A stretch of 64,000 nt of DNA from Blastococcus sp. PRF04-17 (lineage in GTDB: Bacteria; Actinomycetota; Actinomycetes; Mycobacteriales; Geodermatophilaceae): positions 1,674,001 through 1,738,000 of the forward strand of contig NZ_CP095412.1 of the NCBI RefSeq assembly GCF_023016265.1. Reading direction: 5' to 3'. Below are positions 1 to 64,000 of this stretch, one piece after another (the stretch's first letter is position 1; each line of letters opens with the position of its first letter). Below the pieces are notes generated by a model. That model had not been told where the DNA came from. It did no database searches and was given only the letters and a program-made list of their open reading frames with translations. The translations under genes were made by a program, and so were the position numbers.

Positions 1-773
1 TGCGCTCGCCGTCTCCCCGTCGGCCTTCCGGCTCGACGGCCGGCACGTCGTGGTCACCGGCGGCGGCCGCGGGATCGGCCAAGGCATCGCCGTCTCCGCC
101 GCCCGGGCGGCGCCCACGTGACCGTCGTCGCCCGCTCGACCGAGCAGCTCGACCGGACGGCGACCCTCGTCGAGCAGGCCGGCGGGTCCTGCACGACGTA
201 CCCGGCCGACCTCGCCGACATCGCGGCGATCCCCGGGCACGCGGACACCATAGGTGCGCAGCGGCCCGTCGACGGCGTCGTGCACGCCGCGGGCGTGCAG
301 CGCCGCAGGGCCGCCGTCGACATCACCGTCGAGGACTGGCGCTTCGTCCAGACGCTCAACGTCGAGGCGCCGTTCTTCCTCAGCACGGCGATCGCCCGCC
401 GTCAGCTCGCCGACGGCCGCCCTGGCTCGCACGTCTTCATCGGCTCGCTGAACTCCACGATCGGGCTGCCCCGGATCGCCCCCTACGTCGCGTCGAAGAC
501 CGCAGTCCTGGGCCTGGCCCGCTCGCTGTCGACCGAGTGGGCCTCGGCGGCCTGCGCGCCAACGTGATCGGCCCCGGCTACTTCCACACCGAGCTGACCG
601 CCGACCTGCTGGCAAACCCGGACGACGAGCGGCGCATCCTGGGCCGCATCCCGATGGGCCGGCTCGGCAGCATGGCCGACCTGGGCGGCGCCGCCGTTTT
701 CCTGCTCTCCGACGCCTCCGTCTACCTGAGCGGCCAGCTGATCAACATCGACGGCGGTTGGCTGGCCTCCTGA
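1..773 (+). pseudogene. SDR-family oxidoreductase, 5'-truncated and frameshifted
   Basis: Classical short-chain dehydrogenase/reductase (NAD(P)-dependent); the 5' end is outside the window. The Rossmann loop TGGGRGIG reads at about 56-79, the catalytic Ser region SLNST at about 444-458, the YVASK catalytic pair at 484-498, and the C-terminus LINIDGGWLAS ends at 773. These parts lie in different frames: frame is lost near 110 and again near 540. At both points one extra G in a G run (gcgg/cgccc, tggg/cctc) restores the family sequence, so a sequencing error is likely. The aldehyde dehydrogenase start follows 35 nt later, which suggests one operon oxidising a sugar acid or polyol. The substrate cannot be told from the sequence. 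Confidence 0.8.
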
Positions 774-808
774 GTCCCGCCCGACCACCACCCGAGGAGT
801 ACTCGCGC

Positions 809-2386
809 ATGACCATCTTCGGAGCATCGATCATCGCCGGCCGGCAGTTCCGCGGCGGCCACGGATCGGTCCGCGCCGTCGACCCGGCCACCGGTGAGCA
901 GCTGGAGCCGGAGTTCTGCTTCGCGGGCCCGGAGGAGATCGAGCAGGCGACGGCCGCGGCGACCGAGGCCTTCGACGCCTACCGCGCCACGACACCGGAG
1001 GAGCGAGCGCGCTTCCTGGAGCGGATCGCCGACAACCTGGTCGAGATCAAGGACGAGATCGTGGCACGGTCGCACCGCGAGTCGGGGCTGCCGGTCGGTC
1101 GTCTGACCGGCGAGCACGACCGCACCACCAACCAGCTGCGGCTGTTCGCCCGCGAACTGCGGCTCGGCGCGCACCTGGAGGTGCGCATCGACGAGGCGCA
1201 GCCGCAGCGGCAGCCGGCGCCCGCGCCGGACCTGCGGCAGCGCCAGATCCCACTGGGCCCGGTGCTGGTGTTCGGGGCCAGCAACTTCCCGCTGGCGTTC
1301 TCCACCGCCGGCGGGGACACGGCGTCCGCGCTCGCCGCGGGTTGCCCGGTGATCGTCAAGGGGCACAACTCGCACGCAGGCACAGCCGAGCTCGCCGGGC
1401 AGGCCATCGCGCGCGCCGTCTCGGACCAGGGTCTGCCGCCCGGGGTGTTCTCTCTTCTCTTCGGCCCCGGGACGACGATCGGCCAGCAGCTCGCCGCGCA
1501 CCCGGCCGTCGCGGCGATCGCGTTCACCGGATCGCGGGCCGGCGGCACCGCCCTGATGCGTACCGCGGCGGACCGGGCGGTGCCGATTCCGGTCTACGCG
1601 GAGATGTCCAGCATCAACCCCGTCGTGCTGCTGCCCGGTGCACTGGCGACCGGCTCCGAGGAGCTCGCCGCAGGCCTCGCCGGTTCGTTGACCCTCGGTT
1701 CCGGCCAGTTCTGCACCAACCCCGGCCTGGTGCTGCTGCCGCGGGACGCGGCGCGGTTCACCGAGGCGCTCGCCGCGTCGCTGGCGGAGTCCGCGGGGCA
1801 GACCATGCTCTCGGCCGGCATCTGCCGCGCCTACAGCGAGGGCCTGCAGCGACTGGAGACGTCCGGCGCCGAACGGGTGGCCGCCGGGCGTCCCGGCCCC
1901 GGCGAGAACGCCCCTGCACCGGCGCTCTTCCGGACGACCGCGGCGCACCTGCGGGCCACGCCCGATCTGCAGGACGAGGTGTTCGGCGCGGCAGGCCTTT
2001 TGGTCACCTACGACGACCAGAAGGACCTGGAGGGCACGCTCGAAGTGCTGCAGGGCCAGCTGACCATCTCGGTGCACGCCACCGAGGCCGACCACGACAC
2101 GGTGCGCACCGTCCTCCCAGTGCTTGAGCGGAAAGCCGGCCGGCTGATCGTCAACGGCTGGCCCACCGGCGTCGAGGTGAACCACGCGATGGTGCACGGA
2201 GGCCCGTTCCCGGCCACCTCGGACAGCCGGACGACGTCGGTCGGCACGCTGGCGATCCAGCGATTCCAGCGGCCGGTCAGCTACCAGGGGTTTCCTCCCG
2301 ACCTGCTCCCGCCGCCGGTGCACCCGGATAACGCCTGGACGCTGCCGCGCCGGTTGAACGGCACGCCGGCGCCAGGCAAGCCGTGA
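809..2386 (+). CDS. NADP-dependent aldehyde dehydrogenase, alpha-ketoglutaric semialdehyde dehydrogenase type
   Basis: Aldehyde dehydrogenase superfamily, 525 aa. It resembles the 2,5-dioxovalerate (alpha-ketoglutaric semialdehyde) dehydrogenases that end oxidative pentose, hexarate or hydroxyproline breakdown by making 2-oxoglutarate. Seen: the cofactor segment VFGASNFPLAFSTAGGD and VIVKGH, FTGSRAGG, catalytic Glu265 in EMSSINP, and catalytic Cys302 in GSGQFCTNPG. ATG 809 is chosen over the upstream in-frame start at 758 because it follows a GAGGAG-like ribosome site at the usual distance and avoids overlap with the SDR gene. No frame break. The family assignment is firm; the exact semialdehyde is inferred from the motif style and the SDR neighbour. 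Confidence 0.85.
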   Translation: MTIFGASIIAGRQFRGGHGSVRAVDPATGEQLEPEFCFAGPEEIEQATAAATEAFDAYRATTPEERARFLERIADNLVEIKDEIVARSHRESGLPVGRLTGEHDRTTNQLRLFARELRLGAHLEVRIDEAQPQRQPAPAPDLRQRQIPLGPVLVFGASNFPLAFSTAGGDTASALAAGCPVIVKGHNSHAGTAELAGQAIARAVSDQGLPPGVFSLLFGPGTTIGQQLAAHPAVAAIAFTGSRAGGTALMRTAADRAVPIPVYAEMSSINPVVLLPGALATGSEELAAGLAGSLTLGSGQFCTNPGLVLLPRDAARFTEALAASLAESAGQTMLSAGICRAYSEGLQRLETSGAERVAAGRPGPGENAPAPALFRTTAAHLRATPDLQDEVFGAAGLLVTYDDQKDLEGTLEVLQGQLTISVHATEADHDTVRTVLPVLERKAGRLIVNGWPTGVEVNHAMVHGGPFPATSDSRTTSVGTLAIQRFQRPVSYQGFPPDLLPPPVHPDNAWTLPRRLNGTPAPGKP

Positions 2387-2501
2387 GCGGCTTGCGCAGC
2401 TTTCTGCCGCCAAGCTCCAGCGAAGGCGGCCGCGACCTGCAGCACCGACGGCCGCTGGCAGACCGAGGACAGCGAGGAGCCGCTCCTCCGGCTGGCCGTC
2501 T

Positions 2502-2623
2502 GGCGCTAAGGCACGTGAAAGGCACGGCGTCCACGTGACTTGACGCTGAGCTGCGGAGAAGGGTGTCAGAGGCGCCAGCCTTCAAAGCTGGCCATGCGGG
2601 TTCGATTCCCGTCACCCGCTCCA
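2502..2623 (+). repeat. tRNA-Gly-half repeat, copy A
   Basis: First of four related elements (A-D). A 5' module resembling GGCACGTGAAAGGCACGGCG is followed by a variable stretch and then, from about 2568, the 3' half of a tRNA: anticodon stem-loop CCAGC-CTTCAAA-GCTGG, a T arm with TTCGATT, and the 3' acceptor strand CACCCGCT plus CCA. The 5' half (acceptor strand and most of the D arm) is missing, so this is not a working tRNA. The loop carries TCA where B and D carry TCC. It fills most of the 334-nt gap between two convergent genes, and nothing else is visible there. Confidence 0.8.
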
Positions 2624-2720
2624 TCGACCGAGAGCCCGAAGGTCGGCCCGTCACTCGATAGCGTGGGCTTCGCGGCATGGTTGTGAGCCGTGCTGTCCTG
2701 CCCCTGACGCGTGCCCCTCC

Positions 2721-3402
2721 TCAGCGCCAGCAGTACTCGGTCTCCGGACGCCCAGCTCCGCCGTAGCGCTGTGCGCGAGCAGCGACCCCCGTGTCGGCGA
2801 GGTACTCCAGGTACCGCCGGGCAGTGATCCTGGAGGCACCGATCTGCCCCGCAACTTCTGCCGCGGAGCGTCCCTCGGCGCCGCGGAGCGCGGCCACCAC
2901 CGCGTCGAGGGTCTGTCGGTGCATCCCCTTCGGCAGCGGGGCCGGTCTCGCGGGGCGCGCCCCCTGGAGCGCTCGGTCGACGTCCTCCTGACCGACGGCG
3001 TCGCCCTCGGTCCGCAGTCGCTCGCGGTAGTCGGCGTACGCGGTGAGCCGGTCGCGCAGCGCTGCGTAGGTGAACGGCTTGAGCAGGTAACCGACGACGC
3101 CGTGCGCAGCGGCGGCGCGCACGGTGGCCAACTCGCGCGCCGAGGTGACGGCGAGAACGTCGACGTCCACGCGGCCTGCTCGGATCCGCCGGCACAGCTC
3201 GATGCCGTGCGTGTCCGGCAGGTTCATGTCCAGCAGCACCAGGTCGACCGGGGTGCGGGCGAGCGCGTCCACGGCCGTCGCTCCGGTGCCGCCACCGCCA
3301 CGGTGGCGAAGCCGGGGGTCGATCGACGTAGGCGCGGTGCGCCTCGGCCGCCACTGGCTCGTCCTCGACGACCAGCACCCGGATGACGGTCCTGCCGGTC
3401 AC
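2721..3402 (-). pseudogene. DcuR/CitT-type response regulator, frameshifted
   Basis: Response regulator of the citrate/C4-dicarboxylate family. The N-terminus VIRVLVVEDEP, the phospho-acceptor segment LVLLDMNLPD, the Lys of LLKPF, and a C-terminal helix-turn-helix (AEVAGQIGASRITARRYLEY) are all present. The receiver part is split by two frame breaks, near 3315 and near 3290. At both, one extra G/C in a run restores the expected order, so these may be sequencing errors. The GTG start at 3402 overlaps the kinase stop (GTGA), the sign of a translationally coupled pair. Its likely target is the divergent dctA gene. The C-terminus ends at 2721. Confidence 0.8.
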
Positions 3403-4970
3403 GGGGCGACGTCCAACGGCGCGCGCACCGGCAACGAGACGGAGAACGGCGCGCCGGGTCCGTGCCGCACGTCGATCGAACCAGCATTGCGACGGACCGC
3501 CTGCGCGACCAGCGCCAGCCCCAGGCCCCGGCCGGGTGTCCCCTTCGTCGACCAGCCTCGCTCGAACAGGTGCGGGATCTGCCCCTCGGTGATGCCGGAG
3601 CCGGAGTCCTCGACGGTGATCTCCAGCCGGCCCTCCTCCACCCATGCGGCGAAGTGCACCTCCCGAGGCGGCTCACCGGTCAGCGCCGCGTCGATCGCGT
3701 TGTCCAGCAGGTTGCCCACGATCGTCACGAGGTCCCCGCTCGGGATGCCTGTCGTGCCGACGGCGGTGCCCGGATCGATGTCGAGCCGCACGCCGCGCTC
3801 GTGCGCGGTGGCGGTCTTGCCGAGGAGCAACGCCGCCAGCACCGGCTCCTCCACCGCGTCGACCACGCGGTCGGTCAGCCGTTGGGACGTCGCCAGCTCG
3901 GCGGTCGCGAATTCGACGGCGTCCTGCCCGCGGCCCAGCTCGATCAGCGACACGGTGGTGTGCAGCCGGTTGGCGGCCTCGTGCGACTGAGCCCGCAGCG
4001 ACTCCGCGAAGGCGCGGACGCTGTCCAGCTCGCCGGTCAGCGCCTGCAACTCCGTGTGGTCGCGGAGGGTGACCACCGTGCCGTCCGAGCCGCCGGGCGC
4101 ACCCGTCGGCGCCTGGTTGACCACCAGCACCCGGCCACCGCTCACGTGCACCTCGTCGACGGTGCGGCCCTGACCGGCCAGCGTCTCGGCCAGGTCGCGG
4201 GACAGGCCCAGGTCGGTGACGTGCCGGCCGTTCGCCTCGGCGTCGATGCCCAGCAGACGGCGGGCCTCGTCGTTGACCAGCTGCAGCCGCCGGTCGCCGT
4301 CCAGCAGGAGAAGGCCCTCCCGCACGGAGTGCAGCACGGCGTTGTGATAATCGAGCATCCGCTTGAGCGCTGCGGCGTCCAGGCCACCGGTCTGCCGCCG
4401 CAGCCGCCGGCTGATGAGCCAGCTGCCCGCCGTCCCGACGGCGAGCGTCAGCAGCCCGGTTCCGATGATCCCGGGCAGCGCCCGGGCCAGGTCGGCACCG
4501 ATGGCATCCAGGGTGATGCCGGCCGACACGAGGGCGACGACCCGGCCATCGCTGTCGACGATCGGCCCTGTGGCGCGGACGGATGGCCCGAGCGTGCCCG
4601 TATATGTCTCGGTGAACGTGCGTCCCTCCAGCGCCAGCTCGATCGTGCCCCGGAACGGCTGGCCGATCTGCGCCGGGTCGGGATGGGTGAACCGGGTCCG
4701 GTCAGGGGCGAACACCGTGATGAAGGAGAGGTCGGTGTCGGAGCGCACGGTCTCCACGTAGGGCTGCAGGACGGCCGTGGGATCCGGGCCGGTGACCGCT
4801 TCGACGACGAAGGGCGCGTCGGCGATGGCTTCCACGACCGCCGTCGTCTCGACCTCGGCGTGCCGCTGCACCGTCCGGCGGGCGTCGAGGTAGGCGATAA
4901 CTGACGCCGCGACGACGACCACCGCTACCACCAGCGCCTGCAGGACCAGGAGCTGACGCGCCAGGCTCAC
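3399..4970 (-). CDS. CitA/DcuS-type sensor histidine kinase
   Basis: Membrane sensor kinase, about 523 aa from GTG 4970. Order: TM helix (about residues 5-28), extracytoplasmic sensor domain, second TM helix (LPGIIGTGLLTLAVGT), PAS-like domain with DGDRRLQLVNDEARRLLGID, a phospho-acceptor helix with His330 in SHEAANRLH, and an ATPase domain with NLLDNAIDA, EDSGSGI and GRGLGLALV. This layout is that of sensors for citrate, malate and fumarate. An ATG at 5051 would lengthen the N-terminus; GTG 4970 is preferred because TM1 then follows directly, but neither start has a strong ribosome site. It overlaps the response regulator gene by 4 nt and is divergent from dctA, so it probably senses dicarboxylates. 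Confidence 0.88.
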   Translation of the reverse strand: MSLARQLLVLQALVVAVVVVAASVIAYLDARRTVQRHAEVETTAVVEAIADAPFVVEAVTGPDPTAVLQPYVETVRSDTDLSFITVFAPDRTRFTHPDPAQIGQPFRGTIELALEGRTFTETYTGTLGPSVRATGPIVDSDGRVVALVSAGITLDAIGADLARALPGIIGTGLLTLAVGTAGSWLISRRLRRQTGGLDAAALKRMLDYHNAVLHSVREGLLLLDGDRRLQLVNDEARRLLGIDAEANGRHVTDLGLSRDLAETLAGQGRTVDEVHVSGGRVLVVNQAPTGAPGGSDGTVVTLRDHTELQALTGELDSVRAFAESLRAQSHEAANRLHTTVSLIELGRGQDAVEFATAELATSQRLTDRVVDAVEEPVLAALLLGKTATAHERGVRLDIDPGTAVGTTGIPSGDLVTIVGNLLDNAIDAALTGEPPREVHFAAWVEEGRLEITVEDSGSGITEGQIPHLFERGWSTKGTPGRGLGLALVAQAVRRNAGSIDVRHGPGAPFSVSLPVRAPLDVAP

Positions 4971-5163
4971 GCCACCGGAGCGGCGTCCCGCGTGAACACC
5001 CGGGTCTCCCACGGGAGGAAGTGTGCCGCGCCCAAGCGTGACGGGGGCCACTTACGAAATGAACGAATCGGTGACCGGTCTCCTGGCCAGGCCCACTGTG
5101 GGACATCGCACACCCCCACCCGGCCCCCGGGCGGGAGCAACTCCACACTCCACAGGAGAAGGA

Positions 5164-6573
5164 ATGGCCCCGAACACCGTGTCAGCTCCCCCGCCGAGCC
5201 GCAGGCGGCGGGACCGCACCCACTGGCTGTACCTCGCCGTCATCGCGGCCGTCGTCCTGGGCGTCGCCGTCGGCTTCGCGTTCCCAGAGTTCGCGACCAG
5301 CCTCAAGTGGCTCGGCACCGCCTTCGTCGGCCTCATAAAGATGCTGATCGCGCCGGTCATCTTCTGCACGATCGTGCTGGGAATCGGCTCGATCCGGCAG
5401 GCGGCGAAGGTCGGCCGGGTCGGCGGCCTCGCGCTCGGCTACTTCCTGGCCATGTCCACGGTCGCGCTGACCATCGGACTGCTCGTGGGCAACGTCCTGA
5501 AGCCCGGTGACGGCCTGCAACTGTCCGAGGCACTCCGCGGCCAGGGCGCCGACCTGGCAGCGACGGCACACGAGAGCGGCGGGACGACGGACTTCGTGCT
5601 CGGGCTGGTGCCGACCACGCTGGTGTCATCGCTCACCGCCGGCTCGGTGCTGCAGGCGCTGCTGGTCGCCCTGCTCGTCGGCTTCGCGCTGCAGGCGATG
5701 GGCCGCTCCGGTGAGCCGATCCTCCGCGGCATCGGACACCTCCAGAAGCTGGTCTTCCGGATCCTCGCGATGATCATGTGGGTGGCACCGATCGGCGCAT
5801 TCGGCGCGATCGCCGCCGTCGTCGGCGAGACCGGCCTGGACGCCCTGAAGAGCCTCGCCGTGATCATGATCGGGTTTTACGCGACCTGTGCGCTGTTCGT
5901 CTTCGTCGTGCTGGGCTCGCTGCTGCGACTGGTTGCCGGGGTCAACATCTTCAAGCTGCTGAAGTACCTGGCCCGCGAGTTCCTGCTGATCGTCTCGACC
6001 TCGTCGTCCGAGACGGCTCTGCCGCGGTTGATCGCCAAGATGGAGCACGCCGGTGTGAGCCGGCCGGTGGCCGGCATCGTCGTCCCGACCGGGTACTCGT
6101 TCAACCTCGACGGCACCGCCATCTACCTGACGATGGCCTCGCTGTTCATCGCCGAGGCGCTGGGGACCCCGATGTCGCTCGGCGAGCAGATCGGGCTGCT
6201 GCTCTTCATGATCATCGCCTCGAAGGGGGCAGCCGGGGTGACCGGTGCCGGCCTGGCCACGCTGGCCGGCGGCCTGTCGGCCCACCGCCCCGACCTGCTC
6301 GACGGGGTGGGGCTCATCGTCGGCATCGACCGGTTCATGTCCGAGGCCCGCGCGGTGACCAACTTCGCCGGCAACGCTGCCGCCGCGCTGCTGGTCGCCA
6401 CCTGGACCAAGGAGCTCGACCGCACCCAACTGTCGGCAGCCCTGTCCAGTGAGAGCCCGTTCGACGAGGCCACCATGCTCGACGACGAGAACCACGGCGC
6501 CCGGGAGACATACCCGTCCACAGGAGACGGCGCGGCGCCGTTCGAGAAGCGGGAGTTGGCAGGGGTTCGCTGA
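5164..6573 (+). CDS. dctA: C4-dicarboxylate:cation symporter DctA
   Basis: DAACS-family secondary carrier, 469 aa, in the cytoplasmic membrane; it imports succinate, fumarate and malate with cations. Hallmarks: hydrophobic helices throughout, the serine-rich re-entrant loop STSSSETALPR near residue 280, GYSFNLDGTAIY near 311, and GIDRFMSEARAVTNFAGN near the end. These match DctA more closely than glutamate carriers (GltP). ATG 5164 follows an AGGAGAAGG ribosome site; the 47 residues upstream in the same frame are not carrier-like. It is transcribed away from a DcuS/DcuR-like two-component pair, which probably switches it on with substrate. Confidence 0.92.
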   Translation: MAPNTVSAPPPSRRRRDRTHWLYLAVIAAVVLGVAVGFAFPEFATSLKWLGTAFVGLIKMLIAPVIFCTIVLGIGSIRQAAKVGRVGGLALGYFLAMSTVALTIGLLVGNVLKPGDGLQLSEALRGQGADLAATAHESGGTTDFVLGLVPTTLVSSLTAGSVLQALLVALLVGFALQAMGRSGEPILRGIGHLQKLVFRILAMIMWVAPIGAFGAIAAVVGETGLDALKSLAVIMIGFYATCALFVFVVLGSLLRLVAGVNIFKLLKYLAREFLLIVSTSSSETALPRLIAKMEHAGVSRPVAGIVVPTGYSFNLDGTAIYLTMASLFIAEALGTPMSLGEQIGLLLFMIIASKGAAGVTGAGLATLAGGLSAHRPDLLDGVGLIVGIDRFMSEARAVTNFAGNAAAALLVATWTKELDRTQLSAALSSESPFDEATMLDDENHGARETYPSTGDGAAPFEKRELAGVR

Positions 6574-6588
6574 GCAAGTGACCACCCG

Positions 6589-6625
6589 TGATGCCCGGCG
6601 CCTCAGGTCGAGGTGCCGGGCATCA
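6589..6625 (+). terminator. hairpin after dctA
   Basis: Inverted repeat TGATGCCCGGC-G-CCTC / GAGG-T-GCCGGGCATCA with a short loop, 15 nt after the dctA stop. No clear U tract follows, as is usual in GC-rich Actinobacteria. Confidence 0.75.
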
Positions 6626-6741
6626 CCGACTCTTGCTCGGTCGCGCGAGGGACGTACTTCCGTGATCACGACCCACTGCCGCCTGACAAGAGCCCCGACC
6701 ACAGCCAGGAGAACAGGGGGTCTCCGCGTGTATCCGGTCCA

Positions 6742-6854
6742 GGCATGTGGAAGGCACAGCGTCCGCCTGATCTTGCGCCGACCAGCCAGGATGGTGCTCC
6801 GAGCCCCAAGCTTCCAAGCTGGCCATGCCGGTTCGATCCCGGTCACCCGCTCCA
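6742..6854 (+). repeat. tRNA-Gly-half repeat, copy B
   Basis: Second element: 5' module GGCATGTGGAAGGCACAGCG, a variable middle, then a tRNA-Gly(UCC)-like 3' half from about 6806 (AGCTTCCAAGCTGG loop region with TCC anticodon, T arm CGGTTCGATCCCG, CACCCGCT, CCA ending at 6854). Homology with copy C continues about 12 nt past CCA (YGTCYTGACCAG). The rest of the gap between dctA and the convergent hydrolase shows nothing else apart from the dctA hairpin. Reverse-strand readings of this element give ORFs that look alike between copies only because the DNA is alike. Confidence 0.82.
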
Positions 6855-6934
6855 TGTCTTGACCAGGTGACGTCCCCAGCGGGCCAGGAGCCGAGCACGC
6901 GATCAGCGGCTGAGCAGCGACTCGGGACCGCTCG

Positions 6935-7750
6935 TCAGTTCGCACAGATGACCGAGAGGTGCGGTGCACAACCGGTCTGCCAGCCGGCGCCCGCGAAGGC
7001 ATGCCGGGTGTCACCCGCGTTCTGGGCGAAGTGTCGCCAGCCATCTTGGTGGGCGACGATCACGTGCTGGGCGTCGAGGATCTCCGCTGCGGCGACGGCT
7101 CGCTCCGATGTCAGACTGAGGGGACGCCCATCGAACTTGGACGGAACCGAGGCGGCTCCCGCGAAGAGGACCGCGCAGTCCATCGGTCCGAACCGGTTAT
7201 AGATATCCCGAACGAGTGCCAACGAGGCGTTGTCACCGCTGACGTATGTCTTCGGGGAGCCAGGTGCCTCGATCACGAATCCGGTCACCTCACAGTTGAC
7301 GAACCCCTCGTCGTTGAGCTCTCCGTCGGCAGGGCCGTGGCGTGCCGGAACGGCAGTGATGGTCATTCCGTGCAGGTCCCAGGTCTCCCACACGCCCCTG
7401 CCTTGCACAGGAGGACCGAGCCGGGTAGCGGCGGTGGTGGGGGCGAGCACGATGGGAGCCGATAGCGCGAATTCCCGACCTGACTCGTCGAAGTTGTCCG
7501 GATGGAGATCGTGGCTGAGCAGCACGGCATCGACGTCTCCGACCACGCCGATCTCGACGGCCGGGCCCTCGGTCTTGACCAGATAGCCGTAGTCGTGCGG
7601 CGGATCGAATGTGGGATCGCACAGTAGCCGTCGCCCTGCCACGTCGATAACGGTGGTGGGGCCGCCCGTCACAGTGACGGCGAACTGTCTGCGGTCCGGG
7701 GTCAGACGAGCCCCGCTGGAGGCTCCACACGTCCACACGATCGGATCCAT
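6935..7750 (-). CDS. MBL-fold metallohydrolase, UlaG-like
   Basis: Metallo-beta-lactamase-fold hydrolase, 271 aa from ATG 7750. Supporting motifs: GGPTTVIDVAGRRLLCDPTFD at the N-terminus, the metal site region LLSHDLHPDNFDESG, PARHGPADG, TYVSGDNA and the C-terminal ligand region VIVAHQDGWRHF. This is the UlaG-like branch (phosphodiester, lactone or amide hydrolases); the substrate is unknown. The start is uncertain: a GTG just before TGGPTTV is also possible. It lies downstream of the nitrilase/MFS operon on the same strand but is separated from it by a strong hairpin, so it may have its own promoter. Confidence 0.75.
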   Translation of the reverse strand: MDPIVWTCGASSGARLTPDRRQFAVTVTGGPTTVIDVAGRRLLCDPTFDPPHDYGYLVKTEGPAVEIGVVGDVDAVLLSHDLHPDNFDESGREFALSAPIVLAPTTAATRLGPPVQGRGVWETWDLHGMTITAVPARHGPADGELNDEGFVNCEVTGFVIEAPGSPKTYVSGDNASLALVRDIYNRFGPMDCAVLFAGAASVPSKFDGRPLSLTSERAVAAAEILDAQHVIVAHQDGWRHFAQNAGDTRHAFAGAGWQTGCAPHLSVICAN

Positions 7751-7832
7751 TCGGTCAGAGCGGCAGAGAGAGAGCGCGAGTGCTGACGACTGGCCCGCGC
7801 TGGCGGGCGGGTTGCTCCGGCCCATGGCTGCG

Positions 7833-7875
7833 GGAGCGGGTCGTGGGGACCGCAGCGGTCCCCACGACCCGCTCC
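7833..7875 (-). terminator. near-perfect 21-bp-arm palindrome after the MFS gene
   Basis: Arms GGAGCGGGTCGTGGGGACCG and its reverse complement meet almost without a loop between the MFS stop (7893) and the hydrolase start (7750). It is best read as the terminator of the nitrilase/MFS operon; a dimeric protein site is possible. Confidence 0.75.
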
Positions 7876-7892
7876 TGGATGGCCGGAGCCGC

Positions 7893-9251
7893 TCAGATGT
7901 GCTCCAGGTCGAGGTGTCGCCGGTCACGAGCCGCGAATCCACCGACCAGGAGGAACACGCCGCCGACTGCCGTGATGACCACGGGGGTGTAGTCGTAGTC
8001 CATGAACGTGCCCATGCCGACCATGTAGTAGGCGTAGAAGGCCGGGATGAGGCTGGGCAGGCTGTAGGCCACCCCGTAGCCCGATGCCCGAACGTTCGTT
8101 GGGAAGAGTTCCATGAGGAACGCCGTGATCATCGCCCAGATCGTCAACCCGGGAACGATCGCGACGATCGAGAACAGGATCATCGCGACGTTGTCGCTGT
8201 TGGCCACGGCGAGCCCCATGGCGGTCGCGGCGACCACGGTGCAGGCCAGGCCGATAGCCATGATCATCTGACGCCGCCCGTAACGCTGCCCCGCCGCTCC
8301 CACGACCGGGAACAGCGCCGCCCCGACTACTGCGGAGATGAGGATGACCGTGTTGATTCGGGTATCGGTCACTCCTAGGGCCCGGAAGTGGCCGGCGAAG
8401 ACACCAATGGTGCCGTTGAGCGTCAGCCACGCCCCAGTGCCGACGAGGAACGCGATGCCGAAGGACTTGGCGTTGCTCCCGGAGAACAGTGTCCTGAGCG
8501 GGTTGCCGGTGTTCTTCGGCATCTTGGTCCAGATCTCCGACTCCGGCACCGAGGTGAGGTAGTAGAAGAACAGCGAGGAGCAGAAGATGAACCCGACGAC
8601 GAAGGGGATGCGCCAGCCCCAGACGGCGTAGGCGGAGTCAGGGCCCCCGGCAGGAAAAGCGGCCAAGGTGAGCAGGGTGACGACGGTGATGAAGCCGAGC
8701 GCGAGGGGATACCCCATGTTGATCATCGACCCGGCGACACCGCGCTTGTGGCGGGGCGTGTACTCCATAGCCAGCGGGTTGGCGGCGGTGTACTCACCAC
8801 CGAGGAAGATTCCGTCAAGCAGGCGGAGTGCGATCAGGAGCACGAGCGCCCAAATGCCGATGACGGCGTAGCCGGGGAGCATCGCCATCAGTCCGGTACA
8901 CACTGCGGAGCCACCGGCTGCGATCAGGGTCGTCTTGCGACGTCCGACCTTGTCGCCCAGAGGCCCGAAGATCAAGGAACCGAGGGGGCGGCCGATGATC
9001 GAGGCGACGAAGATCAGCGCTCCGTACACGGCCATGTCAACTGTGGTGGCCCCGGTGGCAGTGAAGTAGGCGATCGCCGGCGCGAGGACGATGACCGGCA
9101 GGTAGACGTCGTACATGTCGACGAAGAAGCCGAACATCGCCGCACCGAGCGCGCGACGTCCCTTGGCCCGGAACTCCGGCGTGTCCTCGACTGTTGACGC
9201 AGCTACCGGCCGGTCGACGTTCGCAAGCGCCGTGGATCCGGTCTCACTCAT
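7893..9251 (-). CDS. MFS transporter, metabolite:H+ symporter (MHS) type
   Basis: Twelve-helix major facilitator, 452 aa. Seen: GFFVDMYDVYLPVI in helix 1, the loop 2-3 signature GPLGDKVGRRK, DGIFLGGEY in helix 4, and the second-half loop QRYGRRQ. MHS members carry small carboxylates and similar metabolites. Its ATG overlaps the nitrilase stop by 8 nt (ATGAGTGA), so the two proteins are made together; the carrier most likely imports the nitrilase substrate or exports its carboxylate product. Ends at a strong hairpin. Confidence 0.85.
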   Translation of the reverse strand: MSETGSTALANVDRPVAASTVEDTPEFRAKGRRALGAAMFGFFVDMYDVYLPVIVLAPAIAYFTATGATTVDMAVYGALIFVASIIGRPLGSLIFGPLGDKVGRRKTTLIAAGGSAVCTGLMAMLPGYAVIGIWALVLLIALRLLDGIFLGGEYTAANPLAMEYTPRHKRGVAGSMINMGYPLALGFITVVTLLTLAAFPAGGPDSAYAVWGWRIPFVVGFIFCSSLFFYYLTSVPESEIWTKMPKNTGNPLRTLFSGSNAKSFGIAFLVGTGAWLTLNGTIGVFAGHFRALGVTDTRINTVILISAVVGAALFPVVGAAGQRYGRRQMIMAIGLACTVVAATAMGLAVANSDNVAMILFSIVAIVPGLTIWAMITAFLMELFPTNVRASGYGVAYSLPSLIPAFYAYYMVGMGTFMDYDYTPVVITAVGGVFLLVGGFAARDRRHLDLEHI

Positions 9252-10284
9252 GGGACATCTCCTCGGTTGAGAGGGTGCGAGGGCTGCGGTTGTCGTTGCT
9301 GGTGCTCACCGGCACATGGCGAGACTTGTTCACGCCGAACGAGAAGACGTCCATCCGCTGGTAGGTGCCAGTGACGTCGTGGGCCTGCTTGGGCACTATC
9401 CGGTCACGAGGATTGATGTCGGCGTAGAGGATGCCTTCGTCGGCAATGAGTGGTCCGGCGAGGTACTGGCCGGAGGGGCCGAGGATCATGGAGGCCGTCG
9501 GCTTCCCTCTCAGCAACTTGACGATGCCCTCGTCTCCACGGGCGACGAGATCGACGGCGTGGTCGTCGAGGGCCGTGGAGGCGACGATGTTGAACACCTT
9601 GCCCTCGAAGGAGTGCGCCGCGCTGCGAAGCCGGATGCTCTCGGCCAGGTCGTACTCGTCCCGGCTGTCACTGCGGTCGAAGGGCCACGCAGGCGGATAG
9701 GCCGAGATGTGGACTTCTTCGCCTTGCGCCATGAGGGCATACCGGGCCAACGGATTGGTGTTCTCTCCGCACAGCAGCATGCCGAGCCGGGTGCCCGCCA
9801 CCTCGACGGTCCCGAGGTCATGACCGTCCCCGTGGGACCACACCAGACGCTCGGCCCACGTGGCAACGAGCTTGCGACGGTGATTCAACAACGTGCCGTC
9901 GGGCCCGAAGATCAGGTTCGAGTTCCACACAGTGCCGACGCTGACGGGGCTGACCTCGTTGATTCCGACCGAGAGCACGACCTCATGCGACCGGGCGATC
10001 GAGGCCAGACGGCGCACTTCGGGACCAGGAACCTCGATGGCCGATTCCACCAGCTGGATCTGGAAGTCGTGCTGATCCACCGGAGGCAGCACGTTCGCCC
10101 AGATGGGGAAGCCGGATAGGAACGATTCGCCGAAGGCGACGATCTGGGCGCCCTCGGAAGCAGCCTCCCTGACCAGGCCCTCGAGCTTGGCAAGGGTCGT
10201 GTCGGTGTCGAACAGGGCCGGGGCTGCCTGAACGGCTGCGACCCGCAGTGGCGAGAATCGATTGACCGGCGTTGCTGACGCCAT
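9244..10284 (-). CDS. nitrilase (carbon-nitrogen hydrolase)
   Basis: Nitrilase branch of the CN-hydrolase superfamily, 346 aa; converts a nitrile to carboxylate and ammonia. The Glu-Lys-Cys triad is complete: Glu53 in FGESFLSGFPIW, Lys138 in HRRKLVATW, Cys172 in LLCGENTNPLARY, followed by HISAYPP as in aliphatic/aryl nitrilases. ATG 10284 is preceded by AAGGAGG at ideal distance; a longer start near 10374 would run into the regulatory region. First gene of a two-gene operon with an MFS carrier, divergent from a TrmB-type regulator, with a palindromic operator-like site 37 nt upstream. Confidence 0.9.
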   Translation of the reverse strand: MASATPVNRFSPLRVAAVQAAPALFDTDTTLAKLEGLVREAASEGAQIVAFGESFLSGFPIWANVLPPVDQHDFQIQLVESAIEVPGPEVRRLASIARSHEVVLSVGINEVSPVSVGTVWNSNLIFGPDGTLLNHRRKLVATWAERLVWSHGDGHDLGTVEVAGTRLGMLLCGENTNPLARYALMAQGEEVHISAYPPAWPFDRSDSRDEYDLAESIRLRSAAHSFEGKVFNIVASTALDDHAVDLVARGDEGIVKLLRGKPTASMILGPSGQYLAGPLIADEGILYADINPRDRIVPKQAHDVTGTYQRMDVFSFGVNKSRHVPVSTSNDNRSPRTLSTEEMSHE

Positions 10285-10320
10285 GGTTCCTCCTTGTCGA
10301 AGCTCCACGGGGCGGGAGTA

Positions 10321-10339
10321 TGTCGCCGATTCTCGACAA
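10321..10339. promoter_or_regulatory. operator candidate 1 (TGTCG-N9-CGACA)
   Basis: TGTCGCCGATTCTCGACAA, an imperfect inverted repeat in the nitrilase/regulator divergent region, 37 nt before the nitrilase ATG. A second copy lies at 10432-10450. Confidence 0.6.
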
Positions 10340-10403
10340 CATGCGGTCGTACCGTCGTGAAGCGCCGGGGACACTAAGAGCGCTAACCAGGCCCGTCAAG
10401 GGA

Positions 10404-10409
10404 TTGACA
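10404..10409 (+). promoter_or_regulatory. possible -35 box of the TrmB-type regulator gene
   Basis: TTGACA on the regulator strand; a -10 element at normal spacing would fall at about 10427-10433, at the edge of operator candidate 2, which would fit autorepression. Confidence 0.4.
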
Positions 10410-10431
10410 TTCACCCTCTTCGGGGCGAGTG

Positions 10432-10450
10432 TGTCGTCCGATCTCGACAA
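10432..10450. promoter_or_regulatory. operator candidate 2 (TGTCG-N9-CGACA)
   Basis: TGTCGTCCGATCTCGACAA, 19 bp like site 1, with the same arms (TGTCG/CGACAA) and an almost identical centre, 11 nt before the regulator ATG. Placing one site by each divergent gene is the usual layout for a local regulator controlling itself and its neighbour operon. Confidence 0.6.
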
Positions 10451-10461
10451 TAGGAGCGCTG

Positions 10462-11223
10462 ATGTGGCAGGAGCTCGTCGATGCCGGACTGGAGCCGAAG
10501 GAGGCGCGGTTCTACCTCGCCGTCCTGGACATGGAGCGCTGCACTGTCGCCGAAGCGGCCGATCGGGCCGAGGTCAGTCGAACCAACGCCTACGACATCA
10601 CCAAGCGGCTGGTGCACCGGCGACTCATCTGCATCACCGAGACCGGACCTACCGGAAAACCCGCGGGACGGGGGCGTGCGGTGCTCACCGCGAACGACCC
10701 CGGGCATCTCCTCGACGATCTGGTGGAACGCAAGGCACTTCTCGACGGATTGGTGCCCAAGCTTCGCGCCATGCGGGGCAAGGGCGGCAGCAGGCCCAGG
10801 GTGCGCTATCTCGAGGGCGCCAGCGGGATTCGGAGCGCACTCTTCGAGACCTTGGAGTGGCCCTCGCCATTGCGCGGAATTCTGTCCATGAAAGATCTGT
10901 GGTCGGTTCCGGGTCGGGATGCGATGGAGGAATACATCCAAGGGCGACGCGACCGCGAGCTTTGGCTGCATGTGGTCCGCTCACCTGAGCGCGACTTCGC
11001 CCGTGGCTGGCCCAGCAGCAACGCCGACTACCGCCGATCGAGATATGCGCCACCGGACTACGTCTTCACCATGACGACCATAATCGGCGCGAACGAGGTG
11101 GCGGTGATGTCCTCACGCCGAGAGAACTTTGCGATGATGATCGAGAGCGCCGAATACGCACACATGCAAGCCAGCCTCTTCGAGGTTCTCTGGTTGGCTA
11201 GCAGCACCGATCCCAGCGATTGA
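10462..11223 (+). CDS. TrmB-family transcriptional regulator
   Basis: 253 aa. N-terminal winged helix of the TrmB type (LEPKEARFYLAVLDM, then TVAEAADRAEVSRTNAYDIT as the recognition helix region), a linker helix (LLDDLVERKALLDGLVPKL) and a C-terminal effector domain (RYLEGASGIRSAL..., EVAVMSSRRENFAMMIES). ATG 10462 follows TAGGAG. It is divergent from the nitrilase/MFS operon, and the shared region holds two matching palindromes, so it probably regulates that operon and itself in response to the nitrile or its product. Confidence 0.82.
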   Translation: MWQELVDAGLEPKEARFYLAVLDMERCTVAEAADRAEVSRTNAYDITKRLVHRRLICITETGPTGKPAGRGRAVLTANDPGHLLDDLVERKALLDGLVPKLRAMRGKGGSRPRVRYLEGASGIRSALFETLEWPSPLRGILSMKDLWSVPGRDAMEEYIQGRRDRELWLHVVRSPERDFARGWPSSNADYRRSRYAPPDYVFTMTTIIGANEVAVMSSRRENFAMMIESAEYAHMQASLFEVLWLASSTDPSD

Positions 11224-11438
11224 TCGCCTGGTCGCCCTTGGCCGCTGGGCCTCGACCGTCAACGTACGGCGGCCGAGGCCCTGCCACGCCCGGGCGCCCA
11301 CAGTCGTCAGGCCTTGTCGCGTGGGAACCCGCTGAGGATCGCTATCATCCTCATGCACTCAGTGGCGTCCACCAAGGTGGTGTGCGACGGCCCCTCGATG
11401 CAGGTGGCGAAGCAGATCAGGTCGAGCAGAGTGGACCG

Positions 11439-11914
11439 TCAGCCGAAGGTCAGTCCGTACTTGTCGATGATGGGCACGGTGGCTTCGAAATCTTTCTCGC
11501 ATCCGTAGGGTGCGATGACGGGGCCGAGGTCGAAGTCGTCCGGTGCGCTGTCGATGATGCGGAACCCCTCCTCCAGCCCACCGGGCGAGATCGGCTCCAG
11601 CAGGCGGGCACTTTCGTCGGCGGCGTTGAAGAACGTGTGCCACTCGCCGCGCGGTTTGAAGACCAGGTCGCCGACCTCGGCGACGAGTTTCTCGCCGTCG
11701 GCGACGAACCAGACCCGACCTTCCAGGACGAAACTGAACTCGTCCTCCTTGGTGTGCTGCTGCAAGGGAGCCGCGATGGCCCGCGGCGCCAGCAGTGTTC
11801 CACGACCGCCAGGTGTCCGCCCCAGTCCTTGGAGTCGATCAGGAATCGGTCCCGACATCCTGATGGCGCACCGAGGATCTCGCCCGCGCCGGCGCGAATG
11901 ACCCTTGCCTTCAT
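11439..11914 (-). pseudogene. cupin-domain protein, frameshifted
   Basis: Small single-domain cupin, about 158 aa when joined. The N-terminus MKARVIRAGAGEILG through GGHLAVVEH starts at 11914 and the rest (LLAPRAIAAPLQQHTKEDEF, then GDLVFKPRGEWHTFFN with the metal-binding Glu/His positions) runs in another frame to 11439. The break is near 11796, where one extra G (cagcag-gtgttcc) joins the two halves as VVEHLLAPRA. Sequencing error is likely. Divergent from a LuxR-type regulator 82 nt away, hence perhaps its target. Substrate unknown. Confidence 0.75.
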
Positions 11915-11996
11915 GAGCCGAGCGTCCTGCGCGACGCACCCTCACGCCATTGCACAAACCTGGTACGCCGTCCCGCGGGTCTGGTAGGCCGTCGAC

Positions 11997-13135
11997 ATGA
12001 CCGATGTCGCGCGGGTGATCGACAAGTTGGATTCCGTCGCCGGCTCGGGCCTCGACCTGGTCACCCTCCGGCGGGAGGCGGAGCCTTTGCTGGCCGAGGC
12101 CGTTCCACACTTTGCGGCCGCGTGCTTCTTCACCGTCGATCCCTCGTCGCTGCTCACGACCAGTCACTTCCAAGCGGGGCTGCCCGAGATCCCGGCCGAG
12201 TGGCTGGGCAGGGAGTACGCCGAGGGCGACTACAACTCCATACGGGAGGTGCTGCGGTCAGCGACCGGCGTGGGCACGTTGCACGACGCGACCGGGAGTG
12301 CGGCCGGAGCTGTCCCGCAAGTTCCACGACGAGATGCGGCCCTTCGGTTGCGACCAGGAGCTGCTCGTCGCGCTGCGCACCCGAGACGGAGGGGCCTGGG
12401 GCCTCGTCGGGCTGTACCGCGAGACGGGTAGACCGGACTTCTCCGCCCAGGACATCGCGTTGGCGCGGCGAGTTGCGCCTGGACTCGCCGCCGGCGCCCG
12501 GCACGCCCTGCTACTCGGGCAGGCCCGAGAGCCCGACCTACCGCAGGCACCAGGCCTGGTCGTCCTCGACGAGCGGCTCGCCGTCGACTCGGCGACCCCC
12601 ACAGCGTCCCGTGGCTGGCCGACTTGGGCGGCACCCTCGAGCGCCCCCCGCGAGTGTTCTCACCGTCGCGGGCCACGTGCTGAGCGGTGGCGGCGGCCCA
12701 GTCGAGTCCCGAGTGCGTGCCGACAGCGGGCAATGGATCGTCCTGCACGGCGCCCTCCTCGCCCGCCGAGGCGGACAGCGTCAGGCGTCGGTCGTCCTCG
12801 AAGCCGCGCACCCCACGCACCTCACCTTGCTCCTCATGCGGGCTTACGGGCTGACCTCGCGCGAACAGGACGTGACCCGCCAGGTGCTCCGCGGGCGATC
12901 GACGAAGTCGATCTCCCGTGAGCTGTCCATCACGGGCGGCACGGTCCAGGCACACGTACGCAACATCTTCGAGAGGACCGGCGTCCGGAGCCGACATGAG
13001 CTGGTCGCGGTCGCCTTCCGTCGCCATTACGAGCCCCGGATCCGGGACAACGAGCGCCGGACGAGATCCGGCCTTCCCTCACGACACGGGCCCGGGCCGG
13101 CTGACCATGCTGTCGGGGCGGGCCGCCGGCCCTGA
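11997..13135 (+). pseudogene. LuxR-type HTH regulator with sensor-like N-terminus, multiply frameshifted
   Basis: The N-terminus (MTDVARVIDKLDSVAGSGLD...) and a GAF-like middle (FHDEMRPFGCDQELLVALRT, GAWGLVGLYRETGRPDFS) lead to a clear C-terminal LuxR helix-turn-helix: LTSREQDVTRQVLRGRSTKS, then SRELSITGGTVQAHVRNIFE. The reading frame changes near 12293, near 12595 and again near 12640, so at least three lesions would be needed; this is the most damaged gene in the window and may be a true pseudogene. It diverges from the cupin gene. The ligand cannot be predicted. Confidence 0.72.
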
Positions 13136-13349
13136 GAGCACGTGACGGGGCCACCGCTGCCCCGTAGGTGGGGACCAGCCGGAGCCGGGCCGTCGTGCGT
13201 CGTGCGCGTCAGCGATGGAGCGCCTACCCCGCAGGCGAACGGTCCCGGTGAACCGCCGACCCGGCGACCGAGGTGGTGCCGGGTGCGGTGGACGGGGGAG
13301 TTCCCGTGGCGCGAACATGCGGACGTCGGTCGGGTCCCAGACGACCTTC

Positions 13350-13369
13350 GTGGCATGATTGTGGCATGA
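13350..13369 (+). promoter_or_regulatory. direct repeat GTGGCATGA x2 over the antitoxin start
   Basis: GTGGCATGA-TT-GTGGCATGA; the second copy contains the antitoxin ATG (13366). Tandem sites over the first gene are common in autoregulated toxin-antitoxin operons, so this may be the operator. Confidence 0.45.
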
Positions 13370-13602
13370 GTCGAACACGGATCAGCACGACCGTCGATGA
13401 CGATCTCCTTCAGGCGGCTCGACGGCTGCGATCGGGTGACACCGATGCCGCCATGATCGATGAGGCGCTTCGCGCGCTGGTGGCGCGCCACCGTTCAGTC
13501 GAAGTCGACGCGAGTTACGCCGCGTACGACGAACACCCGCTCGACGAGCCGGATGAGTGGGGTGACTTGGCGTCGTTTAGGGAAGCCGCCGGACGGTCGT
13601 GA
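13366..13602 (+). CDS. type II antitoxin, MazE/VapB-like
   Basis: 78 aa. The N-terminal ribbon-helix-helix-like DNA-binding part ([20 protein letters not shown]...) and an acidic C-terminal tail ([18 protein letters not shown]) are typical of labile antitoxins that wrap the toxin. The stop codon overlaps the toxin start (GTGA). ATG 13366 was chosen because the next gene and the tail fit this short form; the longer in-frame reading from 13273 is not antitoxin-like. The pair ends about 130 nt before tRNA-half repeat C. Confidence 0.8.
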
Positions 13603-13928
13603 CGACGCTGCCCTCGCGCGGTGAGGTCTGGTGGTGCGAGTTGCCCGAAATAGGGCGCCGCCCGGTCGTCGTCCTCTCGCGTGACGCCGTCATCCCGCGC
13701 CATCGGCGCGCACTCGTCGCGCCATGCACCACCACCATCCGCGGCCTCGTCAGCGAAGTCGGCCTCGAGCCCGGTGAGGACCCGGTACCCCGCCGCTGCG
13801 TGGTCAACATGGACTCGATCGAGAGCGTCTCTATTGCGGTCCTCGTCGAGCGGCTCGGCCGGTTGGCCGACACGCGCATGCGGCAGATCTGCGTAGCCCT
13901 CGCCGTCGCGGTCGACTGCGCGGACTGA
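13599..13928 (+). CDS. MazF/PemK-family endoribonuclease toxin
   Basis: 109 aa. Signature N-terminus [20 protein letters not shown], then the Arg/Thr-containing core [16 protein letters not shown] and [11 protein letters not shown] with the C-terminal helix [18 protein letters not shown]. MazF toxins cut mRNA at short sequence motifs. GTG 13599 overlaps the antitoxin stop, so the proteins are translationally coupled. Complete frame. Confidence 0.88.
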
Positions 13929-14061
13929 TGCTGTCACGGTGGAGTGACCTACCTGGAGATCGTGGAGGACGCCGCACATGGCATCGGCCGCCGGTCCATC
14001 GGGCAAGCATGTTCCGGCACAGCGCGGTGAGGTGCTCGCCGTCCTCCGATCGCCCAAACGT

Positions 14062-14182
14062 GACGCTGAGGCACACAGAAGGCACGACCCCGGGCCGGTA
14101 GCCGTCTGACCAGCAGATCAGTGGGTCCAGAGCCATAGCCTTCCGAGCTGGCCATGCCGGTTCGATCCCGGTCACCGCTCCA
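14062..14182 (+). repeat. tRNA-Gly-half repeat, copy C
   Basis: Third element: GACGCTGAGGCACACAGAAG, a middle with CTGACCAGCAGA shared with copy D, then a tRNA-Gly-like 3' half from about 14131 (AGCCTTCCGAGCTGG, T arm CGGTTCGATCCCG, CACCGCT, CCA). One C of the acceptor strand is missing relative to A, B and D. Homology to B runs on to about 14194 (CGTCCTGACCAG). It occupies the gap between the MazF gene and a convergent membrane protein gene; the rest of that gap holds nothing visible. Confidence 0.82.
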
Positions 14183-14239
14183 CGTCCTGACCAGCTCACT
14201 GAGGCTGGCAACGGCCTCACTGGAGCTTGGCGTGCGAAG

Positions 14240-14962
14240 TCAGTCGGCTTGTCGGTGCCCGTGCAGCAAGCTGATCCCGGCCCACACGAACCAGGCGATG
14301 AATCCCAGCCCGAAGATGGCTCCGGCATAGTCAACTGCCTGCGGCACGAGGGTCCACGCGCCGGCCAGCCCCACCGCGATGCCCAGCGCGCCGAGGTAGC
14401 GGCTCAGTGCCCCGGTCCGCATACCGGCGAAACTGACCAGGAATACCCAGGCAGCGCCGACGATCTCGATGCCGCCGCCCAGCGCGTCTTGCACCACGCT
14501 GACCGACGACCATGTCGACACGGCGGTGACAGGGTCGGCCGCCGCGAGCTCGATGACGGCGCCCTGCCCCACGAGCGCGATGAGGCCACTGGCGAACAAG
14601 AGGCCGGCCCAGAGGATGCCCACGGCGGCCGCCGTCTGTGACAGGCCGTGGGCTGCTCGGCAGAGCCGGTCGTGCACCCCGATCACGAGACTGACCAAGG
14701 CTGCTCCGCCGATGAGGTAGAGCACCAAGTGCCAGGTGTACATCGCCGCCTGGTGGTCGAGCAGGAACGCCAGGGAGCGCGCGGGGTCGCCCTGTGCTTC
14801 GAGGAACCCTGCCGGCGCCAGGTAGGCGCCCAGGACGCCGAAACCGACGAGGTACGTCGCCGCCTTCACGAGGCTCGCGATGCCACCTGCGCGCTGAAGC
14901 CCGGACGAGGTTCGGGATGTGGTGGGTAAGGGGGTTGAGGTTGTCGTCGTCATGGTGACCAC
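14240..14962 (-). CDS. multi-spanning membrane protein, DUF4386-like
   Basis: 240 aa with a Thr/Ser-rich N-terminus and about six hydrophobic helices (for instance AATYLVGFGVLGAYLAPAG, WHLVLYLIGGAALVSLVIGV, AAAVGILWAGLLFASGLIAL). The C-terminal half (SRYLGALGIAVGLAGAWTL) resembles DUF4386-type membrane proteins, whose function is unknown. A C-terminal fragment of a similar family lies at about 18978. No catalytic residues are evident. Confidence 0.65.
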   Translation of the reverse strand: MVTMTTTTSTPLPTTSRTSSGLQRAGGIASLVKAATYLVGFGVLGAYLAPAGFLEAQGDPARSLAFLLDHQAAMYTWHLVLYLIGGAALVSLVIGVHDRLCRAAHGLSQTAAAVGILWAGLLFASGLIALVGQGAVIELAAADPVTAVSTWSSVSVVQDALGGGIEIVGAAWVFLVSFAGMRTGALSRYLGALGIAVGLAGAWTLVPQAVDYAGAIFGLGFIAWFVWAGISLLHGHRQAD

Positions 14963-15433
14963 CGTCCGGCCGGAGGCGCGGCCGGCACATCGGCCTCGAG
15001 GCCAAACCTGTACTGGCCGAAAGGCCGACCACGGTGGCGATGTGGCCCATGGCGCGGCCGACGCTGCGCCGTGGGCTCACGTGGTGATCACCAGGGCGGC
15101 GCTGCGGATCCTGTGGGGCGGGCCGCAAGTCTCGGCGCCGCCCGCGCTGGCGGTGGGACGTCGCCGTGGACACCCCACGGCTCCAGCGTCCCGTCCACCA
15201 CGGTGAAGCTCCGGAAGGACGGCGCTATGCAGGGAAGCTCGCCGCGAGTAGCGCGCGCCGAGAGCGCTCCACCACTGGCACCGCCGTAGCGCGGTGTCAG
15301 CCGACACCGATGACGGGGCCTTGTGACGGCGGCATCCCTCTGTGGGCTCGTCTGCCCTGGACGAGGGGGACGACCTGCGCCACGCACATTCGGCTGAGGC
15401 GTCACCGCTGTGGCCTCGGGGCTTCCGAGCGGA
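14963..15433. other. non-coding gap with a small hairpin
   Basis: 471 nt between two leftward genes. No convincing protein or RNA gene is visible on either strand. A short stem CGGTGTC/GACACCG near 15293-15310 could end transcription of the two-component operon upstream. Confidence 0.4.
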
Positions 15434-16090
15434 TCAGGTGTCGACGCGGCGCGTCTCGTAGGCCCACATGACGATCTCGACGCGGTTGCGGGCATTGAGC
15501 TTGCGCATCAGGGCGGCGATGTGTGTCTTGACGGTGCTGAGGCTGATCGACAGCTCATCGCCGATCTCGCTGTTGGTCCTCCCGCGAGCGGCAGCGAGCA
15601 GGACCTGTTCCTCCCGCGAGGTCAGCGGCTCGACGGGCTCGGGTGGCACCGAGCGTGAGCGGCTGTTGGCGAAAGAGGACAGGAGCCTCGCGGTGATGTT
15701 CGGTGCGATCAGGGCGTCGCCGCGGGCGGCGGCATGCACGGCTTGGGTGAGCAGCTCGGCACCGGCATCCTTGAGCAGAAAGCCGCGAGCCCCTGCCTTC
15801 AGCGCGCCGTAGACGTACTCGTCGAGGTCGAAGGTGGTGATGACGACGACGGCCAAAGGGTCGACGACATCGGGCCCGGCGAGCTGCCGGGTGGCCTCGA
15901 TCCCGTCGACGTCCGGCATGCGGATATCCAGCAGGCACACATCGGGACGTAGCGAACGCGCCATTGCGATCGCCCGTCGGCCGTCCGCCGCCTCGCCGAC
16001 GACGGTGATGCCTGGCTGCGCGTCCAAGATCATGCACAACCCCGCCCTGACGATGTCCTGATCGTCGGCGACGAGCACGCGGATGGTCAT
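15434..16090 (-). CDS. NarL/FixJ-family response regulator
   Basis: 218 aa. Receiver domain with the acidic pair in RVLVADDQDIVRAG, phospho-Asp near residue 55 in CLLDIRMPDVDG, and the KT/K positions ITTF and FLLKDAGAE; C-terminal LuxR-type helix-turn-helix (LTSREEQVLLAAARGRTNSE, SLSTVKTHIAALMRKL). The ATG overlaps the kinase stop (ATGA). Together with the kinase and the divergent DUF6326 gene this is a small regulatory island between repeats C and D. Confidence 0.9.
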   Translation of the reverse strand: MTIRVLVADDQDIVRAGLCMILDAQPGITVVGEAADGRRAIAMARSLRPDVCLLDIRMPDVDGIEATRQLAGPDVVDPLAVVVITTFDLDEYVYGALKAGARGFLLKDAGAELLTQAVHAAARGDALIAPNITARLLSSFANSRSRSVPPEPVEPLTSREEQVLLAAARGRTNSEIGDELSISLSTVKTHIAALMRKLNARNRVEIVMWAYETRRVDT

Positions 16091-17219
16091 GACGCACGCA
16101 CCGTCAAAGGCAGCGAGGCGTCGACGCTCCAGCCGCCGTCCGGGTCAGGTCCCGCCTGGAGGGTGCCTCCGAGGAGGCCCGCCCGTTCCGCCATGCCGCG
16201 CAGCCCGTAGCCGGCGGGCGTGGGGCTGGCCGTACTGGCCTCGCCGTCGTCGTGAATTCGCAGGCGCACCTGGCCGCGGGAGGCGGCGACGTCGATGGTG
16301 ACCTGGGTAGCCCCGGATGCGTGCCGGGTCGCGTTGGTGACCGCCTCGGCGGCGATCAGGTAGAGGGCGGTGCTGACTGCTGGGTCGACAGCATCGACGT
16401 CATCGGAGACCTGCACGCGGACGCCCAGCACCTCGCCTCCGGGGCGAGCGAGCCGCTCGATGTCCGCCACGCCCCGGCGGGGGCGAGATCGGCGTCCGTT
16501 CCGTCGCGCAGCACACCCACCAGCGCCCGCATCTCCTTGAGCGTCCGGGACGCCTCTTCCTCGATGGTGACCAGGGTGGCCAGCGCGCGCTCAGGATCTG
16601 CAGCCGACAGCGCGCGACCTGCCTGCGCCTGGACCGCGATCGCCGATACGTGGTGCCCGACCGTGTCATGCAGCTCGCGGGCTAGTTCGTTGCGCTGGCG
16701 CAACCGCACCTGCTCGATCTCCCGGACGCGGCTGCTGGTGCTGTAGCGCACTGCCGCGCCGAGCGCGGCCGAGAACAGGAAGAAGCCGTAGCCGGCGACC
16801 CACTCCGCAGGTGAAGCCGGGTTCGCGATGAAGGTGACGGGTAGCCAGGTGAGGATGATGCCGAGTCCGAGGGCAGCCTCGCGACCTGCCCCCCAGCGCA
16901 GCAGGGCGTAGGGCAGTACGAGCACCCCGGCGATGCTCTGCAGGCCGGTGGCATCGACGGCCACGATTCTCGCGATGTCGAAGGCAAGGAGGGATCCGAA
17001 GGCGACGGCGACCGCGGCCAGCGGCCTCGTGCGCCGCCACAGCAGGCACGCGGCGACGACCAGGCTCACGCTGAGGACCAAGGGTGCCCATGCCTTGTCC
17101 TCGCGCAGCAGCGTCTCGACGACCGAGCCCGCGACGAGAACCGCCACCAGAGCCCAGTCCCGCCAGACCCGCACCGGCGGGTTCCCGGGGCGCGGCTCGG
17201 CCCACAACGCAGCCAGCAT
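16087..17219 (-). pseudogene. NarL-class sensor histidine kinase (HisKA_3), frameshifted
   Basis: N-terminal membrane part with several helices (WALVAVLVAGSVVETLL, LVLSVSLVVAACLLW, GVLVLPYALLRWG, GYGFFLFSAALGAAV), then the dimerisation helix with phospho-His in ELARELHDTVGHHVSAIAVQ, and an ATPase domain (LIAAEAVTNATRHASG, GYGLRGMAERAGLLGG). Frame is lost near 16475; one extra C in a C run (gcccc) joins APAGG to VADIERLARPGG, so sequencing error is likely. ATG 17219 follows GGGGAGGGGAAG. Partner of the response regulator at 15434-16090. Confidence 0.82.
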
Positions 17220-17402
17220 GCTTCCCCCTCCCCGCCACCGTAGAGGGGCCGCCACTCGGGCGGATCAGCCGAAAGTACTGCGGATGTCCAGTCCCCGCGG
17301 CCAGGACAGCTGGAGCCCGCAGGCGGATGTGTCGCCTGTCCACGCAGGTCACGGTGAGGACGTCGACCGAGCCGACCAGCTCACCAGCACACAGGAGACG
17401 TG

Positions 17403-17879
17403 ATGACCAGCAGCAGCACGACCGCCGGCGCATTCCAGGAAGCGCGGCTCCCGGTTCGAGCGAAGCTCGCAGCAGCCTGGACCAGCTTCATGTTCCTCTA
17501 CATCTACGTCGACTACCTCGCCCTGTACAAGCCGGGCTTCATAGACGGCATCCGGGGCGGCGTCGTCCACGAGTTCGACACCGGCCCGACCTTCGTCGGC
17601 CTCGCGCTCACGCTCATGGCCATCCCGATCCTCATGATCCTGCTCTCCGCGACACTGCCCGCCCGGGTCAATCGCGTCACCAACCTCGTCGTGGCGGCGC
17701 TCTACATCCCGGTCTCGATCTACAACGCGGACGGCGAATCGTGGACCTACTCCTTCTTCTACGGCCTCTCCATCGGACTCGAGGTGCTGCTCCTGGCCTT
17801 CGTCCTGCGCGCCGCCTGGACCTGGCCCTGGACCACTCGGACCACCGCCGCCCGCGACCTCGCCCAGGCCCAGGTGTGA
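17403..17879 (+). CDS. DUF6326-type small membrane protein
   Basis: 158 aa with four hydrophobic helices: AWTSFMFLYIYVDYLALYKP, GLALTLMAIPILMILLSATL, RVTNLVVAALYIPVSIYN and GLSIGLEVLLLAFVLRAAW. The FLYIYVDYLALYKPG segment is the hallmark of this uncharacterised family. A GTG just before the ATG (17400) is also possible; an AGGAGA ribosome site serves both. Divergent from the two-component pair, hence a likely target of it. Function unknown. Confidence 0.7.
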   Translation: MTSSSTTAGAFQEARLPVRAKLAAAWTSFMFLYIYVDYLALYKPGFIDGIRGGVVHEFDTGPTFVGLALTLMAIPILMILLSATLPARVNRVTNLVVAALYIPVSIYNADGESWTYSFFYGLSIGLEVLLLAFVLRAAWTWPWTTRTTAARDLAQAQV

Positions 17880-17948
17880 CGCTCGAGGCAGGTCCGCTGC
17901 CCGTGGTCGGTGACCTCAGCTCTAGTGAGCAGCGACTGAGGTTGCCTG

Positions 17949-18260
17949 TCACAGGCCGAGGACCAGGCGCAACGCGGCGTCAACCTGGCGCAATTCATCG
18001 AAGCTGAGGCGCCCGACCACCTCCCCCAACCGCTGAGGATCCACGGCACTCGTCTGCTCAGCCAGCACCCGGGTCGGGCGCCCCTCGATGGATACCTCAG
18101 GACGGAACGTGGCCGTGCGTGCCGAGGTGGACGTCGGAGCGACCAGCCAGGTCGACAGCGGCAGCAGGTCGGACTGAACGACGACCGCGTAGCGGACGCC
18201 GGCCTGCTCATGTCCCCGGGCACCCCGGGGTGTGCGCAGCCGGTGTACCTCACCACGCAC
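17949..18260 (-). CDS. MazF/PemK-like toxin, second pair
   Basis: About 103 aa from GTG 18260. Core features of the PemK/MazF fold: RGEVHRLRTPRG, GVRYAVVVQSDLLPLSTW, LVAPTSTSARTATFRPEV and a C-terminal helix FDELRQVDAALRLVLGL. The gene overlaps the antitoxin gene by 11 nt. It is clearly different from the toxin at 13599. A presumed mRNA interferase; target motif unknown. Confidence 0.78.
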   Translation of the reverse strand: MRGEVHRLRTPRGARGHEQAGVRYAVVVQSDLLPLSTWLVAPTSTSARTATFRPEVSIEGRPTRVLAEQTSAVDPQRLGEVVGRLSFDELRQVDAALRLVLGL

Positions 18261-18483
18261 GCAGCGTCTCCATGTCCCGAAGGATCTGAGCCGCCTCGGC
18301 ACGATCCGCGTCATCGGCGACCAGCGCAACAGCCTCTGCGCGCAGCCTGTCCTGCGCTGCCGTCTTGGCGGCCTCGATCAGAGCTGCTCGAACGGCCGTG
18401 GAGACAGGGGTGCCATCTTGCGTCAGAACGGCCAACGCCCGGCGGGCGTCCTCGTCGGGACGGAAGGTGATCGTTTCAGCCAT
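18250..18483 (-). CDS. ribbon-helix-helix antitoxin, second pair
   Basis: 77 aa. N-terminal strand-helix-helix (ETITFRPDEDARRALAVL, then VSTAVRAALIEAAKTAAQ) followed by an Ala/Asp/Glu-rich helical tail, as in antitoxins of MazEF-like pairs. Its stop overlaps the toxin gene. It starts 68 nt from tRNA-half repeat D and is transcribed away from it. Confidence 0.78.
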   Translation of the reverse strand: MAETITFRPDEDARRALAVLTQDGTPVSTAVRAALIEAAKTAAQDRLRAEAVALVADDADRAEAAQILRDMETLRAW

Positions 18484-18550
18484 CCTTGAAGTGTCTCACC
18501 GGTTGTAAGACGAAGGGCCGAGCTGCTGGAGGTTTCCGCGGAGACGAGCC

Positions 18551-18672
18551 GATGCTGAGACACATGGAAGGCAGGAACGCTGCCGGCCGAGCCACTGACC
18601 AGCAGAGACGCGCCTGAGGGGTTCAAGCCTTCCAAGCTGGCCATGCCGGTTCGATCTCGGTCACCCGCTCCA
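18551..18672 (+). repeat. tRNA-Gly-half repeat, copy D
   Basis: Fourth element: GATGCTGAGACACATGGAAG, CTGACCAGCAGA as in copy C, then a tRNA-Gly(UCC)-like 3' half from about 18620 (CAAGCCTTCCAAGCTGG, TCC anticodon, T arm CGGTTCGATCTCG, CACCCGCT, CCA). Unlike A-C it lies upstream of its leftward neighbour gene and not between convergent genes. A perfect 14-bp hairpin follows 7 nt later. Confidence 0.82.
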
Positions 18673-18679
18673 CGTGCGA

Positions 18680-18714
18680 TGTCACGGGACACCGTTCACA
18701 GGTGTCCCGTGACA
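18680..18714 (+). terminator. perfect 14-bp hairpin after repeat D
   Basis: TGTCACGGGACACC - GTTCACA - GGTGTCCCGTGACA directly behind the CCA of repeat D. It could end transcription from the element or be a recombination or protein site. No counterpart this strong follows copies A-C. Beyond it, up to about 18977, no gene is visible. Confidence 0.6.
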
Positions 18715-18977
18715 CCGTGTCCGTCGGTCGGATTGCGGCGCCGCGGCCGGGTCCGCCCCACTGGCCGCCGCTCCGGACAGTGTCCTACCCGGGCTTCTCG
18801 TCGCGCCCGGGAGAAGCAGGGGGTTCTGTTTGGTCGCGGAGGTGAAGGACAGCGGCTGCCGGACCCTGCGGCAGGCCGTGGGCGGCGGCGCCTTCGGAGC
18901 AGTTACACCGATCTCCCTCCGGGTCCGGGATCCGGAGCCCAACCATCAGTGAGCTCGGCCTGAACGAGATATGCGCC

Positions 18978-19215
18978 TTGGCCGTCGCTATGACTCGTCA
19001 ACGGAGTCACCGCGCCACCGCGATACCCCGGATCCTGCCGGCGCTCGGGCTGATCGGTGCCCCGCTGCCGCTGGCCTCCGACATCGCGATGTTCTTCGGC
19101 GTGCATGACCGGGTGTCGCCGGCCGCCGCGCTCGCGACGATCCCGGTCGCGGGGTGGGAGTCCTCCCTCGGCGTCTATCTGGTCGTCACGGGCTTCCGGC
19201 CCGCCACCGTCGCCG
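18978..19215 (+). pseudogene. DUF4386 membrane-protein remnant (C-terminal part)
   Basis: The reading AIPRILPALGLIGAPLPLAS, then MFFGVHDRVSPAAALATIPV and GVYLVVTGFRP corresponds to the last two membrane helices of DUF4386-type proteins, normally about 220-240 aa. The N-terminal two thirds are absent upstream; that DNA is occupied by repeat D and its hairpin. Beyond about 19215 the reading frame stays open but no longer looks like the family. Best explained as a gene truncated by rearrangement at the repeat. Confidence 0.55.
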
Positions 19216-19432
19216 CCCTGCCGCACGCCCGGGGCGTGCCGGTCACATGCGCGCCGGCGTGCGCAGCCAGCTGCACGGCCGCGGTCCCGAGGGCACCTTC
19301 CGCGGCGCCGCCAACCTCACGGCGCTCAAGGGAGAGCCGTGGAGACCGCACTGTGAAGGTGCGCGGTCGACCCGGCGACGAGGTGCCGAGGGGCGGCACC
19401 ACCGTCGCGATGCCGTCCCATGCACAGGCAGC

Positions 19433-19828
19433 TCACGTGACGGTGAACTCGCCCCGCATGCTGGGGTGCGGATCGCACATGTACCGGTAGTCGCCGGGCT
19501 CGAACGTGACCACCCACGTGGTCTCGCCCTTCTCGCTCACGCCGGTCTTCTCGTCCACCGCGCCGTCGCCACCGTCGAGGTGGAAGTTGTGGATGCTCGT
19601 GGGATCGGTGACCTCGATGTTGTACTCGCCGGCTTCGAGTTCGGTGACCGGCTCCCCGTCCTCGTCCAGCAACGAGATCTCGAACGCGTCCGGCGACTCC
19701 TCGGTCCCGACCATCGCCGTCAGGGTCGGAGCCCCTTCCACGGCCGTGGTCTCGGGCTCCTCCTCGGCACCCCCGCAGCCGGCCAGGAGCAGGACCGCCA
19801 CCACGGCGGTCGGCATCGTGGCTCTCAT
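19433..19828 (-). CDS. cupredoxin-like lipoprotein
   Basis: 131 aa. The lipoprotein signal peptide ends in LLLAGC (cleavage before Cys), followed by an acidic linker and a blue-copper-type beta domain: ligand His in SIHNFHLDGG, then Cys, His and Met in YMCDPHPSMRGEF. It probably sits on the outer face of the membrane as a copper electron carrier or copper binder. ATG 19828 follows GGGAGGGG. It stands alone, so no redox partner can be named. Confidence 0.85.
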   Translation of the reverse strand: MRATMPTAVVAVLLLAGCGGAEEEPETTAVEGAPTLTAMVGTEESPDAFEISLLDEDGEPVTELEAGEYNIEVTDPTSIHNFHLDGGDGAVDEKTGVSEKGETTWVVTFEPGDYRYMCDPHPSMRGEFTVT

Positions 19829-20136
19829 GTCCCCTCCCGATCCCGGCCCACCGGGTGCGTCCTGCCGACGTCCGGTGGCCTCCGTCGAGACAGAACACGG
19901 TAGCCGGTCCACATCGGTTCAGACCCGCTCTCCGGCGCCGGTTCGCACCGACCGGCGCCACCGCCGCTGCTGTCGAACGGCCGGAGTAGGAGCGGCGAGT
20001 GACGACGCGACTGCGGTCGGCTGAGGACACGCGTCGCGTCGTCACGGGACAGCAACGCGTGACCGGAGGCCTCTGTCCACAAGTGGAGCCGACGCCCATC
20101 GTGACCGCGTCTCATCCGCCCGGGGGAAGTCGGGTC

Positions 20137-20508
20137 ATGACCGTTCACAGTCTGTTCTCGCGCAAGTTCTGGATCGCGACGGCGGAGCGGGCCATCCGTT
20201 CCTTCGCCGCCTCGCTCGCCTCGCTGCTGACGGCCTCAGGGACGGGCCTGCTCGAGACCAGCTGGGGGGAGAAGGTCTCCGTCGCCGGCATGGCCGCACT
20301 CGTCAGCATCCTGCTGGCCATCGGCGGTGGGACATTCGGCAAGGGCGACGGCCCGTCGTTCATCGGCGAGGAGAAGCTCGCCAACGGCGACAGGGTCGCG
20401 CCCGCTCCGGCTACGGGCGAGGCGCCGAAGCCGGAACCGGCCGCGGTCGTCCCGCCACCGGCAGGTCCGCCGGAGGCCGAGCGCGTCCCGGACAAGCCCG
20501 TCGTCTGA
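20137..20508 (+). CDS. r1t-type phage holin homologue
   Basis: 123 aa. KFWIATAERAIRSFAASLAS and VSVAGMAALVSILLAIGGGT form the paired membrane helices of the phage r1t holin family, with the usual short loop (GTGLLETSWGEK) and GDGPSFIGEE after it. A Pro/Ala-rich tail of about 45 residues is longer than in most phage holins. No endolysin, terminase or structural phage gene is nearby, so it is an orphan: a domesticated holin, perhaps for export of a cell-wall enzyme, or a prophage remnant. Confidence 0.72.
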   Translation: MTVHSLFSRKFWIATAERAIRSFAASLASLLTASGTGLLETSWGEKVSVAGMAALVSILLAIGGGTFGKGDGPSFIGEEKLANGDRVAPAPATGEAPKPEPAAVVPPPAGPPEAERVPDKPVV

Positions 20509-20674
20509 GGCCCGCTCAGTCGTCCTGCACCACCGAGGAGACGTCGCCCGCCGGGGCGGTGAAGAGCGCTCGACGAGCCGGCTCGCCGCCCGCTCGACGT
20601 CGGGCACGGGGCAGTCGAGCACCGTCGTCCCCTCTTGTCGTGTCCCTGGTGTGACCGGCGGAGGGGCCCGGAAC

Positions 20675-21664
20675 TCATCGTCGGGCGGGATCGACCGGGA
20701 GGCCCAGCCTCCGGAAAAGCTCGTTGTCCAGGTTCAGGAAGCTGGAGATGTGGGCGACCCGCCCGTCCGAGACCTCCAGCACGTGCAGCGCCCACGGCGT
20801 GAAGCCGCCGTCCGCCGTCGGCCGCCACTGCGCCACCGCCGGGCTGCCGTTCGCCTCGGTCGCCATGACCCGCGACCCGCGGCAGTCGCTGCCCGGCCCC
20901 AGCATCCAGGTGCCGATGTCGTCGGCGCCGCGCAGCCACATCTCGAACGGCGGCATGTGCTGGGTCGCGTCGTCGTGCAGCAACCTCACGAACGCGTCGA
21001 TGTCGTAGCGCTCGAACGCGTCGACGTACCGGGCGAGCAGGTCGCGCTGGTCCTCGTCCAGCGGCCGCGGCTCGACCACCCCACCGACCGAGGCGAGCGT
21101 CGCCCGAGCCCGCTGCAGCGCGCTGTTCACCGAGGCCACCGTCGTCTCGAGCAGCTGCGCGACCTCCTCCGCCTTCCACCGCAGCACCTCGCGGAGGATG
21201 AGGACGGCGCGCTGCCGAGGCGGCAGGTGCTGCAGCGCCGCGACGAAGGCCAGCCGGATCGACTCCTTGGCGACGGCGCGCTCGGCGGGGTCGGCGTCCT
21301 CGGGGATCACCTGCCGGTCGAGCACCGGCTCGACCCACGCCGTGTGCGGACGGCGAGCGGCCAGCGAGGCCTCGACCGGTTGCCACGGCTGCCCGGAGAG
21401 GTCCATCGGCAGCGCCCGCCGCTGCCGACCCGAGAGCTGGTCGAGGCAGACGTTCGTCGCGATCCGGTAGAGCCACGAACGCAGCGCAGACCGGCCCTCG
21501 AAGTCGCCGATGCCCCGCCACGCCCGGACCATCGTCTCCTGCACGGCGTCCTCGGCGTCGAACGACGATCCGAGCATGCGGTAGCAGTAGCCGGTCAGCT
21601 CCCGCCGGTGCTCGAGCAACCGGGGATCGAGCTGGTCGGCCGGTCCGATGGCGACGCTGGTCAC
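20675..21664 (-). CDS. ECF sigma-70 factor with SnoaL-like C-terminal domain (SigG/TIGR02960-like)
   Basis: 329 aa from GTG 21664 (AGGGAGAGG upstream). Sigma region 2: ELTGYCYRMLGSSFDAEDAV, RSWLYRIATNVCLDQL; region 4: LPPRQRAVLILREVLRWKAE and TTVASVNSALQRARATL. The last about 120 residues form a SnoaL/NTF2-like domain (YVDAFERYDIDAFVRLLHDD, HISSFLNLDNELF) as in SigG/ECF41-like factors, where the fused domain replaces an anti-sigma factor. No anti-sigma gene is adjacent, which fits. Target promoters unknown. Confidence 0.87.
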   Translation of the reverse strand: MTSVAIGPADQLDPRLLEHRRELTGYCYRMLGSSFDAEDAVQETMVRAWRGIGDFEGRSALRSWLYRIATNVCLDQLSGRQRRALPMDLSGQPWQPVEASLAARRPHTAWVEPVLDRQVIPEDADPAERAVAKESIRLAFVAALQHLPPRQRAVLILREVLRWKAEEVAQLLETTVASVNSALQRARATLASVGGVVEPRPLDEDQRDLLARYVDAFERYDIDAFVRLLHDDATQHMPPFEMWLRGADDIGTWMLGPGSDCRGSRVMATEANGSPAVAQWRPTADGGFTPWALHVLEVSDGRVAHISSFLNLDNELFRRLGLPVDPARR

Positions 21665-21736
21665 TGGCCCACCTCTCCCTGGGATGTGCGGCGTCAGCAC
21701 ATCACAGGACGCCGACAGTTCGGCAGGGCCGGCGGC

Positions 21737-23401
21737 CTACTGGTAGCTGATCAGGTCGGGCACCGGGTCGACCTGCGCGATCGTCTGCTCCGGCGTCAGC
21801 ATCGGCTGGTCCTCGTCGTAGAAGTTCTTCCAGCCCCACGCCAGGTTCGCCGGCGCCGAGGCGTGCAAGGCCCGCCAGGTCGCCTGCTTGTCGCCCTGGT
21901 TGCCCTGGCCGTCGGCGTGGATCATCACCGCGAGCTCATCACGCGAGGTGTCCACCCGTTCGCGGCCGGGGAGCATGTCCAGCCGGAACTGGTGCAGCAC
22001 GAGCAGCTTCTGCGGCAGGGCGTTGTCCCGCGTCAGGTCGGCCAGCCAGGTCACCACCTGGTTGACCTCCTCGACCTCGACCGAGCCGATCTGGGTCAGG
22101 TGCACCTCGTTCGGGCCGAGCCGCCACTCGGGGTCCAGGGCCAGCCCGACGTGCGGCAGTTCCAGCAGCGACCGGTACTGCTCGGCCTGCGTCACGAAGT
22201 CCGTGCGGCCCGGCTGCAGGTCGAGGACGACGTACAGCCCGGCCTCACCCGCCGCCTCGACCCACGGCCGCAGGAACTCCGGATCCGCCTCGGCCGAGTA
22301 GTTCCCGTCCGCCCCGGCCGACGACGAAGCGACGGTCGCGATGATCTCGAACGCCGGCACCACGGTGGCGTCGACCAGCGGCTCGTAGGGAGCCGCGTGC
22401 GCCCGCGCGCGCTCGATCGCCGCATCGAGCGGTTGCTCCCCCAGGACGCCGAGGGCGCCGGTGCCGGGGTGCCCGTACAAGGCGACGATGAGCCGGCCGG
22501 GGAAGAGCAACTGGCCTCCACCGGGCAGCTGCTGACCGGTGGCCGCGGTGGCGGCCTTCCAGTCCAGGCCGGCCTCGGCGGCGAACCCGGCGCCGAGTGC
22601 GATCACCGCCTGCTCTCCGCTCCGGGCCAGGGCGTCGATCGCGTCGGCCGAGCCGCGCGGATCGGTGGTGCCTCCGGTGAGGACCACCTCGATCCCGGCC
22701 GCACGCGCCGTCGCCAGCGCCGCGGCGGACTCGGCTTCGCCGGTCGCGAGGACCACCGTGCCGGTGAGCGGGTCCGCCCGGACGACCGGAGGGAGTTCGC
22801 CCTCGGCCCCGCCCCGCTCCGTGTCGGACTCGGCATCCTCCGGGCGCAGGGCGACCAGGGCGTCGGGGTCCAGCGCGGCGACCGCGGCCGCGTCGCCGTC
22901 CTGCGCCACGGTCTTAGGCGAGTCGAGGTCCAGGCCCGTCACGGCGGCGAGCGCCTCGGACCGGGCGGCGACGGACACGACGTCGTACGCGTCGGCGTCC
23001 AGGGCCGTTCCCTCGGTGTCACCGACGGCGAGCACGGTGTCGACGCGCAGCCGGTCCAGTTCGGTTGCCACCCCGGCGAACTCCTCCCCCGACCGCGGGA
23101 CCAGGAGGAGCGGCACGCCCAGCCCCACGGCGACCGATGCACCCATCAGCGTGCCGGCGCGGTCGTCCGCGGGCGCCGCGACCACGACCGGGGACCGCTC
23201 GAACACCGCCCGGCTCATGGCGGTCGCGGAGGCGGCCGGTTCGACGTCCGCGACGACCGTGAGCGGCTGCCCCGGGCGCGTCGTCGTCACGCTGGCGGCG
23301 TCGGCCGAGGGCTCGTCGGTCGGCGTCGGGTCGGGCTCGACGGCGGCCGTGCAGGACACCGTTGCGAAGGCCAGGACCAGGAACGACGAACGAAGGCGCA
23401 C
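21737..23401 (-). CDS. large lipoprotein with cell-wall-binding-repeat-2-like region
   Basis: 554 aa from GTG 23401 (AGGAG upstream). Lipoprotein signal SSFLVLAFATVSC, Pro/Thr/Asp linker, then a region with the cell-wall-binding-repeat-2 style: VVVAAPADDRAGTLMGASVA, VGVPLLLVP-like and DTVLAVGD segments, partly repeated further on. The C-terminal half (FEIIATVASSSAGADGNYSA, LYVVLDLQPGRTDFV, HVGLALDPEWRLGPNEVHLT, LLVLHQFRLDML) reads like a beta/alpha-barrel hydrolase-type domain. Anchored outside the cell; catalytic activity unproven. Confidence 0.65.
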   Translation of the reverse strand: MRLRSSFLVLAFATVSCTAAVEPDPTPTDEPSADAASVTTTRPGQPLTVVADVEPAASATAMSRAVFERSPVVVAAPADDRAGTLMGASVAVGLGVPLLLVPRSGEEFAGVATELDRLRVDTVLAVGDTEGTALDADAYDVVSVAARSEALAAVTGLDLDSPKTVAQDGDAAAVAALDPDALVALRPEDAESDTERGGAEGELPPVVRADPLTGTVVLATGEAESAAALATARAAGIEVVLTGGTTDPRGSADAIDALARSGEQAVIALGAGFAAEAGLDWKAATAATGQQLPGGGQLLFPGRLIVALYGHPGTGALGVLGEQPLDAAIERARAHAAPYEPLVDATVVPAFEIIATVASSSAGADGNYSAEADPEFLRPWVEAAGEAGLYVVLDLQPGRTDFVTQAEQYRSLLELPHVGLALDPEWRLGPNEVHLTQIGSVEVEEVNQVVTWLADLTRDNALPQKLLVLHQFRLDMLPGRERVDTSRDELAVMIHADGQGNQGDKQATWRALHASAPANLAWGWKNFYDEDQPMLTPEQTIAQVDPVPDLISYQ

Positions 23402-23621
23402 GGATCTCCTCGGGTGATCGGCGCTCCGGAGCGGTTCGGTCACGGGCGGAGCGCTCCCGGCCAGCCTAGGCACCCCGTCGGCGGAGTGCTGGACGCGCAC
23501 GCCGTGCCGGGGGAGCATCTCCGGCCGAGATGATCGGCAACCCACGGTCGGGCCGGCCCGACTGCCGTTCGGCCAGTCAGCGGGATGGGTCCGGACGACG
23601 CCCGGCACCAGGCTCGACGGC

Positions 23622-24927
23622 ATGACCACGGACACCGCCCTCCGCCCGCCCATGAACCCAGCACTGGACGTCCCCGACCGCGCCCCGCGGCTGCGCCAGC
23701 TGGGCGTCGACACCGCCTACCTCCTGGTGGGCTTTCCCGTCGCCGTCGTCGCGTTCGTCGTCGTGATCACCGGGCTCGCGCTCGGCGCAGGTCTCCTGGT
23801 GGTCTGGGTCGGCGTCGCCGTCCTCACGCTCACGCTCCTGATCGCCCGGGGCTCGCCGCCGTCGAGCGCCGGCAACTGCCCGCCGTCCTCGGCGGCCGGT
23901 ACCCAAGCCGGTGTACCGGCAGGCCGGGCCCGATGCCCGGCCGGTCACCCGCCTGGTCACGCCGTGGCGGGATCCGCAGTCGTGGCTGGACGCGCTGCAC
24001 GCCGTCGTCCGGTTCCCCGTCGCGGTCTTCGGGTTCGTCGTCACGGTGACCTCCTGGTCGGTCACCGTCGGCGGGCTCACCTACTGGGCCTGGGGCTGGG
24101 CGTTGCCCGACGATCCGGGTGACCAGGACCTGTTCCAGCTGCTCGGGTTCGAGCCCACGTACGGCGAGACGGTCATGGCGTACGCAGTGCTCGGCGTGCT
24201 CTTCGCCCTGGCACTCCCGTTCGTCGTCCGCGGCTCGGCGCTGCTCCAGGCCGGTCTGGGCCGGGCCCTGCTCACCTCCCGGGCCGCCAACCAGGCCGAG
24301 GTCGTCCGGCTCACGGAGGGCCGCGACGCGGCCGTGGCCGCCGAGGCGGTCGCCCTGCGCCGGCTGGAGCGCGACATCCACGACGGCCCCCAGCAGCGGC
24401 TGGTGCGGCTGGGCATGGACCTCTCCCGCGCCCAGCGGCAGCTCGACCGCGACCCCGCGGCCGCCCGCGCCACGATCGACGAGGCGGCGGGCCTGGCCCG
24501 GGAGACCCTCGAGGAGCTGCGGGCGCTGTCCCGCGGCATCGCTCCCCCGGTCCTAGCCGACCGCGGACTGGCCGCGGCGCTGGCCGCGCTGGCCGCCCGC
24601 TCCCCCGTGCCGGTCGAGCTGGCCGTCGACCTGGAGCGGGAGCGGCTGGCGCCCGTCGCGGAGAACACCGCGTACTTCGTCGTCAGCGAGGCGCTGGCCA
24701 ACGTCGCGAAGCACAGCGGGGCGAGCGCCGTCCAGGTCGTGGTCACCCAGGTGGCCGACCGGCTCCGGGTCGTGGTCGAGGACGACGGCCACGGCGGCGC
24801 GGTGCTCGCGCCCGGGCACGGCCTGTCGGGCCTCGGCGACCGGCTGCTCGCGGTGGACGGTGAGCTCGTCGTGGACAGTCCGCGCGGCGGTCCGACGCGC
24901 CTCACAGCGAGCCTGCCGTGCGCGTAG
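23622..24927 (+). pseudogene. sensor histidine kinase (DesK/NarX class), frameshifted
   Basis: Starts MTTDTALRPPMNPALDVPD; helices VDTAYLLVGFPVAVVAFVVV and later VRFPVAVFGFVVTVTSWSVT and YAVLGVLFALALPFVVRG; phospho-His in RRLERDIHDGPQQRLVRLGM; ATPase domain FVVSEALANVAKHSGA and GHGLSGLGDRL. Frame is lost near 23850 (cccgggg) and near 23905 (acccaag); one extra G and one extra C would give RGLAAVERRQLPAVLGGRYP followed by KPVYRQ. Both are homopolymer deletions, so a sequencing artefact is likely. Its 3' end overlaps the response regulator start. Confidence 0.85.
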
Positions 24928-25562
24928 TGCTCGCCGACGACTCGGTGCTGCTCCGCGAGGGCCTGATCAGGCTCCTAGAGGAGGCCGGCACCGAGGTCGC
25001 CGCCGCCGTCGGCGACGGTCCGTCCCTCGTGCGGGCCGTCGTCGAGCACCGTCCGGACGTCGCCGTCGTCGACGTCCGGATGCCGCCGACGCACACCGAC
25101 GAAGGCCTGCGAGCGGCGGTCGAAGCGCGGCAGGCGGTGCCGGGTACCGCCGTCCTGGTGCTGTCCCAGTACGTCGAGGTGGCCTACGCCGACGAGCTGC
25201 TGGCCGACGGCGCCGGCGGCGTCGGCTACCTGCTCAAGGACAGGGTCGCGGACGTCGACACGTTCCTCGCCGCCCTCGAGGACGTCGTCGGCGGCGGCAC
25301 GGTGCTCGATCCGCAGGTGGTCGCGCAGCTGTTCGCCCGCCGGCGCGCCGACGACCCGGTCCGCCGGCTCACGCCGCGCGAGCGCGAGGTGCTCGGCCTG
25401 ATCGCCGAAGGCCACTCGAACACCGCGATCGCCCGCACGCTCGTGGTCACGCCCGGTGCCGTGGAGAAGCACACCCAGCACATCTTCGCCAAGCTGGGCC
25501 TGGCACAGGACGAGGACCAGCACCGCCGGGTCATGGCCACGCTCGCCTACCTCCGGAGCTGA
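24918..25562 (+). CDS. NarL/FixJ-family response regulator
   Basis: 214 aa. Receiver MRVVLADDSVLLREGLIRLL with phospho-Asp in VAVVDVRMPPTHTDEGL and LLKDRVADV; helix-turn-helix LTPREREVLGLIAEGHSNTA, TPGAVEKHTQHIFAKLGL, closing with the family-typical HRRVMATLAYLRS. The GTG start lies inside the end of the kinase gene (10-nt overlap), so the two are coupled. Regulon unknown. Confidence 0.9.
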   Translation: MRVVLADDSVLLREGLIRLLEEAGTEVAAAVGDGPSLVRAVVEHRPDVAVVDVRMPPTHTDEGLRAAVEARQAVPGTAVLVLSQYVEVAYADELLADGAGGVGYLLKDRVADVDTFLAALEDVVGGGTVLDPQVVAQLFARRRADDPVRRLTPREREVLGLIAEGHSNTAIARTLVVTPGAVEKHTQHIFAKLGLAQDEDQHRRVMATLAYLRS

Positions 25563-25614
25563 CGCTGGAGAAGTCGTTGGCGTCGTGTCGGACCAGCCCG
25601 GTAGACAGTCCACC

Positions 25615-26859
25615 GTGTCCGACCTGACCGAACAGCTCCGCCCGATCACCGCCGACGAGTGGCCCCGCTTCACGCGCGCCATGAGCAACGTCTTCGGCGA
25701 GGACCCCTCCGGGCCGTTCGTCGACACGGTGCCCCCCGTCGCCGAGCTCGACCGCTCGCTGGGGCTCTTCGACGGCGACCGCGTAGCCGCCACGGCCGGC
25801 ATCTACAGCCTGGAGATGACCGTGCCGGGCGGCGCCCCGGTGCCGACGGCGGGCATCACCTGGATCACCGTCTCCCCCACCCACCGGCGGCGCGGCGTGC
25901 TGACCGCGATCATGCGGCGGCAGCTCGACCAGATCCGCGAGCAGGAGCGCGAGCCGGTCGCGGCGCTCTGGGCGGCGGAGTCGTCCATCTACGGCCGGTT
26001 CGGCTACGCGACGGCCAGCTGGCGGGGTGGGTGGACCGGGCAGACCGAGCGCCTGCGGCTGCGCCGCGACGTCGACTCCGGGTCCGGCCGCGTCCGGCTC
26101 GTGGACGTCGACGAGTTCCGCGCGGCGGCCGTCGGCATCCACGACGCCGTCCGACGGAACGTCCCTGGCAACATGGCCCGCGACGACCGCTGGTGGGACC
26201 GCCAGCTCCGCGACGACAAGAACGACCGGCAGGGCTGGACCGCTCGCCGGCACGTGCTGCACACCGAGGCCGACGGCACGGTCAGCGGCTACGCGACCTA
26301 CCGGGTCAAGGCGTCGTGGACCGACGGCAGCGAGCCGGAGGGCAGGCTCCGCGTCGGAGAGGTGCGGTCCACGACGCCGGCTGCCTACGCGGCGCTCTGG
26401 CAGTTCCTGCTGTCGCACGACCTGGTCCGCACCATCGAGGCGCCCATGGCCTCCGCCGACGACCCGCTGCGCCACCTGCTCGCCGATCCCCGCGCACTGC
26501 ACGCCCGTCCCGTCGACGCGCTGTGGGTCCGGCTGGTGGACGTCGGCCGCGGGCTGTCGGCCCGCCGCTACCCCTCACCGATCGACCTGGTGCTGGAGGT
26601 CCGCGACGACTTCTGCGAGTGGAACACCGGCCGATGGCACCTGTGGGGCCACCCCGCCGGCGCGTTCTGCGACCGGACCGATCGCGACCCCGACCTGTCG
26701 CTGGGCATCGAGGACCTCTCGGCCGCCTACCTCGGCGGCGTCTCCCTGGCCTCGCTGCAGGCGGCCGGGCGGGTGCGGGAGATCAGCCCCGGCGCGGTCG
26801 TCAACGCCTCGACCGCATTCGGCTGGCCGGTCGCCCCGTGGTGTCCCGACGAATTCTGA
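25615..26859 (+). CDS. Eis-type GNAT N-acetyltransferase
   Basis: 414 aa from GTG 25615. N-terminal GNAT domain (AGITWITVSPTHRRRGVLTA gives the acetyl-CoA loop; ESSIYGRFGYATAS), a second degenerate GNAT domain, and a C-terminal sterol-carrier-like domain with the free C-terminal Phe typical of Eis (ends WCPDEF). Eis enzymes acetylate amines at several positions, including aminoglycosides in mycobacteria; the substrate here is unknown. Independent gene after the two-component pair; it ends at a hairpin. Confidence 0.87.
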   Translation: MSDLTEQLRPITADEWPRFTRAMSNVFGEDPSGPFVDTVPPVAELDRSLGLFDGDRVAATAGIYSLEMTVPGGAPVPTAGITWITVSPTHRRRGVLTAIMRRQLDQIREQEREPVAALWAAESSIYGRFGYATASWRGGWTGQTERLRLRRDVDSGSGRVRLVDVDEFRAAAVGIHDAVRRNVPGNMARDDRWWDRQLRDDKNDRQGWTARRHVLHTEADGTVSGYATYRVKASWTDGSEPEGRLRVGEVRSTTPAAYAALWQFLLSHDLVRTIEAPMASADDPLRHLLADPRALHARPVDALWVRLVDVGRGLSARRYPSPIDLVLEVRDDFCEWNTGRWHLWGHPAGAFCDRTDRDPDLSLGIEDLSAAYLGGVSLASLQAAGRVREISPGAVVNASTAFGWPVAPWCPDEF

Positions 26860-26876
26860 ACAAGGACCCCCTGCTC

Positions 26877-26902
26877 CCCGCGTCTCGCCAGCTCGACGCG
26901 GG
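26877..26902. terminator. bidirectional hairpin between eis-like gene and rpiB
   Basis: CCCGCGTC - TCGCCAGCTC - GACGCGGG, between two convergent genes (stops at 26859 and 26930). Confidence 0.6.
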
Positions 26903-26929
26903 ACCCTGCAGCGGGGCCGCTCCATCACG

Positions 26930-27409
26930 TCACCTGGTTGGCAGGCCGCCGGCGGGGCGGTGCCGGTCGCGCTCGTAGTCGGCGACCAGACCGATCCGTC
27001 GGACGTGCCGCTCGTCGCCGCTGAACGGCGTCCGCAGGAACTCGAGCACGAGCTCGGTCGCCTCCGCGTCGGAGTGCTGCCGGGCGCCGATCGAGACCAC
27101 GTTCGCGTCGTTGTGCTGACGGGCCAGCTGCGCGGTCGAGGTGTTCCAGACCAGCGCGGCCCGCACGCCCGGGACCTTGTTCGCGGCGATCTGCTCGCCG
27201 TTGCCCGACCCACCGATCACGACACCCAGTGATCCCGGCTCGGTGACGGTGCGCTCGCCCACCTCGAAGCAGAACGGCGGGTAGTCGTCCTCGGCGTCGT
27301 ACTCGAAGGCTCCGCAGTCGACCGGCTCGTAGCCGGCGTCGGCCAGGGCCTTCTTCAGGTGCTCCTTGAACTCCAGCCCGGCGTGATCGGTGCCGATGAA
27401 GACGCGCAT
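26930..27409 (-). CDS. rpiB: ribose-5-phosphate isomerase B
   Basis: RpiB/LacAB family, 159 aa; interconverts ribulose-5-phosphate and ribose-5-phosphate in the pentose phosphate pathway. Motifs: MRVFIGTDHAGLEFKEHL, DYPPFCFEVGERT, GGSGNGEQIAANKVPGVRAA and ALVWNTSTAQLARQHNDANV (as in mycobacterial-type RpiB). The first codon lies only 26 nt from the divergent DUF429 start, so promoters must overlap coding DNA. Confidence 0.93.
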   Translation of the reverse strand: MRVFIGTDHAGLEFKEHLKKALADAGYEPVDCGAFEYDAEDDYPPFCFEVGERTVTEPGSLGVVIGGSGNGEQIAANKVPGVRAALVWNTSTAQLARQHNDANVVSIGARQHSDAEATELVLEFLRTPFSGDERHVRRIGLVADYERDRHRPAGGLPTR

Positions 27410-27435
27410 GGCGGGCAGTCTGTCAGGCTCGGCAC

Positions 27436-28107
27436 GTGGCGGTGCTCGGGGTGGACGGCTGGCGCGGGCAGTGGGTCGGCGCCCTTCTGGACGGCGGGGA
27501 CGTCGAACTCCTGCACCTCGCCACCGTCGCCGACGTCCTCGCCGTGCCGGACGTCGAGGTCGTCGGTGTCGACATGCCGATCGGGCTGTCCGAGGACGGC
27601 GTCCGGGCCTGCGACGTCGAGGCGCGCCGCCGGCTGGGACCGGCCGGCAGCTCCGTCTTCCCGACCCCCGTGCGGGCCGTCCTGGCGACCGACGACTACG
27701 CCGAGGCCCGTGCGCTGTCCCGGGCAGCGACGGACCCACCGCGAGCCCCCTCGGCGCAGGCCTTCCAACTGGTCAAAGCCATCCGGGCGCTGGACGACGC
27801 GCTCGGCGACCCGCCGGACGACCGCGTGGTCGAGGTCCACCCGGAGCTGTCGTTCCGCGCGCTGGACCCCGGCATCACCCACCGGAAGGGCACTGCTCGC
27901 GGGACCATCCAGCGCCTCCGGGCCCTGCGCGCAGTGATGGACGTCGAGCATGCACTGGCCCAGGCCCCTCCCGACACTCCCCTGGTCGACGCGCTGGACG
28001 CGTGTGCGGCGGCGTGGTCCGCGCAGCGGATCGCGGACGGGGAGCAGGAGACCGTCGGCGACGGAGGGACCGACCGCCGGGGCCGGCCGATGCGGATCAG
28101 CTGGTGA
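27436..28107 (+). CDS. DUF429 domain protein
   Basis: 223 aa. Starts MAVLGVDGWRGQWVGALLDG and continues with VVGVDMPIGL, SSVFPTPVRAVL, RVVEVHPELSFRAL and LVDALDACAAAWSAQRIADG; the spaced acidic residues (GVD, VDMP, EVHPE, DALDA) give an RNase H-like active-site layout, on which DUF429 is predicted to be a nuclease-like fold. No biochemical role is known. The stop codon (TGA, 28105-28107) is immediately followed by a tandem repeat array. Confidence 0.75.
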   Translation: MAVLGVDGWRGQWVGALLDGGDVELLHLATVADVLAVPDVEVVGVDMPIGLSEDGVRACDVEARRRLGPAGSSVFPTPVRAVLATDDYAEARALSRAATDPPRAPSAQAFQLVKAIRALDDALGDPPDDRVVEVHPELSFRALDPGITHRKGTARGTIQRLRALRAVMDVEHALAQAPPDTPLVDALDACAAAWSAQRIADGEQETVGDGGTDRRGRPMRISW

Positions 28108-28288
28108 ACACACCTCCGGTGGGGAACCCGACGCCTCCGGCGGCGCACCGGCACACACCTCCGGTGGGGAACCCGACGCCTCCGGCGGCGCACCGGCACA
28201 CACCTCCGGTGGGGAACCCGACGCCTCCGGCGGCGCACCGGCACACACCTCCGGTGGGGAACCCGACGCCTCCGGCGGCGCACCGGTG
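28108..28288 (+). repeat. four perfect 45-bp tandem repeats between DUF429 and MBL genes
   Basis: The unit contains CACACCTCCGGTGGGGAACC and then CGACGCCTCCGGCGGCGCACC; the CCTCCGGTGG landmark recurs at 28113, 28158, 28203 and 28248, exactly 45 bp apart, with identical copies. Each unit carries two small hairpins, CACC-TCC-GGTG and CGCC-TCC-GGCG, whose A-T to G-C difference keeps pairing. The array starts at the DUF429 stop and ends at the GTG (28286) chosen for the next gene. As 45 is a multiple of three, reading frames stay open through it (unit HTSGGEPDASGGAPA in the MBL frame). Confidence 0.92.
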
Positions 28289-29053
28289 ACCGCCGGCTGG
28301 GTCGAGGTGGGCGAGGGCGTCCTGGTGCGCCGGCACGCCGAGCTGGACCTCAACTGCGGCCTCGTGCTCGGCGACGGCGCCTGCCTCGTCGTCGACAGCC
28401 GCTCCCACCTCGGAGAGGCCGCCGACCTGATCGCCGCCGTCCGCTCGGTCACCCCGCACCCGTGGACGCTGGTCAACACCCATGCCCATTACGACCACTG
28501 CTTCGGCAACGCCGCCTTCCGGCCGGCCGAGGTGTGGGCCACCCGAGGCTGCGCCGCGGACCTGGTCGCCACGGGCGAGCAGCAGCGGGCCGCCGTGGTG
28601 CGGCAGCTGCGCGACGCCGGCAGGACCCGAACCGCGGATCTGGTCGCGGCCGCGCCGATCGACCCACCGGACCACCTCGTCGACGACGTGGCCCACCTCG
28701 ACGTGGGTGGCCGCGAGGTGGTGCTCCGCTTCCTGGGCCGCGGGCACACCGACCACGACCTCGTGGTCGAGGTCGCGGACGGCGTCATCTTCGCCGGCGA
28801 CCTGGTGGAGGAGGGCGCACCGCCGGCCTTCGACGACGCCTTCCCCGCCGAGTGGCCGGCGACCCTGGGCCGGCTGCACGGCCTGGCCGGCGGCCCGGTC
28901 GTGCCCGGCCACGGGGCCGTGGTCGACGCCGCGTTCGTCGGTGCCCAGCGGGAGGAGCTGCTGGCCGTCGTCGCGGCGGTCCGGGCCGGCCGCACCGACG
29001 ACGGTCCCTACGACCCGGCGACGATGCGCACCGCGGCTCGGCGGCTCAGGTGA
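28286..29053 (+). CDS. MBL-fold metallohydrolase
   Basis: About 255 aa from GTG 28286. Complete metal-site motif THAHYDH, further ligand regions GRGHTDHDLVVEV and IFAGDLVEEGAPPAF, and VVPGHGAVV; this is the glyoxalase II-like branch, substrate unknown. The start directly follows the 45-bp repeats and has no ordinary ribosome site. The repeats are in frame, so an N-terminal extension of 15-residue repeats (HTSGGEPDASGGAPA) is conceivable, but no start codon for it exists within the array. Overlaps the convergent SDR gene by 8 nt. Confidence 0.82.
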   Translation: MTAGWVEVGEGVLVRRHAELDLNCGLVLGDGACLVVDSRSHLGEAADLIAAVRSVTPHPWTLVNTHAHYDHCFGNAAFRPAEVWATRGCAADLVATGEQQRAAVVRQLRDAGRTRTADLVAAAPIDPPDHLVDDVAHLDVGGREVVLRFLGRGHTDHDLVVEVADGVIFAGDLVEEGAPPAFDDAFPAEWPATLGRLHGLAGGPVVPGHGAVVDAAFVGAQREELLAVVAAVRAGRTDDGPYDPATMRTAARRLR

Positions 29054-29801
29054 CCCGGCGGACCACCGACAGCGGCAGCACCTTGAGCAGGCGGGCGATC
29101 GGCCGCCACGGCCACGCCGGCACGAAGGCCCGGACCGGCTCGCGCTCGACGGCCGCGGTGAGCGCGTCGACGCCGGTGTCGAGGTCGACGGTGAACGGCC
29201 CCCGGCGGCCGACGTTGATGTCCGTGGCGATGTAGCCCGGCAGGATCGTGCTCACCACGATCCCGCTCCCCCACACGTCGGAGCGGATGCCCTCGGCGAG
29301 CGCATTCACCGCCGCCTTGCTCGCGCCGTACGCCGTCCGGGTCTCCTTCATCCCGCGGATGCTGGCCACGGACGAGATGAGCACCAGGTGCCCGGCGCCC
29401 TGACGCCGGAACACCTCCATGGCCGCCTCGCACTGGGCGTGCGCACCCAGGACGTTGGTGTGCAGGACGGCGCGGTTGGCCCACGCCTTGCCGGTGCCGA
29501 TGGAGGCGCCCTTGCCGATCCCGGCGTTGACGACGAACCGGTCGAGCCCGCCGAGCCGCTCGACCAGCTCGGGGACGACGCGGGCGACCGACTCCGGGTC
29601 GTCGACGTCCATGGCCGCGGTCTCGACGCGGATTCCGGGATGCGCCGCGCGCAGCTCCTGCGCGAGGGCGTCGAGGCGGTCGGTGCGGCGGGCGGCGAGC
29701 GCGAGGTCACGGCCCATCGCGGCGAAGCGGCGGGCCATGCCCTCGCCGAGGCCGGAGCTGGCGCCGGTGATCAGGATGCGCTGGCGAACGGGGTGCGGCA
29801 T
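29046..29801 (-). CDS. SDR-family oxidoreductase
   Basis: 251 aa from ATG 29801. Classical SDR: LITGASSGLGEGMARRFAAM (cofactor loop), MDVDDPES, VVNAGIGKG, catalytic Ser in LVLISSVASIRG, and TAYGASKAAVNALAEG (Tyr/Lys). The C-terminal part with ILPGYIATDIN and hydrophobic WPWRPIARLLKVLPLSV suggests membrane association and a lipid-like substrate, as in several actinobacterial SDRs. An ATG six codons upstream is also possible. Confidence 0.87.
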   Translation of the reverse strand: MPHPVRQRILITGASSGLGEGMARRFAAMGRDLALAARRTDRLDALAQELRAAHPGIRVETAAMDVDDPESVARVVPELVERLGGLDRFVVNAGIGKGASIGTGKAWANRAVLHTNVLGAHAQCEAAMEVFRRQGAGHLVLISSVASIRGMKETRTAYGASKAAVNALAEGIRSDVWGSGIVVSTILPGYIATDINVGRRGPFTVDLDTGVDALTAAVEREPVRAFVPAWPWRPIARLLKVLPLSVVRRVT

Positions 29802-30038
29802 CGCGACAGCATGCCGCACGCCGGAACGGAGGCTGACGGGGCAGGTTTTCCTCGCTCGTCAGCTCCGCAAGGGTCCTTGTGCCCGGTGCGCCGGATCGCT
29901 CGGTGAGCGAGCGGTCGCAGGGCATGAGCACGCGCCGGGGCGGCGGTCGAGCAGATGCGCGGCGGTCTCGATTCCGAGGCCTCGTCGCTAGCGTCGCCCG
30001 CGGTCTCAGACGGGGCAGTCTGCTGCGGAGGAACAGCC

Positions 30039-31709
30039 ATGACCACCGATCGCCCGCCCGTTCCCGATCCCCGTGCCCCCGTCGGTCAGCGTGTCGACGG
30101 CGGCACCGCGCGTCCCCAGCGCCGCACCGGACCCGGCGGACGGCCGCTGTGGGTCGCTCTGGTGCTGATCAGCACCGCTCAGCTCATGGTGGTGCTCGAC
30201 GGTTCGGTGGTGAACATCGCCCTGCCGCGCATGCAGGCCGAGTTGGCGATCACCGACGCCGACCTGACCTGGATCGTCACCGTCTACGCGATCGCCTTCG
30301 GCGGCCTGCTGCTGCTCGGCGGCCGGCTCGGCGACCTGATCGGCCGGCGGAAGGTGTTCGTCGCCGGCATCCTGATCTTCACCCTCGGGTCGCTCCTGGC
30401 CGGCGTCGCCCAGGAGCAGTGGCACCTGCTCGCGGCGCGTGCCCTGCAGGGCGGCGGCGCCGCGGCCGCCTCCCCCACCGCGCTCGCCCTGATCACCACG
30501 ACCTTCCCGGCCGGCCCGCCGCGCAACCGGGCGTTCGCCGTGTACGCCGCGATGTCGGGTGCCGGCGCGGCGGTCGGCCTCATCCTCGGTGGCGCCCTCA
30601 CCGAGGCGTCCTGGCGCTGGACGATGTTGATCAACGTGCCCATCGGGCTCGTGGTCGCCGTGCTCGCCCCGCGGTTCCTCGCGGAGTCGGCTCCCCAGCC
30701 CGGCAAGTGGGACCTGCCCGGAGCCCTCACCGCGACGCTCGGACTCGCCTCGATCGTCTACGGCCTCAACCGCAAGGCGCAGACCGACGCCGACACCGGG
30801 CAGCCGCAGGAGTGGTCCGACGACCTGGTCATGTACCCGCTGCTCGCGGGCGTCGTGCTGATCGTCGTGTTCTTCGTGATCGAGGCCCGCTCCCCGCACG
30901 CGCTGCTGCCGGTGCGGGTGATCGCCGACCGCACACGGGCGGTCAGCTTCGCCACGATGCTGGTGGTCGGGGCGGCACTCTTCGCGATGTTCCTGTTCCT
31001 GTCGCTGTTCGTGCAGCAGGTGCTGGGCTACAGCCCGCTCGAGTCCGGGTTCGCGTTCCTGCCGTTCACCGCGGGCATCGTGATCGCGGCCCAGATCGCC
31101 TCCGCGCTGGCGTCCCGGGTGGACCCGCGGTGGATCGCCGGGACCGGCGGCGTGCTGGCCGCGGTGTCGATGTGGGGCTACAGCCTGCTCGACGTCGACT
31201 CGGGTTACGCGACGGGCCTCCTGCCGTGGATCGTCGTCCAGGCCGTCGGGATGGGTCTGATCTTCGTCCCGCTCACGCTGACCGCGGTGAGCCGCATCGA
31301 CCCCGGCGACGCCGGGGTCGGCTCGGCGGTGCTGAACACGGTGCAGCAGGTCGGCGGCGCCGTCGGCATCGCGGTGCTGGGCACCGTGTTCGCCAACGCC
31401 ATCACCGAGCGCACCGCGGAACTGGCCGCCGCGAACGGCGGGCAGCTCGCCCCCTCGGCGGCTCTGGAGGCCCAGGCGTTCGGGACGTCGCAGGCCTTCA
31501 TGGTGGCGTTCTGGATGCTCGCCGCCGTCACCGTCGTCGTCGTGGTGGGCCTGTCCATCCGGCACGAGGACCTGGCCACGGACGTCACGCCCGGAGCTGC
31601 GCTCGCCGTCGGTGCATCGGACGCGGCTCCGGGCATCCCGGAGCAGCCTGGGGCGCCCGCGGCCGACGTCGCCCAGCCGACCGGGGAGACACCCGACGCC
31701 CGGGGGTGA
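30039..31709 (+). CDS. MFS drug exporter, DHA2 (EmrB/QacA) family
   Basis: 556 aa with about 14 membrane helices. Signatures: LMVVLDGSVVNIALPRMQAE in helix 1, GGRLGDLIGRRKVFV in loop 2-3, RALQGGGAAAASPTALALI in helix 4 and GAGAAVGLILGG in helix 5 (antiporter motif C). Expels hydrophobic or cationic compounds using the proton gradient; substrate unknown. ATG 30039 follows GGAGGAAC. No TetR/MarR regulator is adjacent; the 237 nt upstream hold no clear operator. Confidence 0.88.
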   Translation: MTTDRPPVPDPRAPVGQRVDGGTARPQRRTGPGGRPLWVALVLISTAQLMVVLDGSVVNIALPRMQAELAITDADLTWIVTVYAIAFGGLLLLGGRLGDLIGRRKVFVAGILIFTLGSLLAGVAQEQWHLLAARALQGGGAAAASPTALALITTTFPAGPPRNRAFAVYAAMSGAGAAVGLILGGALTEASWRWTMLINVPIGLVVAVLAPRFLAESAPQPGKWDLPGALTATLGLASIVYGLNRKAQTDADTGQPQEWSDDLVMYPLLAGVVLIVVFFVIEARSPHALLPVRVIADRTRAVSFATMLVVGAALFAMFLFLSLFVQQVLGYSPLESGFAFLPFTAGIVIAAQIASALASRVDPRWIAGTGGVLAAVSMWGYSLLDVDSGYATGLLPWIVVQAVGMGLIFVPLTLTAVSRIDPGDAGVGSAVLNTVQQVGGAVGIAVLGTVFANAITERTAELAAANGGQLAPSAALEAQAFGTSQAFMVAFWMLAAVTVVVVVGLSIRHEDLATDVTPGAALAVGASDAAPGIPEQPGAPAADVAQPTGETPDARG

Positions 31710-31721
31710 TCGGTCGTCCCG

Positions 31722-32387
31722 TCAGCTCCGGGAGGTCAGCTCCAAGGCGTCAGCGGGCACCGAGTCGATGTCGGGGCCGGAGAGCCGGGTGCGCTTGAGC
31801 TCCCAGAAATCAGGGAGGTTGGCCAGCAGGACGGCACCGTCGAACGCCTTGCCGGCGTCCTCACCGGTCGGCACCTTGCTGATCACCGGGCCGAAGAAGG
31901 CGACGCCGTCGATGTGCATGACCGGAGTGCCCACGTCGTCGCCGACCGGGTCCATGCCCTCGTGGTGGCTCTTCTCGAGTGCCGCGTCGTACTCCGTCGA
32001 GGTGGCGGCCTCCGCGAGCTGCACCGGCAGACCCACCCGCTCCAGCGCGGGGACGATCAGGTCGGCGAGCTCCATCCCCTCGTGGTGCCGCAGCGTGCCC
32101 ATGGCGGTGTAGAGGTCGCCGAGGACCTCGTCGCCGTGCTGCTGGGCAGCGGCGACGGCGACCCGGACCGGGCCGATCGCCTGCTCCATCATCTGCTGGT
32201 AGTCCTCCGGCAGGTCGCGCCCGCGGTTGAGGACGGCGAGCGACATGACGTGCCAGTGCAGGTCGATGTCACGGACCTTCGCGGCCTCCAGCACCCAGCG
32301 GCTGGTGAGCCACGCCCAGGGGCACAGCGGGTCGAACCAGAAGTCGACGCGGGCCGTCGTGGGCGCGCTCTGCACTGCCTCGGTCAT
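31722..32387 (-). CDS. mycothiol-dependent DsbA-like reductase (Rv2466c family)
   Basis: 221 aa. Thioredoxin-fold DsbA family member with the CPWAW active site (Cys22 in [16 protein letters not shown]) that characterises Rv2466c, a mycothiol-dependent reductase that also activates nitro prodrugs in mycobacteria. Further family segments: [39 protein letters not shown] 32387 follows AGGAG. Its presence implies that the host makes mycothiol. Cytoplasmic, oxidative-stress related. Confidence 0.88.
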
Positions 32388-32531
32388 GGGGAACGCTCCT
32401 CGGGTCGTGGTCCGGCCCCGTCGGCGCCGACCTGCTACGCCGAACAATCCGGATCGGCGACGACTTGTTCCCCCGCGCGAGCGAGGCGGGGCCCGAAAAG
32501 CATGTCGCCCGTGCATGGAAAGCTGGCCCGT

Positions 32532-35083
<2,552 letters not shown>

Positions 35084-35096
35084 GACGCTGACCGAC

Positions 35097-35138
35097 GTGG
35101 ACCGATCGCGGGGGCCGGAGGCCTTCCGATCGGTCCAC
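35097..35138. terminator. 12-bp hairpin between pepN and DUF5130 gene
   Basis: GTGGACCGATCG - 18-nt loop - CGATCGGTCCAC, perfect arms, between convergent genes. Confidence 0.7.
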
Positions 35139-35206
35139 GGGGAGCGGCTCAGCGGAAGCCGGGAACGGCTCCTGACCGCGGTGCGGTCCGGAGGACCCCT
35201 ATGTGC

Positions 35207-35671
35207 TCAGTGCGGGCGGCGCAGGGAGGCGGGGTGGCCCGCCTGGTCGGAGAGCTGCCGCAGGCCGTTGACGATCCCGCCGACGAGGTCACCGGCGGCG
35301 AACGAGCCGGTCATCGACAGGACGGCGAGCGCGCACGCGCGGTCGGGCATCCGGCGGGCGGCCGCCGCGCCGGTGACCACCTCGACCACGCGCTGGCCCG
35401 GCGAGATGGCGATGAGCACGCATTCCGACGGGTTGGCCCCCGATCGGGCGTGCAGCTCCTCGGCCATCACCCGGGTCCGCTTGCCGAGGTCGCCGATGTA
35501 GAGCGTGAACCGGAGGCCGGTCTCCCGGGAGGACATGGTCAGCGCCTCGTCGAGGCGTGCCAGCTCCTGGAAGGTGAAGATCTTGTCGAGCCGGCCGCCC
35601 TCGTCGGTCCGCGTCGGAGCCGTCTGGGTGGTGGCCGTGTCGTGGGACTCGGCTTCGAGCGCGCGGGTCAT
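35207..35671 (-). CDS. DUF5130 (TPM-like) protein
   Basis: 154 aa. Family features: FTFQELARLDEALTMSSRET, RFTLYIGDLG, ELHARSGANPSECVLIAISP, RVVEVVTGAAAARRMPDRAC and ALAVLSMTGSFAAGDLVGGI. DUF5130 is an actinobacterial family related to TPM domains; no membrane helix is visible here. Function unknown. Lies next to the ctaJ-like gene on the same strand. Confidence 0.75.
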   Translation of the reverse strand: MTRALEAESHDTATTQTAPTRTDEGGRLDKIFTFQELARLDEALTMSSRETGLRFTLYIGDLGKRTRVMAEELHARSGANPSECVLIAISPGQRVVEVVTGAAAARRMPDRACALAVLSMTGSFAAGDLVGGIVNGLRQLSDQAGHPASLRRPH

Positions 35672-35734
35672 CGCCGGCCTCCAGAGGTGTCGTTCAGGGG
35701 GACGTCGGGGCAGGTCGTGGGGGTCACCGGCGGG

Positions 35735-36109
35735 TCACCAGGTCCCGCGGGCGCCGCCGAGCGGGCCCCCGGTGCCGCGCGGCGGGGCGGAGACGCCGGC
35801 CGTGGTGGCACCGTGCGACGCCTGGCCGGGACGGCCGTGACCACCGTCGGTCGGCTCCCCGTACACCGAGGAGCCGATCGCCTGGGTGCCGGCACCGGGA
35901 ACGCCCGCGCCGTACCCGCCACCGACGCCGTGGCCACCGGCCGGCCCCTCGGGGTGCGGCTCGTACCAGACGGGCTCGTGCTCCCACGGCTGCCCGGACT
36001 TGTACCTGGCGCGCTTGCGCCCGCGGGGCCAGTAGATGATCAGCGCCAGCACGGCGATGATGGCCAGCGGGGCGCCGGCGAAGACGAGGAGGGTCTCGGC
36101 GACGGTCAC
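35735..36109 (-). CDS. CtaJ-like small membrane subunit of aa3 cytochrome oxidase
   Basis: 124 aa from GTG 36109. One N-terminal helix (ETLLVFAGAPLAIIAVLALI), then IYWPRGRKRARYKSGQPW and EHEPVWYEPHPEG, the pattern used to name CtaJ, a small accessory subunit of the actinobacterial aa3 oxidase, then a Gly-rich tail (HGVGGGYGAGVPG). No other oxidase subunit is nearby, so the name rests on sequence style alone. Confidence 0.6.
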   Translation of the reverse strand: MTVAETLLVFAGAPLAIIAVLALIIYWPRGRKRARYKSGQPWEHEPVWYEPHPEGPAGGHGVGGGYGAGVPGAGTQAIGSSVYGEPTDGGHGRPGQASHGATTAGVSAPPRGTGGPLGGARGTW

Positions 36110-36119
36110 GGGCGACAAC

Positions 36120-37573
36120 TTACCGGTCGGACCCAGGATCCATGCCGTTGCTCTCCCAGACCGCGGGGCGGCGGTCCGCCCACGGCCGCGCCGCCTCGAC
36201 CTGCGCCGACAACGCGAGCAGCGTCGCCTCGTCGGCCGGGCGGCCGACGAGCATGCTCCCGATCGGCAGGCCGTCGGCCGTCCAGCGCAGCGGAACGCTG
36301 ACCGCGGGCTGCCCCGTGACGTTGAACAGCGCCGTGAAGGCGGCATACCGCTTATTCCGCTCGAAGTCCTCGGCGCCGTCGCCGTCGGCGTCGAACCACC
36401 CCAGCGGCCGCGGCGTCATGGTGGTGACCGGTGCCAGGAGGACGTCGAACTCCGCGGTCGCCTGCAGGAACCGGCGGGCGAACAGCCGCAGCGCGGTCAG
36501 CGCCTGCATGACCTCCGATGCCGACATGGCCAGCCCGCGGCCGCGCAGCTCCCGGGTCAGCGGCCGGAGCTCCCCGACCCGTGCCGCCGGCACCGGGAGC
36601 AACGTGCCGGACAGGGCCCACGCCCGCTCGAACGACGGCAGCACCTCGGGGCCGAGCAGCCCGTGCGGGACGTCGTCCACCGCGTGCCCGAGGCTCTCCA
36701 GCAGCAGCGAGGCGTCCTCGAAGGCGTCGACGACCTGCGGGTCCAGCTGCACCCCCGGGATCGCCGACTCGGTGAAGCGACCGATCCGCAGCCGGCCGAC
36801 GGTGCGGTCGGCCGCGGCCAGGAACGTCTCCCCCTCCGGCAGCGGCGGCGCCCAGGCGAAGTCGCCGAGGACCGGGCCGCTCATCGCGTCGAGCATCGCC
36901 GCGGCGTCGCGCACGGTGCGGGTCAGGGGACCGCTCGTGCCGAACCCCGTCACGTCGCCGCCCAGCGGCGCGCTGCTGATGCGGCCCCGGCTGGGCTTGA
37001 GACCGAAGATCCCGTTGATCGAGGCGGGGATGCGGATCGAGCCGCCACCGTCGCTGCCCTGGGCGAACGGCACCAGCCCGGCCGCCACGGCCACCGCCGC
37101 TCCCCGCTCGAGCCGCCGCCGAGCAGCGAGGTGTCCCAGGCGCACCGGGCCGGACCGGCGAGGTCGTTGTCGGTGTAGCAGGGGTAGCCGAACTCCGGGG
37201 TGTTGGTCTTGCCCACGCTGATCGTCCCGGCCGAGGCCAGCGCGGTCACGACCGCGTCGTCCACGGTCGGGACGAAATCGGCCATGACCCGGGAGCCGAA
37301 CGTGGTCCGGACGCCGGCGGTGTTGTTGAGGTCCTTGATCGCCGTGGGGACGCCGAGCAGCGGGGGCAGCTCCCCGCCCTGGGCGAGGCGGCGCTCCGCG
37401 GCCGCAGCTGCGGCGAGGGCCCGCTCGGGCGTGACGGTGATGAATGCGCCGAGGCCGCCGTCGAGCGCATCGATGCGGGCCAGCGAGTGCTCGACCAGCT
37501 CCGTGGGGCTCACCTCGCCCGCCCGGACGGCGGCGGCCTGCTCGAGCGCGGTGAGGTCGTGCAGCTGGGTCAC
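36120..37573 (-). pseudogene. amidase-signature hydrolase, single frameshift
   Basis: Amidase-signature family, about 485 aa when joined. Catalytic Lys in PTAIKDLNNT, the Ser pair region LLGGGSSG and GSDGGGSIRIPASINGIFGL, C-terminal NVTGQPAVSVPLRWTADGLP. Frame is lost near 37103 (agcgggg/agcgg); one extra G gives SSGGAAVAVAAG, the conserved block, so this is probably a base-calling error. GTG 37573 starts 87 nt from the divergent kynureninase gene. The substrate may be an amide of the kynurenine pathway such as N-formylkynurenine, but that rests on position only. Confidence 0.85.
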
Positions 37574-37585
37574 GCGATCGCACGT

Positions 37586-37631
37586 TAGCCCTGGACCCGT
37601 GGGCGATTGACCTAGCCCTGGACTCGTGGGC
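37586..37631. promoter_or_regulatory. 19-bp direct repeats in the amidase/kynU divergent region
   Basis: TAGCCCTGGACCCGTGGGC at 37586-37604 and TAGCCCTGGACTCGTGGGC at 37613-37631: one mismatch, 27-bp period. With only 87 nt between the two divergent starts, the repeats cover most of the promoter area and may bind a regulator. Confidence 0.5.
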
Positions 37632-37660
37632 ATCGGACAGGGTGCCGTAGGAAGGAGGCC

Positions 37661-38926
37661 GTGGACCTGACCCGGGACGCCGCCCTCGCCCTCGACGCCG
37701 CGGATCCCCTCGCCGGCTTCCGCGGCCGATTCGCCGGAACGGACGACGACTCGGCGGACCGGGTGCTCTACCTCGACGGCAACTCGCTCGGGCGGATGCC
37801 GCTGGAGACCCCCGCCGCCCTCCGGCGCGTGGTGGAGCAGGAGTGGGCGTCGGGGCTGGTCGGCTCCTGGTCGTCGTGGATCGGCGAGGCGACCCGGCTC
37901 GGCGACCAGTTGGCGTCCGGCGTGCTGGGTGCCGCACCGGGCGAGGTGCTGGTCGGCGACTCCACGACGGTCAACCTCTACAAGCTGCTGGTCGCCGGCG
38001 CCGAGGCCCGCCCCGGGCGGGACGTCCTGGTGTGCACCGCCGACGACTTCCCGACCGACCGCTACGTCGTCGCCGGTGTCGCGCGGGCGCGGGGCATGAC
38101 GGTGCGCGAACTGCCCGCCCACATCGACGAGGGCCCGGACCCGGCCGGGATCGCCGCGGTGCTCGACGACCGGGTCGCCGTCGTCGTCCTCTCCCACGTG
38201 GCCTACCGGTCGGGGGCGCTGGCCGACCTGGCCGGGATCACCCGTCAGGTGCACGACGTCGGGGCGCTGGTGCTCTGGGACCTGTCGCACTCGGTGGGCT
38301 CGGTGCCGGTCGGCCTGGCCGCGGCCGACGCCGACCTCGCGGTGGGCTGCGGCTACAAGTACCTCAACGGCGGCCCGGGAGCGCCGGCGTTCCTCTACGT
38401 GCGCCGGGACCTGCAGGAGCAGCTGCGCTCCCCGATCCAGGGCTGGTTCGGGCAGCGGGACCAGTTCGCCATGGGCCCGGAGTACGACCCGAGCCCGGGA
38501 ATCGAGCGGTTCGGCGCCGGCACCCCGCCGGTGCTCGGCATGGCCGCGCTGGAGGTCGGCGCGCGGCTGGTCGCCGAGGCGGGCATCGATCGCCTCGCGG
38601 CGAAGGGCCGGGCGATGGGAGAACTGGTCGTCGCGCTGGCCGACGCATGGCTGGCCCGGCACGGTGTCGCCTTGGCCTCGCCGCGGGACGCCGGGCGCCG
38701 CGGATCGCACGTCACCATGACCCATCCGCAGGCCTGGCAGCTCACGCAGGCGCTGATCGACCGGGGCGTGGTCCCCGACTTCCGGACGCCGGACCGGGTG
38801 CGGCTGGGCCCGGCCCCGCTCTACACCCGGTTCGTCGACGTCTGGGACGCGATGGACCGCTTCCGCCGGCTGCTCGAGGGCGGCGGTCACGAGGCGTACC
38901 CGGCCCAGCGCGCCCGGGTCACCTGA
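37661..38926 (+). CDS. kynU: kynureninase
   Basis: PLP-dependent kynureninase, 421 aa; splits kynurenine to anthranilate and alanine (or 3-hydroxykynurenine to 3-hydroxyanthranilate). Motifs: YLDGNSLGRMPLETP at the N-terminus, the phosphate-binding loop GDSTTVNLYKLL, DDFPTDRYVV, WDLSHSVGSVPV with the PLP-contacting Asp, and Schiff-base Lys233 in GCGYKYLNGGPG. GTG 37661 follows AAGGAGG. No tryptophan dioxygenase gene lies in the window; the divergent amidase is the only neighbour that could join the pathway. Confidence 0.93.
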   Translation: MDLTRDAALALDAADPLAGFRGRFAGTDDDSADRVLYLDGNSLGRMPLETPAALRRVVEQEWASGLVGSWSSWIGEATRLGDQLASGVLGAAPGEVLVGDSTTVNLYKLLVAGAEARPGRDVLVCTADDFPTDRYVVAGVARARGMTVRELPAHIDEGPDPAGIAAVLDDRVAVVVLSHVAYRSGALADLAGITRQVHDVGALVLWDLSHSVGSVPVGLAAADADLAVGCGYKYLNGGPGAPAFLYVRRDLQEQLRSPIQGWFGQRDQFAMGPEYDPSPGIERFGAGTPPVLGMAALEVGARLVAEAGIDRLAAKGRAMGELVVALADAWLARHGVALASPRDAGRRGSHVTMTHPQAWQLTQALIDRGVVPDFRTPDRVRLGPAPLYTRFVDVWDAMDRFRRLLEGGGHEAYPAQRARVT

Positions 38927-38950
38927 GAGCCAGAACCGCGGTTCTGGCTC
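38927..38950. terminator. 11-bp perfect hairpin after kynU
   Basis: GAGCCAGAACC-GC-GGTTCTGGCTC, starting at the last base of the stop-codon region between convergent kynU and the SCO6745-family gene. Confidence 0.8.
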
Positions 38951-38952
38951 CT

Positions 38953-39816
38953 TCAGCCGGGGTCGGGGACGCCGATCGGGTTGCCCGGCGGGAAGTCCCC
39001 GGCCGCGACGATCGCGCGCCGGATCGGGGTGAGCAGCTCGGCCAGCCGGTCGCAGCCGACGTCGCCGAGCGCCTGCCACGGGCGCAGCGCCAGCCGGTCG
39101 GTGTCGGTCTCGACCCCGGCGACGACGGTCAGGCCCTCGGCGCTCAGCTCGTCGCCGTCCAGCCAGCCGCGGGCGGTGAGGCGGGTGGCTGCGGCGTCCC
39201 ACGCGGCGTCGTCCCACCCGCGCGCACGCTGCAGCCACTCGCGGGTGCTGCGACCGGCGGCCGCGGCGAGCACGTGGCCGCCGATCCCGTCGATCTCGCG
39301 GACGAGCAGCGCCGCGACGTGCCCGTCGCCCCGGTGCTCGCGCAGGGTGGTGAGCGCCTGCCAGAGCGCCAGGTGCGGCTGGTCCGGCACGGTCAGCCCG
39401 GCATTGGCCGCCGCCAGCGGACGGCCGGGCAGGTCGACCGCCGCCGCGGCGGCCCGCGCCAGCCCGGCGGCCTCCGACGCCTCGGCCGACGCCGGCCAGT
39501 CCTCGCCCAGGACCCGGCGGACGGCCGCGTCGACACCGGTCAGCCGCGCCGCGAGCGCCTCGGCCGGGCGGACGGCGTCCCAGACGGCCGGGACCCGGCG
39601 GGCGACGAACCCCGGCTCGAAGTTGGCGAACGTCGCGGTCACGACGTCCGGGCCGACCGGTCCGAGCGGCGCGGCCCGGAAGGCGAAGTAGGTCCGCCAG
39701 AACCCGGCCAGCCCGGCCGCCTCACCGGCTGCGCGGCACTCCGCGGCGAAGTAGATCAGTGCGTGCAGCGGCTCCCCGAGCGCCCACAGCCGGCGCGCGG
39801 TCGCCGGGGAAGTCAT
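38953..39816 (-). CDS. SCO6745-family protein
   Basis: 287 aa from ATG 39816 (GAGGGGG upstream; the longer in-frame reading is arginine/proline-rich and not protein-like). The family marker ARRLWALGEPLHALIYFAAE lies at the N-terminus, with LAGFWRTYFAFRAAPLG and ATFANFEPGFVARRVPAVWD following; the C-terminal part is a winged-helix-like domain (AATRLTARGWLDGDELSAEG). Function unknown; widespread in Actinobacteria. Not linked in an operon. Confidence 0.75.
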   Translation of the reverse strand: MTSPATARRLWALGEPLHALIYFAAECRAAGEAAGLAGFWRTYFAFRAAPLGPVGPDVVTATFANFEPGFVARRVPAVWDAVRPAEALAARLTGVDAAVRRVLGEDWPASAEASEAAGLARAAAAAVDLPGRPLAAANAGLTVPDQPHLALWQALTTLREHRGDGHVAALLVREIDGIGGHVLAAAAGRSTREWLQRARGWDDAAWDAAATRLTARGWLDGDELSAEGLTVVAGVETDTDRLALRPWQALGDVGCDRLAELLTPIRRAIVAAGDFPPGNPIGVPDPG

Positions 39817-39880
39817 CTGTTCGACCCCCTCCCGAGGCTCGTCCCGAGCGTGCGAGGGATGAGGAGGAGGGGGGCCTCTT

Positions 39881-40407
39881 TCACGCACTCACGCTCTCGG
39901 GCACGCCCAGCCACTCACGCCAGCGCGGGTCGACGGTGCGGGTGCCGAGCAGTCGCCACGCGGCGCCGCTCGGCGTGCGCGGGGGTGTGGCAGCGCCCAG
40001 CCCATCTCGGCCAGCGACCGGTCGGCCTTGGTGTGGTTGCAGCGACGGCAGGCGGCCACCACGTTGTCCCAGGTGTGCGTGCCACCGCGACTGCGCGGGA
40101 CGACGTGGTCGATGCTCGTCGCCGAGCCGCCGCAGTACACGCACGTCTGCCCGTCGCGGGTGAAGACGGCGCGGCGCGACAGCGGCACCGACGTCGGGAA
40201 CGGCACCCGGACGTAGCGGGTCAGCCGTGCGACGACGGGCACCGGGAGGCTGATCGTCTCCGCGTGCACGACGTCGGGAGCGGAGTCCACCGACTCCGCC
40301 TTCTCGGCGAGCACCAGCACGATGGCCCGACGGCTGGACACCACGCAGAGCGGCTCGTAGGTGGCGTTGAGGAGCAGGGTGGCGCCCGTGGTGCCCCGCG
40401 AGGGCAC
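39881..40407 (-). pseudogene. HNH endonuclease, frameshifted near the 3' end
   Basis: HNH nuclease, about 175 aa from GTG 40407. LLLNATYEPLCVVSSRRAIV at the start; zinc Cys in CVYCGG and CRRCN; the HNH core SIDHVVPRSRGG and TWDNVVAACRRCNHTKADR is intact. Frame is lost near 39983 (cgggggtg): one extra G restores RTPSGAAWRLLGTRTVDPRW, a conserved tail in this actinobacterial family, so a base-calling error is likely. DNA target unknown; not part of an obvious restriction or phage cluster. Confidence 0.85.
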
Positions 40408-40617
40408 GGGCAGGATCGATGGATGATGGGGGTCGCGACGCGGGGCTGGATGACCCGCCTTCGACGACCCGCTCGCTGCACGCGGCACGGGACACCTCCG
40501 GTCGCCCCGGACCGCCGGTGGCTCCGAGACCCGCGGGCAGGCTCATTCTGACCCGAGAACACGCGATCGGCGCATTCGTAATCGTCCCGTGACGGGCGGC
40601 GAACTACCGTTGGTGCG

Positions 40618-42708
40618 ATGCGCTACCCCGAGGCCCCCCGGCTCGACCTCGTCGAGGACCTGCACGGACACCGCGTCGCCGACCCGTACCGCTGGCTCGA
40701 GGACCCCGCCGACCCGCGGACCCAGGAGTGGACGCAGGCCCAGGACGCCCTGACCGAGCAGGTGCTCTCCGGCCTGTCGCTGCGGGAGGAGTTCGCCGCG
40801 CGGCTGGAGAAGCTGGTGCACGCCGGCGCCGTCGGCGTGCCGGTCTGGCGCGGCGAGCGGGCGTTCTCGACGCGCCGCGACCCCGGCCAGGAGCACGCCG
40901 CCCTCCGGGTCCGCGAGCCCGACGGCAGCGTGCGGGTCCTGGTCGACCCGATGCAGCTCGACCCAGCCGGCACGACCACGCTCGACGCCTGGTCCCCGTC
41001 GTGGGAGGGCGACCGGCTGGCCTACCAGGTCTCCACCGGCGGCGACGAGGAGTCGAAGCTCTTCGTGCTCGACGTGGCCACCGGCGAGGTGCTCGACGGG
41101 CCGGTCGACCGATGCCGCTACTCCCCCGTGGCCTGGCTGCCCGGTGGCGAGGAGCTGTTCTACGTGCGCCGGCTGGCGCCGGACCTGGTCCCGGCCGGCG
41201 AGGAGCAGTTCCACCGGCGCGTCTGGCGCCACCGCGTCGGCAGCTCCGCCGAGACCGACGACGTGCTGGTGCACGGCGAGGGCACCGACCCCACCACCTA
41301 CTTCGGCGTGCACACCAGCCGCGACGGCCGATGGCTGGTCGTCTCCGGCTCGGCCGGCACCGCGCCGCGCGACGACGTGTGGATCGCCGACCTCGCCGGC
41401 GATGCCCCTGACGACCCACCCACCCTGCGCGACTTCCAGGTGGGCGTCGACGCCCAGACCGCCGCCTGGGTGGCCCGTGACGGGCGGCTCTGGCTGATGT
41501 CGGACCGCGGCACGCCGCGCTGGCGGCTGGCCGTCGCCGACCCGGAGGACCCGGCGACGTGGGCGCCGGAGCGGTGGCGGGACGTCGTCCCGCAGCAGGA
41601 CGGCGCGGTGCTCTCCGACGTCGCCCTCGTCGACGGTCCGGACGGCGCCCTGCAGGTCCTGGCCGTGCACGCCGTCGACGCGACCAGCCGGCTCTCGGTG
41701 TGGGCGGCGGACGGGGCGGGGCGACTCGTCGACGTCCAAGGTCTCGGCGTCGGCAGCATCTCCGGCGTCAGCGCGCCGCCGGAGGGCGGGACCACGGCGT
41801 GGGTCGGCTACACCGACTACGCCACCCCGCCGTCGGTCCTGCGCTGGGACGCGGGCGCGCCGTCCGCCCTCGAGACCTGGGAGCAGGCCGCCGTCGCCGG
41901 CGACGTACCGGCCCTGTCGGTCGTCGAGACCCATGCCACGTCCCGGGACGGCACGCCGGTGCACCTGTTCGTGCTCTCCGGATCAGGCGTCGCGGACCGA
42001 CCGCGGCCCACCGTGCTCTACGGCTACGGCGGTTTCAACGTCTCCCTCACCCCGGCCTACACCGCGCAGGCGCTGGCCTGGGTGGCCGCCGGCGGGGTCT
42101 GGGCGGTGGCCAACCTGCGCGGCGGCTCCGAGCACGGCGAGGAATGGCACCGCGCCGGCATGCGCGAGCGCAAGCAGAACGTGTTCGACGACTTCGCCGC
42201 CGCCGGCGAGCACCTGGTCGCCCAGGGCTGGACGACGCACGAGCAGCTGGCGGTGATGGGCGGCTCGAACGGCGGCCTGCTGGTCGGCGCGACGCTCACC
42301 CAGCGGCCCGACCTCGCGGCCGCCGTCGTCTGCAGCGCCCCGCTGCTCGACATGGTGCGCTACGAGCTCTTCGGGCTCGGCCGCACGTGGAACGACGAGT
42401 ACGGCACCGCCGAGGACCCGACGGAGCTCGGCTGGCTGCTCGGCTACTCGCCGTACCACGCGGTCCGCGAGGGGACCGCGTACCCGGCGGTCCTGTTCAC
42501 GACGTTCGAGTCCGACACCCGGGTCGACCCGCTGCACGGCCGGAAGCTCGCCGCGGCCCTGCAGCACGCGACCAGCGCGCAGGCTCCGATCCTCCTGCGT
42601 CGGGAGACGTCGGTCGGGCACGGCGCCCGGGCGGTCAGCCGGACCGTCGGTCTGGCCGCCGACCAGCTCGCCTTCCTCGCCGAGCACACGGGCCTCGCAC
42701 AACCGTGA
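40618..42708 (+). CDS. prolyl oligopeptidase (S9)
   Basis: 696 aa. N-terminal DPYRWLED signature, a beta-propeller domain and a C-terminal alpha/beta hydrolase domain: RPTVLYGYGGFNVSLTPAYT, NLRGGSEHGEEWHRAGMR, nucleophile Ser550 in GGSNGGLLVG, Asp in ESDTRVDPLHGRKLAA, His668 in SVGHGAR. Cuts short peptides after proline in the cytoplasm. The length matches the family and the frame is intact. Confidence 0.93.
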   Translation: MRYPEAPRLDLVEDLHGHRVADPYRWLEDPADPRTQEWTQAQDALTEQVLSGLSLREEFAARLEKLVHAGAVGVPVWRGERAFSTRRDPGQEHAALRVREPDGSVRVLVDPMQLDPAGTTTLDAWSPSWEGDRLAYQVSTGGDEESKLFVLDVATGEVLDGPVDRCRYSPVAWLPGGEELFYVRRLAPDLVPAGEEQFHRRVWRHRVGSSAETDDVLVHGEGTDPTTYFGVHTSRDGRWLVVSGSAGTAPRDDVWIADLAGDAPDDPPTLRDFQVGVDAQTAAWVARDGRLWLMSDRGTPRWRLAVADPEDPATWAPERWRDVVPQQDGAVLSDVALVDGPDGALQVLAVHAVDATSRLSVWAADGAGRLVDVQGLGVGSISGVSAPPEGGTTAWVGYTDYATPPSVLRWDAGAPSALETWEQAAVAGDVPALSVVETHATSRDGTPVHLFVLSGSGVADRPRPTVLYGYGGFNVSLTPAYTAQALAWVAAGGVWAVANLRGGSEHGEEWHRAGMRERKQNVFDDFAAAGEHLVAQGWTTHEQLAVMGGSNGGLLVGATLTQRPDLAAAVVCSAPLLDMVRYELFGLGRTWNDEYGTAEDPTELGWLLGYSPYHAVREGTAYPAVLFTTFESDTRVDPLHGRKLAAALQHATSAQAPILLRRETSVGHGARAVSRTVGLAADQLAFLAEHTGLAQP

Positions 42709-42777
42709 CTGGTGTGACAACAACGATGGGTGTCCTTCGCTGACAAGGGCACCGGTCGCCTGGAAGTATTTCCGGTG

Positions 42778-43809
42778 ATGAATCGATCACCCGTCGTGTT
42801 CGCCGCGGCCGACAGCGGTCCCACCGCCGTCCCCGGCTGCGTCGACGAAGCGACGACGCTGTGCGCCAAGGTCTACGACTGGTCCGGCCTGGACTGGCTG
42901 GCCGCCAACGCCGACGCGCTGATCGCGAAGCCGGCCAGGATCCTGCTGGTCGTCGCGCTCGCCGCCGTCGTCCGCGGGCTCGTGCACCGGGGCATCCGCC
43001 GGCTGACCGACCGGACGGCGACCGGCGCCGTCCCGACGATCCTGCGTCCCCTGCGCAACCGGGTGCAGCAGAACACCGACGTGGTCGAGCAGATCACCGA
43101 GCGGCGCACCCAGCGGGCCGAGGCGATCGGCTCCGTCCTGCGCAGCTTCGCCTCGTTCGTGATCCTCGGCATCGCCGTGGTGATGGTCCTCGGCGAGCTC
43201 GGCATCAACCTGGCGCCGATCGTCGCCAGCGCCGGCGTGGTCGGCGTGGCCCTCGGCTTCGGCGCGCAGAACCTCATCAAGGACTTCATCGCCGGCATCG
43301 GGATCATCCTCGAGGACCAGTACGGCGTCGGTGACGTCGTCGACCTGGGCCCGGCCAGCGGCACCGTGGAGGCGGTGGGCCTGCGGATCACGCGACTGCG
43401 GGACGTCAACGGCGTGGTCTGGTACGTGCGCAACGGCGAGGTGCTGCGGGTCGGCAACAAGAGCCAGGGCTACGCCCAGGTGGTCATCGACATGCCGGTC
43501 GCCCACGACACCGATCTCGAGGCCGCCCGCGTCGTGATGCAGGAGGTCGCCGACGCCCTCTACGCCGACGAGGAGTGGGCCGACGTGCTGCTCGCCGAGC
43601 CGGAGTCGCTCGGTGTCGAGCACATCACCCCCGAGGGCGTCACGCTCCGGTTGGTCGTGCGCTCGGCCAGCGCCGACCAGTGGCGGGTCGGCCGCGAACT
43701 GCGCATGCGACTCAAGGAGCGGTTCGTCGCCGAGGGCATCCGCACGCCCCTGCCCCTGCTCACCGGCGCGGGCGGGGCCACGGTCCCCGCCGCCCCGGGG
43801 CCACGCTGA
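42778..43809 (+). CDS. small-conductance mechanosensitive channel (MscS)
   Basis: 343 aa. Helices ARILLVVALAAVVRGLVHRG and SFASFVILGIAVVMVLGELG, then the pore helix VVGVALGFGAQNLIKDFIAG (Gly/Ala packing typical of MscS TM3), followed by GVGDVVDLGPASGTVEAVGL and TRLRDVNGVVWYVRNGEV of the beta domain. Opens at high membrane tension to release solutes. First of four genes joined by 4-nt stop/start overlaps. Confidence 0.9.
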   Translation: MNRSPVVFAAADSGPTAVPGCVDEATTLCAKVYDWSGLDWLAANADALIAKPARILLVVALAAVVRGLVHRGIRRLTDRTATGAVPTILRPLRNRVQQNTDVVEQITERRTQRAEAIGSVLRSFASFVILGIAVVMVLGELGINLAPIVASAGVVGVALGFGAQNLIKDFIAGIGIILEDQYGVGDVVDLGPASGTVEAVGLRITRLRDVNGVVWYVRNGEVLRVGNKSQGYAQVVIDMPVAHDTDLEAARVVMQEVADALYADEEWADVLLAEPESLGVEHITPEGVTLRLVVRSASADQWRVGRELRMRLKERFVAEGIRTPLPLLTGAGGATVPAAPGPR

Positions 43810-45080
43810 GCGCGCCCGCACGGCAGGCCACGTTCCGCGAGGTCTTCGCCGTCCGCGAGTTCCGGCCGCTGTTCGGCACCTTCCTGCTCTCCACGGCCGG
43901 TGACGAGCTGGCCCGTGTGGCGCTGACCGTGCTCGTGTACCAGCGCACCAACTCGCCCCTGCTGTCGGCGCTGACCTTCGCCATCGGGCACTTCCCGTGG
44001 CTGCTGGGTGGTCCGTTCCTGTCCACGCTGGCCGACCGGCTGCCGCGCCACCGGGTGCTGATCTGGGTCGACGTCGCCCGGGCGGTGCTGCTGGCGGCCA
44101 TGGCGGTCCCCGGCCTGCCCCTGTGGGTGCTGCTCGTCCTGCTCTTCTTCGTGTCGATGTGCGCACCACCGTTCGAGTCGGCGCGGTCGGCGCTGATGGC
44201 CGACGTCCTCGATGGTGACCGGTACGCCGTCGCCACCTCGCTGACCAACATCTCCCTGCAGCTGTCGCAGGTGGTCGGCTTCGTGGCGGCCGGCGCGCTG
44301 GTCGCCGTGCTGAACCCGTCGGCCGCCCTCCTGATCGACGCGGTGACCTTCGCGGTGTCGGCGCTGTGGCTGGCCGCCCGGCTCGAGCGCCGCCCGGCTC
44401 CGCTGTCGGAGGTACCGCGGCAGTCGTTCCTGCACGACACCGGAGAGGGGCTGCGGCTGATCCGGCGGACGCCCCGGCTGCTGGCCATCGTGGCCCTGCT
44501 CTGGGTGGGCACCCTCTTCGGGTACGCCTCCGAGGGCGTCGCCGTGCCGTGGGCCGACGAGCTCGGTCGAGGCGCCGCCGGGCTGGGCGTCCTGCTGGCC
44601 GCCAACCCGCTGGGCGTCACCATCGGCGGCCTCGTCCTCGCGCGGCTGGTCTCCCCCGAGCGGCGCGAGCGCCTGGTGACACCGCTGGTCGTCCTCTCCC
44701 TGGTGCCCATCGCGGTCGCCGGGGTCGTCGGCATGGTCGCCGGACCGGGGGCGGTGTCCTTCGCGACCGTCGTGGCCCTGCTGTTCGTCTCGGGGCTGGG
44801 CGCGGCGTGGGTGATCCCGCTGAACGTGTCGTTCGTCCAGGCCGTTCCGAGCGCCTACCGGGGGCGCGCATTCGGCGTCGCGGTCAGCGGGCTCTACGGC
44901 GTGCAGGGCCTCGGCGCGCTCGTCGCCGGCCTCACCGCCGAGGGCGTGCCGGCCAGCGCGGTGGTGGCCCTGTCGGGTGCGGTCGGGCTGCTCGCGGTGG
45001 CGCCGGTGCTGGTGGCCTACCGGCGCACCCAGGGCTCCGTGGCGAGCGCGTCCGCCGGTGAGGGACCATCGGGGGCATGA
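43806..45080 (+). CDS. MFS transporter with probable CTG start
   Basis: About 424 aa, 12 helices ([40 protein letters not shown], loop ADRLPRHRV). No ATG, GTG or TTG precedes the first helix in this frame near the gene border; CTG 43806 overlaps the MscS stop (CTGA) and would give [14 protein letters not shown] as N-terminus. That geometry matches the other overlaps of this chain. An internal GTG would cut off helix 1. Substrate unknown. Its stop overlaps the globin start. Confidence 0.82.
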
Positions 45081-45514
45081 GCGAGTCGAGCCGGTCCCTG
45101 CCCTCGGCGCGCAGCTTCTTCGACGAGGTCGGCGGCCACGAGACCTTCCGCGTCCTCGTCGCACGGTTCTACGCCGGGGTGCGCGCCGACCCGGTGATCG
45201 GGCCGCTGTACCCGCAGGACGACTGGGAGGGCGCCGAGGTGCGGTTGCGCGGCTTCCTGGAGCAGTACTGGGGCGGGCCCACCACCTACTCGCAGGAGCG
45301 CGGCCACCCGCGGCTGCGCATGCGGCACGCGCCCTTCGCGATCGGGCCGGCCGAGCGGGACGCCTGGCTGCGGCACATGCGCGAGGCCGTCGACTCCCTG
45401 GAACTCACCCCCGAGCAGGACGCGACGCTCTGGGGTTACCTGGAGATGGCGGCGATGAGCATGCAGAACCGCTTCCCGGACGAGACCCACGGCGACCTCT
45501 CGCCGGCTCGATGA
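45077..45514 (+). CDS. glbO: truncated haemoglobin, group II (trHbO)
   Basis: 145 aa. Two-over-two globin: [40 protein letters not shown], the proximal region [20 protein letters not shown] with the haem-ligating His and the conserved WLRHM Trp, as in mycobacterial trHbO. Binds oxygen and peroxides near the membrane. ATGA overlap with the MFS gene before it and the GH13 gene after it. Confidence 0.92.
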
Positions 45515-47073
45515 GCGACGCCGAGTGGTGGCGCTCCGCCGTCTTCTACCAGGTCTACATCCGCAGCTTCGCCGACGGGAACGGCGACGGCGTCGGTGAC
45601 CTGGCCGGCATCCGCAGCCGGCTCCCCTATCTGGCAGGCCTCGGCGTCGACGCCCTCTGGATCACGCCCTTCTACCCCTCGCCCATGGCCGACCACGGCT
45701 ACGACGTCGCCGACCCCCGGGACGTCGAACCGGTGTTCGGCGACCTCGCGCAGTTCGACGCCCTGCTCACCGAGGCGCACGAGCTGGGCATCCGCGTCAC
45801 GATCGATCTCGTGCCCAACCACAGCTCGCACCAGCGGGAGTGGTTCGAGGCGGCCCTGGCCGCCGGACCGGGCTCGCCCGAGCGTGCCCGGTACCTGTTC
45901 CGCGACGGCCGTGGTCCGGGCGGCGAGGAGCCACCGAACAACTGGCCGTCGGTGTTCGGCGGGCCCGCGTGGACCCGCCTCGCCGACGGGCAGTGGTACC
46001 TGCACCTGTTCGCACCCGAGCAGCCCGACCTGGACTTCGCGAACCCCGAGGTGGTCGCCGACCTCGAGGAGACGCTGCGGTTCTGGCTGGACCGTGGCGT
46101 CGACGGCTTCCGGATCGACGTCGCGCACGGCATGGCCAAGCCCGACGGCCTGCCGGACATGCTGCCGATGGACGACACCGGCCTGCTCGCCGACCACGGA
46201 CCCGGCGACCATCGGTTCGACCACGACGACGTGCATCTGGTGCACCGGCGGATCCGCGCGGTGCTCGACGAGTACCCGGGCGCCATGGCGGTCGGCGAGG
46301 TCTGGGTCTCGGACGACGACCGGCTCGCCCGCTACATCCGCGAGGGCGAGCTGCACCTGGCCTTCAACTTCAAGCTGACGACCGCCGAGTGGACGCCGGA
46401 GGACCTGCGCGACGCCGTCGTCCACTCGCTGGCCACGGTCGCGCAGACGCCCGCGCCGGCCTGCTGGGTGCTGTCCAACCACGACGTGCGGCGGCACGTC
46501 AGTCGTTACGGCGACGGCACCCTCGGCCTCCGGCGGGCGCGCGCCGCGGCGCTGCTGCAGCTGGCGCTGCCCGGAGTGGTCTACCTGTACAACGGCGACG
46601 AGCTGGGCCTGCCCAACGTCGACGACCTCCCCGAGGCGGTGCTGCAGGACCCGGTCTGGGAGCGCTCGGGGCGCACCCGCCGCGGTCGCGACGGCTGCCG
46701 GGTGCCGATGCCCTGGTCGGGCGCCGAGCCGCCGTTCGGCTTCTCGACGGCGGAGTCGACGTGGCTGCCGATGCCGCCGGCGTGGGCGGGGGTGACGGTC
46801 GAGGCACAGGACGCCGATCCGGCTTCGATGCTGTCGCTGTACCGAGCGGCGCTGGCGCTGCGAGCCTCGTCGTCCGCCTTCTCCGGCGAGGGTCTGACGT
46901 GGCTGCCGGCACCGGAGGGATGCCTGGCCTTCCGCCGTCCCGGCGGGCTGGTCTGCCTGCTCAACCTGTCCGAGGACGCCGTCCCGCTGCCGGAGGGCAG
47001 GGTGCTGCTGGCCAGTGCCGACGTCGCCGACGGGATGCTGCCCACCGACGGCGCGGTCTGGCTGCAGGCCTGA
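45511..47073 (+). CDS. GH13 alpha-glucosidase
   Basis: 520 aa. N-terminal [40 protein letters not shown], nucleophile Asp203 in GFRIDVAHG, acid/base Glu263 in AVGEVWV, and Asp325 in LSNHD: a complete GH13 catalytic triad of the alpha-1,4-glucosidase (subfamily 23/30-like) kind. Hydrolyses maltose-like sugars in the cytoplasm (no signal peptide). The ATG overlaps the globin stop. This linkage of trHbO with an alpha-glucosidase is common in Actinobacteria and its reason is unknown. Confidence 0.92.
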
Positions 47074-47173
47074 CGTTCCGGGAGCGGGCGGGGTCCGTAA
47101 CGGCCGCTCCGGTACCTTCCCGGCGACGACGACGCCCGCCGCCCGCGGGCGCCTGCCCCTCGGGAGACGGCTC

Positions 47174-47737
47174 GTGAAGACCAAGGACCTCGCCTACATC
47201 TCGCTGTTCGCCGCGATCACCGCGGTGCTGGGCCTCGTGCCGGCGATCAACGTCGGGCCGGTGCCGATCACCGCGCAGACCCTGGGCGTGATGCTGGCCG
47301 GGTCGATCCTCGGCGCCCGCCGCGGGTTCCTGTCCCAGCTGCTCTTCCTGGTGCTGGTCGCGCTCGGGCTGCCGCTGCTGGCCAGCGGCTCCGGCGGCCT
47401 GGCGGTGTTCGCGCTCCCGTCGGCCGGCTACCTCCTCAGCTGGCCGATCGCCGCGTTCGTCATCGGCCTGCTCACCGAGCGGTTCTGGGTCCGCTACAAC
47501 CTCGCCTGGGGCATCGTGGCCAACGTCGTCGGCGGCATCCTGGTCATCTACGCGATCGGCGTGCCGGTGCTGGCCGCGATCGCCAACCTCTCCCCCGGCG
47601 CGGCGATCGTCTCCGGCGCGCTGCCGTTCCTCGTCGGCGACACCGTCAAGGCCGTCCTGGCCGCGGCCGTCGCCGTCCAGGTGCGCCGGAGCTACCCGGT
47701 CATCGAGCGACCCCAGCGGGCGGTCGCCGTCCGGTGA
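47174..47737 (+). CDS. bioY: biotin ECF transporter, substrate-binding subunit BioY
   Basis: 187 aa from GTG 47174. Six-helix BioY: DLAYISLFAAITAVLGLVPA, VGPVPITAQTLGVMLAGSIL, GARRGFLSQLLFLVLVALGL, FALPSAGYLLSWPIAAFVIG. High-affinity biotin uptake at the membrane, energised by BioM and BioN encoded next. The stop overlaps the bioM start (GTGA). Confidence 0.93.
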   Translation: MKTKDLAYISLFAAITAVLGLVPAINVGPVPITAQTLGVMLAGSILGARRGFLSQLLFLVLVALGLPLLASGSGGLAVFALPSAGYLLSWPIAAFVIGLLTERFWVRYNLAWGIVANVVGGILVIYAIGVPVLAAIANLSPGAAIVSGALPFLVGDTVKAVLAAAVAVQVRRSYPVIERPQRAVAVR

Positions 47738-48462
47738 GGCTCCGGCGGGAGACGGCCGAGGCGGTCGCCGATCCGACCCGGGGCGTCGAGCTCCGGGGCG
47801 TCGGGCACGCGTACGGCGAGCGGGTGGTGCTCCGCGACGTCGACCTGAGGCTGACCGAGCGCCGGGTCGGGGTGGTCGGCGCCAACGGGTCGGGCAAGAG
47901 CACGTTCGCCCGGCTGCTCAACGGCCTGGTGCAGCCGACGTCCGGCTCCGTGCTGGTCGACGGCCTGGACACCCGGACGGCGCTGCGCGAGGTCCGGCGG
48001 CGGGTCGGGTTCGTCTTCCAGGATCCCGACGCGCAGATCGTCTACCCGACCGTGGCCGAGGACGTCGCCTTCGGGCTGGAGAACCAGGGCGTGCCCGTGG
48101 CCGAGCGGGCTGCGCGGGTCGCCGAGGTCCTGGAGCGCTACGGCCTCGACGGGCACGCCGACCATCCGGCGCACCTGCTCTCGGGCGGGCAGAAGCAGCT
48201 GCTGGCCATCGCGGGCGTGCTGGTGATGCGGCCGGCCCGGATCGTGTTCGACGAGCCGACGACCCTGCTCGACCTCGTCAACACCCGCCGGGTGGCGCAG
48301 GTGATCGACGAGCTCGAGCAGCAGGTCGTGGTGGTCACCCATGACCTCGAGCTGCTGGAGCGCTTCGACCGGGTGCTGGTGATCGACGGCGGCCGGGTCG
48401 TCGAGGACGGCGCTCCGGACAGCTCGATCGCCGCCTACCGCGCGCTGGTGGTGCACCGGTGA
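47734..48462 (+). CDS. bioM: ECF transporter ATPase subunit BioM
   Basis: 242 aa ABC ATPase. Walker A GANGSGKST (about residues 49-57), Q-loop FVFQDPDAQIVYPTV typical of ECF/CbiO ATPases, signature LSGGQKQLLAIAG, Walker B RIVFDEPTTLLD, switch His in VVVTHDLELL. Forms the energising module with BioN for BioY. Overlaps both neighbours by 4 nt. Confidence 0.92.
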   Translation: MRLRRETAEAVADPTRGVELRGVGHAYGERVVLRDVDLRLTERRVGVVGANGSGKSTFARLLNGLVQPTSGSVLVDGLDTRTALREVRRRVGFVFQDPDAQIVYPTVAEDVAFGLENQGVPVAERAARVAEVLERYGLDGHADHPAHLLSGGQKQLLAIAGVLVMRPARIVFDEPTTLLDLVNTRRVAQVIDELEQQVVVVTHDLELLERFDRVLVIDGGRVVEDGAPDSSIAAYRALVVHR

Positions 48463-49106
48463 CGCTGGCGCTGTACGTCCCGCGGGCCAGCCTGGTGCAC
48501 CGGGCCCCGGCCGGCGCGAAGCTGCTCGCCCTGGTCGCCGTGAGCGTGCTGCTCTTCGTCGTCCCCACGCTGCCCGTGGTGACGGGGGCCCTCGTGCTGG
48601 TCGTCCTGGTCGGGCTGGTCGTGGCGCAGCTGCCGGTGGTCACCCTGGCGCGCCAGGCCCGGGCGGTCCTGTGGTGGCTGGTCGCCATCTTCGTGCTGCA
48701 CGCGTTCGTGACGGACCTGGCGACCGGGACGCTGACGGTCATGCGGCTGCTGGCGCTCGTGCTGGCCGCAGCGGTGGTGACTGCGACGACCCGGGTGAGC
48801 GCGATGGTGGCGGTGGTGGAGCGGGTCTGCCGGCCGCTGTCGGTGGTCGGTGTGCGGCCGGCGCGGATCGGGCTGGTGATCGCGATGGCGCTGCGGTTCA
48901 TCCCGCTGCTGATCGAGCGCGCCGACCGCATCCGGGAGGCGCAGGCCGCCCGCGGCGGGACCCTGCGGGGCCTGCACGGCCTGCGGACGTCGGTCGTGCC
49001 GTTGCTCGTGCAGGTGCTGCAGCTGGCGCACACCGTCGCCGAGGCGCTGGACGCGCGCGGGGCCGACGACGTGCCCGTCCGGCGAAGGGGAGCCCGTGCC
49101 GCGTGA
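48459..49106 (+). CDS. bioN: ECF transporter transmembrane subunit BioN
   Basis: 215 aa CbiQ-family T component: helices KLLALVAVSVLLFVVPTL, ALVLVVLVGLVVAQLPVV, and the cytoplasmic coupling helix with ADRIREAQAARG (Ala-Arg-Gly signature that docks into the ATPase). Completes the bioY-bioM-bioN operon. GTG 48459 overlaps the bioM stop; its 3' end overlaps the MOSC gene by 11 nt. Confidence 0.9.
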   Translation: MTLALYVPRASLVHRAPAGAKLLALVAVSVLLFVVPTLPVVTGALVLVVLVGLVVAQLPVVTLARQARAVLWWLVAIFVLHAFVTDLATGTLTVMRLLALVLAAAVVTATTRVSAMVAVVERVCRPLSVVGVRPARIGLVIAMALRFIPLLIERADRIREAQAARGGTLRGLHGLRTSVVPLLVQVLQLAHTVAEALDARGADDVPVRRRGARAA

Positions 49107-49641
49107 CCCCGTGGGCGGCTCCGTCGCCGAGATCTGGCTGGCCGATGCCGCGGCCTCACCGATGCGGCGCGTGCCGTCGGTCGAGGCGATCGCCGGCGTC
49201 GGGCTGGCGGGTGACCGCTACGCGCTCGGCGGGGGAACGTGGGCGCAGTACCCGGACCTCGAGAAGCAGGTCACCCTCATCGACCGCTCCGACGTCGCCG
49301 CGGTCGCCGCCGAGACGTCGTCCTCGATCACCACCGGGGACACCCGGCGCAACGTGGTGACCACCGGTGTCGACCTGCCCGCGCTGGTGGGCCGGTGGTT
49401 CACCGTCGGGGACGTGCTGCTCTTCGGCATGAAGCGCTGCCCGCCGTGCACGCACCTCGAGCGGTTGACGGGTGTGAAGCTGGTCAAGGCGATCGTCCAC
49501 CGGGGCGGCATCAACGCGGCGGTGTTCGCCGGTGGCACGGTGGCCGAGGGGTCGCCCGTGCGAGCCGTCTCCGAGGAGGAGGCGATCGGTCGGGGTGCCC
49601 CGACCGGTGCCGACCGGCCGGTCCCGCGCATCGTCGGGTGA
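49096..49641 (+). CDS. MOSC-domain protein
   Basis: 181 aa. MOSC (molybdenum cofactor sulfurase C-terminal) fold: GVGLAGDRYALGGG at the start, EKQVTLIDRSDV, DTRRNVVTTGVDLPALVGRW, and Cys-containing LLFGMKRCPPCTHLERL, the site thought to carry sulfur or bind molybdenum cofactor. The overlap with bioN suggests co-transcription, though a link between biotin import and molybdenum cofactor chemistry is not established. Confidence 0.85.
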   Translation: MPRDPVGGSVAEIWLADAAASPMRRVPSVEAIAGVGLAGDRYALGGGTWAQYPDLEKQVTLIDRSDVAAVAAETSSSITTGDTRRNVVTTGVDLPALVGRWFTVGDVLLFGMKRCPPCTHLERLTGVKLVKAIVHRGGINAAVFAGGTVAEGSPVRAVSEEEAIGRGAPTGADRPVPRIVG

Positions 49642-49654
49642 GCGCAGCGCCGGG

Positions 49655-50191
49655 TCAGACCGCCGCGGGGGTGACCGGCCCTCCGATGACGAACCGGCCG
49701 CTGTCGTCGAAGCGCAGCCGGCTGAGATGGTCGTCGGCCGCCGCCGGCTCGATGCGGAGCGCCACGAGGACCTTCTGCACGCTCCACTTCATGACGTCCA
49801 GGCAGATCTCGGCGATCTGCGCGTCGGTGAAGTGCCCGCGGGCCTGCCGGCGGAGCGACGGGTCGATCGCGCCCGGATTCATGATGATGGCGTCGGTGAG
49901 TGCGAGGGCCGCCTTGTGGCGGTCGTCGAGATCGCTGACCTGCCAGCGGTCGATCTTGGCGCCGAGCTCCTCGTCGAAGCCCTGCTCGAGGGCCGTCTCC
50001 AACCGCACCGACCGGCAGCGCCGGCAGTCGTGGTATCGCGCGCAACGGAGCCGGACGATCTCGGTGGTCAGGGGGTCGACGCCGTCGAGGAGGACGACCG
50101 CGCTCTCGAATGCTACGCAGGCGTGGTCGAGGTCGGTGCCGTAGCGCGGACCGGGCCCCGAGGGCGGCGGGATGCGGGACGGCTGGCTCAT
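49655..50191 (-). CDS. carboxymuconolactone decarboxylase-family (AhpD-like) protein
   Basis: 178 aa. VDPLTTEIVRLRCARYHDCR, then CRSVR gives a CxxC redox pair (HDCRRCRS) as in AhpD-like peroxidase partners; the helical core continues with KAALALTDAIIMNPGAIDPS and FTDAQIAEICLDVMKWS. The ATG overlaps the stop of the second CMD-like gene (ATGA), so both are coupled and may form a heteromer. Confidence 0.82.
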   Translation of the reverse strand: MSQPSRIPPPSGPGPRYGTDLDHACVAFESAVVLLDGVDPLTTEIVRLRCARYHDCRRCRSVRLETALEQGFDEELGAKIDRWQVSDLDDRHKAALALTDAIIMNPGAIDPSLRRQARGHFTDAQIAEICLDVMKWSVQKVLVALRIEPAAADDHLSRLRFDDSGRFVIGGPVTPAAV

Positions 50192-50628
50192 GCGGGCACT
50201 TCCGCCTCTCGGTCCTCGTCCGCGAGGACGGCCGAGGCCACGAGGCTCAGCCGCATCCGGAACTCCGTGACGTAGAGGGCGGCGATGAACGTGTGCACGT
50301 CCAGCGCGCTCCCATGGGCGAGCAAGGCGTCGACGTGGGCGTCGGTGAGCGCGGCCACCGACATCAGGTACTGCTCGGTGAAGTCGAGGTGGGCGCGTTC
50401 CTTGGCGGTGAACAGGTCCGAACGCCGCCAGTTCGCGAGTGCCGCACGTCTCGCCGGGTCCAGCTCGGCCGGCGGGGCGGGGTGGCCCAGCAGCTCGGCC
50501 GTCCGTGCCCGGCACAGCTCGAAGACCGCCGGGTCGGGAACGGTCGCGGTGGCGACGGCGGCGGCCCGTTCGAGGGCGTCGCTCGCCTCGGGTTGCAGGG
50601 GCCGCAGCAGGGCCAGGGCGTCGGTCAC
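50188..50628 (-). CDS. CMD-like protein lacking the CxxC pair
   Basis: 146 aa from GTG 50628. The helical pattern resembles the other CMD protein (VFELCRARTAELLGHPAPPA, FTAKERAHLDFTEQYLMSVA, LTDAHVDALLAHGSALDVHT) but the CxxC is replaced by a lone Cys (ELCRAR). Probably the non-catalytic or regulatory half of a pair with the following gene. Confidence 0.7.
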   Translation of the reverse strand: MTDALALLRPLQPEASDALERAAAVATATVPDPAVFELCRARTAELLGHPAPPAELDPARRAALANWRRSDLFTAKERAHLDFTEQYLMSVAALTDAHVDALLAHGSALDVHTFIAALYVTEFRMRLSLVASAVLADEDREAEVPA

Positions 50629-50677
50629 GATGCGGTGACGCTAGCCGCCGACGTCGCTCCTCGTCCAGAGTTCCTGA

Positions 50678-51094
50678 TCAGGAATCGTCGCCGTAGCGCG
50701 CGAGGAAGGCCTTCTCCTCCGGGGTGATGCGCCGCGGCCGGTTCAGCGCGAAGTCGAACGGCACGAGCATCGTGCTGCCGGTGACCGCCAGCTGCCCGTG
50801 GTCGAACAGCTCGTAGTGGCACCGGAAGGACGCCGCCCGCACGGCGGAGACCCAGATCTGTATCTCCAGCGGCTCGGCGTCGTACTCCACGGGGCGCTTG
50901 TAGGTGATCTCGTGCGAGTGGACGACCAGACCGCGACGCATGCCCGTGCGCTCGTCGTGCGTCGGGTGCTCGAAGAAGAGGTTGACGCGAGCCATCTCGA
51001 AGTAGCCGAGGAACGCCACGTTGTTGATGTGCTGGTAGGCGTCCATGTCCGACCAGCGCATCGGCACGTGCACCGTGTGTCTCACGCCCGCCAC
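50678..51094 (-). CDS. acyl-CoA thioesterase, 4HBT hot-dog fold
   Basis: 138 aa. Hot-dog thioesterase: MRWSDMDAYQHINNVAFLGY carries the catalytic Asp/His region, then RGLVVHSHEITYKRPVEYDA and VTGSTMLVPFDFALNRPRRI. Hydrolyses acyl-CoA thioesters of unknown chain. The start is GTG 51094 or GTG 51085; both lie inside the hairpin that follows ettA. Confidence 0.85.
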   Translation of the reverse strand: MAGVRHTVHVPMRWSDMDAYQHINNVAFLGYFEMARVNLFFEHPTHDERTGMRRGLVVHSHEITYKRPVEYDAEPLEIQIWVSAVRAASFRCHYELFDHGQLAVTGSTMLVPFDFALNRPRRITPEEKAFLARYGDDS

Positions 51095-51114
51095 CCTGCC
51101 ATGGCGGCGGGCGT
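51084..51114 (-). terminator. hairpin after ettA
   Basis: ACGCCCGCC - 13-nt loop - GGCGGGCGT between the ettA stop (51123) and the thioesterase start; overlaps the latter's first codons. Confidence 0.5.
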
Positions 51115-51122
51115 GCTCCCCC

Positions 51123-52793
<1,671 letters not shown>

Positions 52794-52830
52794 TGGGCTT
52801 GCCGAGCCTTCCGTCCGGTTCGCGAGCGGG

Positions 52831-52860
52831 GGCGGGGCCACCGGTCGCGGCCCCACCCCG
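52831..52860 (-). terminator. GC hairpin after ssb
   Basis: GGGGCC - ACCGGTCGC - GGCCCC within a G-rich/C-rich stretch between the ssb stop (52897) and ettA. Confidence 0.4.
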
Positions 52861-52896
52861 TGCGTTCTCGCCTCCGATCCTCCCAGCCCCGGGCAA

Positions 52897-53412
52897 CTAC
52901 GCGTGCGTGGGCTCCGGGTCGAGGTCGGCGGCGTCCTCCTCCTGCAACGCCCCGACGGCCCCGTCGTACTCCCGCCCACCCAGGATCTCGGCCAGCTCCT
53001 CGACGGACGGAGCGTCGCTCGCCGACTCCGGCGCCTCCTGGGCCGCCACCGAGGACCGCTGTGTCTTCTTGAACTCGGCGGTGCCCCGGGCCAGGTTCGG
53101 CGCGACCGCCTCGGCCCTGATCTGCGGACGGCTGCGCCTGCCCTGCTCCGACTCCCACTCGTGCGTCCGGATGTTCCCCACGACGACGACCGGGTCGCCC
53201 TTGCTGATGCTGTGCGAGACGTTGCCGCCCAGCTCGCCCCAGCACTCGACGTCGACGAAGAAGGAGTGGCCGTCGATCCAGTCCTGCGTGCCGCTGTCGA
53301 AACGGCGCTCGGTGGCGGCCATCCTGAAGTTGGTGACGCTGCCGTTCTGCGTGCGGTTGCGGCTGGGTGAGTTGACGACGTTGCCGATGACGGTGATCTC
53401 GGTGGCGTTCAC
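52897..53412 (-). CDS. ssb: single-stranded DNA-binding protein, SsbB-like
   Basis: 171 aa from GTG 53412 (AGGAG upstream). OB-fold: TEITVIGNVVNSPSRNRTQN, VTNFRMAATERRFDSGTQDW, FFVDVECWGELGGNVSHSIS, GDPVVVVGNIRTHEWESEQG. The acidic C-terminal tip of replicative SSB is lacking (it ends DLDPEPTHA), as in the second, recombination/sporulation-related SsbB of Actinobacteria. Isolated from rpsF/rpsR, which also argues for the paralogue. Confidence 0.88.
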   Translation of the reverse strand: MNATEITVIGNVVNSPSRNRTQNGSVTNFRMAATERRFDSGTQDWIDGHSFFVDVECWGELGGNVSHSISKGDPVVVVGNIRTHEWESEQGRRSRPQIRAEAVAPNLARGTAEFKKTQRSSVAAQEAPESASDAPSVEELAEILGGREYDGAVGALQEEDAADLDPEPTHA

Positions 53413-53619
53413 GGTGCTCCTCGGGTCTGCTGCGCCGGCCGGCGCGACCGGCTCCGTGCCGGTGTGCGGACGACCCTCGGGGCTCGCGGAGCCGCTCGGG
53501 AGCCCGCCCGCCGATCTGTGGACGGCACCGCCACCTGTGGACGGCCTCACTCCCCCGCATGACGGCCGCATAACGCTCTGGGCGTCCCGGCCTGCACCGG
53601 TGCGATGATCGGCAGCCGA

Positions 53620-53692
53620 GCGCCCGTAGCTCAGTGGATAGAGCAGGTGCCTTCTAAGCACTTGGTCGCAGGTTCGAGTCCTGCCGGGCGCG
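53620..53692 (+). tRNA. tRNA-Arg (UCU)
   Basis: Complete cloverleaf: acceptor GCGCCCG/CGGGCGC, D arm GCTCAGTGGATAGAGC, anticodon arm GGTGC-CTTCTAA-GCACT with TCT at loop positions 34-36, T arm GCAGG-TTCGAGT-CCTGC; discriminator G; CCA not encoded. Transcribed towards a small membrane protein gene. Confidence 0.95.
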
Positions 53693-53737
53693 CCCGACCG
53701 CTCGCATGGGAGCGGATACGCCGGGTAGCTCCCGACG

Positions 53738-53938
53738 ATGAAGATCATCTCTCTCCTCGTGCTGCTGTGGCTGATCATCGGCGGCGTGGCCGCCTTCCAG
53801 CGCGGCTACTTCGAGAGCAGCGACACCAGCTGCGCGGGCCTGGGCACCATCGCGCTGACGATCGTCGCCGGACCGTTGAACTACCTGGGCGTCAACCCCG
53901 AGGTGCAGAACTGCGAACTGCCCCAGCCCAGCGAGTGA
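53738..53938 (+). CDS. small one/two-helix membrane protein
   Basis: 66 aa. N-terminal helix IISLLVLLWLIIGGVAAFQR and a second hydrophobic stretch GTIALTIVAGPLNYLGV with two cysteines (TSCAGL, QNCELP). It resembles short conserved actinobacterial membrane proteins without known role. 45 nt behind tRNA-Arg. Confidence 0.6.
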   Translation: MKIISLLVLLWLIIGGVAAFQRGYFESSDTSCAGLGTIALTIVAGPLNYLGVNPEVQNCELPQPSE

Positions 53939-54057
53939 GGATTTCCGGACGAAGCCGTCCCTGACACCCGGGGTTACACGAACCCGGCCGGGGTAACTGC
54001 GCTCCCGCCAGGTAGCGGGGGATGCAGGTGCCACCGGGTGATCGTCGGGAGTGTGCG
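53939..54057 (+). promoter_or_regulatory. structured 5' leader, possible c-di-AMP (ydaO-type) riboswitch fragment
   Basis: The gap before the transglycosylase gene can fold into GGACG-AAGC-CGTCC and CCCGC-CAGGTA-GCGGG, and carries CGAACCCGGCCGGGGTAACT and GGTAGCGGGGG, which resemble conserved pieces of ydaO-type leaders found before actinobacterial cell-wall hydrolase genes. At 119 nt it is short and the canonical order is not fully matched, so the family assignment is tentative. Confidence 0.3.
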
Positions 54058-55413
54058 GTGCGGCATGCGTCGAACCAGGTCCGGAACCACAGGGACAGCG
54101 GCAGGAAGCCACGGATTCCAGGACGCCGTCGCTGGTTGGTGACCGGCGCGGCCCTGTTGCTCGTCACAGCCATCGGGGCGTCGGCGCAGTCCACGGAGGT
54201 CGAGGCCGCCGGCCGCGTGGGAGACGCGCCGCTGCCCTGGGCCGCGGGCGCCGCCCTCATCGTCCCCCAGCTCTCCGAGGGCGCGCCGCCGGGCGCGGTC
54301 ACGCTCGCCGAGGCGCCGACCCGGCAGGCCGGCCAGGCCCCGCCGGCGCCCACGGTCATCACCGGCCTCGCCGCCAACGGCATCCCGAACGTCGCCCTGA
54401 ACGCCTACCGCGTGGCCGCGGCCCGCATGGCCGACGCCAAGCCCGGCTGCGGCATCGAGTGGTCGCTGCTGGCCGGCATCGGGCGCATCGAGTCCAACCA
54501 CGGCCGCTACGGCGGCGCCGTCCTCGGCCCGGAGGGGACGTCGACCCCGAAGATCCTCGGCCCGCCCCTGGACGGCGGACGGTTCGCCTACATCGGCGAC
54601 AGCGACAACGGTCTGTGGGACGGCGACACGACCTACGACCGCGCCATGGGCCCCATGCAGTTCATCCCGACCACCTGGCGCTCCTACGCCATCGACGCCG
54701 ACGGCGACGGGGTGTCCAATCCGTTCAACATCAACGACGCCGCGCTGGCCGCCGCGAACTACCTGTGCACCGCCGGCGGGAACCTGCGCACCCAGGCCGG
54801 GATGATCGAGGCGATCTTCGCCTACAACCACTCCGACAGCTACGTCGCCGAGGTGCTGGCGCTCGCCCGCGCCTACGCGGCCGGCATCCCGGTCGCCGAC
54901 CTCGGCCCGCTGTTCGGCATCACGAGCGGACCCGTCCCACCGCCGTCCGGCCCCTACTGGGCGGCACCGGCGGCACCCGGACCGGCGATCGGCTTCGAGG
55001 ACAGGACTCCCCCGAACGGCCCGACCACCGGCGCCGCCCCGCCGCCGCGGCGGCCCGACAGCACTCCTGCGGCGCAGGGCGGTGGGTCAGGCGGTTCCGG
55101 CGCCGGGACGCCGGCGAACAATTCCTCCGGCTCGACGTCGGAGCCGCCACCGGCCAACACGCCGGCGCCGCCGCCTGCGCAGCGACAGCCGGGCGCCCCG
55201 CAGAACCCCGGCACGGCACCGGCCCAGCCACTGCCGGTGCCAGTTCCGGTCCCTGCTCCTGCACCGGCGCCGGCACCGGCTCCCCCGCCGGCTCCCGCGC
55301 CGCAGCCGCCACCGGTCGTGACGGCACCGCCGCCGCCGCTGATCCCCGGGGAGACCTGCCGGCGGGCGACCGATGTGAGCCTGCCCCTGACCCTGCCGCT
55401 CTGCCCGTCGTGA
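54058..55413 (+). CDS. secreted lytic transglycosylase (SLT/MltB-like) with proline-rich tail
   Basis: About 451 aa from GTG 54058, which has GGGAG at proper spacing; ATG 54022 lies too close to its G run. Arg-rich n-region then signal helix LVTGAALLLVTAIGASAQS. Catalytic domain with Glu145 in AGIGRIESNHGRYGG, AMGPMQFIPTTWRSYAIDAD, DAALAAANYLCTAGG and IFAYNHSDSYVAEVLALARA. The last about 150 residues are Pro/Ala repeats (PAPAPAPAPPPAPAPQPPPV) that could span or bind the wall. Cleaves peptidoglycan glycan strands. Confidence 0.9.
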   Translation: MRHASNQVRNHRDSGRKPRIPGRRRWLVTGAALLLVTAIGASAQSTEVEAAGRVGDAPLPWAAGAALIVPQLSEGAPPGAVTLAEAPTRQAGQAPPAPTVITGLAANGIPNVALNAYRVAAARMADAKPGCGIEWSLLAGIGRIESNHGRYGGAVLGPEGTSTPKILGPPLDGGRFAYIGDSDNGLWDGDTTYDRAMGPMQFIPTTWRSYAIDADGDGVSNPFNINDAALAAANYLCTAGGNLRTQAGMIEAIFAYNHSDSYVAEVLALARAYAAGIPVADLGPLFGITSGPVPPPSGPYWAAPAAPGPAIGFEDRTPPNGPTTGAAPPPRRPDSTPAAQGGGSGGSGAGTPANNSSGSTSEPPPANTPAPPPAQRQPGAPQNPGTAPAQPLPVPVPVPAPAPAPAPAPPPAPAPQPPPVVTAPPPPLIPGETCRRATDVSLPLTLPLCPS

Positions 55414-55453
55414 CGAGCCCGTGCGGCTGCCGTTGACGGCTTGCCGGTCCGGC

Positions 55454-55481
55454 GAGCAGAGGTAAGCCGAGCAGAGGTAAG
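55454..55481 (+). repeat. 13-bp direct repeat GAGCAGAGGTAAG x2
   Basis: Two identical copies, 15-bp period, between the transglycosylase stop and its terminator. No assigned role. Confidence 0.6.
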
Positions 55482-55527
55482 GCGCGACCCGCGGACACCC
55501 GTTCTCCCCCTGTCCGCGGGTCGCGCC
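55481..55527. terminator. perfect 17-bp hairpin between convergent genes
   Basis: GGCGCGACCCGCGGACA - 13-nt loop - TGTCCGCGGGTCGCGCC between the transglycosylase (stop 55413) and the TasA-like gene (stop 55566); serves both. Confidence 0.88.
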
Positions 55528-55565
55528 TGTCCGTGGGCCCCCCAGCCCACACGATCAGCCCTGGA

Positions 55566-56180
55566 TCAGCGGGCCGATCCGGTCTTCTGGGTGCCGGTGA
55601 ACTGGAAGCTCAGCGAGCTGGTGGCACCCTGGAAGTCGTCGCCGGTAGCGGTCACCGGCAGCGATGCGGTGAGCTTGAGGTGGTCAACCGAACCCGGCGT
55701 CAGCGCGGCACTGCCGGCGAGGGCGACGTCGGTCACGACGATCGGACCGTCGGTGTGGGTGCGCACCGTCCCGGTGCAGACGGGGCTGGTGTCGGAGACC
55801 TCCCACGGGACCGAGCACGACTCGACCTTCAGCTGCAGCCCGTTCACCGTGTCGCTGTCGAGGACGCTCGGCGAGGTCGCCCACGACGTGAGGCTCACCC
55901 GGCCGAGCGCCGTGTTCCCGTCGTTCACCAGGTCGACGAGGTGGCTGCGCGAGTCACCCGCGAGCATCAGGCCGCCGGTGAACGGCACGGAGCCGGAGCC
56001 GCCGTCGGACAGGTCGATGGAGACGACGCCGGTGTCGACGTTGGTGTTGACCGGCGAGGTGCTGTCGGTGAAGTCGCCGAAGGTCGCCATCCCGGCGACC
56101 GCGGCAGCTGCACCGACGGCCCCGATGGCGGCAACGATCGTGGTGGCCGACCGTCGACGAGTCGTCAGGTTGGTGGTCAC
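55566..56180 (-). CDS. TasA/CalY-like secreted protein with SipW-type signal
   Basis: 204 aa from GTG 56180 (AGAAGGAAA upstream). Twin basic n-region TTRRRSATTIVAAIGAVGAA, long hydrophobic signal and an early FGDFTDSTSP motif typical of proteins cut by SipW-like peptidase; the mature beta-rich domain (FTGGLMLAGDSRSHLVDLVN, NDGNTALGRVSLT) resembles TasA/camelysin matrix proteins. No SipW gene is adjacent. The open frame continues upstream into the Nudix gene, but that is an artefact of the frame break there. Confidence 0.75.
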   Translation of the reverse strand: MTTNLTTRRRSATTIVAAIGAVGAAAAVAGMATFGDFTDSTSPVNTNVDTGVVSIDLSDGGSGSVPFTGGLMLAGDSRSHLVDLVNDGNTALGRVSLTSWATSPSVLDSDTVNGLQLKVESCSVPWEVSDTSPVCTGTVRTHTDGPIVVTDVALAGSAALTPGSVDHLKLTASLPVTATGDDFQGATSSLSFQFTGTQKTGSAR

Positions 56181-56247
56181 GGTTTCCTTCTCCCCCGGTT
56201 GCTGCCCGGTGGTGGTTCCACCCGGCGACGAGGGAGACGGTCCTGGG

Positions 56248-57014
56248 TCAACCGCAGGCCACCCGCCAGGGAACCGCAAGGACTCCGCAAGATCGGCGGA
56301 CGTGCTCACTCCCCCGGGACGACGGCGGGCGGAGCACCGCGAACGGATCGGTGACCTCGAGCGTCTCCACGGCGAAGCGATGGAGCATCGCGGGCCGCCC
56401 ACCGCTGCGACCGGGGTGCGACTGCTGCCCGGTGGGCTCGAGCACCCCCTGCGCAGGAGGACGCGCTGCAGGTTGGTGGCGGTGACCTCGTAGCCGAGCG
56501 CGGCCACGTAGATCTCCCGCAGCTCCGCGATGGTGAACGTCGGCGGCGCCAGCGCGAAGCCGATGTTGGTGTAGGAGAGCTTGGCCCGCAGCCGGCCCAG
56601 CGCCGACCCGACGATCGATCCATGGTCGAACGCCGTGGCGGGCAGGGCGCCGACGGGGTGCCAGGCGGTGTCCGCGGGCAGGGCCGGCTCGACGTGGGCC
56701 GGGATGAGCCCCAGGTATGCCGTGGCCACCGTGCGTCCCCGCGGATCGCGGCCGGGGTCGCTGCGGGTCTCCAGCTGCTCGAGGTGCGCCAGGTGGTCGA
56801 CCGACACCTTCGACGCCAGCTGGCGGGCGACCGACGCCCCGAGCGTCTCGTCCCCGAGCAGCGGGCCGCCGGGCAGCGCCCAGGCGCCGGCGAACGGGTC
56901 GGTGGCGCGTCGCCACAGCATCACGTGCAGCCGCCCGGCCCTGACCTGCAGCACCGCGGCCAGCGCGTGGTGGGGATACGCGGGCCGGTCCGGCGAGGAC
57001 CACACGGATGTCAC
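56248..57014 (-). pseudogene. NrtR-like Nudix regulator of NAD synthesis, frameshifted
   Basis: The N-terminal Nudix fold ([40 protein letters not shown]) has a degenerate Nudix box (SVARQLASKVSV in place of REL-EE-G), as in NrtR, which binds but does not cut ADP-ribose. The C-terminal winged helix includes LRAKLSYTNIGFALAPPTFT, ELREIYVAALGYEVTATNLQ and, in another frame, VLEPTGQQSHPGRSGGRPAM and FAVETLEVTDPFAVLRPP. Frame breaks near 56446; one extra C in caccccct restores RRGVLEPTG. The true C-terminus is uncertain. Divergent from nadABC. Confidence 0.75.
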
Positions 57015-57039
57015 GACGGGAATGTTATGGTCCCCGCAC

Positions 57040-57069
57040 GAGGTTTTCGCCTCTCAGTACGAAACCCTC
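57040..57069. promoter_or_regulatory. inverted repeat in the Nudix/nadA divergent region
   Basis: GAGGTTTTCG - 10 nt - CGAAACCCTC, one mismatch between the arms, 16 nt before nadA GTG 57086. Candidate operator of the NrtR-like regulator for the nadABC operon. Confidence 0.5.
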
Positions 57070-57085
57070 TCGTTCGGAGGTCCCG

Positions 57086-58099
57086 GTGACCGCAACGCTG
57101 CCCATGCCCCCCGCCGCCTCGTGGTCGCCGGACCAGTGGGACGACTGGCGGAGCGAGGTGCGGCGACTGGCCGCTGCCCGCGACGCCGTCGTCCTGGCGC
57201 ACAACTACCAGGAGGCGCAGATCCAGGACGTCGCCGACCACGTCGGCGACTCGCTCGCCCTGTCCCGCATCGCCGCGGCGAGCGACGCGAGCACGATCGT
57301 GTTCGCCGGGGTCCACTTCATGGCCGAGACGGCGAAGATCCTGGCCCCGGAGAAGACGGTGCTGGTGCCCGACGCGGCCGCCGGCTGCTCGCTGGCCGAC
57401 ACGATCACCGCCGACCAGCTGCGCGCCTGGAAGGCCGAGCACCCCGGCGCCGTCGTCGTCTCCTACGTCAACACCTCGGCCGAGGTGAAGGCCGAGACCG
57501 ATATCTGCTGCACGTCGTCCAACGCCGTCGAGGTCGTCGAATCGGTCCCGGCCGACCGCGAGGTGCTGTTCCTCCCCGACCAGTTCCTCGGCGCGCACGT
57601 CCAGCGGGTCACCGGCCGGTCGAACATGCGGATCTGGATGGGCGAGTGCCACGTCCACGCCGGCATCTCCCCCACCGACCTCAAGGCCAGCGTCGAGAGC
57701 AACCCCGACGCCGAGCTGCTGGTGCACCCGGAGTGCGGCTGCGCGACCAGCGCCCTCTGGATGGTCGGCCAGGGCGACCTGCCGACCGAGCGGGTCCACG
57801 TCCTCTCCACCGGCGGCATGCTCGACCAGGCCAGGCGGACGACGGCGAAGCGGGTGCTGGTCGCCACCGAGATCGGCATGCTGCACCAGCTGCGCCAGGC
57901 CAACCCGGTCACCGACTTCCAGCCGGTCAACCCGCGGGCCGCCTGCCCCTACATGAAGATGTCGACGCCGGAGAAGCTGCTCCGCGCGCTACGCGAGGGC
58001 CGCGACGAGGTGACCGTCGACCCGCAGATTGCCGCCCGTGCCCGCGCGGCGGTGGAGGCCATGGTCGCCATCGGCACCCCGTCGCCGGTCGGCGAGTGA
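57086..58099 (+). CDS. nadA: quinolinate synthase NadA
   Basis: 337 aa from GTG 57086 (GGAGG upstream). 4Fe-4S enzyme condensing iminoaspartate with dihydroxyacetone phosphate to quinolinate in NAD synthesis. Motifs: [68 protein letters not shown] and [16 protein letters not shown]; cluster cysteines lie in AGCSL, PECGC and AACPYM. First gene of nadA-nadB-nadC. Confidence 0.95.
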
Positions 58100-58100
58100 C

Positions 58101-59762
58101 GTGCGCGCCCCGTCGGCCCGGGTGGTCCCGGCACTCCCCCTCCCGGCCCCCGGCTGGACCCGCACCACCGGCGTCGCGGTGGTCGGCAGCGGCGCCGCCG
58201 GGCTGATGACGGCGCTCGCGCTCAGCGAGGCCGGCGTCGACGTCACCGTCGTCACCAAGGGGGCGCTCGGCGACGGCAGCACCGCCTGGGCACAGGGCGG
58301 GCTCGCCGCCGTCCTCGGCCCGGACGACGACGCCGAGCTGCACGTCCGCGACACGCTCGTCGCCGGTGCCGGCCTGTGTGACGAGGAGGCCGTCCGCACG
58401 CTGGTCGCCGAGGCACCGGAGGCCATCGCCGAGCTGCGGCGCCTCGGGGCCCGCCTCGACCTGGACGACCGCGGCCGCCCGGCGCTGACCCGCGAGGGCG
58501 GCCACAGCCGTGACCGGATCGTGCACGCCGGCGGCGACGCCAGCGGCGCGGAGGTCACCCGCACGCTGGGCGAGGTCCTGCGGGCGCATGGCATCGACGT
58601 CCTCGACCGGACCGTCGCGCTCGACGCGCTGCGCGACCGGTCCGGCGCCGCGGTCGGGCTGCGCGTCGCCCGCGTCCGGGACGACGGATCGCTGGCCGAC
58701 GCCGGCGACCTGCTCGCCCGCGCGACGGTGCTGGCCACCGGCGGCTACGGCCAGGTCTACGCCGCTACCTCCACGCCCGCGGACTCCACCGGCGACGGGC
58801 TCGCCCTCGCCCTGCGGGCCGGCGCGGAGGTGGCCGACGTCGAGATGGTGCAGTTCCACCCCACCGTGCTGTGGACCGGCCCGGGGGCCGAGGGGCAGCA
58901 GACGCTCGTCTCCGAGGCCGTCCGCGGTGAGGGCGCCGTCCTCGTCGACGCCGATGGGCGCCGGATCATGCCCGGCGCCCATCCGCTCGCCGACCTCGCG
59001 CCGCGCGACGTCGTCTCCGCGACCATCTCCGCACACCTCGCCGCCACCGGCGCCGAGCACGTCTTCCTCGACGCCCGGCACCTGGGGGCGGACTTCCTCG
59101 CCCGCCGGTTCCCCGGTATCTCGCTGGCCTGCCGGGTCGCCGGCTACGACCTGGCGAGCGAGCCGGTGCCCGTGGCCCCGGCCGCGCACTACTCCTGCGG
59201 CGGCGTGCTCGCCGACCTCGACGGCCGGACGAGCGTGCCGGGCCTGTTCGCGGTCGGCGAGGTCGCGTGCACCGGCGTCCAGGGAGCCAACCGGCTCGCC
59301 TCGAACTCGATCACCGAAGGCCTGGTGGCGGCTCGTCGGTGCGCCGCGCTGCTCGTGACGGAACTGCCCGCGCGCGGCGAGCCGGTCGAACCGCAGCAGG
59401 GACGGGCGATCGCGCCGGCGGCCCGTGCGGCGGTCACGGCCGCGACCACCCGGCACGCCGGCGTGCTCCGCGACGCCGACGGCCTGGTCTGCCTCGGCCG
59501 CCTGCTGGCCGAGGCCGGCGACCGCGGCGACGCCCTGGACCTCGCCGCGGTCGAGGCCACCGCCCTGCACACCGTCGCCACGCTGCTGGCCGTCGCGGCG
59601 GCCGCGCGCACCGAGAGCCGGGGCTGCCACCGCCGCAGCGACTTCCCCGAGACGCAGCCGGAGTGGGAGGTCCGACTCGTGCACCGGCTGGACCGCGCCG
59701 GTCACCTGCACCTGCGCACCGAGCCGGTGCGGTCCCTCGCCGCGGCCGGGGTGGTCGCATGA
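58101..59762 (+). CDS. nadB: L-aspartate oxidase NadB
   Basis: 553 aa from GTG 58101, one nt after the nadA stop. FAD-binding GVAVVGSGAAGLMTALALSE, STAWAQGGLAAVLGPDDD, the active-site REGGHSRDRIVHAGGDASG, LATGGYGQVYAATSTPADST, MVQFHPTVLW, and a C-terminal helical domain ending RSLAAAGVVA. Oxidises aspartate to iminoaspartate for NadA. The stop overlaps the nadC start (ATGA). Confidence 0.94.
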   Translation: MRAPSARVVPALPLPAPGWTRTTGVAVVGSGAAGLMTALALSEAGVDVTVVTKGALGDGSTAWAQGGLAAVLGPDDDAELHVRDTLVAGAGLCDEEAVRTLVAEAPEAIAELRRLGARLDLDDRGRPALTREGGHSRDRIVHAGGDASGAEVTRTLGEVLRAHGIDVLDRTVALDALRDRSGAAVGLRVARVRDDGSLADAGDLLARATVLATGGYGQVYAATSTPADSTGDGLALALRAGAEVADVEMVQFHPTVLWTGPGAEGQQTLVSEAVRGEGAVLVDADGRRIMPGAHPLADLAPRDVVSATISAHLAATGAEHVFLDARHLGADFLARRFPGISLACRVAGYDLASEPVPVAPAAHYSCGGVLADLDGRTSVPGLFAVGEVACTGVQGANRLASNSITEGLVAARRCAALLVTELPARGEPVEPQQGRAIAPAARAAVTAATTRHAGVLRDADGLVCLGRLLAEAGDRGDALDLAAVEATALHTVATLLAVAAAARTESRGCHRRSDFPETQPEWEVRLVHRLDRAGHLHLRTEPVRSLAAAGVVA

Positions 59763-60649
59763 CCGGCGAGCTTCGTCCGGGCATCGCGGCGACGTTGGAG
59801 GCCGGCGGGCTCGACGTGGCCGACGTCGTCGACGTCGTGCGCCGGGCACTCGGGGAGGACCTGGCCCTCGGCCCGGACGTGACCACCGAGGCCACCGTGC
59901 CGGCCGACGCCCGCGCCACCGCGGACGTCGTCCCTCGGACGACCGGGGTGCTCGCCGGTCTGCCGGTCGCGGCGGCGGTCTTCGCCCTCGTCGGTGGCCC
60001 GGAGACCGACGTCGTCCTGCACGTCGCCGACGGAGCGGCCGCCGAGCCGGGCGAGGCGGTCCTCACGGTGACCGGGCCGGCGCGGGCGCTGCTGACCGCG
60101 GAACGCACCGCGCTCAACCTGGCCGGCCGCCTGTCCGGGATCGCCACGCTCACCCGCGCCTGGGTGGATGCGGTGGCCGGCACCGGGGCGGCGATCAGGG
60201 ACACCCGCAAGACCACCCCGGGGCTCCGGGCGCTGGAGAAGTACGCCGTCCGCTGCGGCGGCGGGGTGAACCACCGGATGGCACTCGGCGATGCGGCGCT
60301 GATCAAGGACAACCACGTGGCCGCCGCGGGCGGCATCCGCGCCGCCGTCGACGCGATCCGGGCGCACGCGCCCGAGGTACCGCTCGAGGTGGAGTGCGAC
60401 ACCCTCGACCAGGTCCGCGAGGCCCTTGCCGTCGGCGTCGAGCTCGTGCTCCTCGACAACTTCTCGCTCGAGGACACCCGTGCAGCGGTGGAACTGGTGC
60501 GGGGCAGCGCCGTCCGCCTCGAGGCCAGCGGCGGCCTCACCCTGGCGCGCGCCAAGGACGTCGCAGCGACCGGCGTCGACTACCTGGCCGTGGGCGCGCT
60601 GACCCACAGCGCTCCGGTGCTCGACCTGGGCCTCGACATTCGGGAGTGA
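59759..60649 (+). CDS. nadC: nicotinate-nucleotide pyrophosphorylase NadC
   Basis: 296 aa. Quinolinate phosphoribosyltransferase: GEDLALGPDVTTEATVPADA, ERTALNLAGRLSGIATLTRA, IRDTRKTTPGLRALEKYAVR, GGGVNHRMALGDAALIKDNH, LEVECDTLDQVREALAVGVE, LEASGGLTLARAKDVAATGV. Converts quinolinate and PRPP to nicotinate mononucleotide. Last gene of the operon. Confidence 0.95.
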   Translation: MTGELRPGIAATLEAGGLDVADVVDVVRRALGEDLALGPDVTTEATVPADARATADVVPRTTGVLAGLPVAAAVFALVGGPETDVVLHVADGAAAEPGEAVLTVTGPARALLTAERTALNLAGRLSGIATLTRAWVDAVAGTGAAIRDTRKTTPGLRALEKYAVRCGGGVNHRMALGDAALIKDNHVAAAGGIRAAVDAIRAHAPEVPLEVECDTLDQVREALAVGVELVLLDNFSLEDTRAAVELVRGSAVRLEASGGLTLARAKDVAATGVDYLAVGALTHSAPVLDLGLDIRE

Positions 60650-60800
60650 ACTCCCGGTCACGGACTGCAACGGCCCGCCGCGGATCTCGACGGGTCTCCC
60701 TCGAACGGGGTCAGGCGAACGGGTGTTCGAGCGCCCACGGTCACGGGCTTGCGACCTAACGTCCCACCTCCGTGATCGCTCTCGTCTGGAGGAACGACCT

Positions 60801-61286
60801 GTGAACAACCGCGCTCGCCTCGCCGCTCTCGCCGCGGCCGCCGCCATCCCGCTCGCCCTGGTGCCCGCCGGCCTGGCCAACGCCTACAGCAACGGCTACC
60901 CCGACAACGGCTACGAGGAGGTCACCGGCTCGCAGGGTTGCACCCCGGGCTACTGGAAGAACCACTCCTCGGCCTGGCAGGGCTACGCGCCCAGCCAGTC
61001 GCTCAGCTCGGTGTTCTCCGCGACGCCGGCCGCCTACGCCTCCACCACCCTTCTGCAGGGCCTGTCCTTCGGCGGCGGGAACGGTGTCGACGGCGCCTCG
61101 CGCATCCTGCTGCGCGCGGCGGTGGCCGCGGTCCTCAACGCCGCGCACGACGACGTGGCCTACGCCTTCACCAGCACCCAGGTCATCAGCCGGGTCAACG
61201 CGGCTCTGGCCTCGGGCAACCGCAGCACGATCCTGACCCTGGCGACCGAGCTGGACGTCGCGAACAACGGCGGCTGCACGCTCTGA
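60801..61286 (+). CDS. secreted protein with GCTPGYWKNH motif
   Basis: 161 aa from GTG 60801 (GGAGGAACG upstream). Sec signal ARLAALAAAAAIPLALVPAG, then LANAYSNG (cleavage after ANA). The mature part opens with SQGCTPGYWKNHSSAW, a motif found at the start of many bacterial surface and anchored proteins, and ends with a C-terminal Cys (NNGGCTL) that could pair with the first. No enzyme family is recognised. Not part of nadABC: the gap is 151 nt. Confidence 0.7.
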   Translation: MNNRARLAALAAAAAIPLALVPAGLANAYSNGYPDNGYEEVTGSQGCTPGYWKNHSSAWQGYAPSQSLSSVFSATPAAYASTTLLQGLSFGGGNGVDGASRILLRAAVAAVLNAAHDDVAYAFTSTQVISRVNAALASGNRSTILTLATELDVANNGGCTL

Positions 61287-61306
61287 CGTCGGGCACAGCG
61301 TCGCGC

Positions 61307-61340
61307 CGGGCGCCCTCACCGATGCCGGTGAGGGCGCCCG
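61307..61340. terminator. perfect 15-bp hairpin after the secreted-protein gene
   Basis: CGGGCGCCCTCACCG - ATGC - CGGTGAGGGCGCCCG between convergent genes (stops at 61286 and 61347). Confidence 0.88.
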
Positions 61341-61346
61341 TGGCGC

Positions 61347-62003
61347 TCACCGGGCCGAGCGGTCCGGCGCAGGGTGCGCGTCCAGGAAGTCGCGTGCCCG
61401 CCTGACCTGCCGACGGAAGATCGTCGCGCTCAGGACGACGAGCAGCGCGAAGACGGACGCCAGGGCGAGCGGCAGGGCCCTCGGTGAGGCGATCCACTGC
61501 CCGGCGAACAGCAGCAGCATGCCGACCTGGCCGGTCATCGCCGTGCGCTGGTGCACCAGCAGCTCGGCCGTGTAGCGGGCCAGCGGCAGCCGGTCCGCCG
61601 GTTCGGCTGAGCCGGCGCGCACCTGGTCGGCCAGCTCCTTGCGCTGCGCCCGGGTGAGGGGCGCCAGCGGGTTGCGCCAGGCATGCAGCCGGCGGTGGCC
61701 CCGCAGCTGCAGCACGAAGCCGACGACCACGAGCACGAACGCCACGAGGATGACGCCGAGGCCGAGGAGCTCCCGCCAGAGCGGACCGTCGTCCGGACGC
61801 GCCACCCCGCCGTCGACCAGGAGGACGACCACCAGGCCGAGTACCAGCGCGGCGAGGCCCACGCCGAGCACGAAGAGCAGCGTGAGCACCCGCCATCGGC
61901 GCAGGCGCTCCTCCGCCGATTCCGTGGGCGTCCGGTCGAGGAGCGACTGCGCCTCCGCCCAGCGGGCCTCGTCCGACGGTGGGCCTCCGGGTGCCCCGCT
62001 CAC
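61347..62003 (-). CDS. multi-helix membrane protein, unknown function
   Basis: 218 aa. Cytoplasmic N-terminus (SDEARWAEAQSLLDRTPTES), helices LTLLFVLGVGLAALVLGLVV and LLGLGVILVAFVLVVVGFVL, then a basic loop and two more helices (VGMLLLFAGQWIASPRALPL, LASVFALLVVLSATIF). GTG 62003 overlaps the stop of the DUF3352 gene upstream, so the two are co-translated. Confidence 0.7.
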   Translation of the reverse strand: MSGAPGGPPSDEARWAEAQSLLDRTPTESAEERLRRWRVLTLLFVLGVGLAALVLGLVVVLLVDGGVARPDDGPLWRELLGLGVILVAFVLVVVGFVLQLRGHRRLHAWRNPLAPLTRAQRKELADQVRAGSAEPADRLPLARYTAELLVHQRTAMTGQVGMLLLFAGQWIASPRALPLALASVFALLVVLSATIFRRQVRRARDFLDAHPAPDRSAR

Positions 62004-63484
62004 CGCGTGGTGATCCGCAGGACGAACCGGCCGCCCTCGTCGGTGCTGGTGGCGCTGAATCCGAGCGCCTCGACCGCCCCGAACCGGGCGGCCTGCTCCG
62101 CGGTCTCGCCGCCCCGGTCGACCAGCTGCTCGACCACGGCGGCCAGGTCGACGTAGCCGATGGCGCCGGCCTCGTCGGGGTCGGCGACCGCCGCACGGAA
62201 CGCCTCGCTGTCGCCGAGGCCGCCGTCGGCCCGCGCGAGCAGGTCGAGGGCCGCCTCGTCACCGGCGACGACGTAGCCGCCGTCCACGGTGTCGTGCACC
62301 ACCGGCAGGCCGAGCTGCGGGTCGTCGAGGACGACGTCCAGCAGGCGGACGGCCTCGCCGGGCTCCTCCGTGGCCACCCGCGCACCGAACCGCGGCTCGT
62401 CCACGTCCCCGAAGGCGGCCACGGCCAGATCGGTGCCCAGCAGGGTGCGCAGGTCGTCCGGCAGGTCGAGACCGAGCTCGGGCGGTACCCCGAGGGCCTC
62501 GGCGCCTCCGGTCCGCTCCAGCTCCGCCCAGGCCTGCACGGCCCGCTCGCCGACGCCGGAAACCGACAGGGCCGCCAGCGCGTCCTCGGGCAGACCGTGG
62601 ACCAGGCTGGTGGGTTCGGAGCTCGGCACCCCGGTGTCGGACACGCTGAAGTCCAGCCCGACCAGCTCCAGCGCGTCGTCCTGGGCGTGCACCCCGAGGA
62701 TCACCCGGCCGGTCAGGTGCTCGCCGCCGAACAGCTCGCCCGGCGCCACGGGCGGTGCGCCCTGCGCCGCCGCGATCCGCTCCACGGCCGAGAGGTCGGC
62801 CCACGCGAGCGCGACCTGGTCGTCGCCGAGCGCCCGGCGATCACCGGCGAAGTCCGCGTCGTCGGCCAGGACGTCCTCGGCCGCGGCGAGGTCGTCGGCG
62901 TGATCCTGACTGTCGGTGACGAGGACGAAGCCGTCCCGCACGGCGAATCCGAAGTCGGTGCGCGCCCGGGCGTCCTCCAGGTTCTCGGCCATCAGTTCCG
63001 GATCGGTGACCGCCAGGACGACGACCGGGAGGACGCCTTCCTCCGATCCCTCGTCCGGCACGGCGGCGACAGCCATCCGGTCCCCGAGCCAGGGGCGGAT
63101 GTCGGCCGCGTAGTCCAGCCCCGTGTCGGTCTCGTCGAGCAGCGGCTGCAGCAGATGGCCGCGGATGTCACCGTCGCCCTCGGTGCCGAGGTCGGGGAAC
63201 TTGTCCAGCAGTGTCATGAGAGCGAGCTTCTGGCTCGCCGACGGGTCGAGGTCGAGTGACAGCACGCCGAGTGTGTCGGCGGGCAGCACGTCCTGCGGCT
63301 GCGTGCCGCCGCCGGCGAGCCACGAGCCCGCGGCGACGCCGGCCCCGCCGAGCAGGAGCACGACCGCGGCGGCCGTGACGGCGGGAGCACGACGCGGCCG
63401 CTCGGGAGGCGGTTCCGCGCCGGCCGCGGGAGGAGCCGGACGGTGCGAGGTCGGCGGGTCGTACGACGGCAGGGTCACGGGCAC
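62000..63484 (-). CDS. DUF3352 domain protein, membrane-anchored
   Basis: 494 aa. Pro-rich cytoplasmic start, one TM helix (VTAAAVVLLLGGAGVAAGSW), then a large extracytoplasmic DUF3352 domain: LPADTLGVLSLDLDPSASQK, DIRPWLGDRMAVAAVPDEGS, VVLAVTDPELMAENLEDARA, DGFVLVTDSQDHADDLAAAE, LPEDALAALSVSGVGERAVQ. Family function unknown. GTG 63484. Operon with the membrane gene behind it (GTGA overlap). Confidence 0.82.
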   Translation of the reverse strand: MPVTLPSYDPPTSHRPAPPAAGAEPPPERPRRAPAVTAAAVVLLLGGAGVAAGSWLAGGGTQPQDVLPADTLGVLSLDLDPSASQKLALMTLLDKFPDLGTEGDGDIRGHLLQPLLDETDTGLDYAADIRPWLGDRMAVAAVPDEGSEEGVLPVVVLAVTDPELMAENLEDARARTDFGFAVRDGFVLVTDSQDHADDLAAAEDVLADDADFAGDRRALGDDQVALAWADLSAVERIAAAQGAPPVAPGELFGGEHLTGRVILGVHAQDDALELVGLDFSVSDTGVPSSEPTSLVHGLPEDALAALSVSGVGERAVQAWAELERTGGAEALGVPPELGLDLPDDLRTLLGTDLAVAAFGDVDEPRFGARVATEEPGEAVRLLDVVLDDPQLGLPVVHDTVDGGYVVAGDEAALDLLARADGGLGDSEAFRAAVADPDEAGAIGYVDLAAVVEQLVDRGGETAEQAARFGAVEALGFSATSTDEGGRFVLRITTR

Positions 63485-63658
63485 GGCTCCACGAGGCAGG
63501 GGGACGTCGCTTCCGAGGTGATCGGCCGGAGACGGTCACCCTCCAGCCCAGTGGGCGCCCCGGTCCAGCGGACCCCGCCGGTTTCGTAGCTCATGCCGCC
63601 ATGCTGGCCCACCAGCGCTGCGCCGGCGTCGTTCGTCGCCCAGGAAGGTGAAACCCCC

Positions 63659-64000
63659 TCAGCCGTGCCGCCGATCCGGATGCTGCCAGCCGATGGCCGG
63701 GGCCACGTACCGCAGGACGTTCTCCAGCAGGCGCGCGTTGTGATCGACGCCGAGCATGTTCGGCACCGTGACCAGCAGGGTGTCCGCCTCCTGGACCGCG
63801 GCGTCCTCGGCCAGCTCCTCGGCGAGCCGGTCGGGCTCGCCCGCGTAGCTCTTGCCGAAGCGCGCACGCACGCCCTCGAGGAGGCCGACCTGGTCCGCAC
63901 CGGACCGCTCGCCGCCGAAGTACAGCCGGTCCTCGTCGCTGACGATCGGCAGCACGCTCCGGCTGACCGAGATCCTGGGCTCGCGGTCCCAGCCGGCCGC
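63659..64000 (-). CDS. LLM-class flavin-dependent oxidoreductase (C-terminal part)
   Basis: The gene runs out of the window; only its 3' end is present. Reading from the edge: AGWDREPRISVSRSVLPIVS, DEDRLYFGGERSGADQVG, EELAEDAAVQEADTLLVTVP, NMLGVDHNARLLENVLRYVA and HPDRRHG. This matches the C-terminal barrel end of luciferase-like monooxygenases. Cofactor and substrate cannot be judged from the fragment. Confidence 0.75.
   Translation of the reverse strand, partial: AAGWDREPRISVSRSVLPIVSDEDRLYFGGERSGADQVGLLEGVRARFGKSYAGEPDRLAEELAEDAAVQEADTLLVTVPNMLGVDHNARLLENVLRYVAPAIGWQHPDRRHG

Follow-up and report, generated by a model that had tools for sequence, protein, structure and literature searches.

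Half-tRNA-Gly repeats in Blastococcus sp. PRF04-17 as putative right-hand attachment sites of integrase-less cassettes

Elements described at tRNA genes and the four copies in the window

Tandem elements which lack an integrase and are found at tRNA genes are known as cis-mobilizable elements (CIMEs) and additive islands. In the passages cited here, CIMEs are accreted with ICEs or IMEs and the classical ones are 1.2-13 kb in length (PMC7563491), the additive flexible genomic islands of Alteromonas include one island with a 52 nt Leu tRNA repeat (PMC4119200), Methylophilaceae islands show 20 nt repeats of the tRNA-Lys 3' end (PMC10872708) and tycheposons carry a tyrosine recombinase (PMC10872708). 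We analysed a stretch of 64,000 nucleotides from Blastococcus sp. PRF04-17 (the window; the 4.59-Mb genome which contains it is labelled G000), for which the original prediction had described four same-strand copies of an element ending in half a tRNA-Gly gene, in a layout thought to be undescribed. The latter is only partly right given the elements above, although we found no literature naming Geodermatophilaceae or Blastococcus in connection with such arrays.

All four copies were found on the + strand at the predicted places, with B starting from about 6741: copy A at 2502-2623 (boxes 2509-2525, tRNA-Gly core about 2575-2623), copy B at 6741-6854 (boxes 6741-6757, core about 6806-6854), copy C at 14062-14182 (boxes 14069-14085, core about 14135-14182) and copy D at 18551-18672 (degenerate boxes at about 18558-18574 which the exact pattern missed, core about 18624-18672). 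The copies align over approximately 120 bp; using BLASTN within the window, A and B were 79.7% identical over 118 bp (E = 5e-20), C and D were 76% identical over 130 bp (E = 3e-17) and the tRNA halves taken alone matched at up to 94%. The 3' half was confirmed as that of tRNA-Gly(UCC) down to CCA, and a search for the intact gene located it outside the window at G000:1663465-1663538, 13 kb before copy A. An alignment of 24 copies, including those of relatives, bore out the shared 5' module, which stands at near-constant spacing. Its motif CACATGGAAGGCA is indeed shared but forms part of two AGGCAC boxes with a spacing of 11 bp (degenerate in D), and the middle sequence CTGACCAGC, previously taken as specific to C and D, is instead the majority sequence among the 24. 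The roughly 12 nt beyond CCA which B and C have in common (TGTCTTGACCAG at 6855-6866 and CGTCCTGACCAG at 14183-14194, both + strand) look like the beginning of the opposite attachment arm, P'.

None of the copies has the complete cloverleaf of a functional tRNA; the sole call, a tRNA-SeC gene at 2553-2623 (ARAGORN), is copy A itself, was unlisted by Rfam at the gathering threshold and was rejected. The T-stem of copy A contains a paired change compared to the resident tRNA, and as some relatives' copies have the same change, the core of A may have originated in a different tRNA-Gly lineage. That the copies represent a regulatory RNA processed to a CCA end is highly improbable: one T-stem pair does stay paired via a double change in 8 of the 24 copies, but this is the only one of 12 predicted pairs to covary and it belongs to the tRNA T-stem, with no supported covariation inside the module and no Rfam match at the gathering threshold. 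On what could be tested, the larger shared unit is not a structured RNA.

The 5' module as the end of an integrase gene

Comparison of sequences identifies the 5' module as the final ~11 codons of a gene for a tyrosine integrase, because the intact integrases of relatives continue into the same sequence. In G107 and G049 an intact integrase gene ends in the module and is followed by a degenerate tRNA-Gly-like half, placing the gene beside the site as would be expected of autonomous relatives. The same tail meets an apparent half of another tRNA in G006, G041, G060 and G103 (integrase identical over 381 aa) and an intact tRNA-Gly in G061 (integrase 65% identical). Many of the intact genes inspected do not fit, including L161-L166, L169 and L170, whose integrases (88-90% identical to the query) have no recognisable tRNA-Gly half after them, which counts against this arrangement. 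A cousin integrase family (G017, G009 and G076; about 40% identical) was rejected as the source of the module, as a different sequence follows its stop codon, even though the tRNA half after it is of the same kind.

We found the exact box-pair pattern only five times in the 4.59-Mb genome, always on the + strand and at att arms (four P arms, plus a P' arm lying 118 bp beyond a half), while the reversed pattern, used as a control, matched once. Copy D and the copies at 1522712 and 2539091 do not match the exact pattern, and this counts against the att model. The copies behind the conservation profile had themselves been picked up by this motif, so the profile tilts towards conserved boxes. The box pair was present at +113 to +119 in 5 of 18 P'-like places. 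A TGACCAG-type P' start followed 7 of the 16 intact tRNA-Gly genes of relatives and was seen at 18 of 91 distinct places (identical 60-nt ends merged), and both counts weigh against the att model. The AGGCAC boxes are expected to be arm-type integrase sites, and tail and boxes together form the P arm of attP. The prediction was right, and informative, in noting that the copies share more than their tRNA part; the larger unit is the 3' tail of an integrase gene with its boxes and not a self-copying repeat.

We also dropped the idea of a precise truncation at the boxes in every copy, as many appear to retain a decayed tail. Directly upstream of copy A, a decayed and frameshifted remnant of the integrase C-terminus can be read by eye at 2455-2501 (+ strand), where there was no acceptable tblastn match; similarity to other copies in the region before A extends to 2454 (L146) and 2450 (L147).

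The module was found in at least 47 genomes from seven genera of Geodermatophilaceae, with at least 91 matches beginning in it, and among the matches listed all 19 contigs with two or more copies have them on one strand. In G000, seven + strand tRNA-Gly halves lie around the intact tRNA: four in the window, which lie downstream of the intact same-strand gene and directly repeat its 3' end, and three 141-197 kb upstream, of which the half at 1466942 is without the module. At G000:2539091 there is an eighth half, which is diverged and has a module. The three upstream halves are an exception to the rule of downstream repeats and count against the att model, for which an old insertion at a secondary site would have to be assumed.

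A tRNA-derived non-autonomous repeat, copying itself as a 120-bp unit, could account for the seven diverged module-bearing copies in one genome. However, all are on the same strand, and two arrays no more than 170 kb from tRNA-Gly account for six of the seven. Moreover, the module derives from the end of an integrase gene, copies recur together with their neighbouring cargo and no exact box pair occurs elsewhere in the genome, making this explanation scarcely credible. Attachment sites of a tRNA-targeting integrase are the one of the three predicted options which is backed by evidence, and neither outcome named beforehand as speaking against the family was seen: no intact 5' tRNA half adjoins the copies in the window, and relatives hold many further copies.

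Cassettes, cargo and movement

The window contains what look like four tandem, same-strand, integrase-less cassettes behind tRNA-Gly, with the copies as their right-hand att sites; cassettes B to D have half-tRNA cores at both ends. Cassette A (window part 1-2623, + strand) has its left end at the intact tRNA-Gly outside the window and includes, as one of several, an aldehyde dehydrogenase gene (809-2386). Cassette B (2624-6854, + strand) encodes a response regulator (2721-3272, - strand), a DcuS/MalK-like sensor kinase (3399-4970, - strand) and a DctA-type dicarboxylate transporter (5164-6573, + strand), with NCBIfam scores below the curated cut-offs, and its cargo is homologous to loci in other genera, where no module is nearby. 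In cassette C (6855-14182, + strand), beta-lactamase-fold, MFS, nitrilase-type, cupin and LuxR-type genes are followed by a toxin-antitoxin (TA) pair near attR, consisting of a VapB-type antitoxin gene (13273-13602, + strand; PF09957, E = 6.7e-8) and a PemK/MazF-type toxin gene (13599-13928, + strand; PF02452, E = 9.2e-16) 139 bp before the attR module. Cassette D (14183-18672, + strand), with related units in G012, G049 and G076, encodes a LuxR-type response regulator (15434-16090, - strand), a histidine kinase (16356-17255, - strand), a DUF6326 protein (17490-17879, + strand) and, at its right end, a PemK/MazF-type toxin (17949-18329, - strand; PF02452, E = 1.2e-17), upstream of which a 77 aa candidate antitoxin (18250-18483, - strand) was picked out by position and sequence. 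Among 29 scanned proteins from the attR side alone (27 from 57 copies and two from the window), 9 matched PemK, most likely representing the same C- and D-type toxins. No relaxase was found among the selected window genes run against Pfam.

A sigma-factor gene (20675-21664, - strand) was taken as backbone beyond the array. Its homologue in G018 (65.5% identical) is 40 bp from tRNA-Gly, representing a near-empty site, but a homologue was present in only 5 of 16 stretches, which counts against the att-cassette model.

The six inter-att segments of this genome contained no similarity to integrases used as queries (E 0.01) and no PF00589 match, and no integrase similarity was found in the relatives' counterparts of cassette D. 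No close copy of the module integrase was found in this genome either (0 matches at E 1e-40), which counts against the att-cassette model. The resident integrase at G000:1556611-1557918 was considered as helper and is a doubtful candidate, being a distant relative (E = 1.9e-20 to the integrase profile); G008, G009, G011 and G015 have PF00589 matches placed like it, about 90-145 kb upstream of tRNA-Gly. A large serine recombinase was rejected as agent, with no PF07508 match in the genome.

The main block of cassette D recurs at att sites in G012, G049 and G076 at 91-93% identity (91.5-92.3% in G012 and G049). In G076 the similarity spans exactly from core to core, and the neighbours in G076 and in G012 are different ones; it is on these grounds that cassette D seems to have moved without its own integrase. 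An integrase-bearing element follows it in the same array of G076, which fits transfer by accretion. It should be noted that G012 and G049 do not share the left ~1.1 kb of cassette D and that in 8 of the 11 relatives fetched no module stands closer than 1.5 kb to the block, both of which count against this; the G049 counterpart has about 3.9 kb extra.

The cassettes might instead be inert remnants of autonomous elements which each entered in tandem with an integrase, decayed in place and never moved without one. By eye, roughly twenty copies, including copy A, seem to have the decayed remains of an integrase tail before the boxes, there are six same-strand tail matches at E < 0.01 beyond four intact genes (one opposite-strand match was treated as noise) and no matching integrase was found in this genome. 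We nevertheless regard this as unlikely, as four genomes from three genera have the cassette D block at att sites without an integrase, with different neighbours in G076 and G012, and its identity to G076, of another genus (93%), is not below that to G012, of the same genus (92%, and 82% over the final 0.75 kb). By contrast, a housekeeping gene, which we take to be clpX, is 92% identical in G076 and 95% in G012.

We think it probable that the copies are the distal attR of integrase-less cassettes which inserted into the tRNA-Gly(UCC) gene at its 3' end and were moved by the integrase of a relative. A tyrosine integrase would recombine attP with the tRNA inside the core from anticodon arm to CCA, so that the incoming element rebuilds the tRNA 3' half and the old half ends up at the element's far end; repeated insertion would give a tandem array on one strand. 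Autonomous relatives have the integrase gene at the right end, its last codons overlapping the P arm with the two boxes. The window cassettes have lost the rest of the gene and retained boxes and core, and would be moved by the relative's integrase in trans, or in cis after accretion.

A broader picture is conceivable, although we lean against it, in which the Geodermatophilaceae, a family of soil and rock, share a superintegron-like pool of integrase-less metabolic cassettes on tRNA-Gly half-sites, loaded by a helper integrase which a few of the autonomous relatives supply, with the tail kept as binding site and MazF-type TA pairs beside attR holding the cassettes. TA genes are also among the cargo of superintegrons. 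If the att-cassette model is right, it shows a way in which ordinary loci of other genera, such as a dicarboxylate transporter with a two-component system, can be made portable, with only about 120 bp of integrase tail with boxes and half tRNA required at a cassette's right end; this would be a simple sequence mark for integrase-less mobile cassettes missed by integrase-first searches; and soil and rock actinobacteria would offer a testable helper system.

Comparison with known systems

As in the cited description of CIMEs, the window cassettes are att-flanked, integrase-less and cargo-bearing, in tandem at one 3' gene end (PMC7563491). Att sites were found on both sides of cassettes B to D, and the six segments had no match to the integrases used as queries. 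What looks by eye like a decayed integrase tail, in A and in further copies, might reflect derivation from an ICE or IME by deletion. Compared with that description, our array is at tRNA-Gly in Geodermatophilaceae with four units in a row and no related integrase found in it, its attR retains the last codons of an integrase gene and no conjugative partner was seen.

The cited passages on additive islands likewise have a conserved tRNA as cassette target and tRNA 3'-end repeats, but describe no integrase-tail module with boxes such as stands beside the halves in the window (PMC4119200, PMC10872708). Tycheposons, as characterised in the portion cited, are similarly tRNA-bordered with metabolic cargo (PMC10872708), and differ in having their own tyrosine recombinase, no related integrase having been found in the window cassettes. 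Superintegrons also form arrays of integrase-less cassettes (for integrons, see the relevant passage of PMC4119200), with attC where the sites found in the window are half-tRNAs, and the integrase of the module family scored 22.2 bits on NCBIfam integrase_gron, below the cut-off of 265 for an integron-type integrase. The array is of a kind already known from CIMEs and additive tRNA islands, and its novelty is the retained integrase tail.

The module as the end of an integrase gene

The original prediction of four forward-strand repeats in the window (copies A to D, at 2502-2623, 6741-6854, 14062-14182 and 18551-18672) was confirmed, with similarity far above chance between A and B (79.7% identity over 118 bp, E 5e-20) and between C and D (76% over 130 bp, E 3e-17). 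Each copy joins a 5' module to a core, the 3' half of tRNA-Gly. The window covers 1674001-1738000 of the contig, and the intact tRNA-Gly(UCC), at 1663465-1663538, precedes it, 13 kb ahead of copy A. Around it we found seven halves, all on the forward strand: the four window copies and three upstream, at 1466942, 1497758 and 1522712. An eighth, diverged half with a module is at 2539091. The upstream array has the orientation of tRNA-Gly, yet sits on its wrong side. Its leftmost half (1466942) has no module before it, is followed by sequence resembling P' (the second attP arm) and shares its flank with the relative G008 (81% over 1038 bp), from which we infer an old insertion at a secondary site. 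A palindromic stretch (GACACCGTTCACAGGTGTC plus flanks) follows the CCA of both the intact tRNA-Gly (1663539-1663585) and copy D (window 18673-18720), and also occurs 3' of several relatives' halves; it may be another type of P' arm or insertion-sequence ends.

Alignment of 24 copies from this genome and its relatives gave the layout AGGCAC-N5-AGGCACG, ~20 nt, TGACCAGC, ~20 nt and the tRNA half (anticodon stem to CCA), with almost constant spacing. The DNA of the last codons of an intact tyrosine integrase gene in the relative G006 (C-terminus ...AAAMSAALRHSDGTTSA) matches the module, and copy A reads LRHVKGTAST* in the same frame. LRHAEGTASA* was exact in 4 of 51 rows of tail translation (one place being included twice), most remaining rows differing at few positions. 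The integrase matches PF00589 (E 1.9e-15), and its alignment keeps what we take to be the catalytic R, H-x-x-R, H and Y. Intact integrase genes lead into a degenerate tRNA-Gly half in G107 and G049; the tail adjoins intact tRNA-Gly in G061 and the apparent half of another tRNA in G006, G041, G060 and G103, and no recognisable tRNA-Gly half follows several other intact integrase genes (e.g. L161-L166, L169 and L170). Since intact integrase genes end in module sequence, the module is the 3' end of the integrase gene, doubling as the P arm of attP.

The exact box-pair pattern matched five times in the whole 4.59-Mb genome, always on the forward strand, compared with once for the reversed-pattern control. 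Four matches are in P arms (1497766, 1676509, 1680741 and 1688069) and the fifth in a P' arm, 118 bp beyond the half at 1522712; the exact pattern was absent from the P arms of copy D and of the 1522712 and 2539091 copies. Among 91 distinct places with sufficient sequence (counting identical 60-nt ends once), 18 had a TGACCAG-type P' start, and 5 of these 18 have a box pair, by a looser pattern, at +113 to +119. In relatives, such a start (≤ 1 mismatch) also follows intact tRNA-Gly genes, in 7 of 16 cases. We read the boxes as putative arm-type integrase sites.

This genome gave no match to the integrase at E 1e-40. It has a diverged tyrosine integrase gene at 1556611-1557918 (reverse strand), near tRNA-Asn and tRNA-Arg genes, and some genus members have matches similarly placed, ~90-145 kb upstream of tRNA-Gly. 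A cousin integrase family (~40% identical) is present at L148 (G076), L078 (G017) and L070 (G009), stopping just short of the tRNA-Gly half in G076 and G017, with different intervening sequence. The integrase gene at L171 (G061), 65% identical, stops ~36 bp ahead of intact tRNA-Gly(UCC), not a half.

Cassettes and their cargo

Between tRNA-Gly and copy D lie four tandem cassettes, A to D, of ~13.1, 4.2, 7.3 and 4.5 kb, each ending at its copy (attR). No integrase similarity was found in these or in two left-array segments. A sigma-factor gene (window 20675-21664) lies 2.0 kb past copy D; its homologue in G018 (65.5% identical) is 40 bp from tRNA-Gly, and we read that locus as a putative empty site. 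Of 16 stretches fetched, 5 yielded such a homologue, its distance from tRNA-Gly ranging between 40 bp and 13.4 kb.

Cassette B encodes a DctA-type transporter and a DcuS/MalK-like two-component system. Other genera have homologues of this 3.8 kb cargo (the best at 79% over 97-3863 of 4117), and some match, often partial, occurs in 73 of 112 genomes including this one. None of 11 fetched homologous loci had the module within 1.5 kb, and we infer capture of this cargo. A VapB-like/PemK pair is located 139 bp ahead of the module of cassette C's attR. Of 65 module copies, 9 (C included) have its relatives, some of them fragments, no more than 1.5 kb upstream and each time on the same strand. The right end of cassette D carries a second PemK-type gene. 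These toxin-antitoxin genes would presumably stabilise the cassettes.

Cassette D and spread across the family

Comparison of cassette D across genomes gave our best evidence that an integrase-less cassette may have moved. G076, from another genus, matches the window at 93% in three blocks, which start within core C (14138) and extend to where copy D ends (18674); the similarity breaks off at both cores, with ~0.2 kb missing and ~0.4 kb extra in G076. Two further genomes, G012 of the same genus and G049 of a third, share the main block at 91.5-92.3% identity and the last 0.75 kb at 82-83%, with unrelated sequence instead of the left ~1.1 kb (14199-15307); the G049 version has ~3.9 kb extra. 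The unit is behind an intact tRNA in G012 and behind another module copy in G049; in G076 a half precedes it, itself preceded by a decayed integrase of the cousin type. The sequence 3' of D differs among the window's genome, G076 and G012; G049 resembles the window's genome for ~40 bp beyond copy D. A housekeeping gene, which we take to be clpX, is 95% (G012), 92% (G049) and 92% (G076) identical to that of the window's genome, so that, in cassette D, the same-genus genome shows no greater similarity than one from another genus. In 8 of the 11 relatives fetched, its gene block also occurs with no module closer than 1.5 kb.

A sequence model built from the 24-copy alignment matched 111 of 112 family genomes, many through intact tRNA alone. 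Among the matches listed (to ~E 9e-15), at least 91 start in the module, in at least 47 genomes of seven genera; listed contigs with two or more had them on a single strand in 19 of 19 cases, and two of the 91 listed were joined to an integrase gene (G061 and G107). Among named records, the integrase occurs in Blastococcus, Klenkia, Geodermatophilus and Modestobacter, and in one labelled Bacillus. This record, SPQJ01000003.1 (L209; Bacillus sp. AZ43, unverified), bears this Geodermatophilaceae element, and its organism name looks wrong. The integrase is identical over 381 aa in four genomes of three genera (G006, G041, G060 and G103; L156-L159), which suggests recent transfer. At these loci a module copy lies ~4.8 kb past each integrase, and three of the four have a further copy 53-55 kb beyond that; the element is perhaps large and recently spread.

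Decay and known kinds

Among 65 distinct module copies, 4 had an intact integrase upstream, and a frameshifted integrase tail was readable by eye in ~20 others, copy A included; at E < 0.01 tblastn gave six same-strand tail matches, none of them from copy A. The boxes are apparently much better conserved than the tail, which we do not count as proof of selection because the copies were collected by box motif. That the cassettes are inert remnants, as these broken tails might be taken to mean, we consider unlikely given the comparison of cassette D, and movement of integrase-less cassettes is our preferred reading. In the parts of the literature available, the nearest known kinds include additive tRNA islands (PMC4119200, PMC10872708) and CIMEs (PMC7563491); as CIMEs are described there, the window cassettes resemble them in having paired att sites and no integrase.
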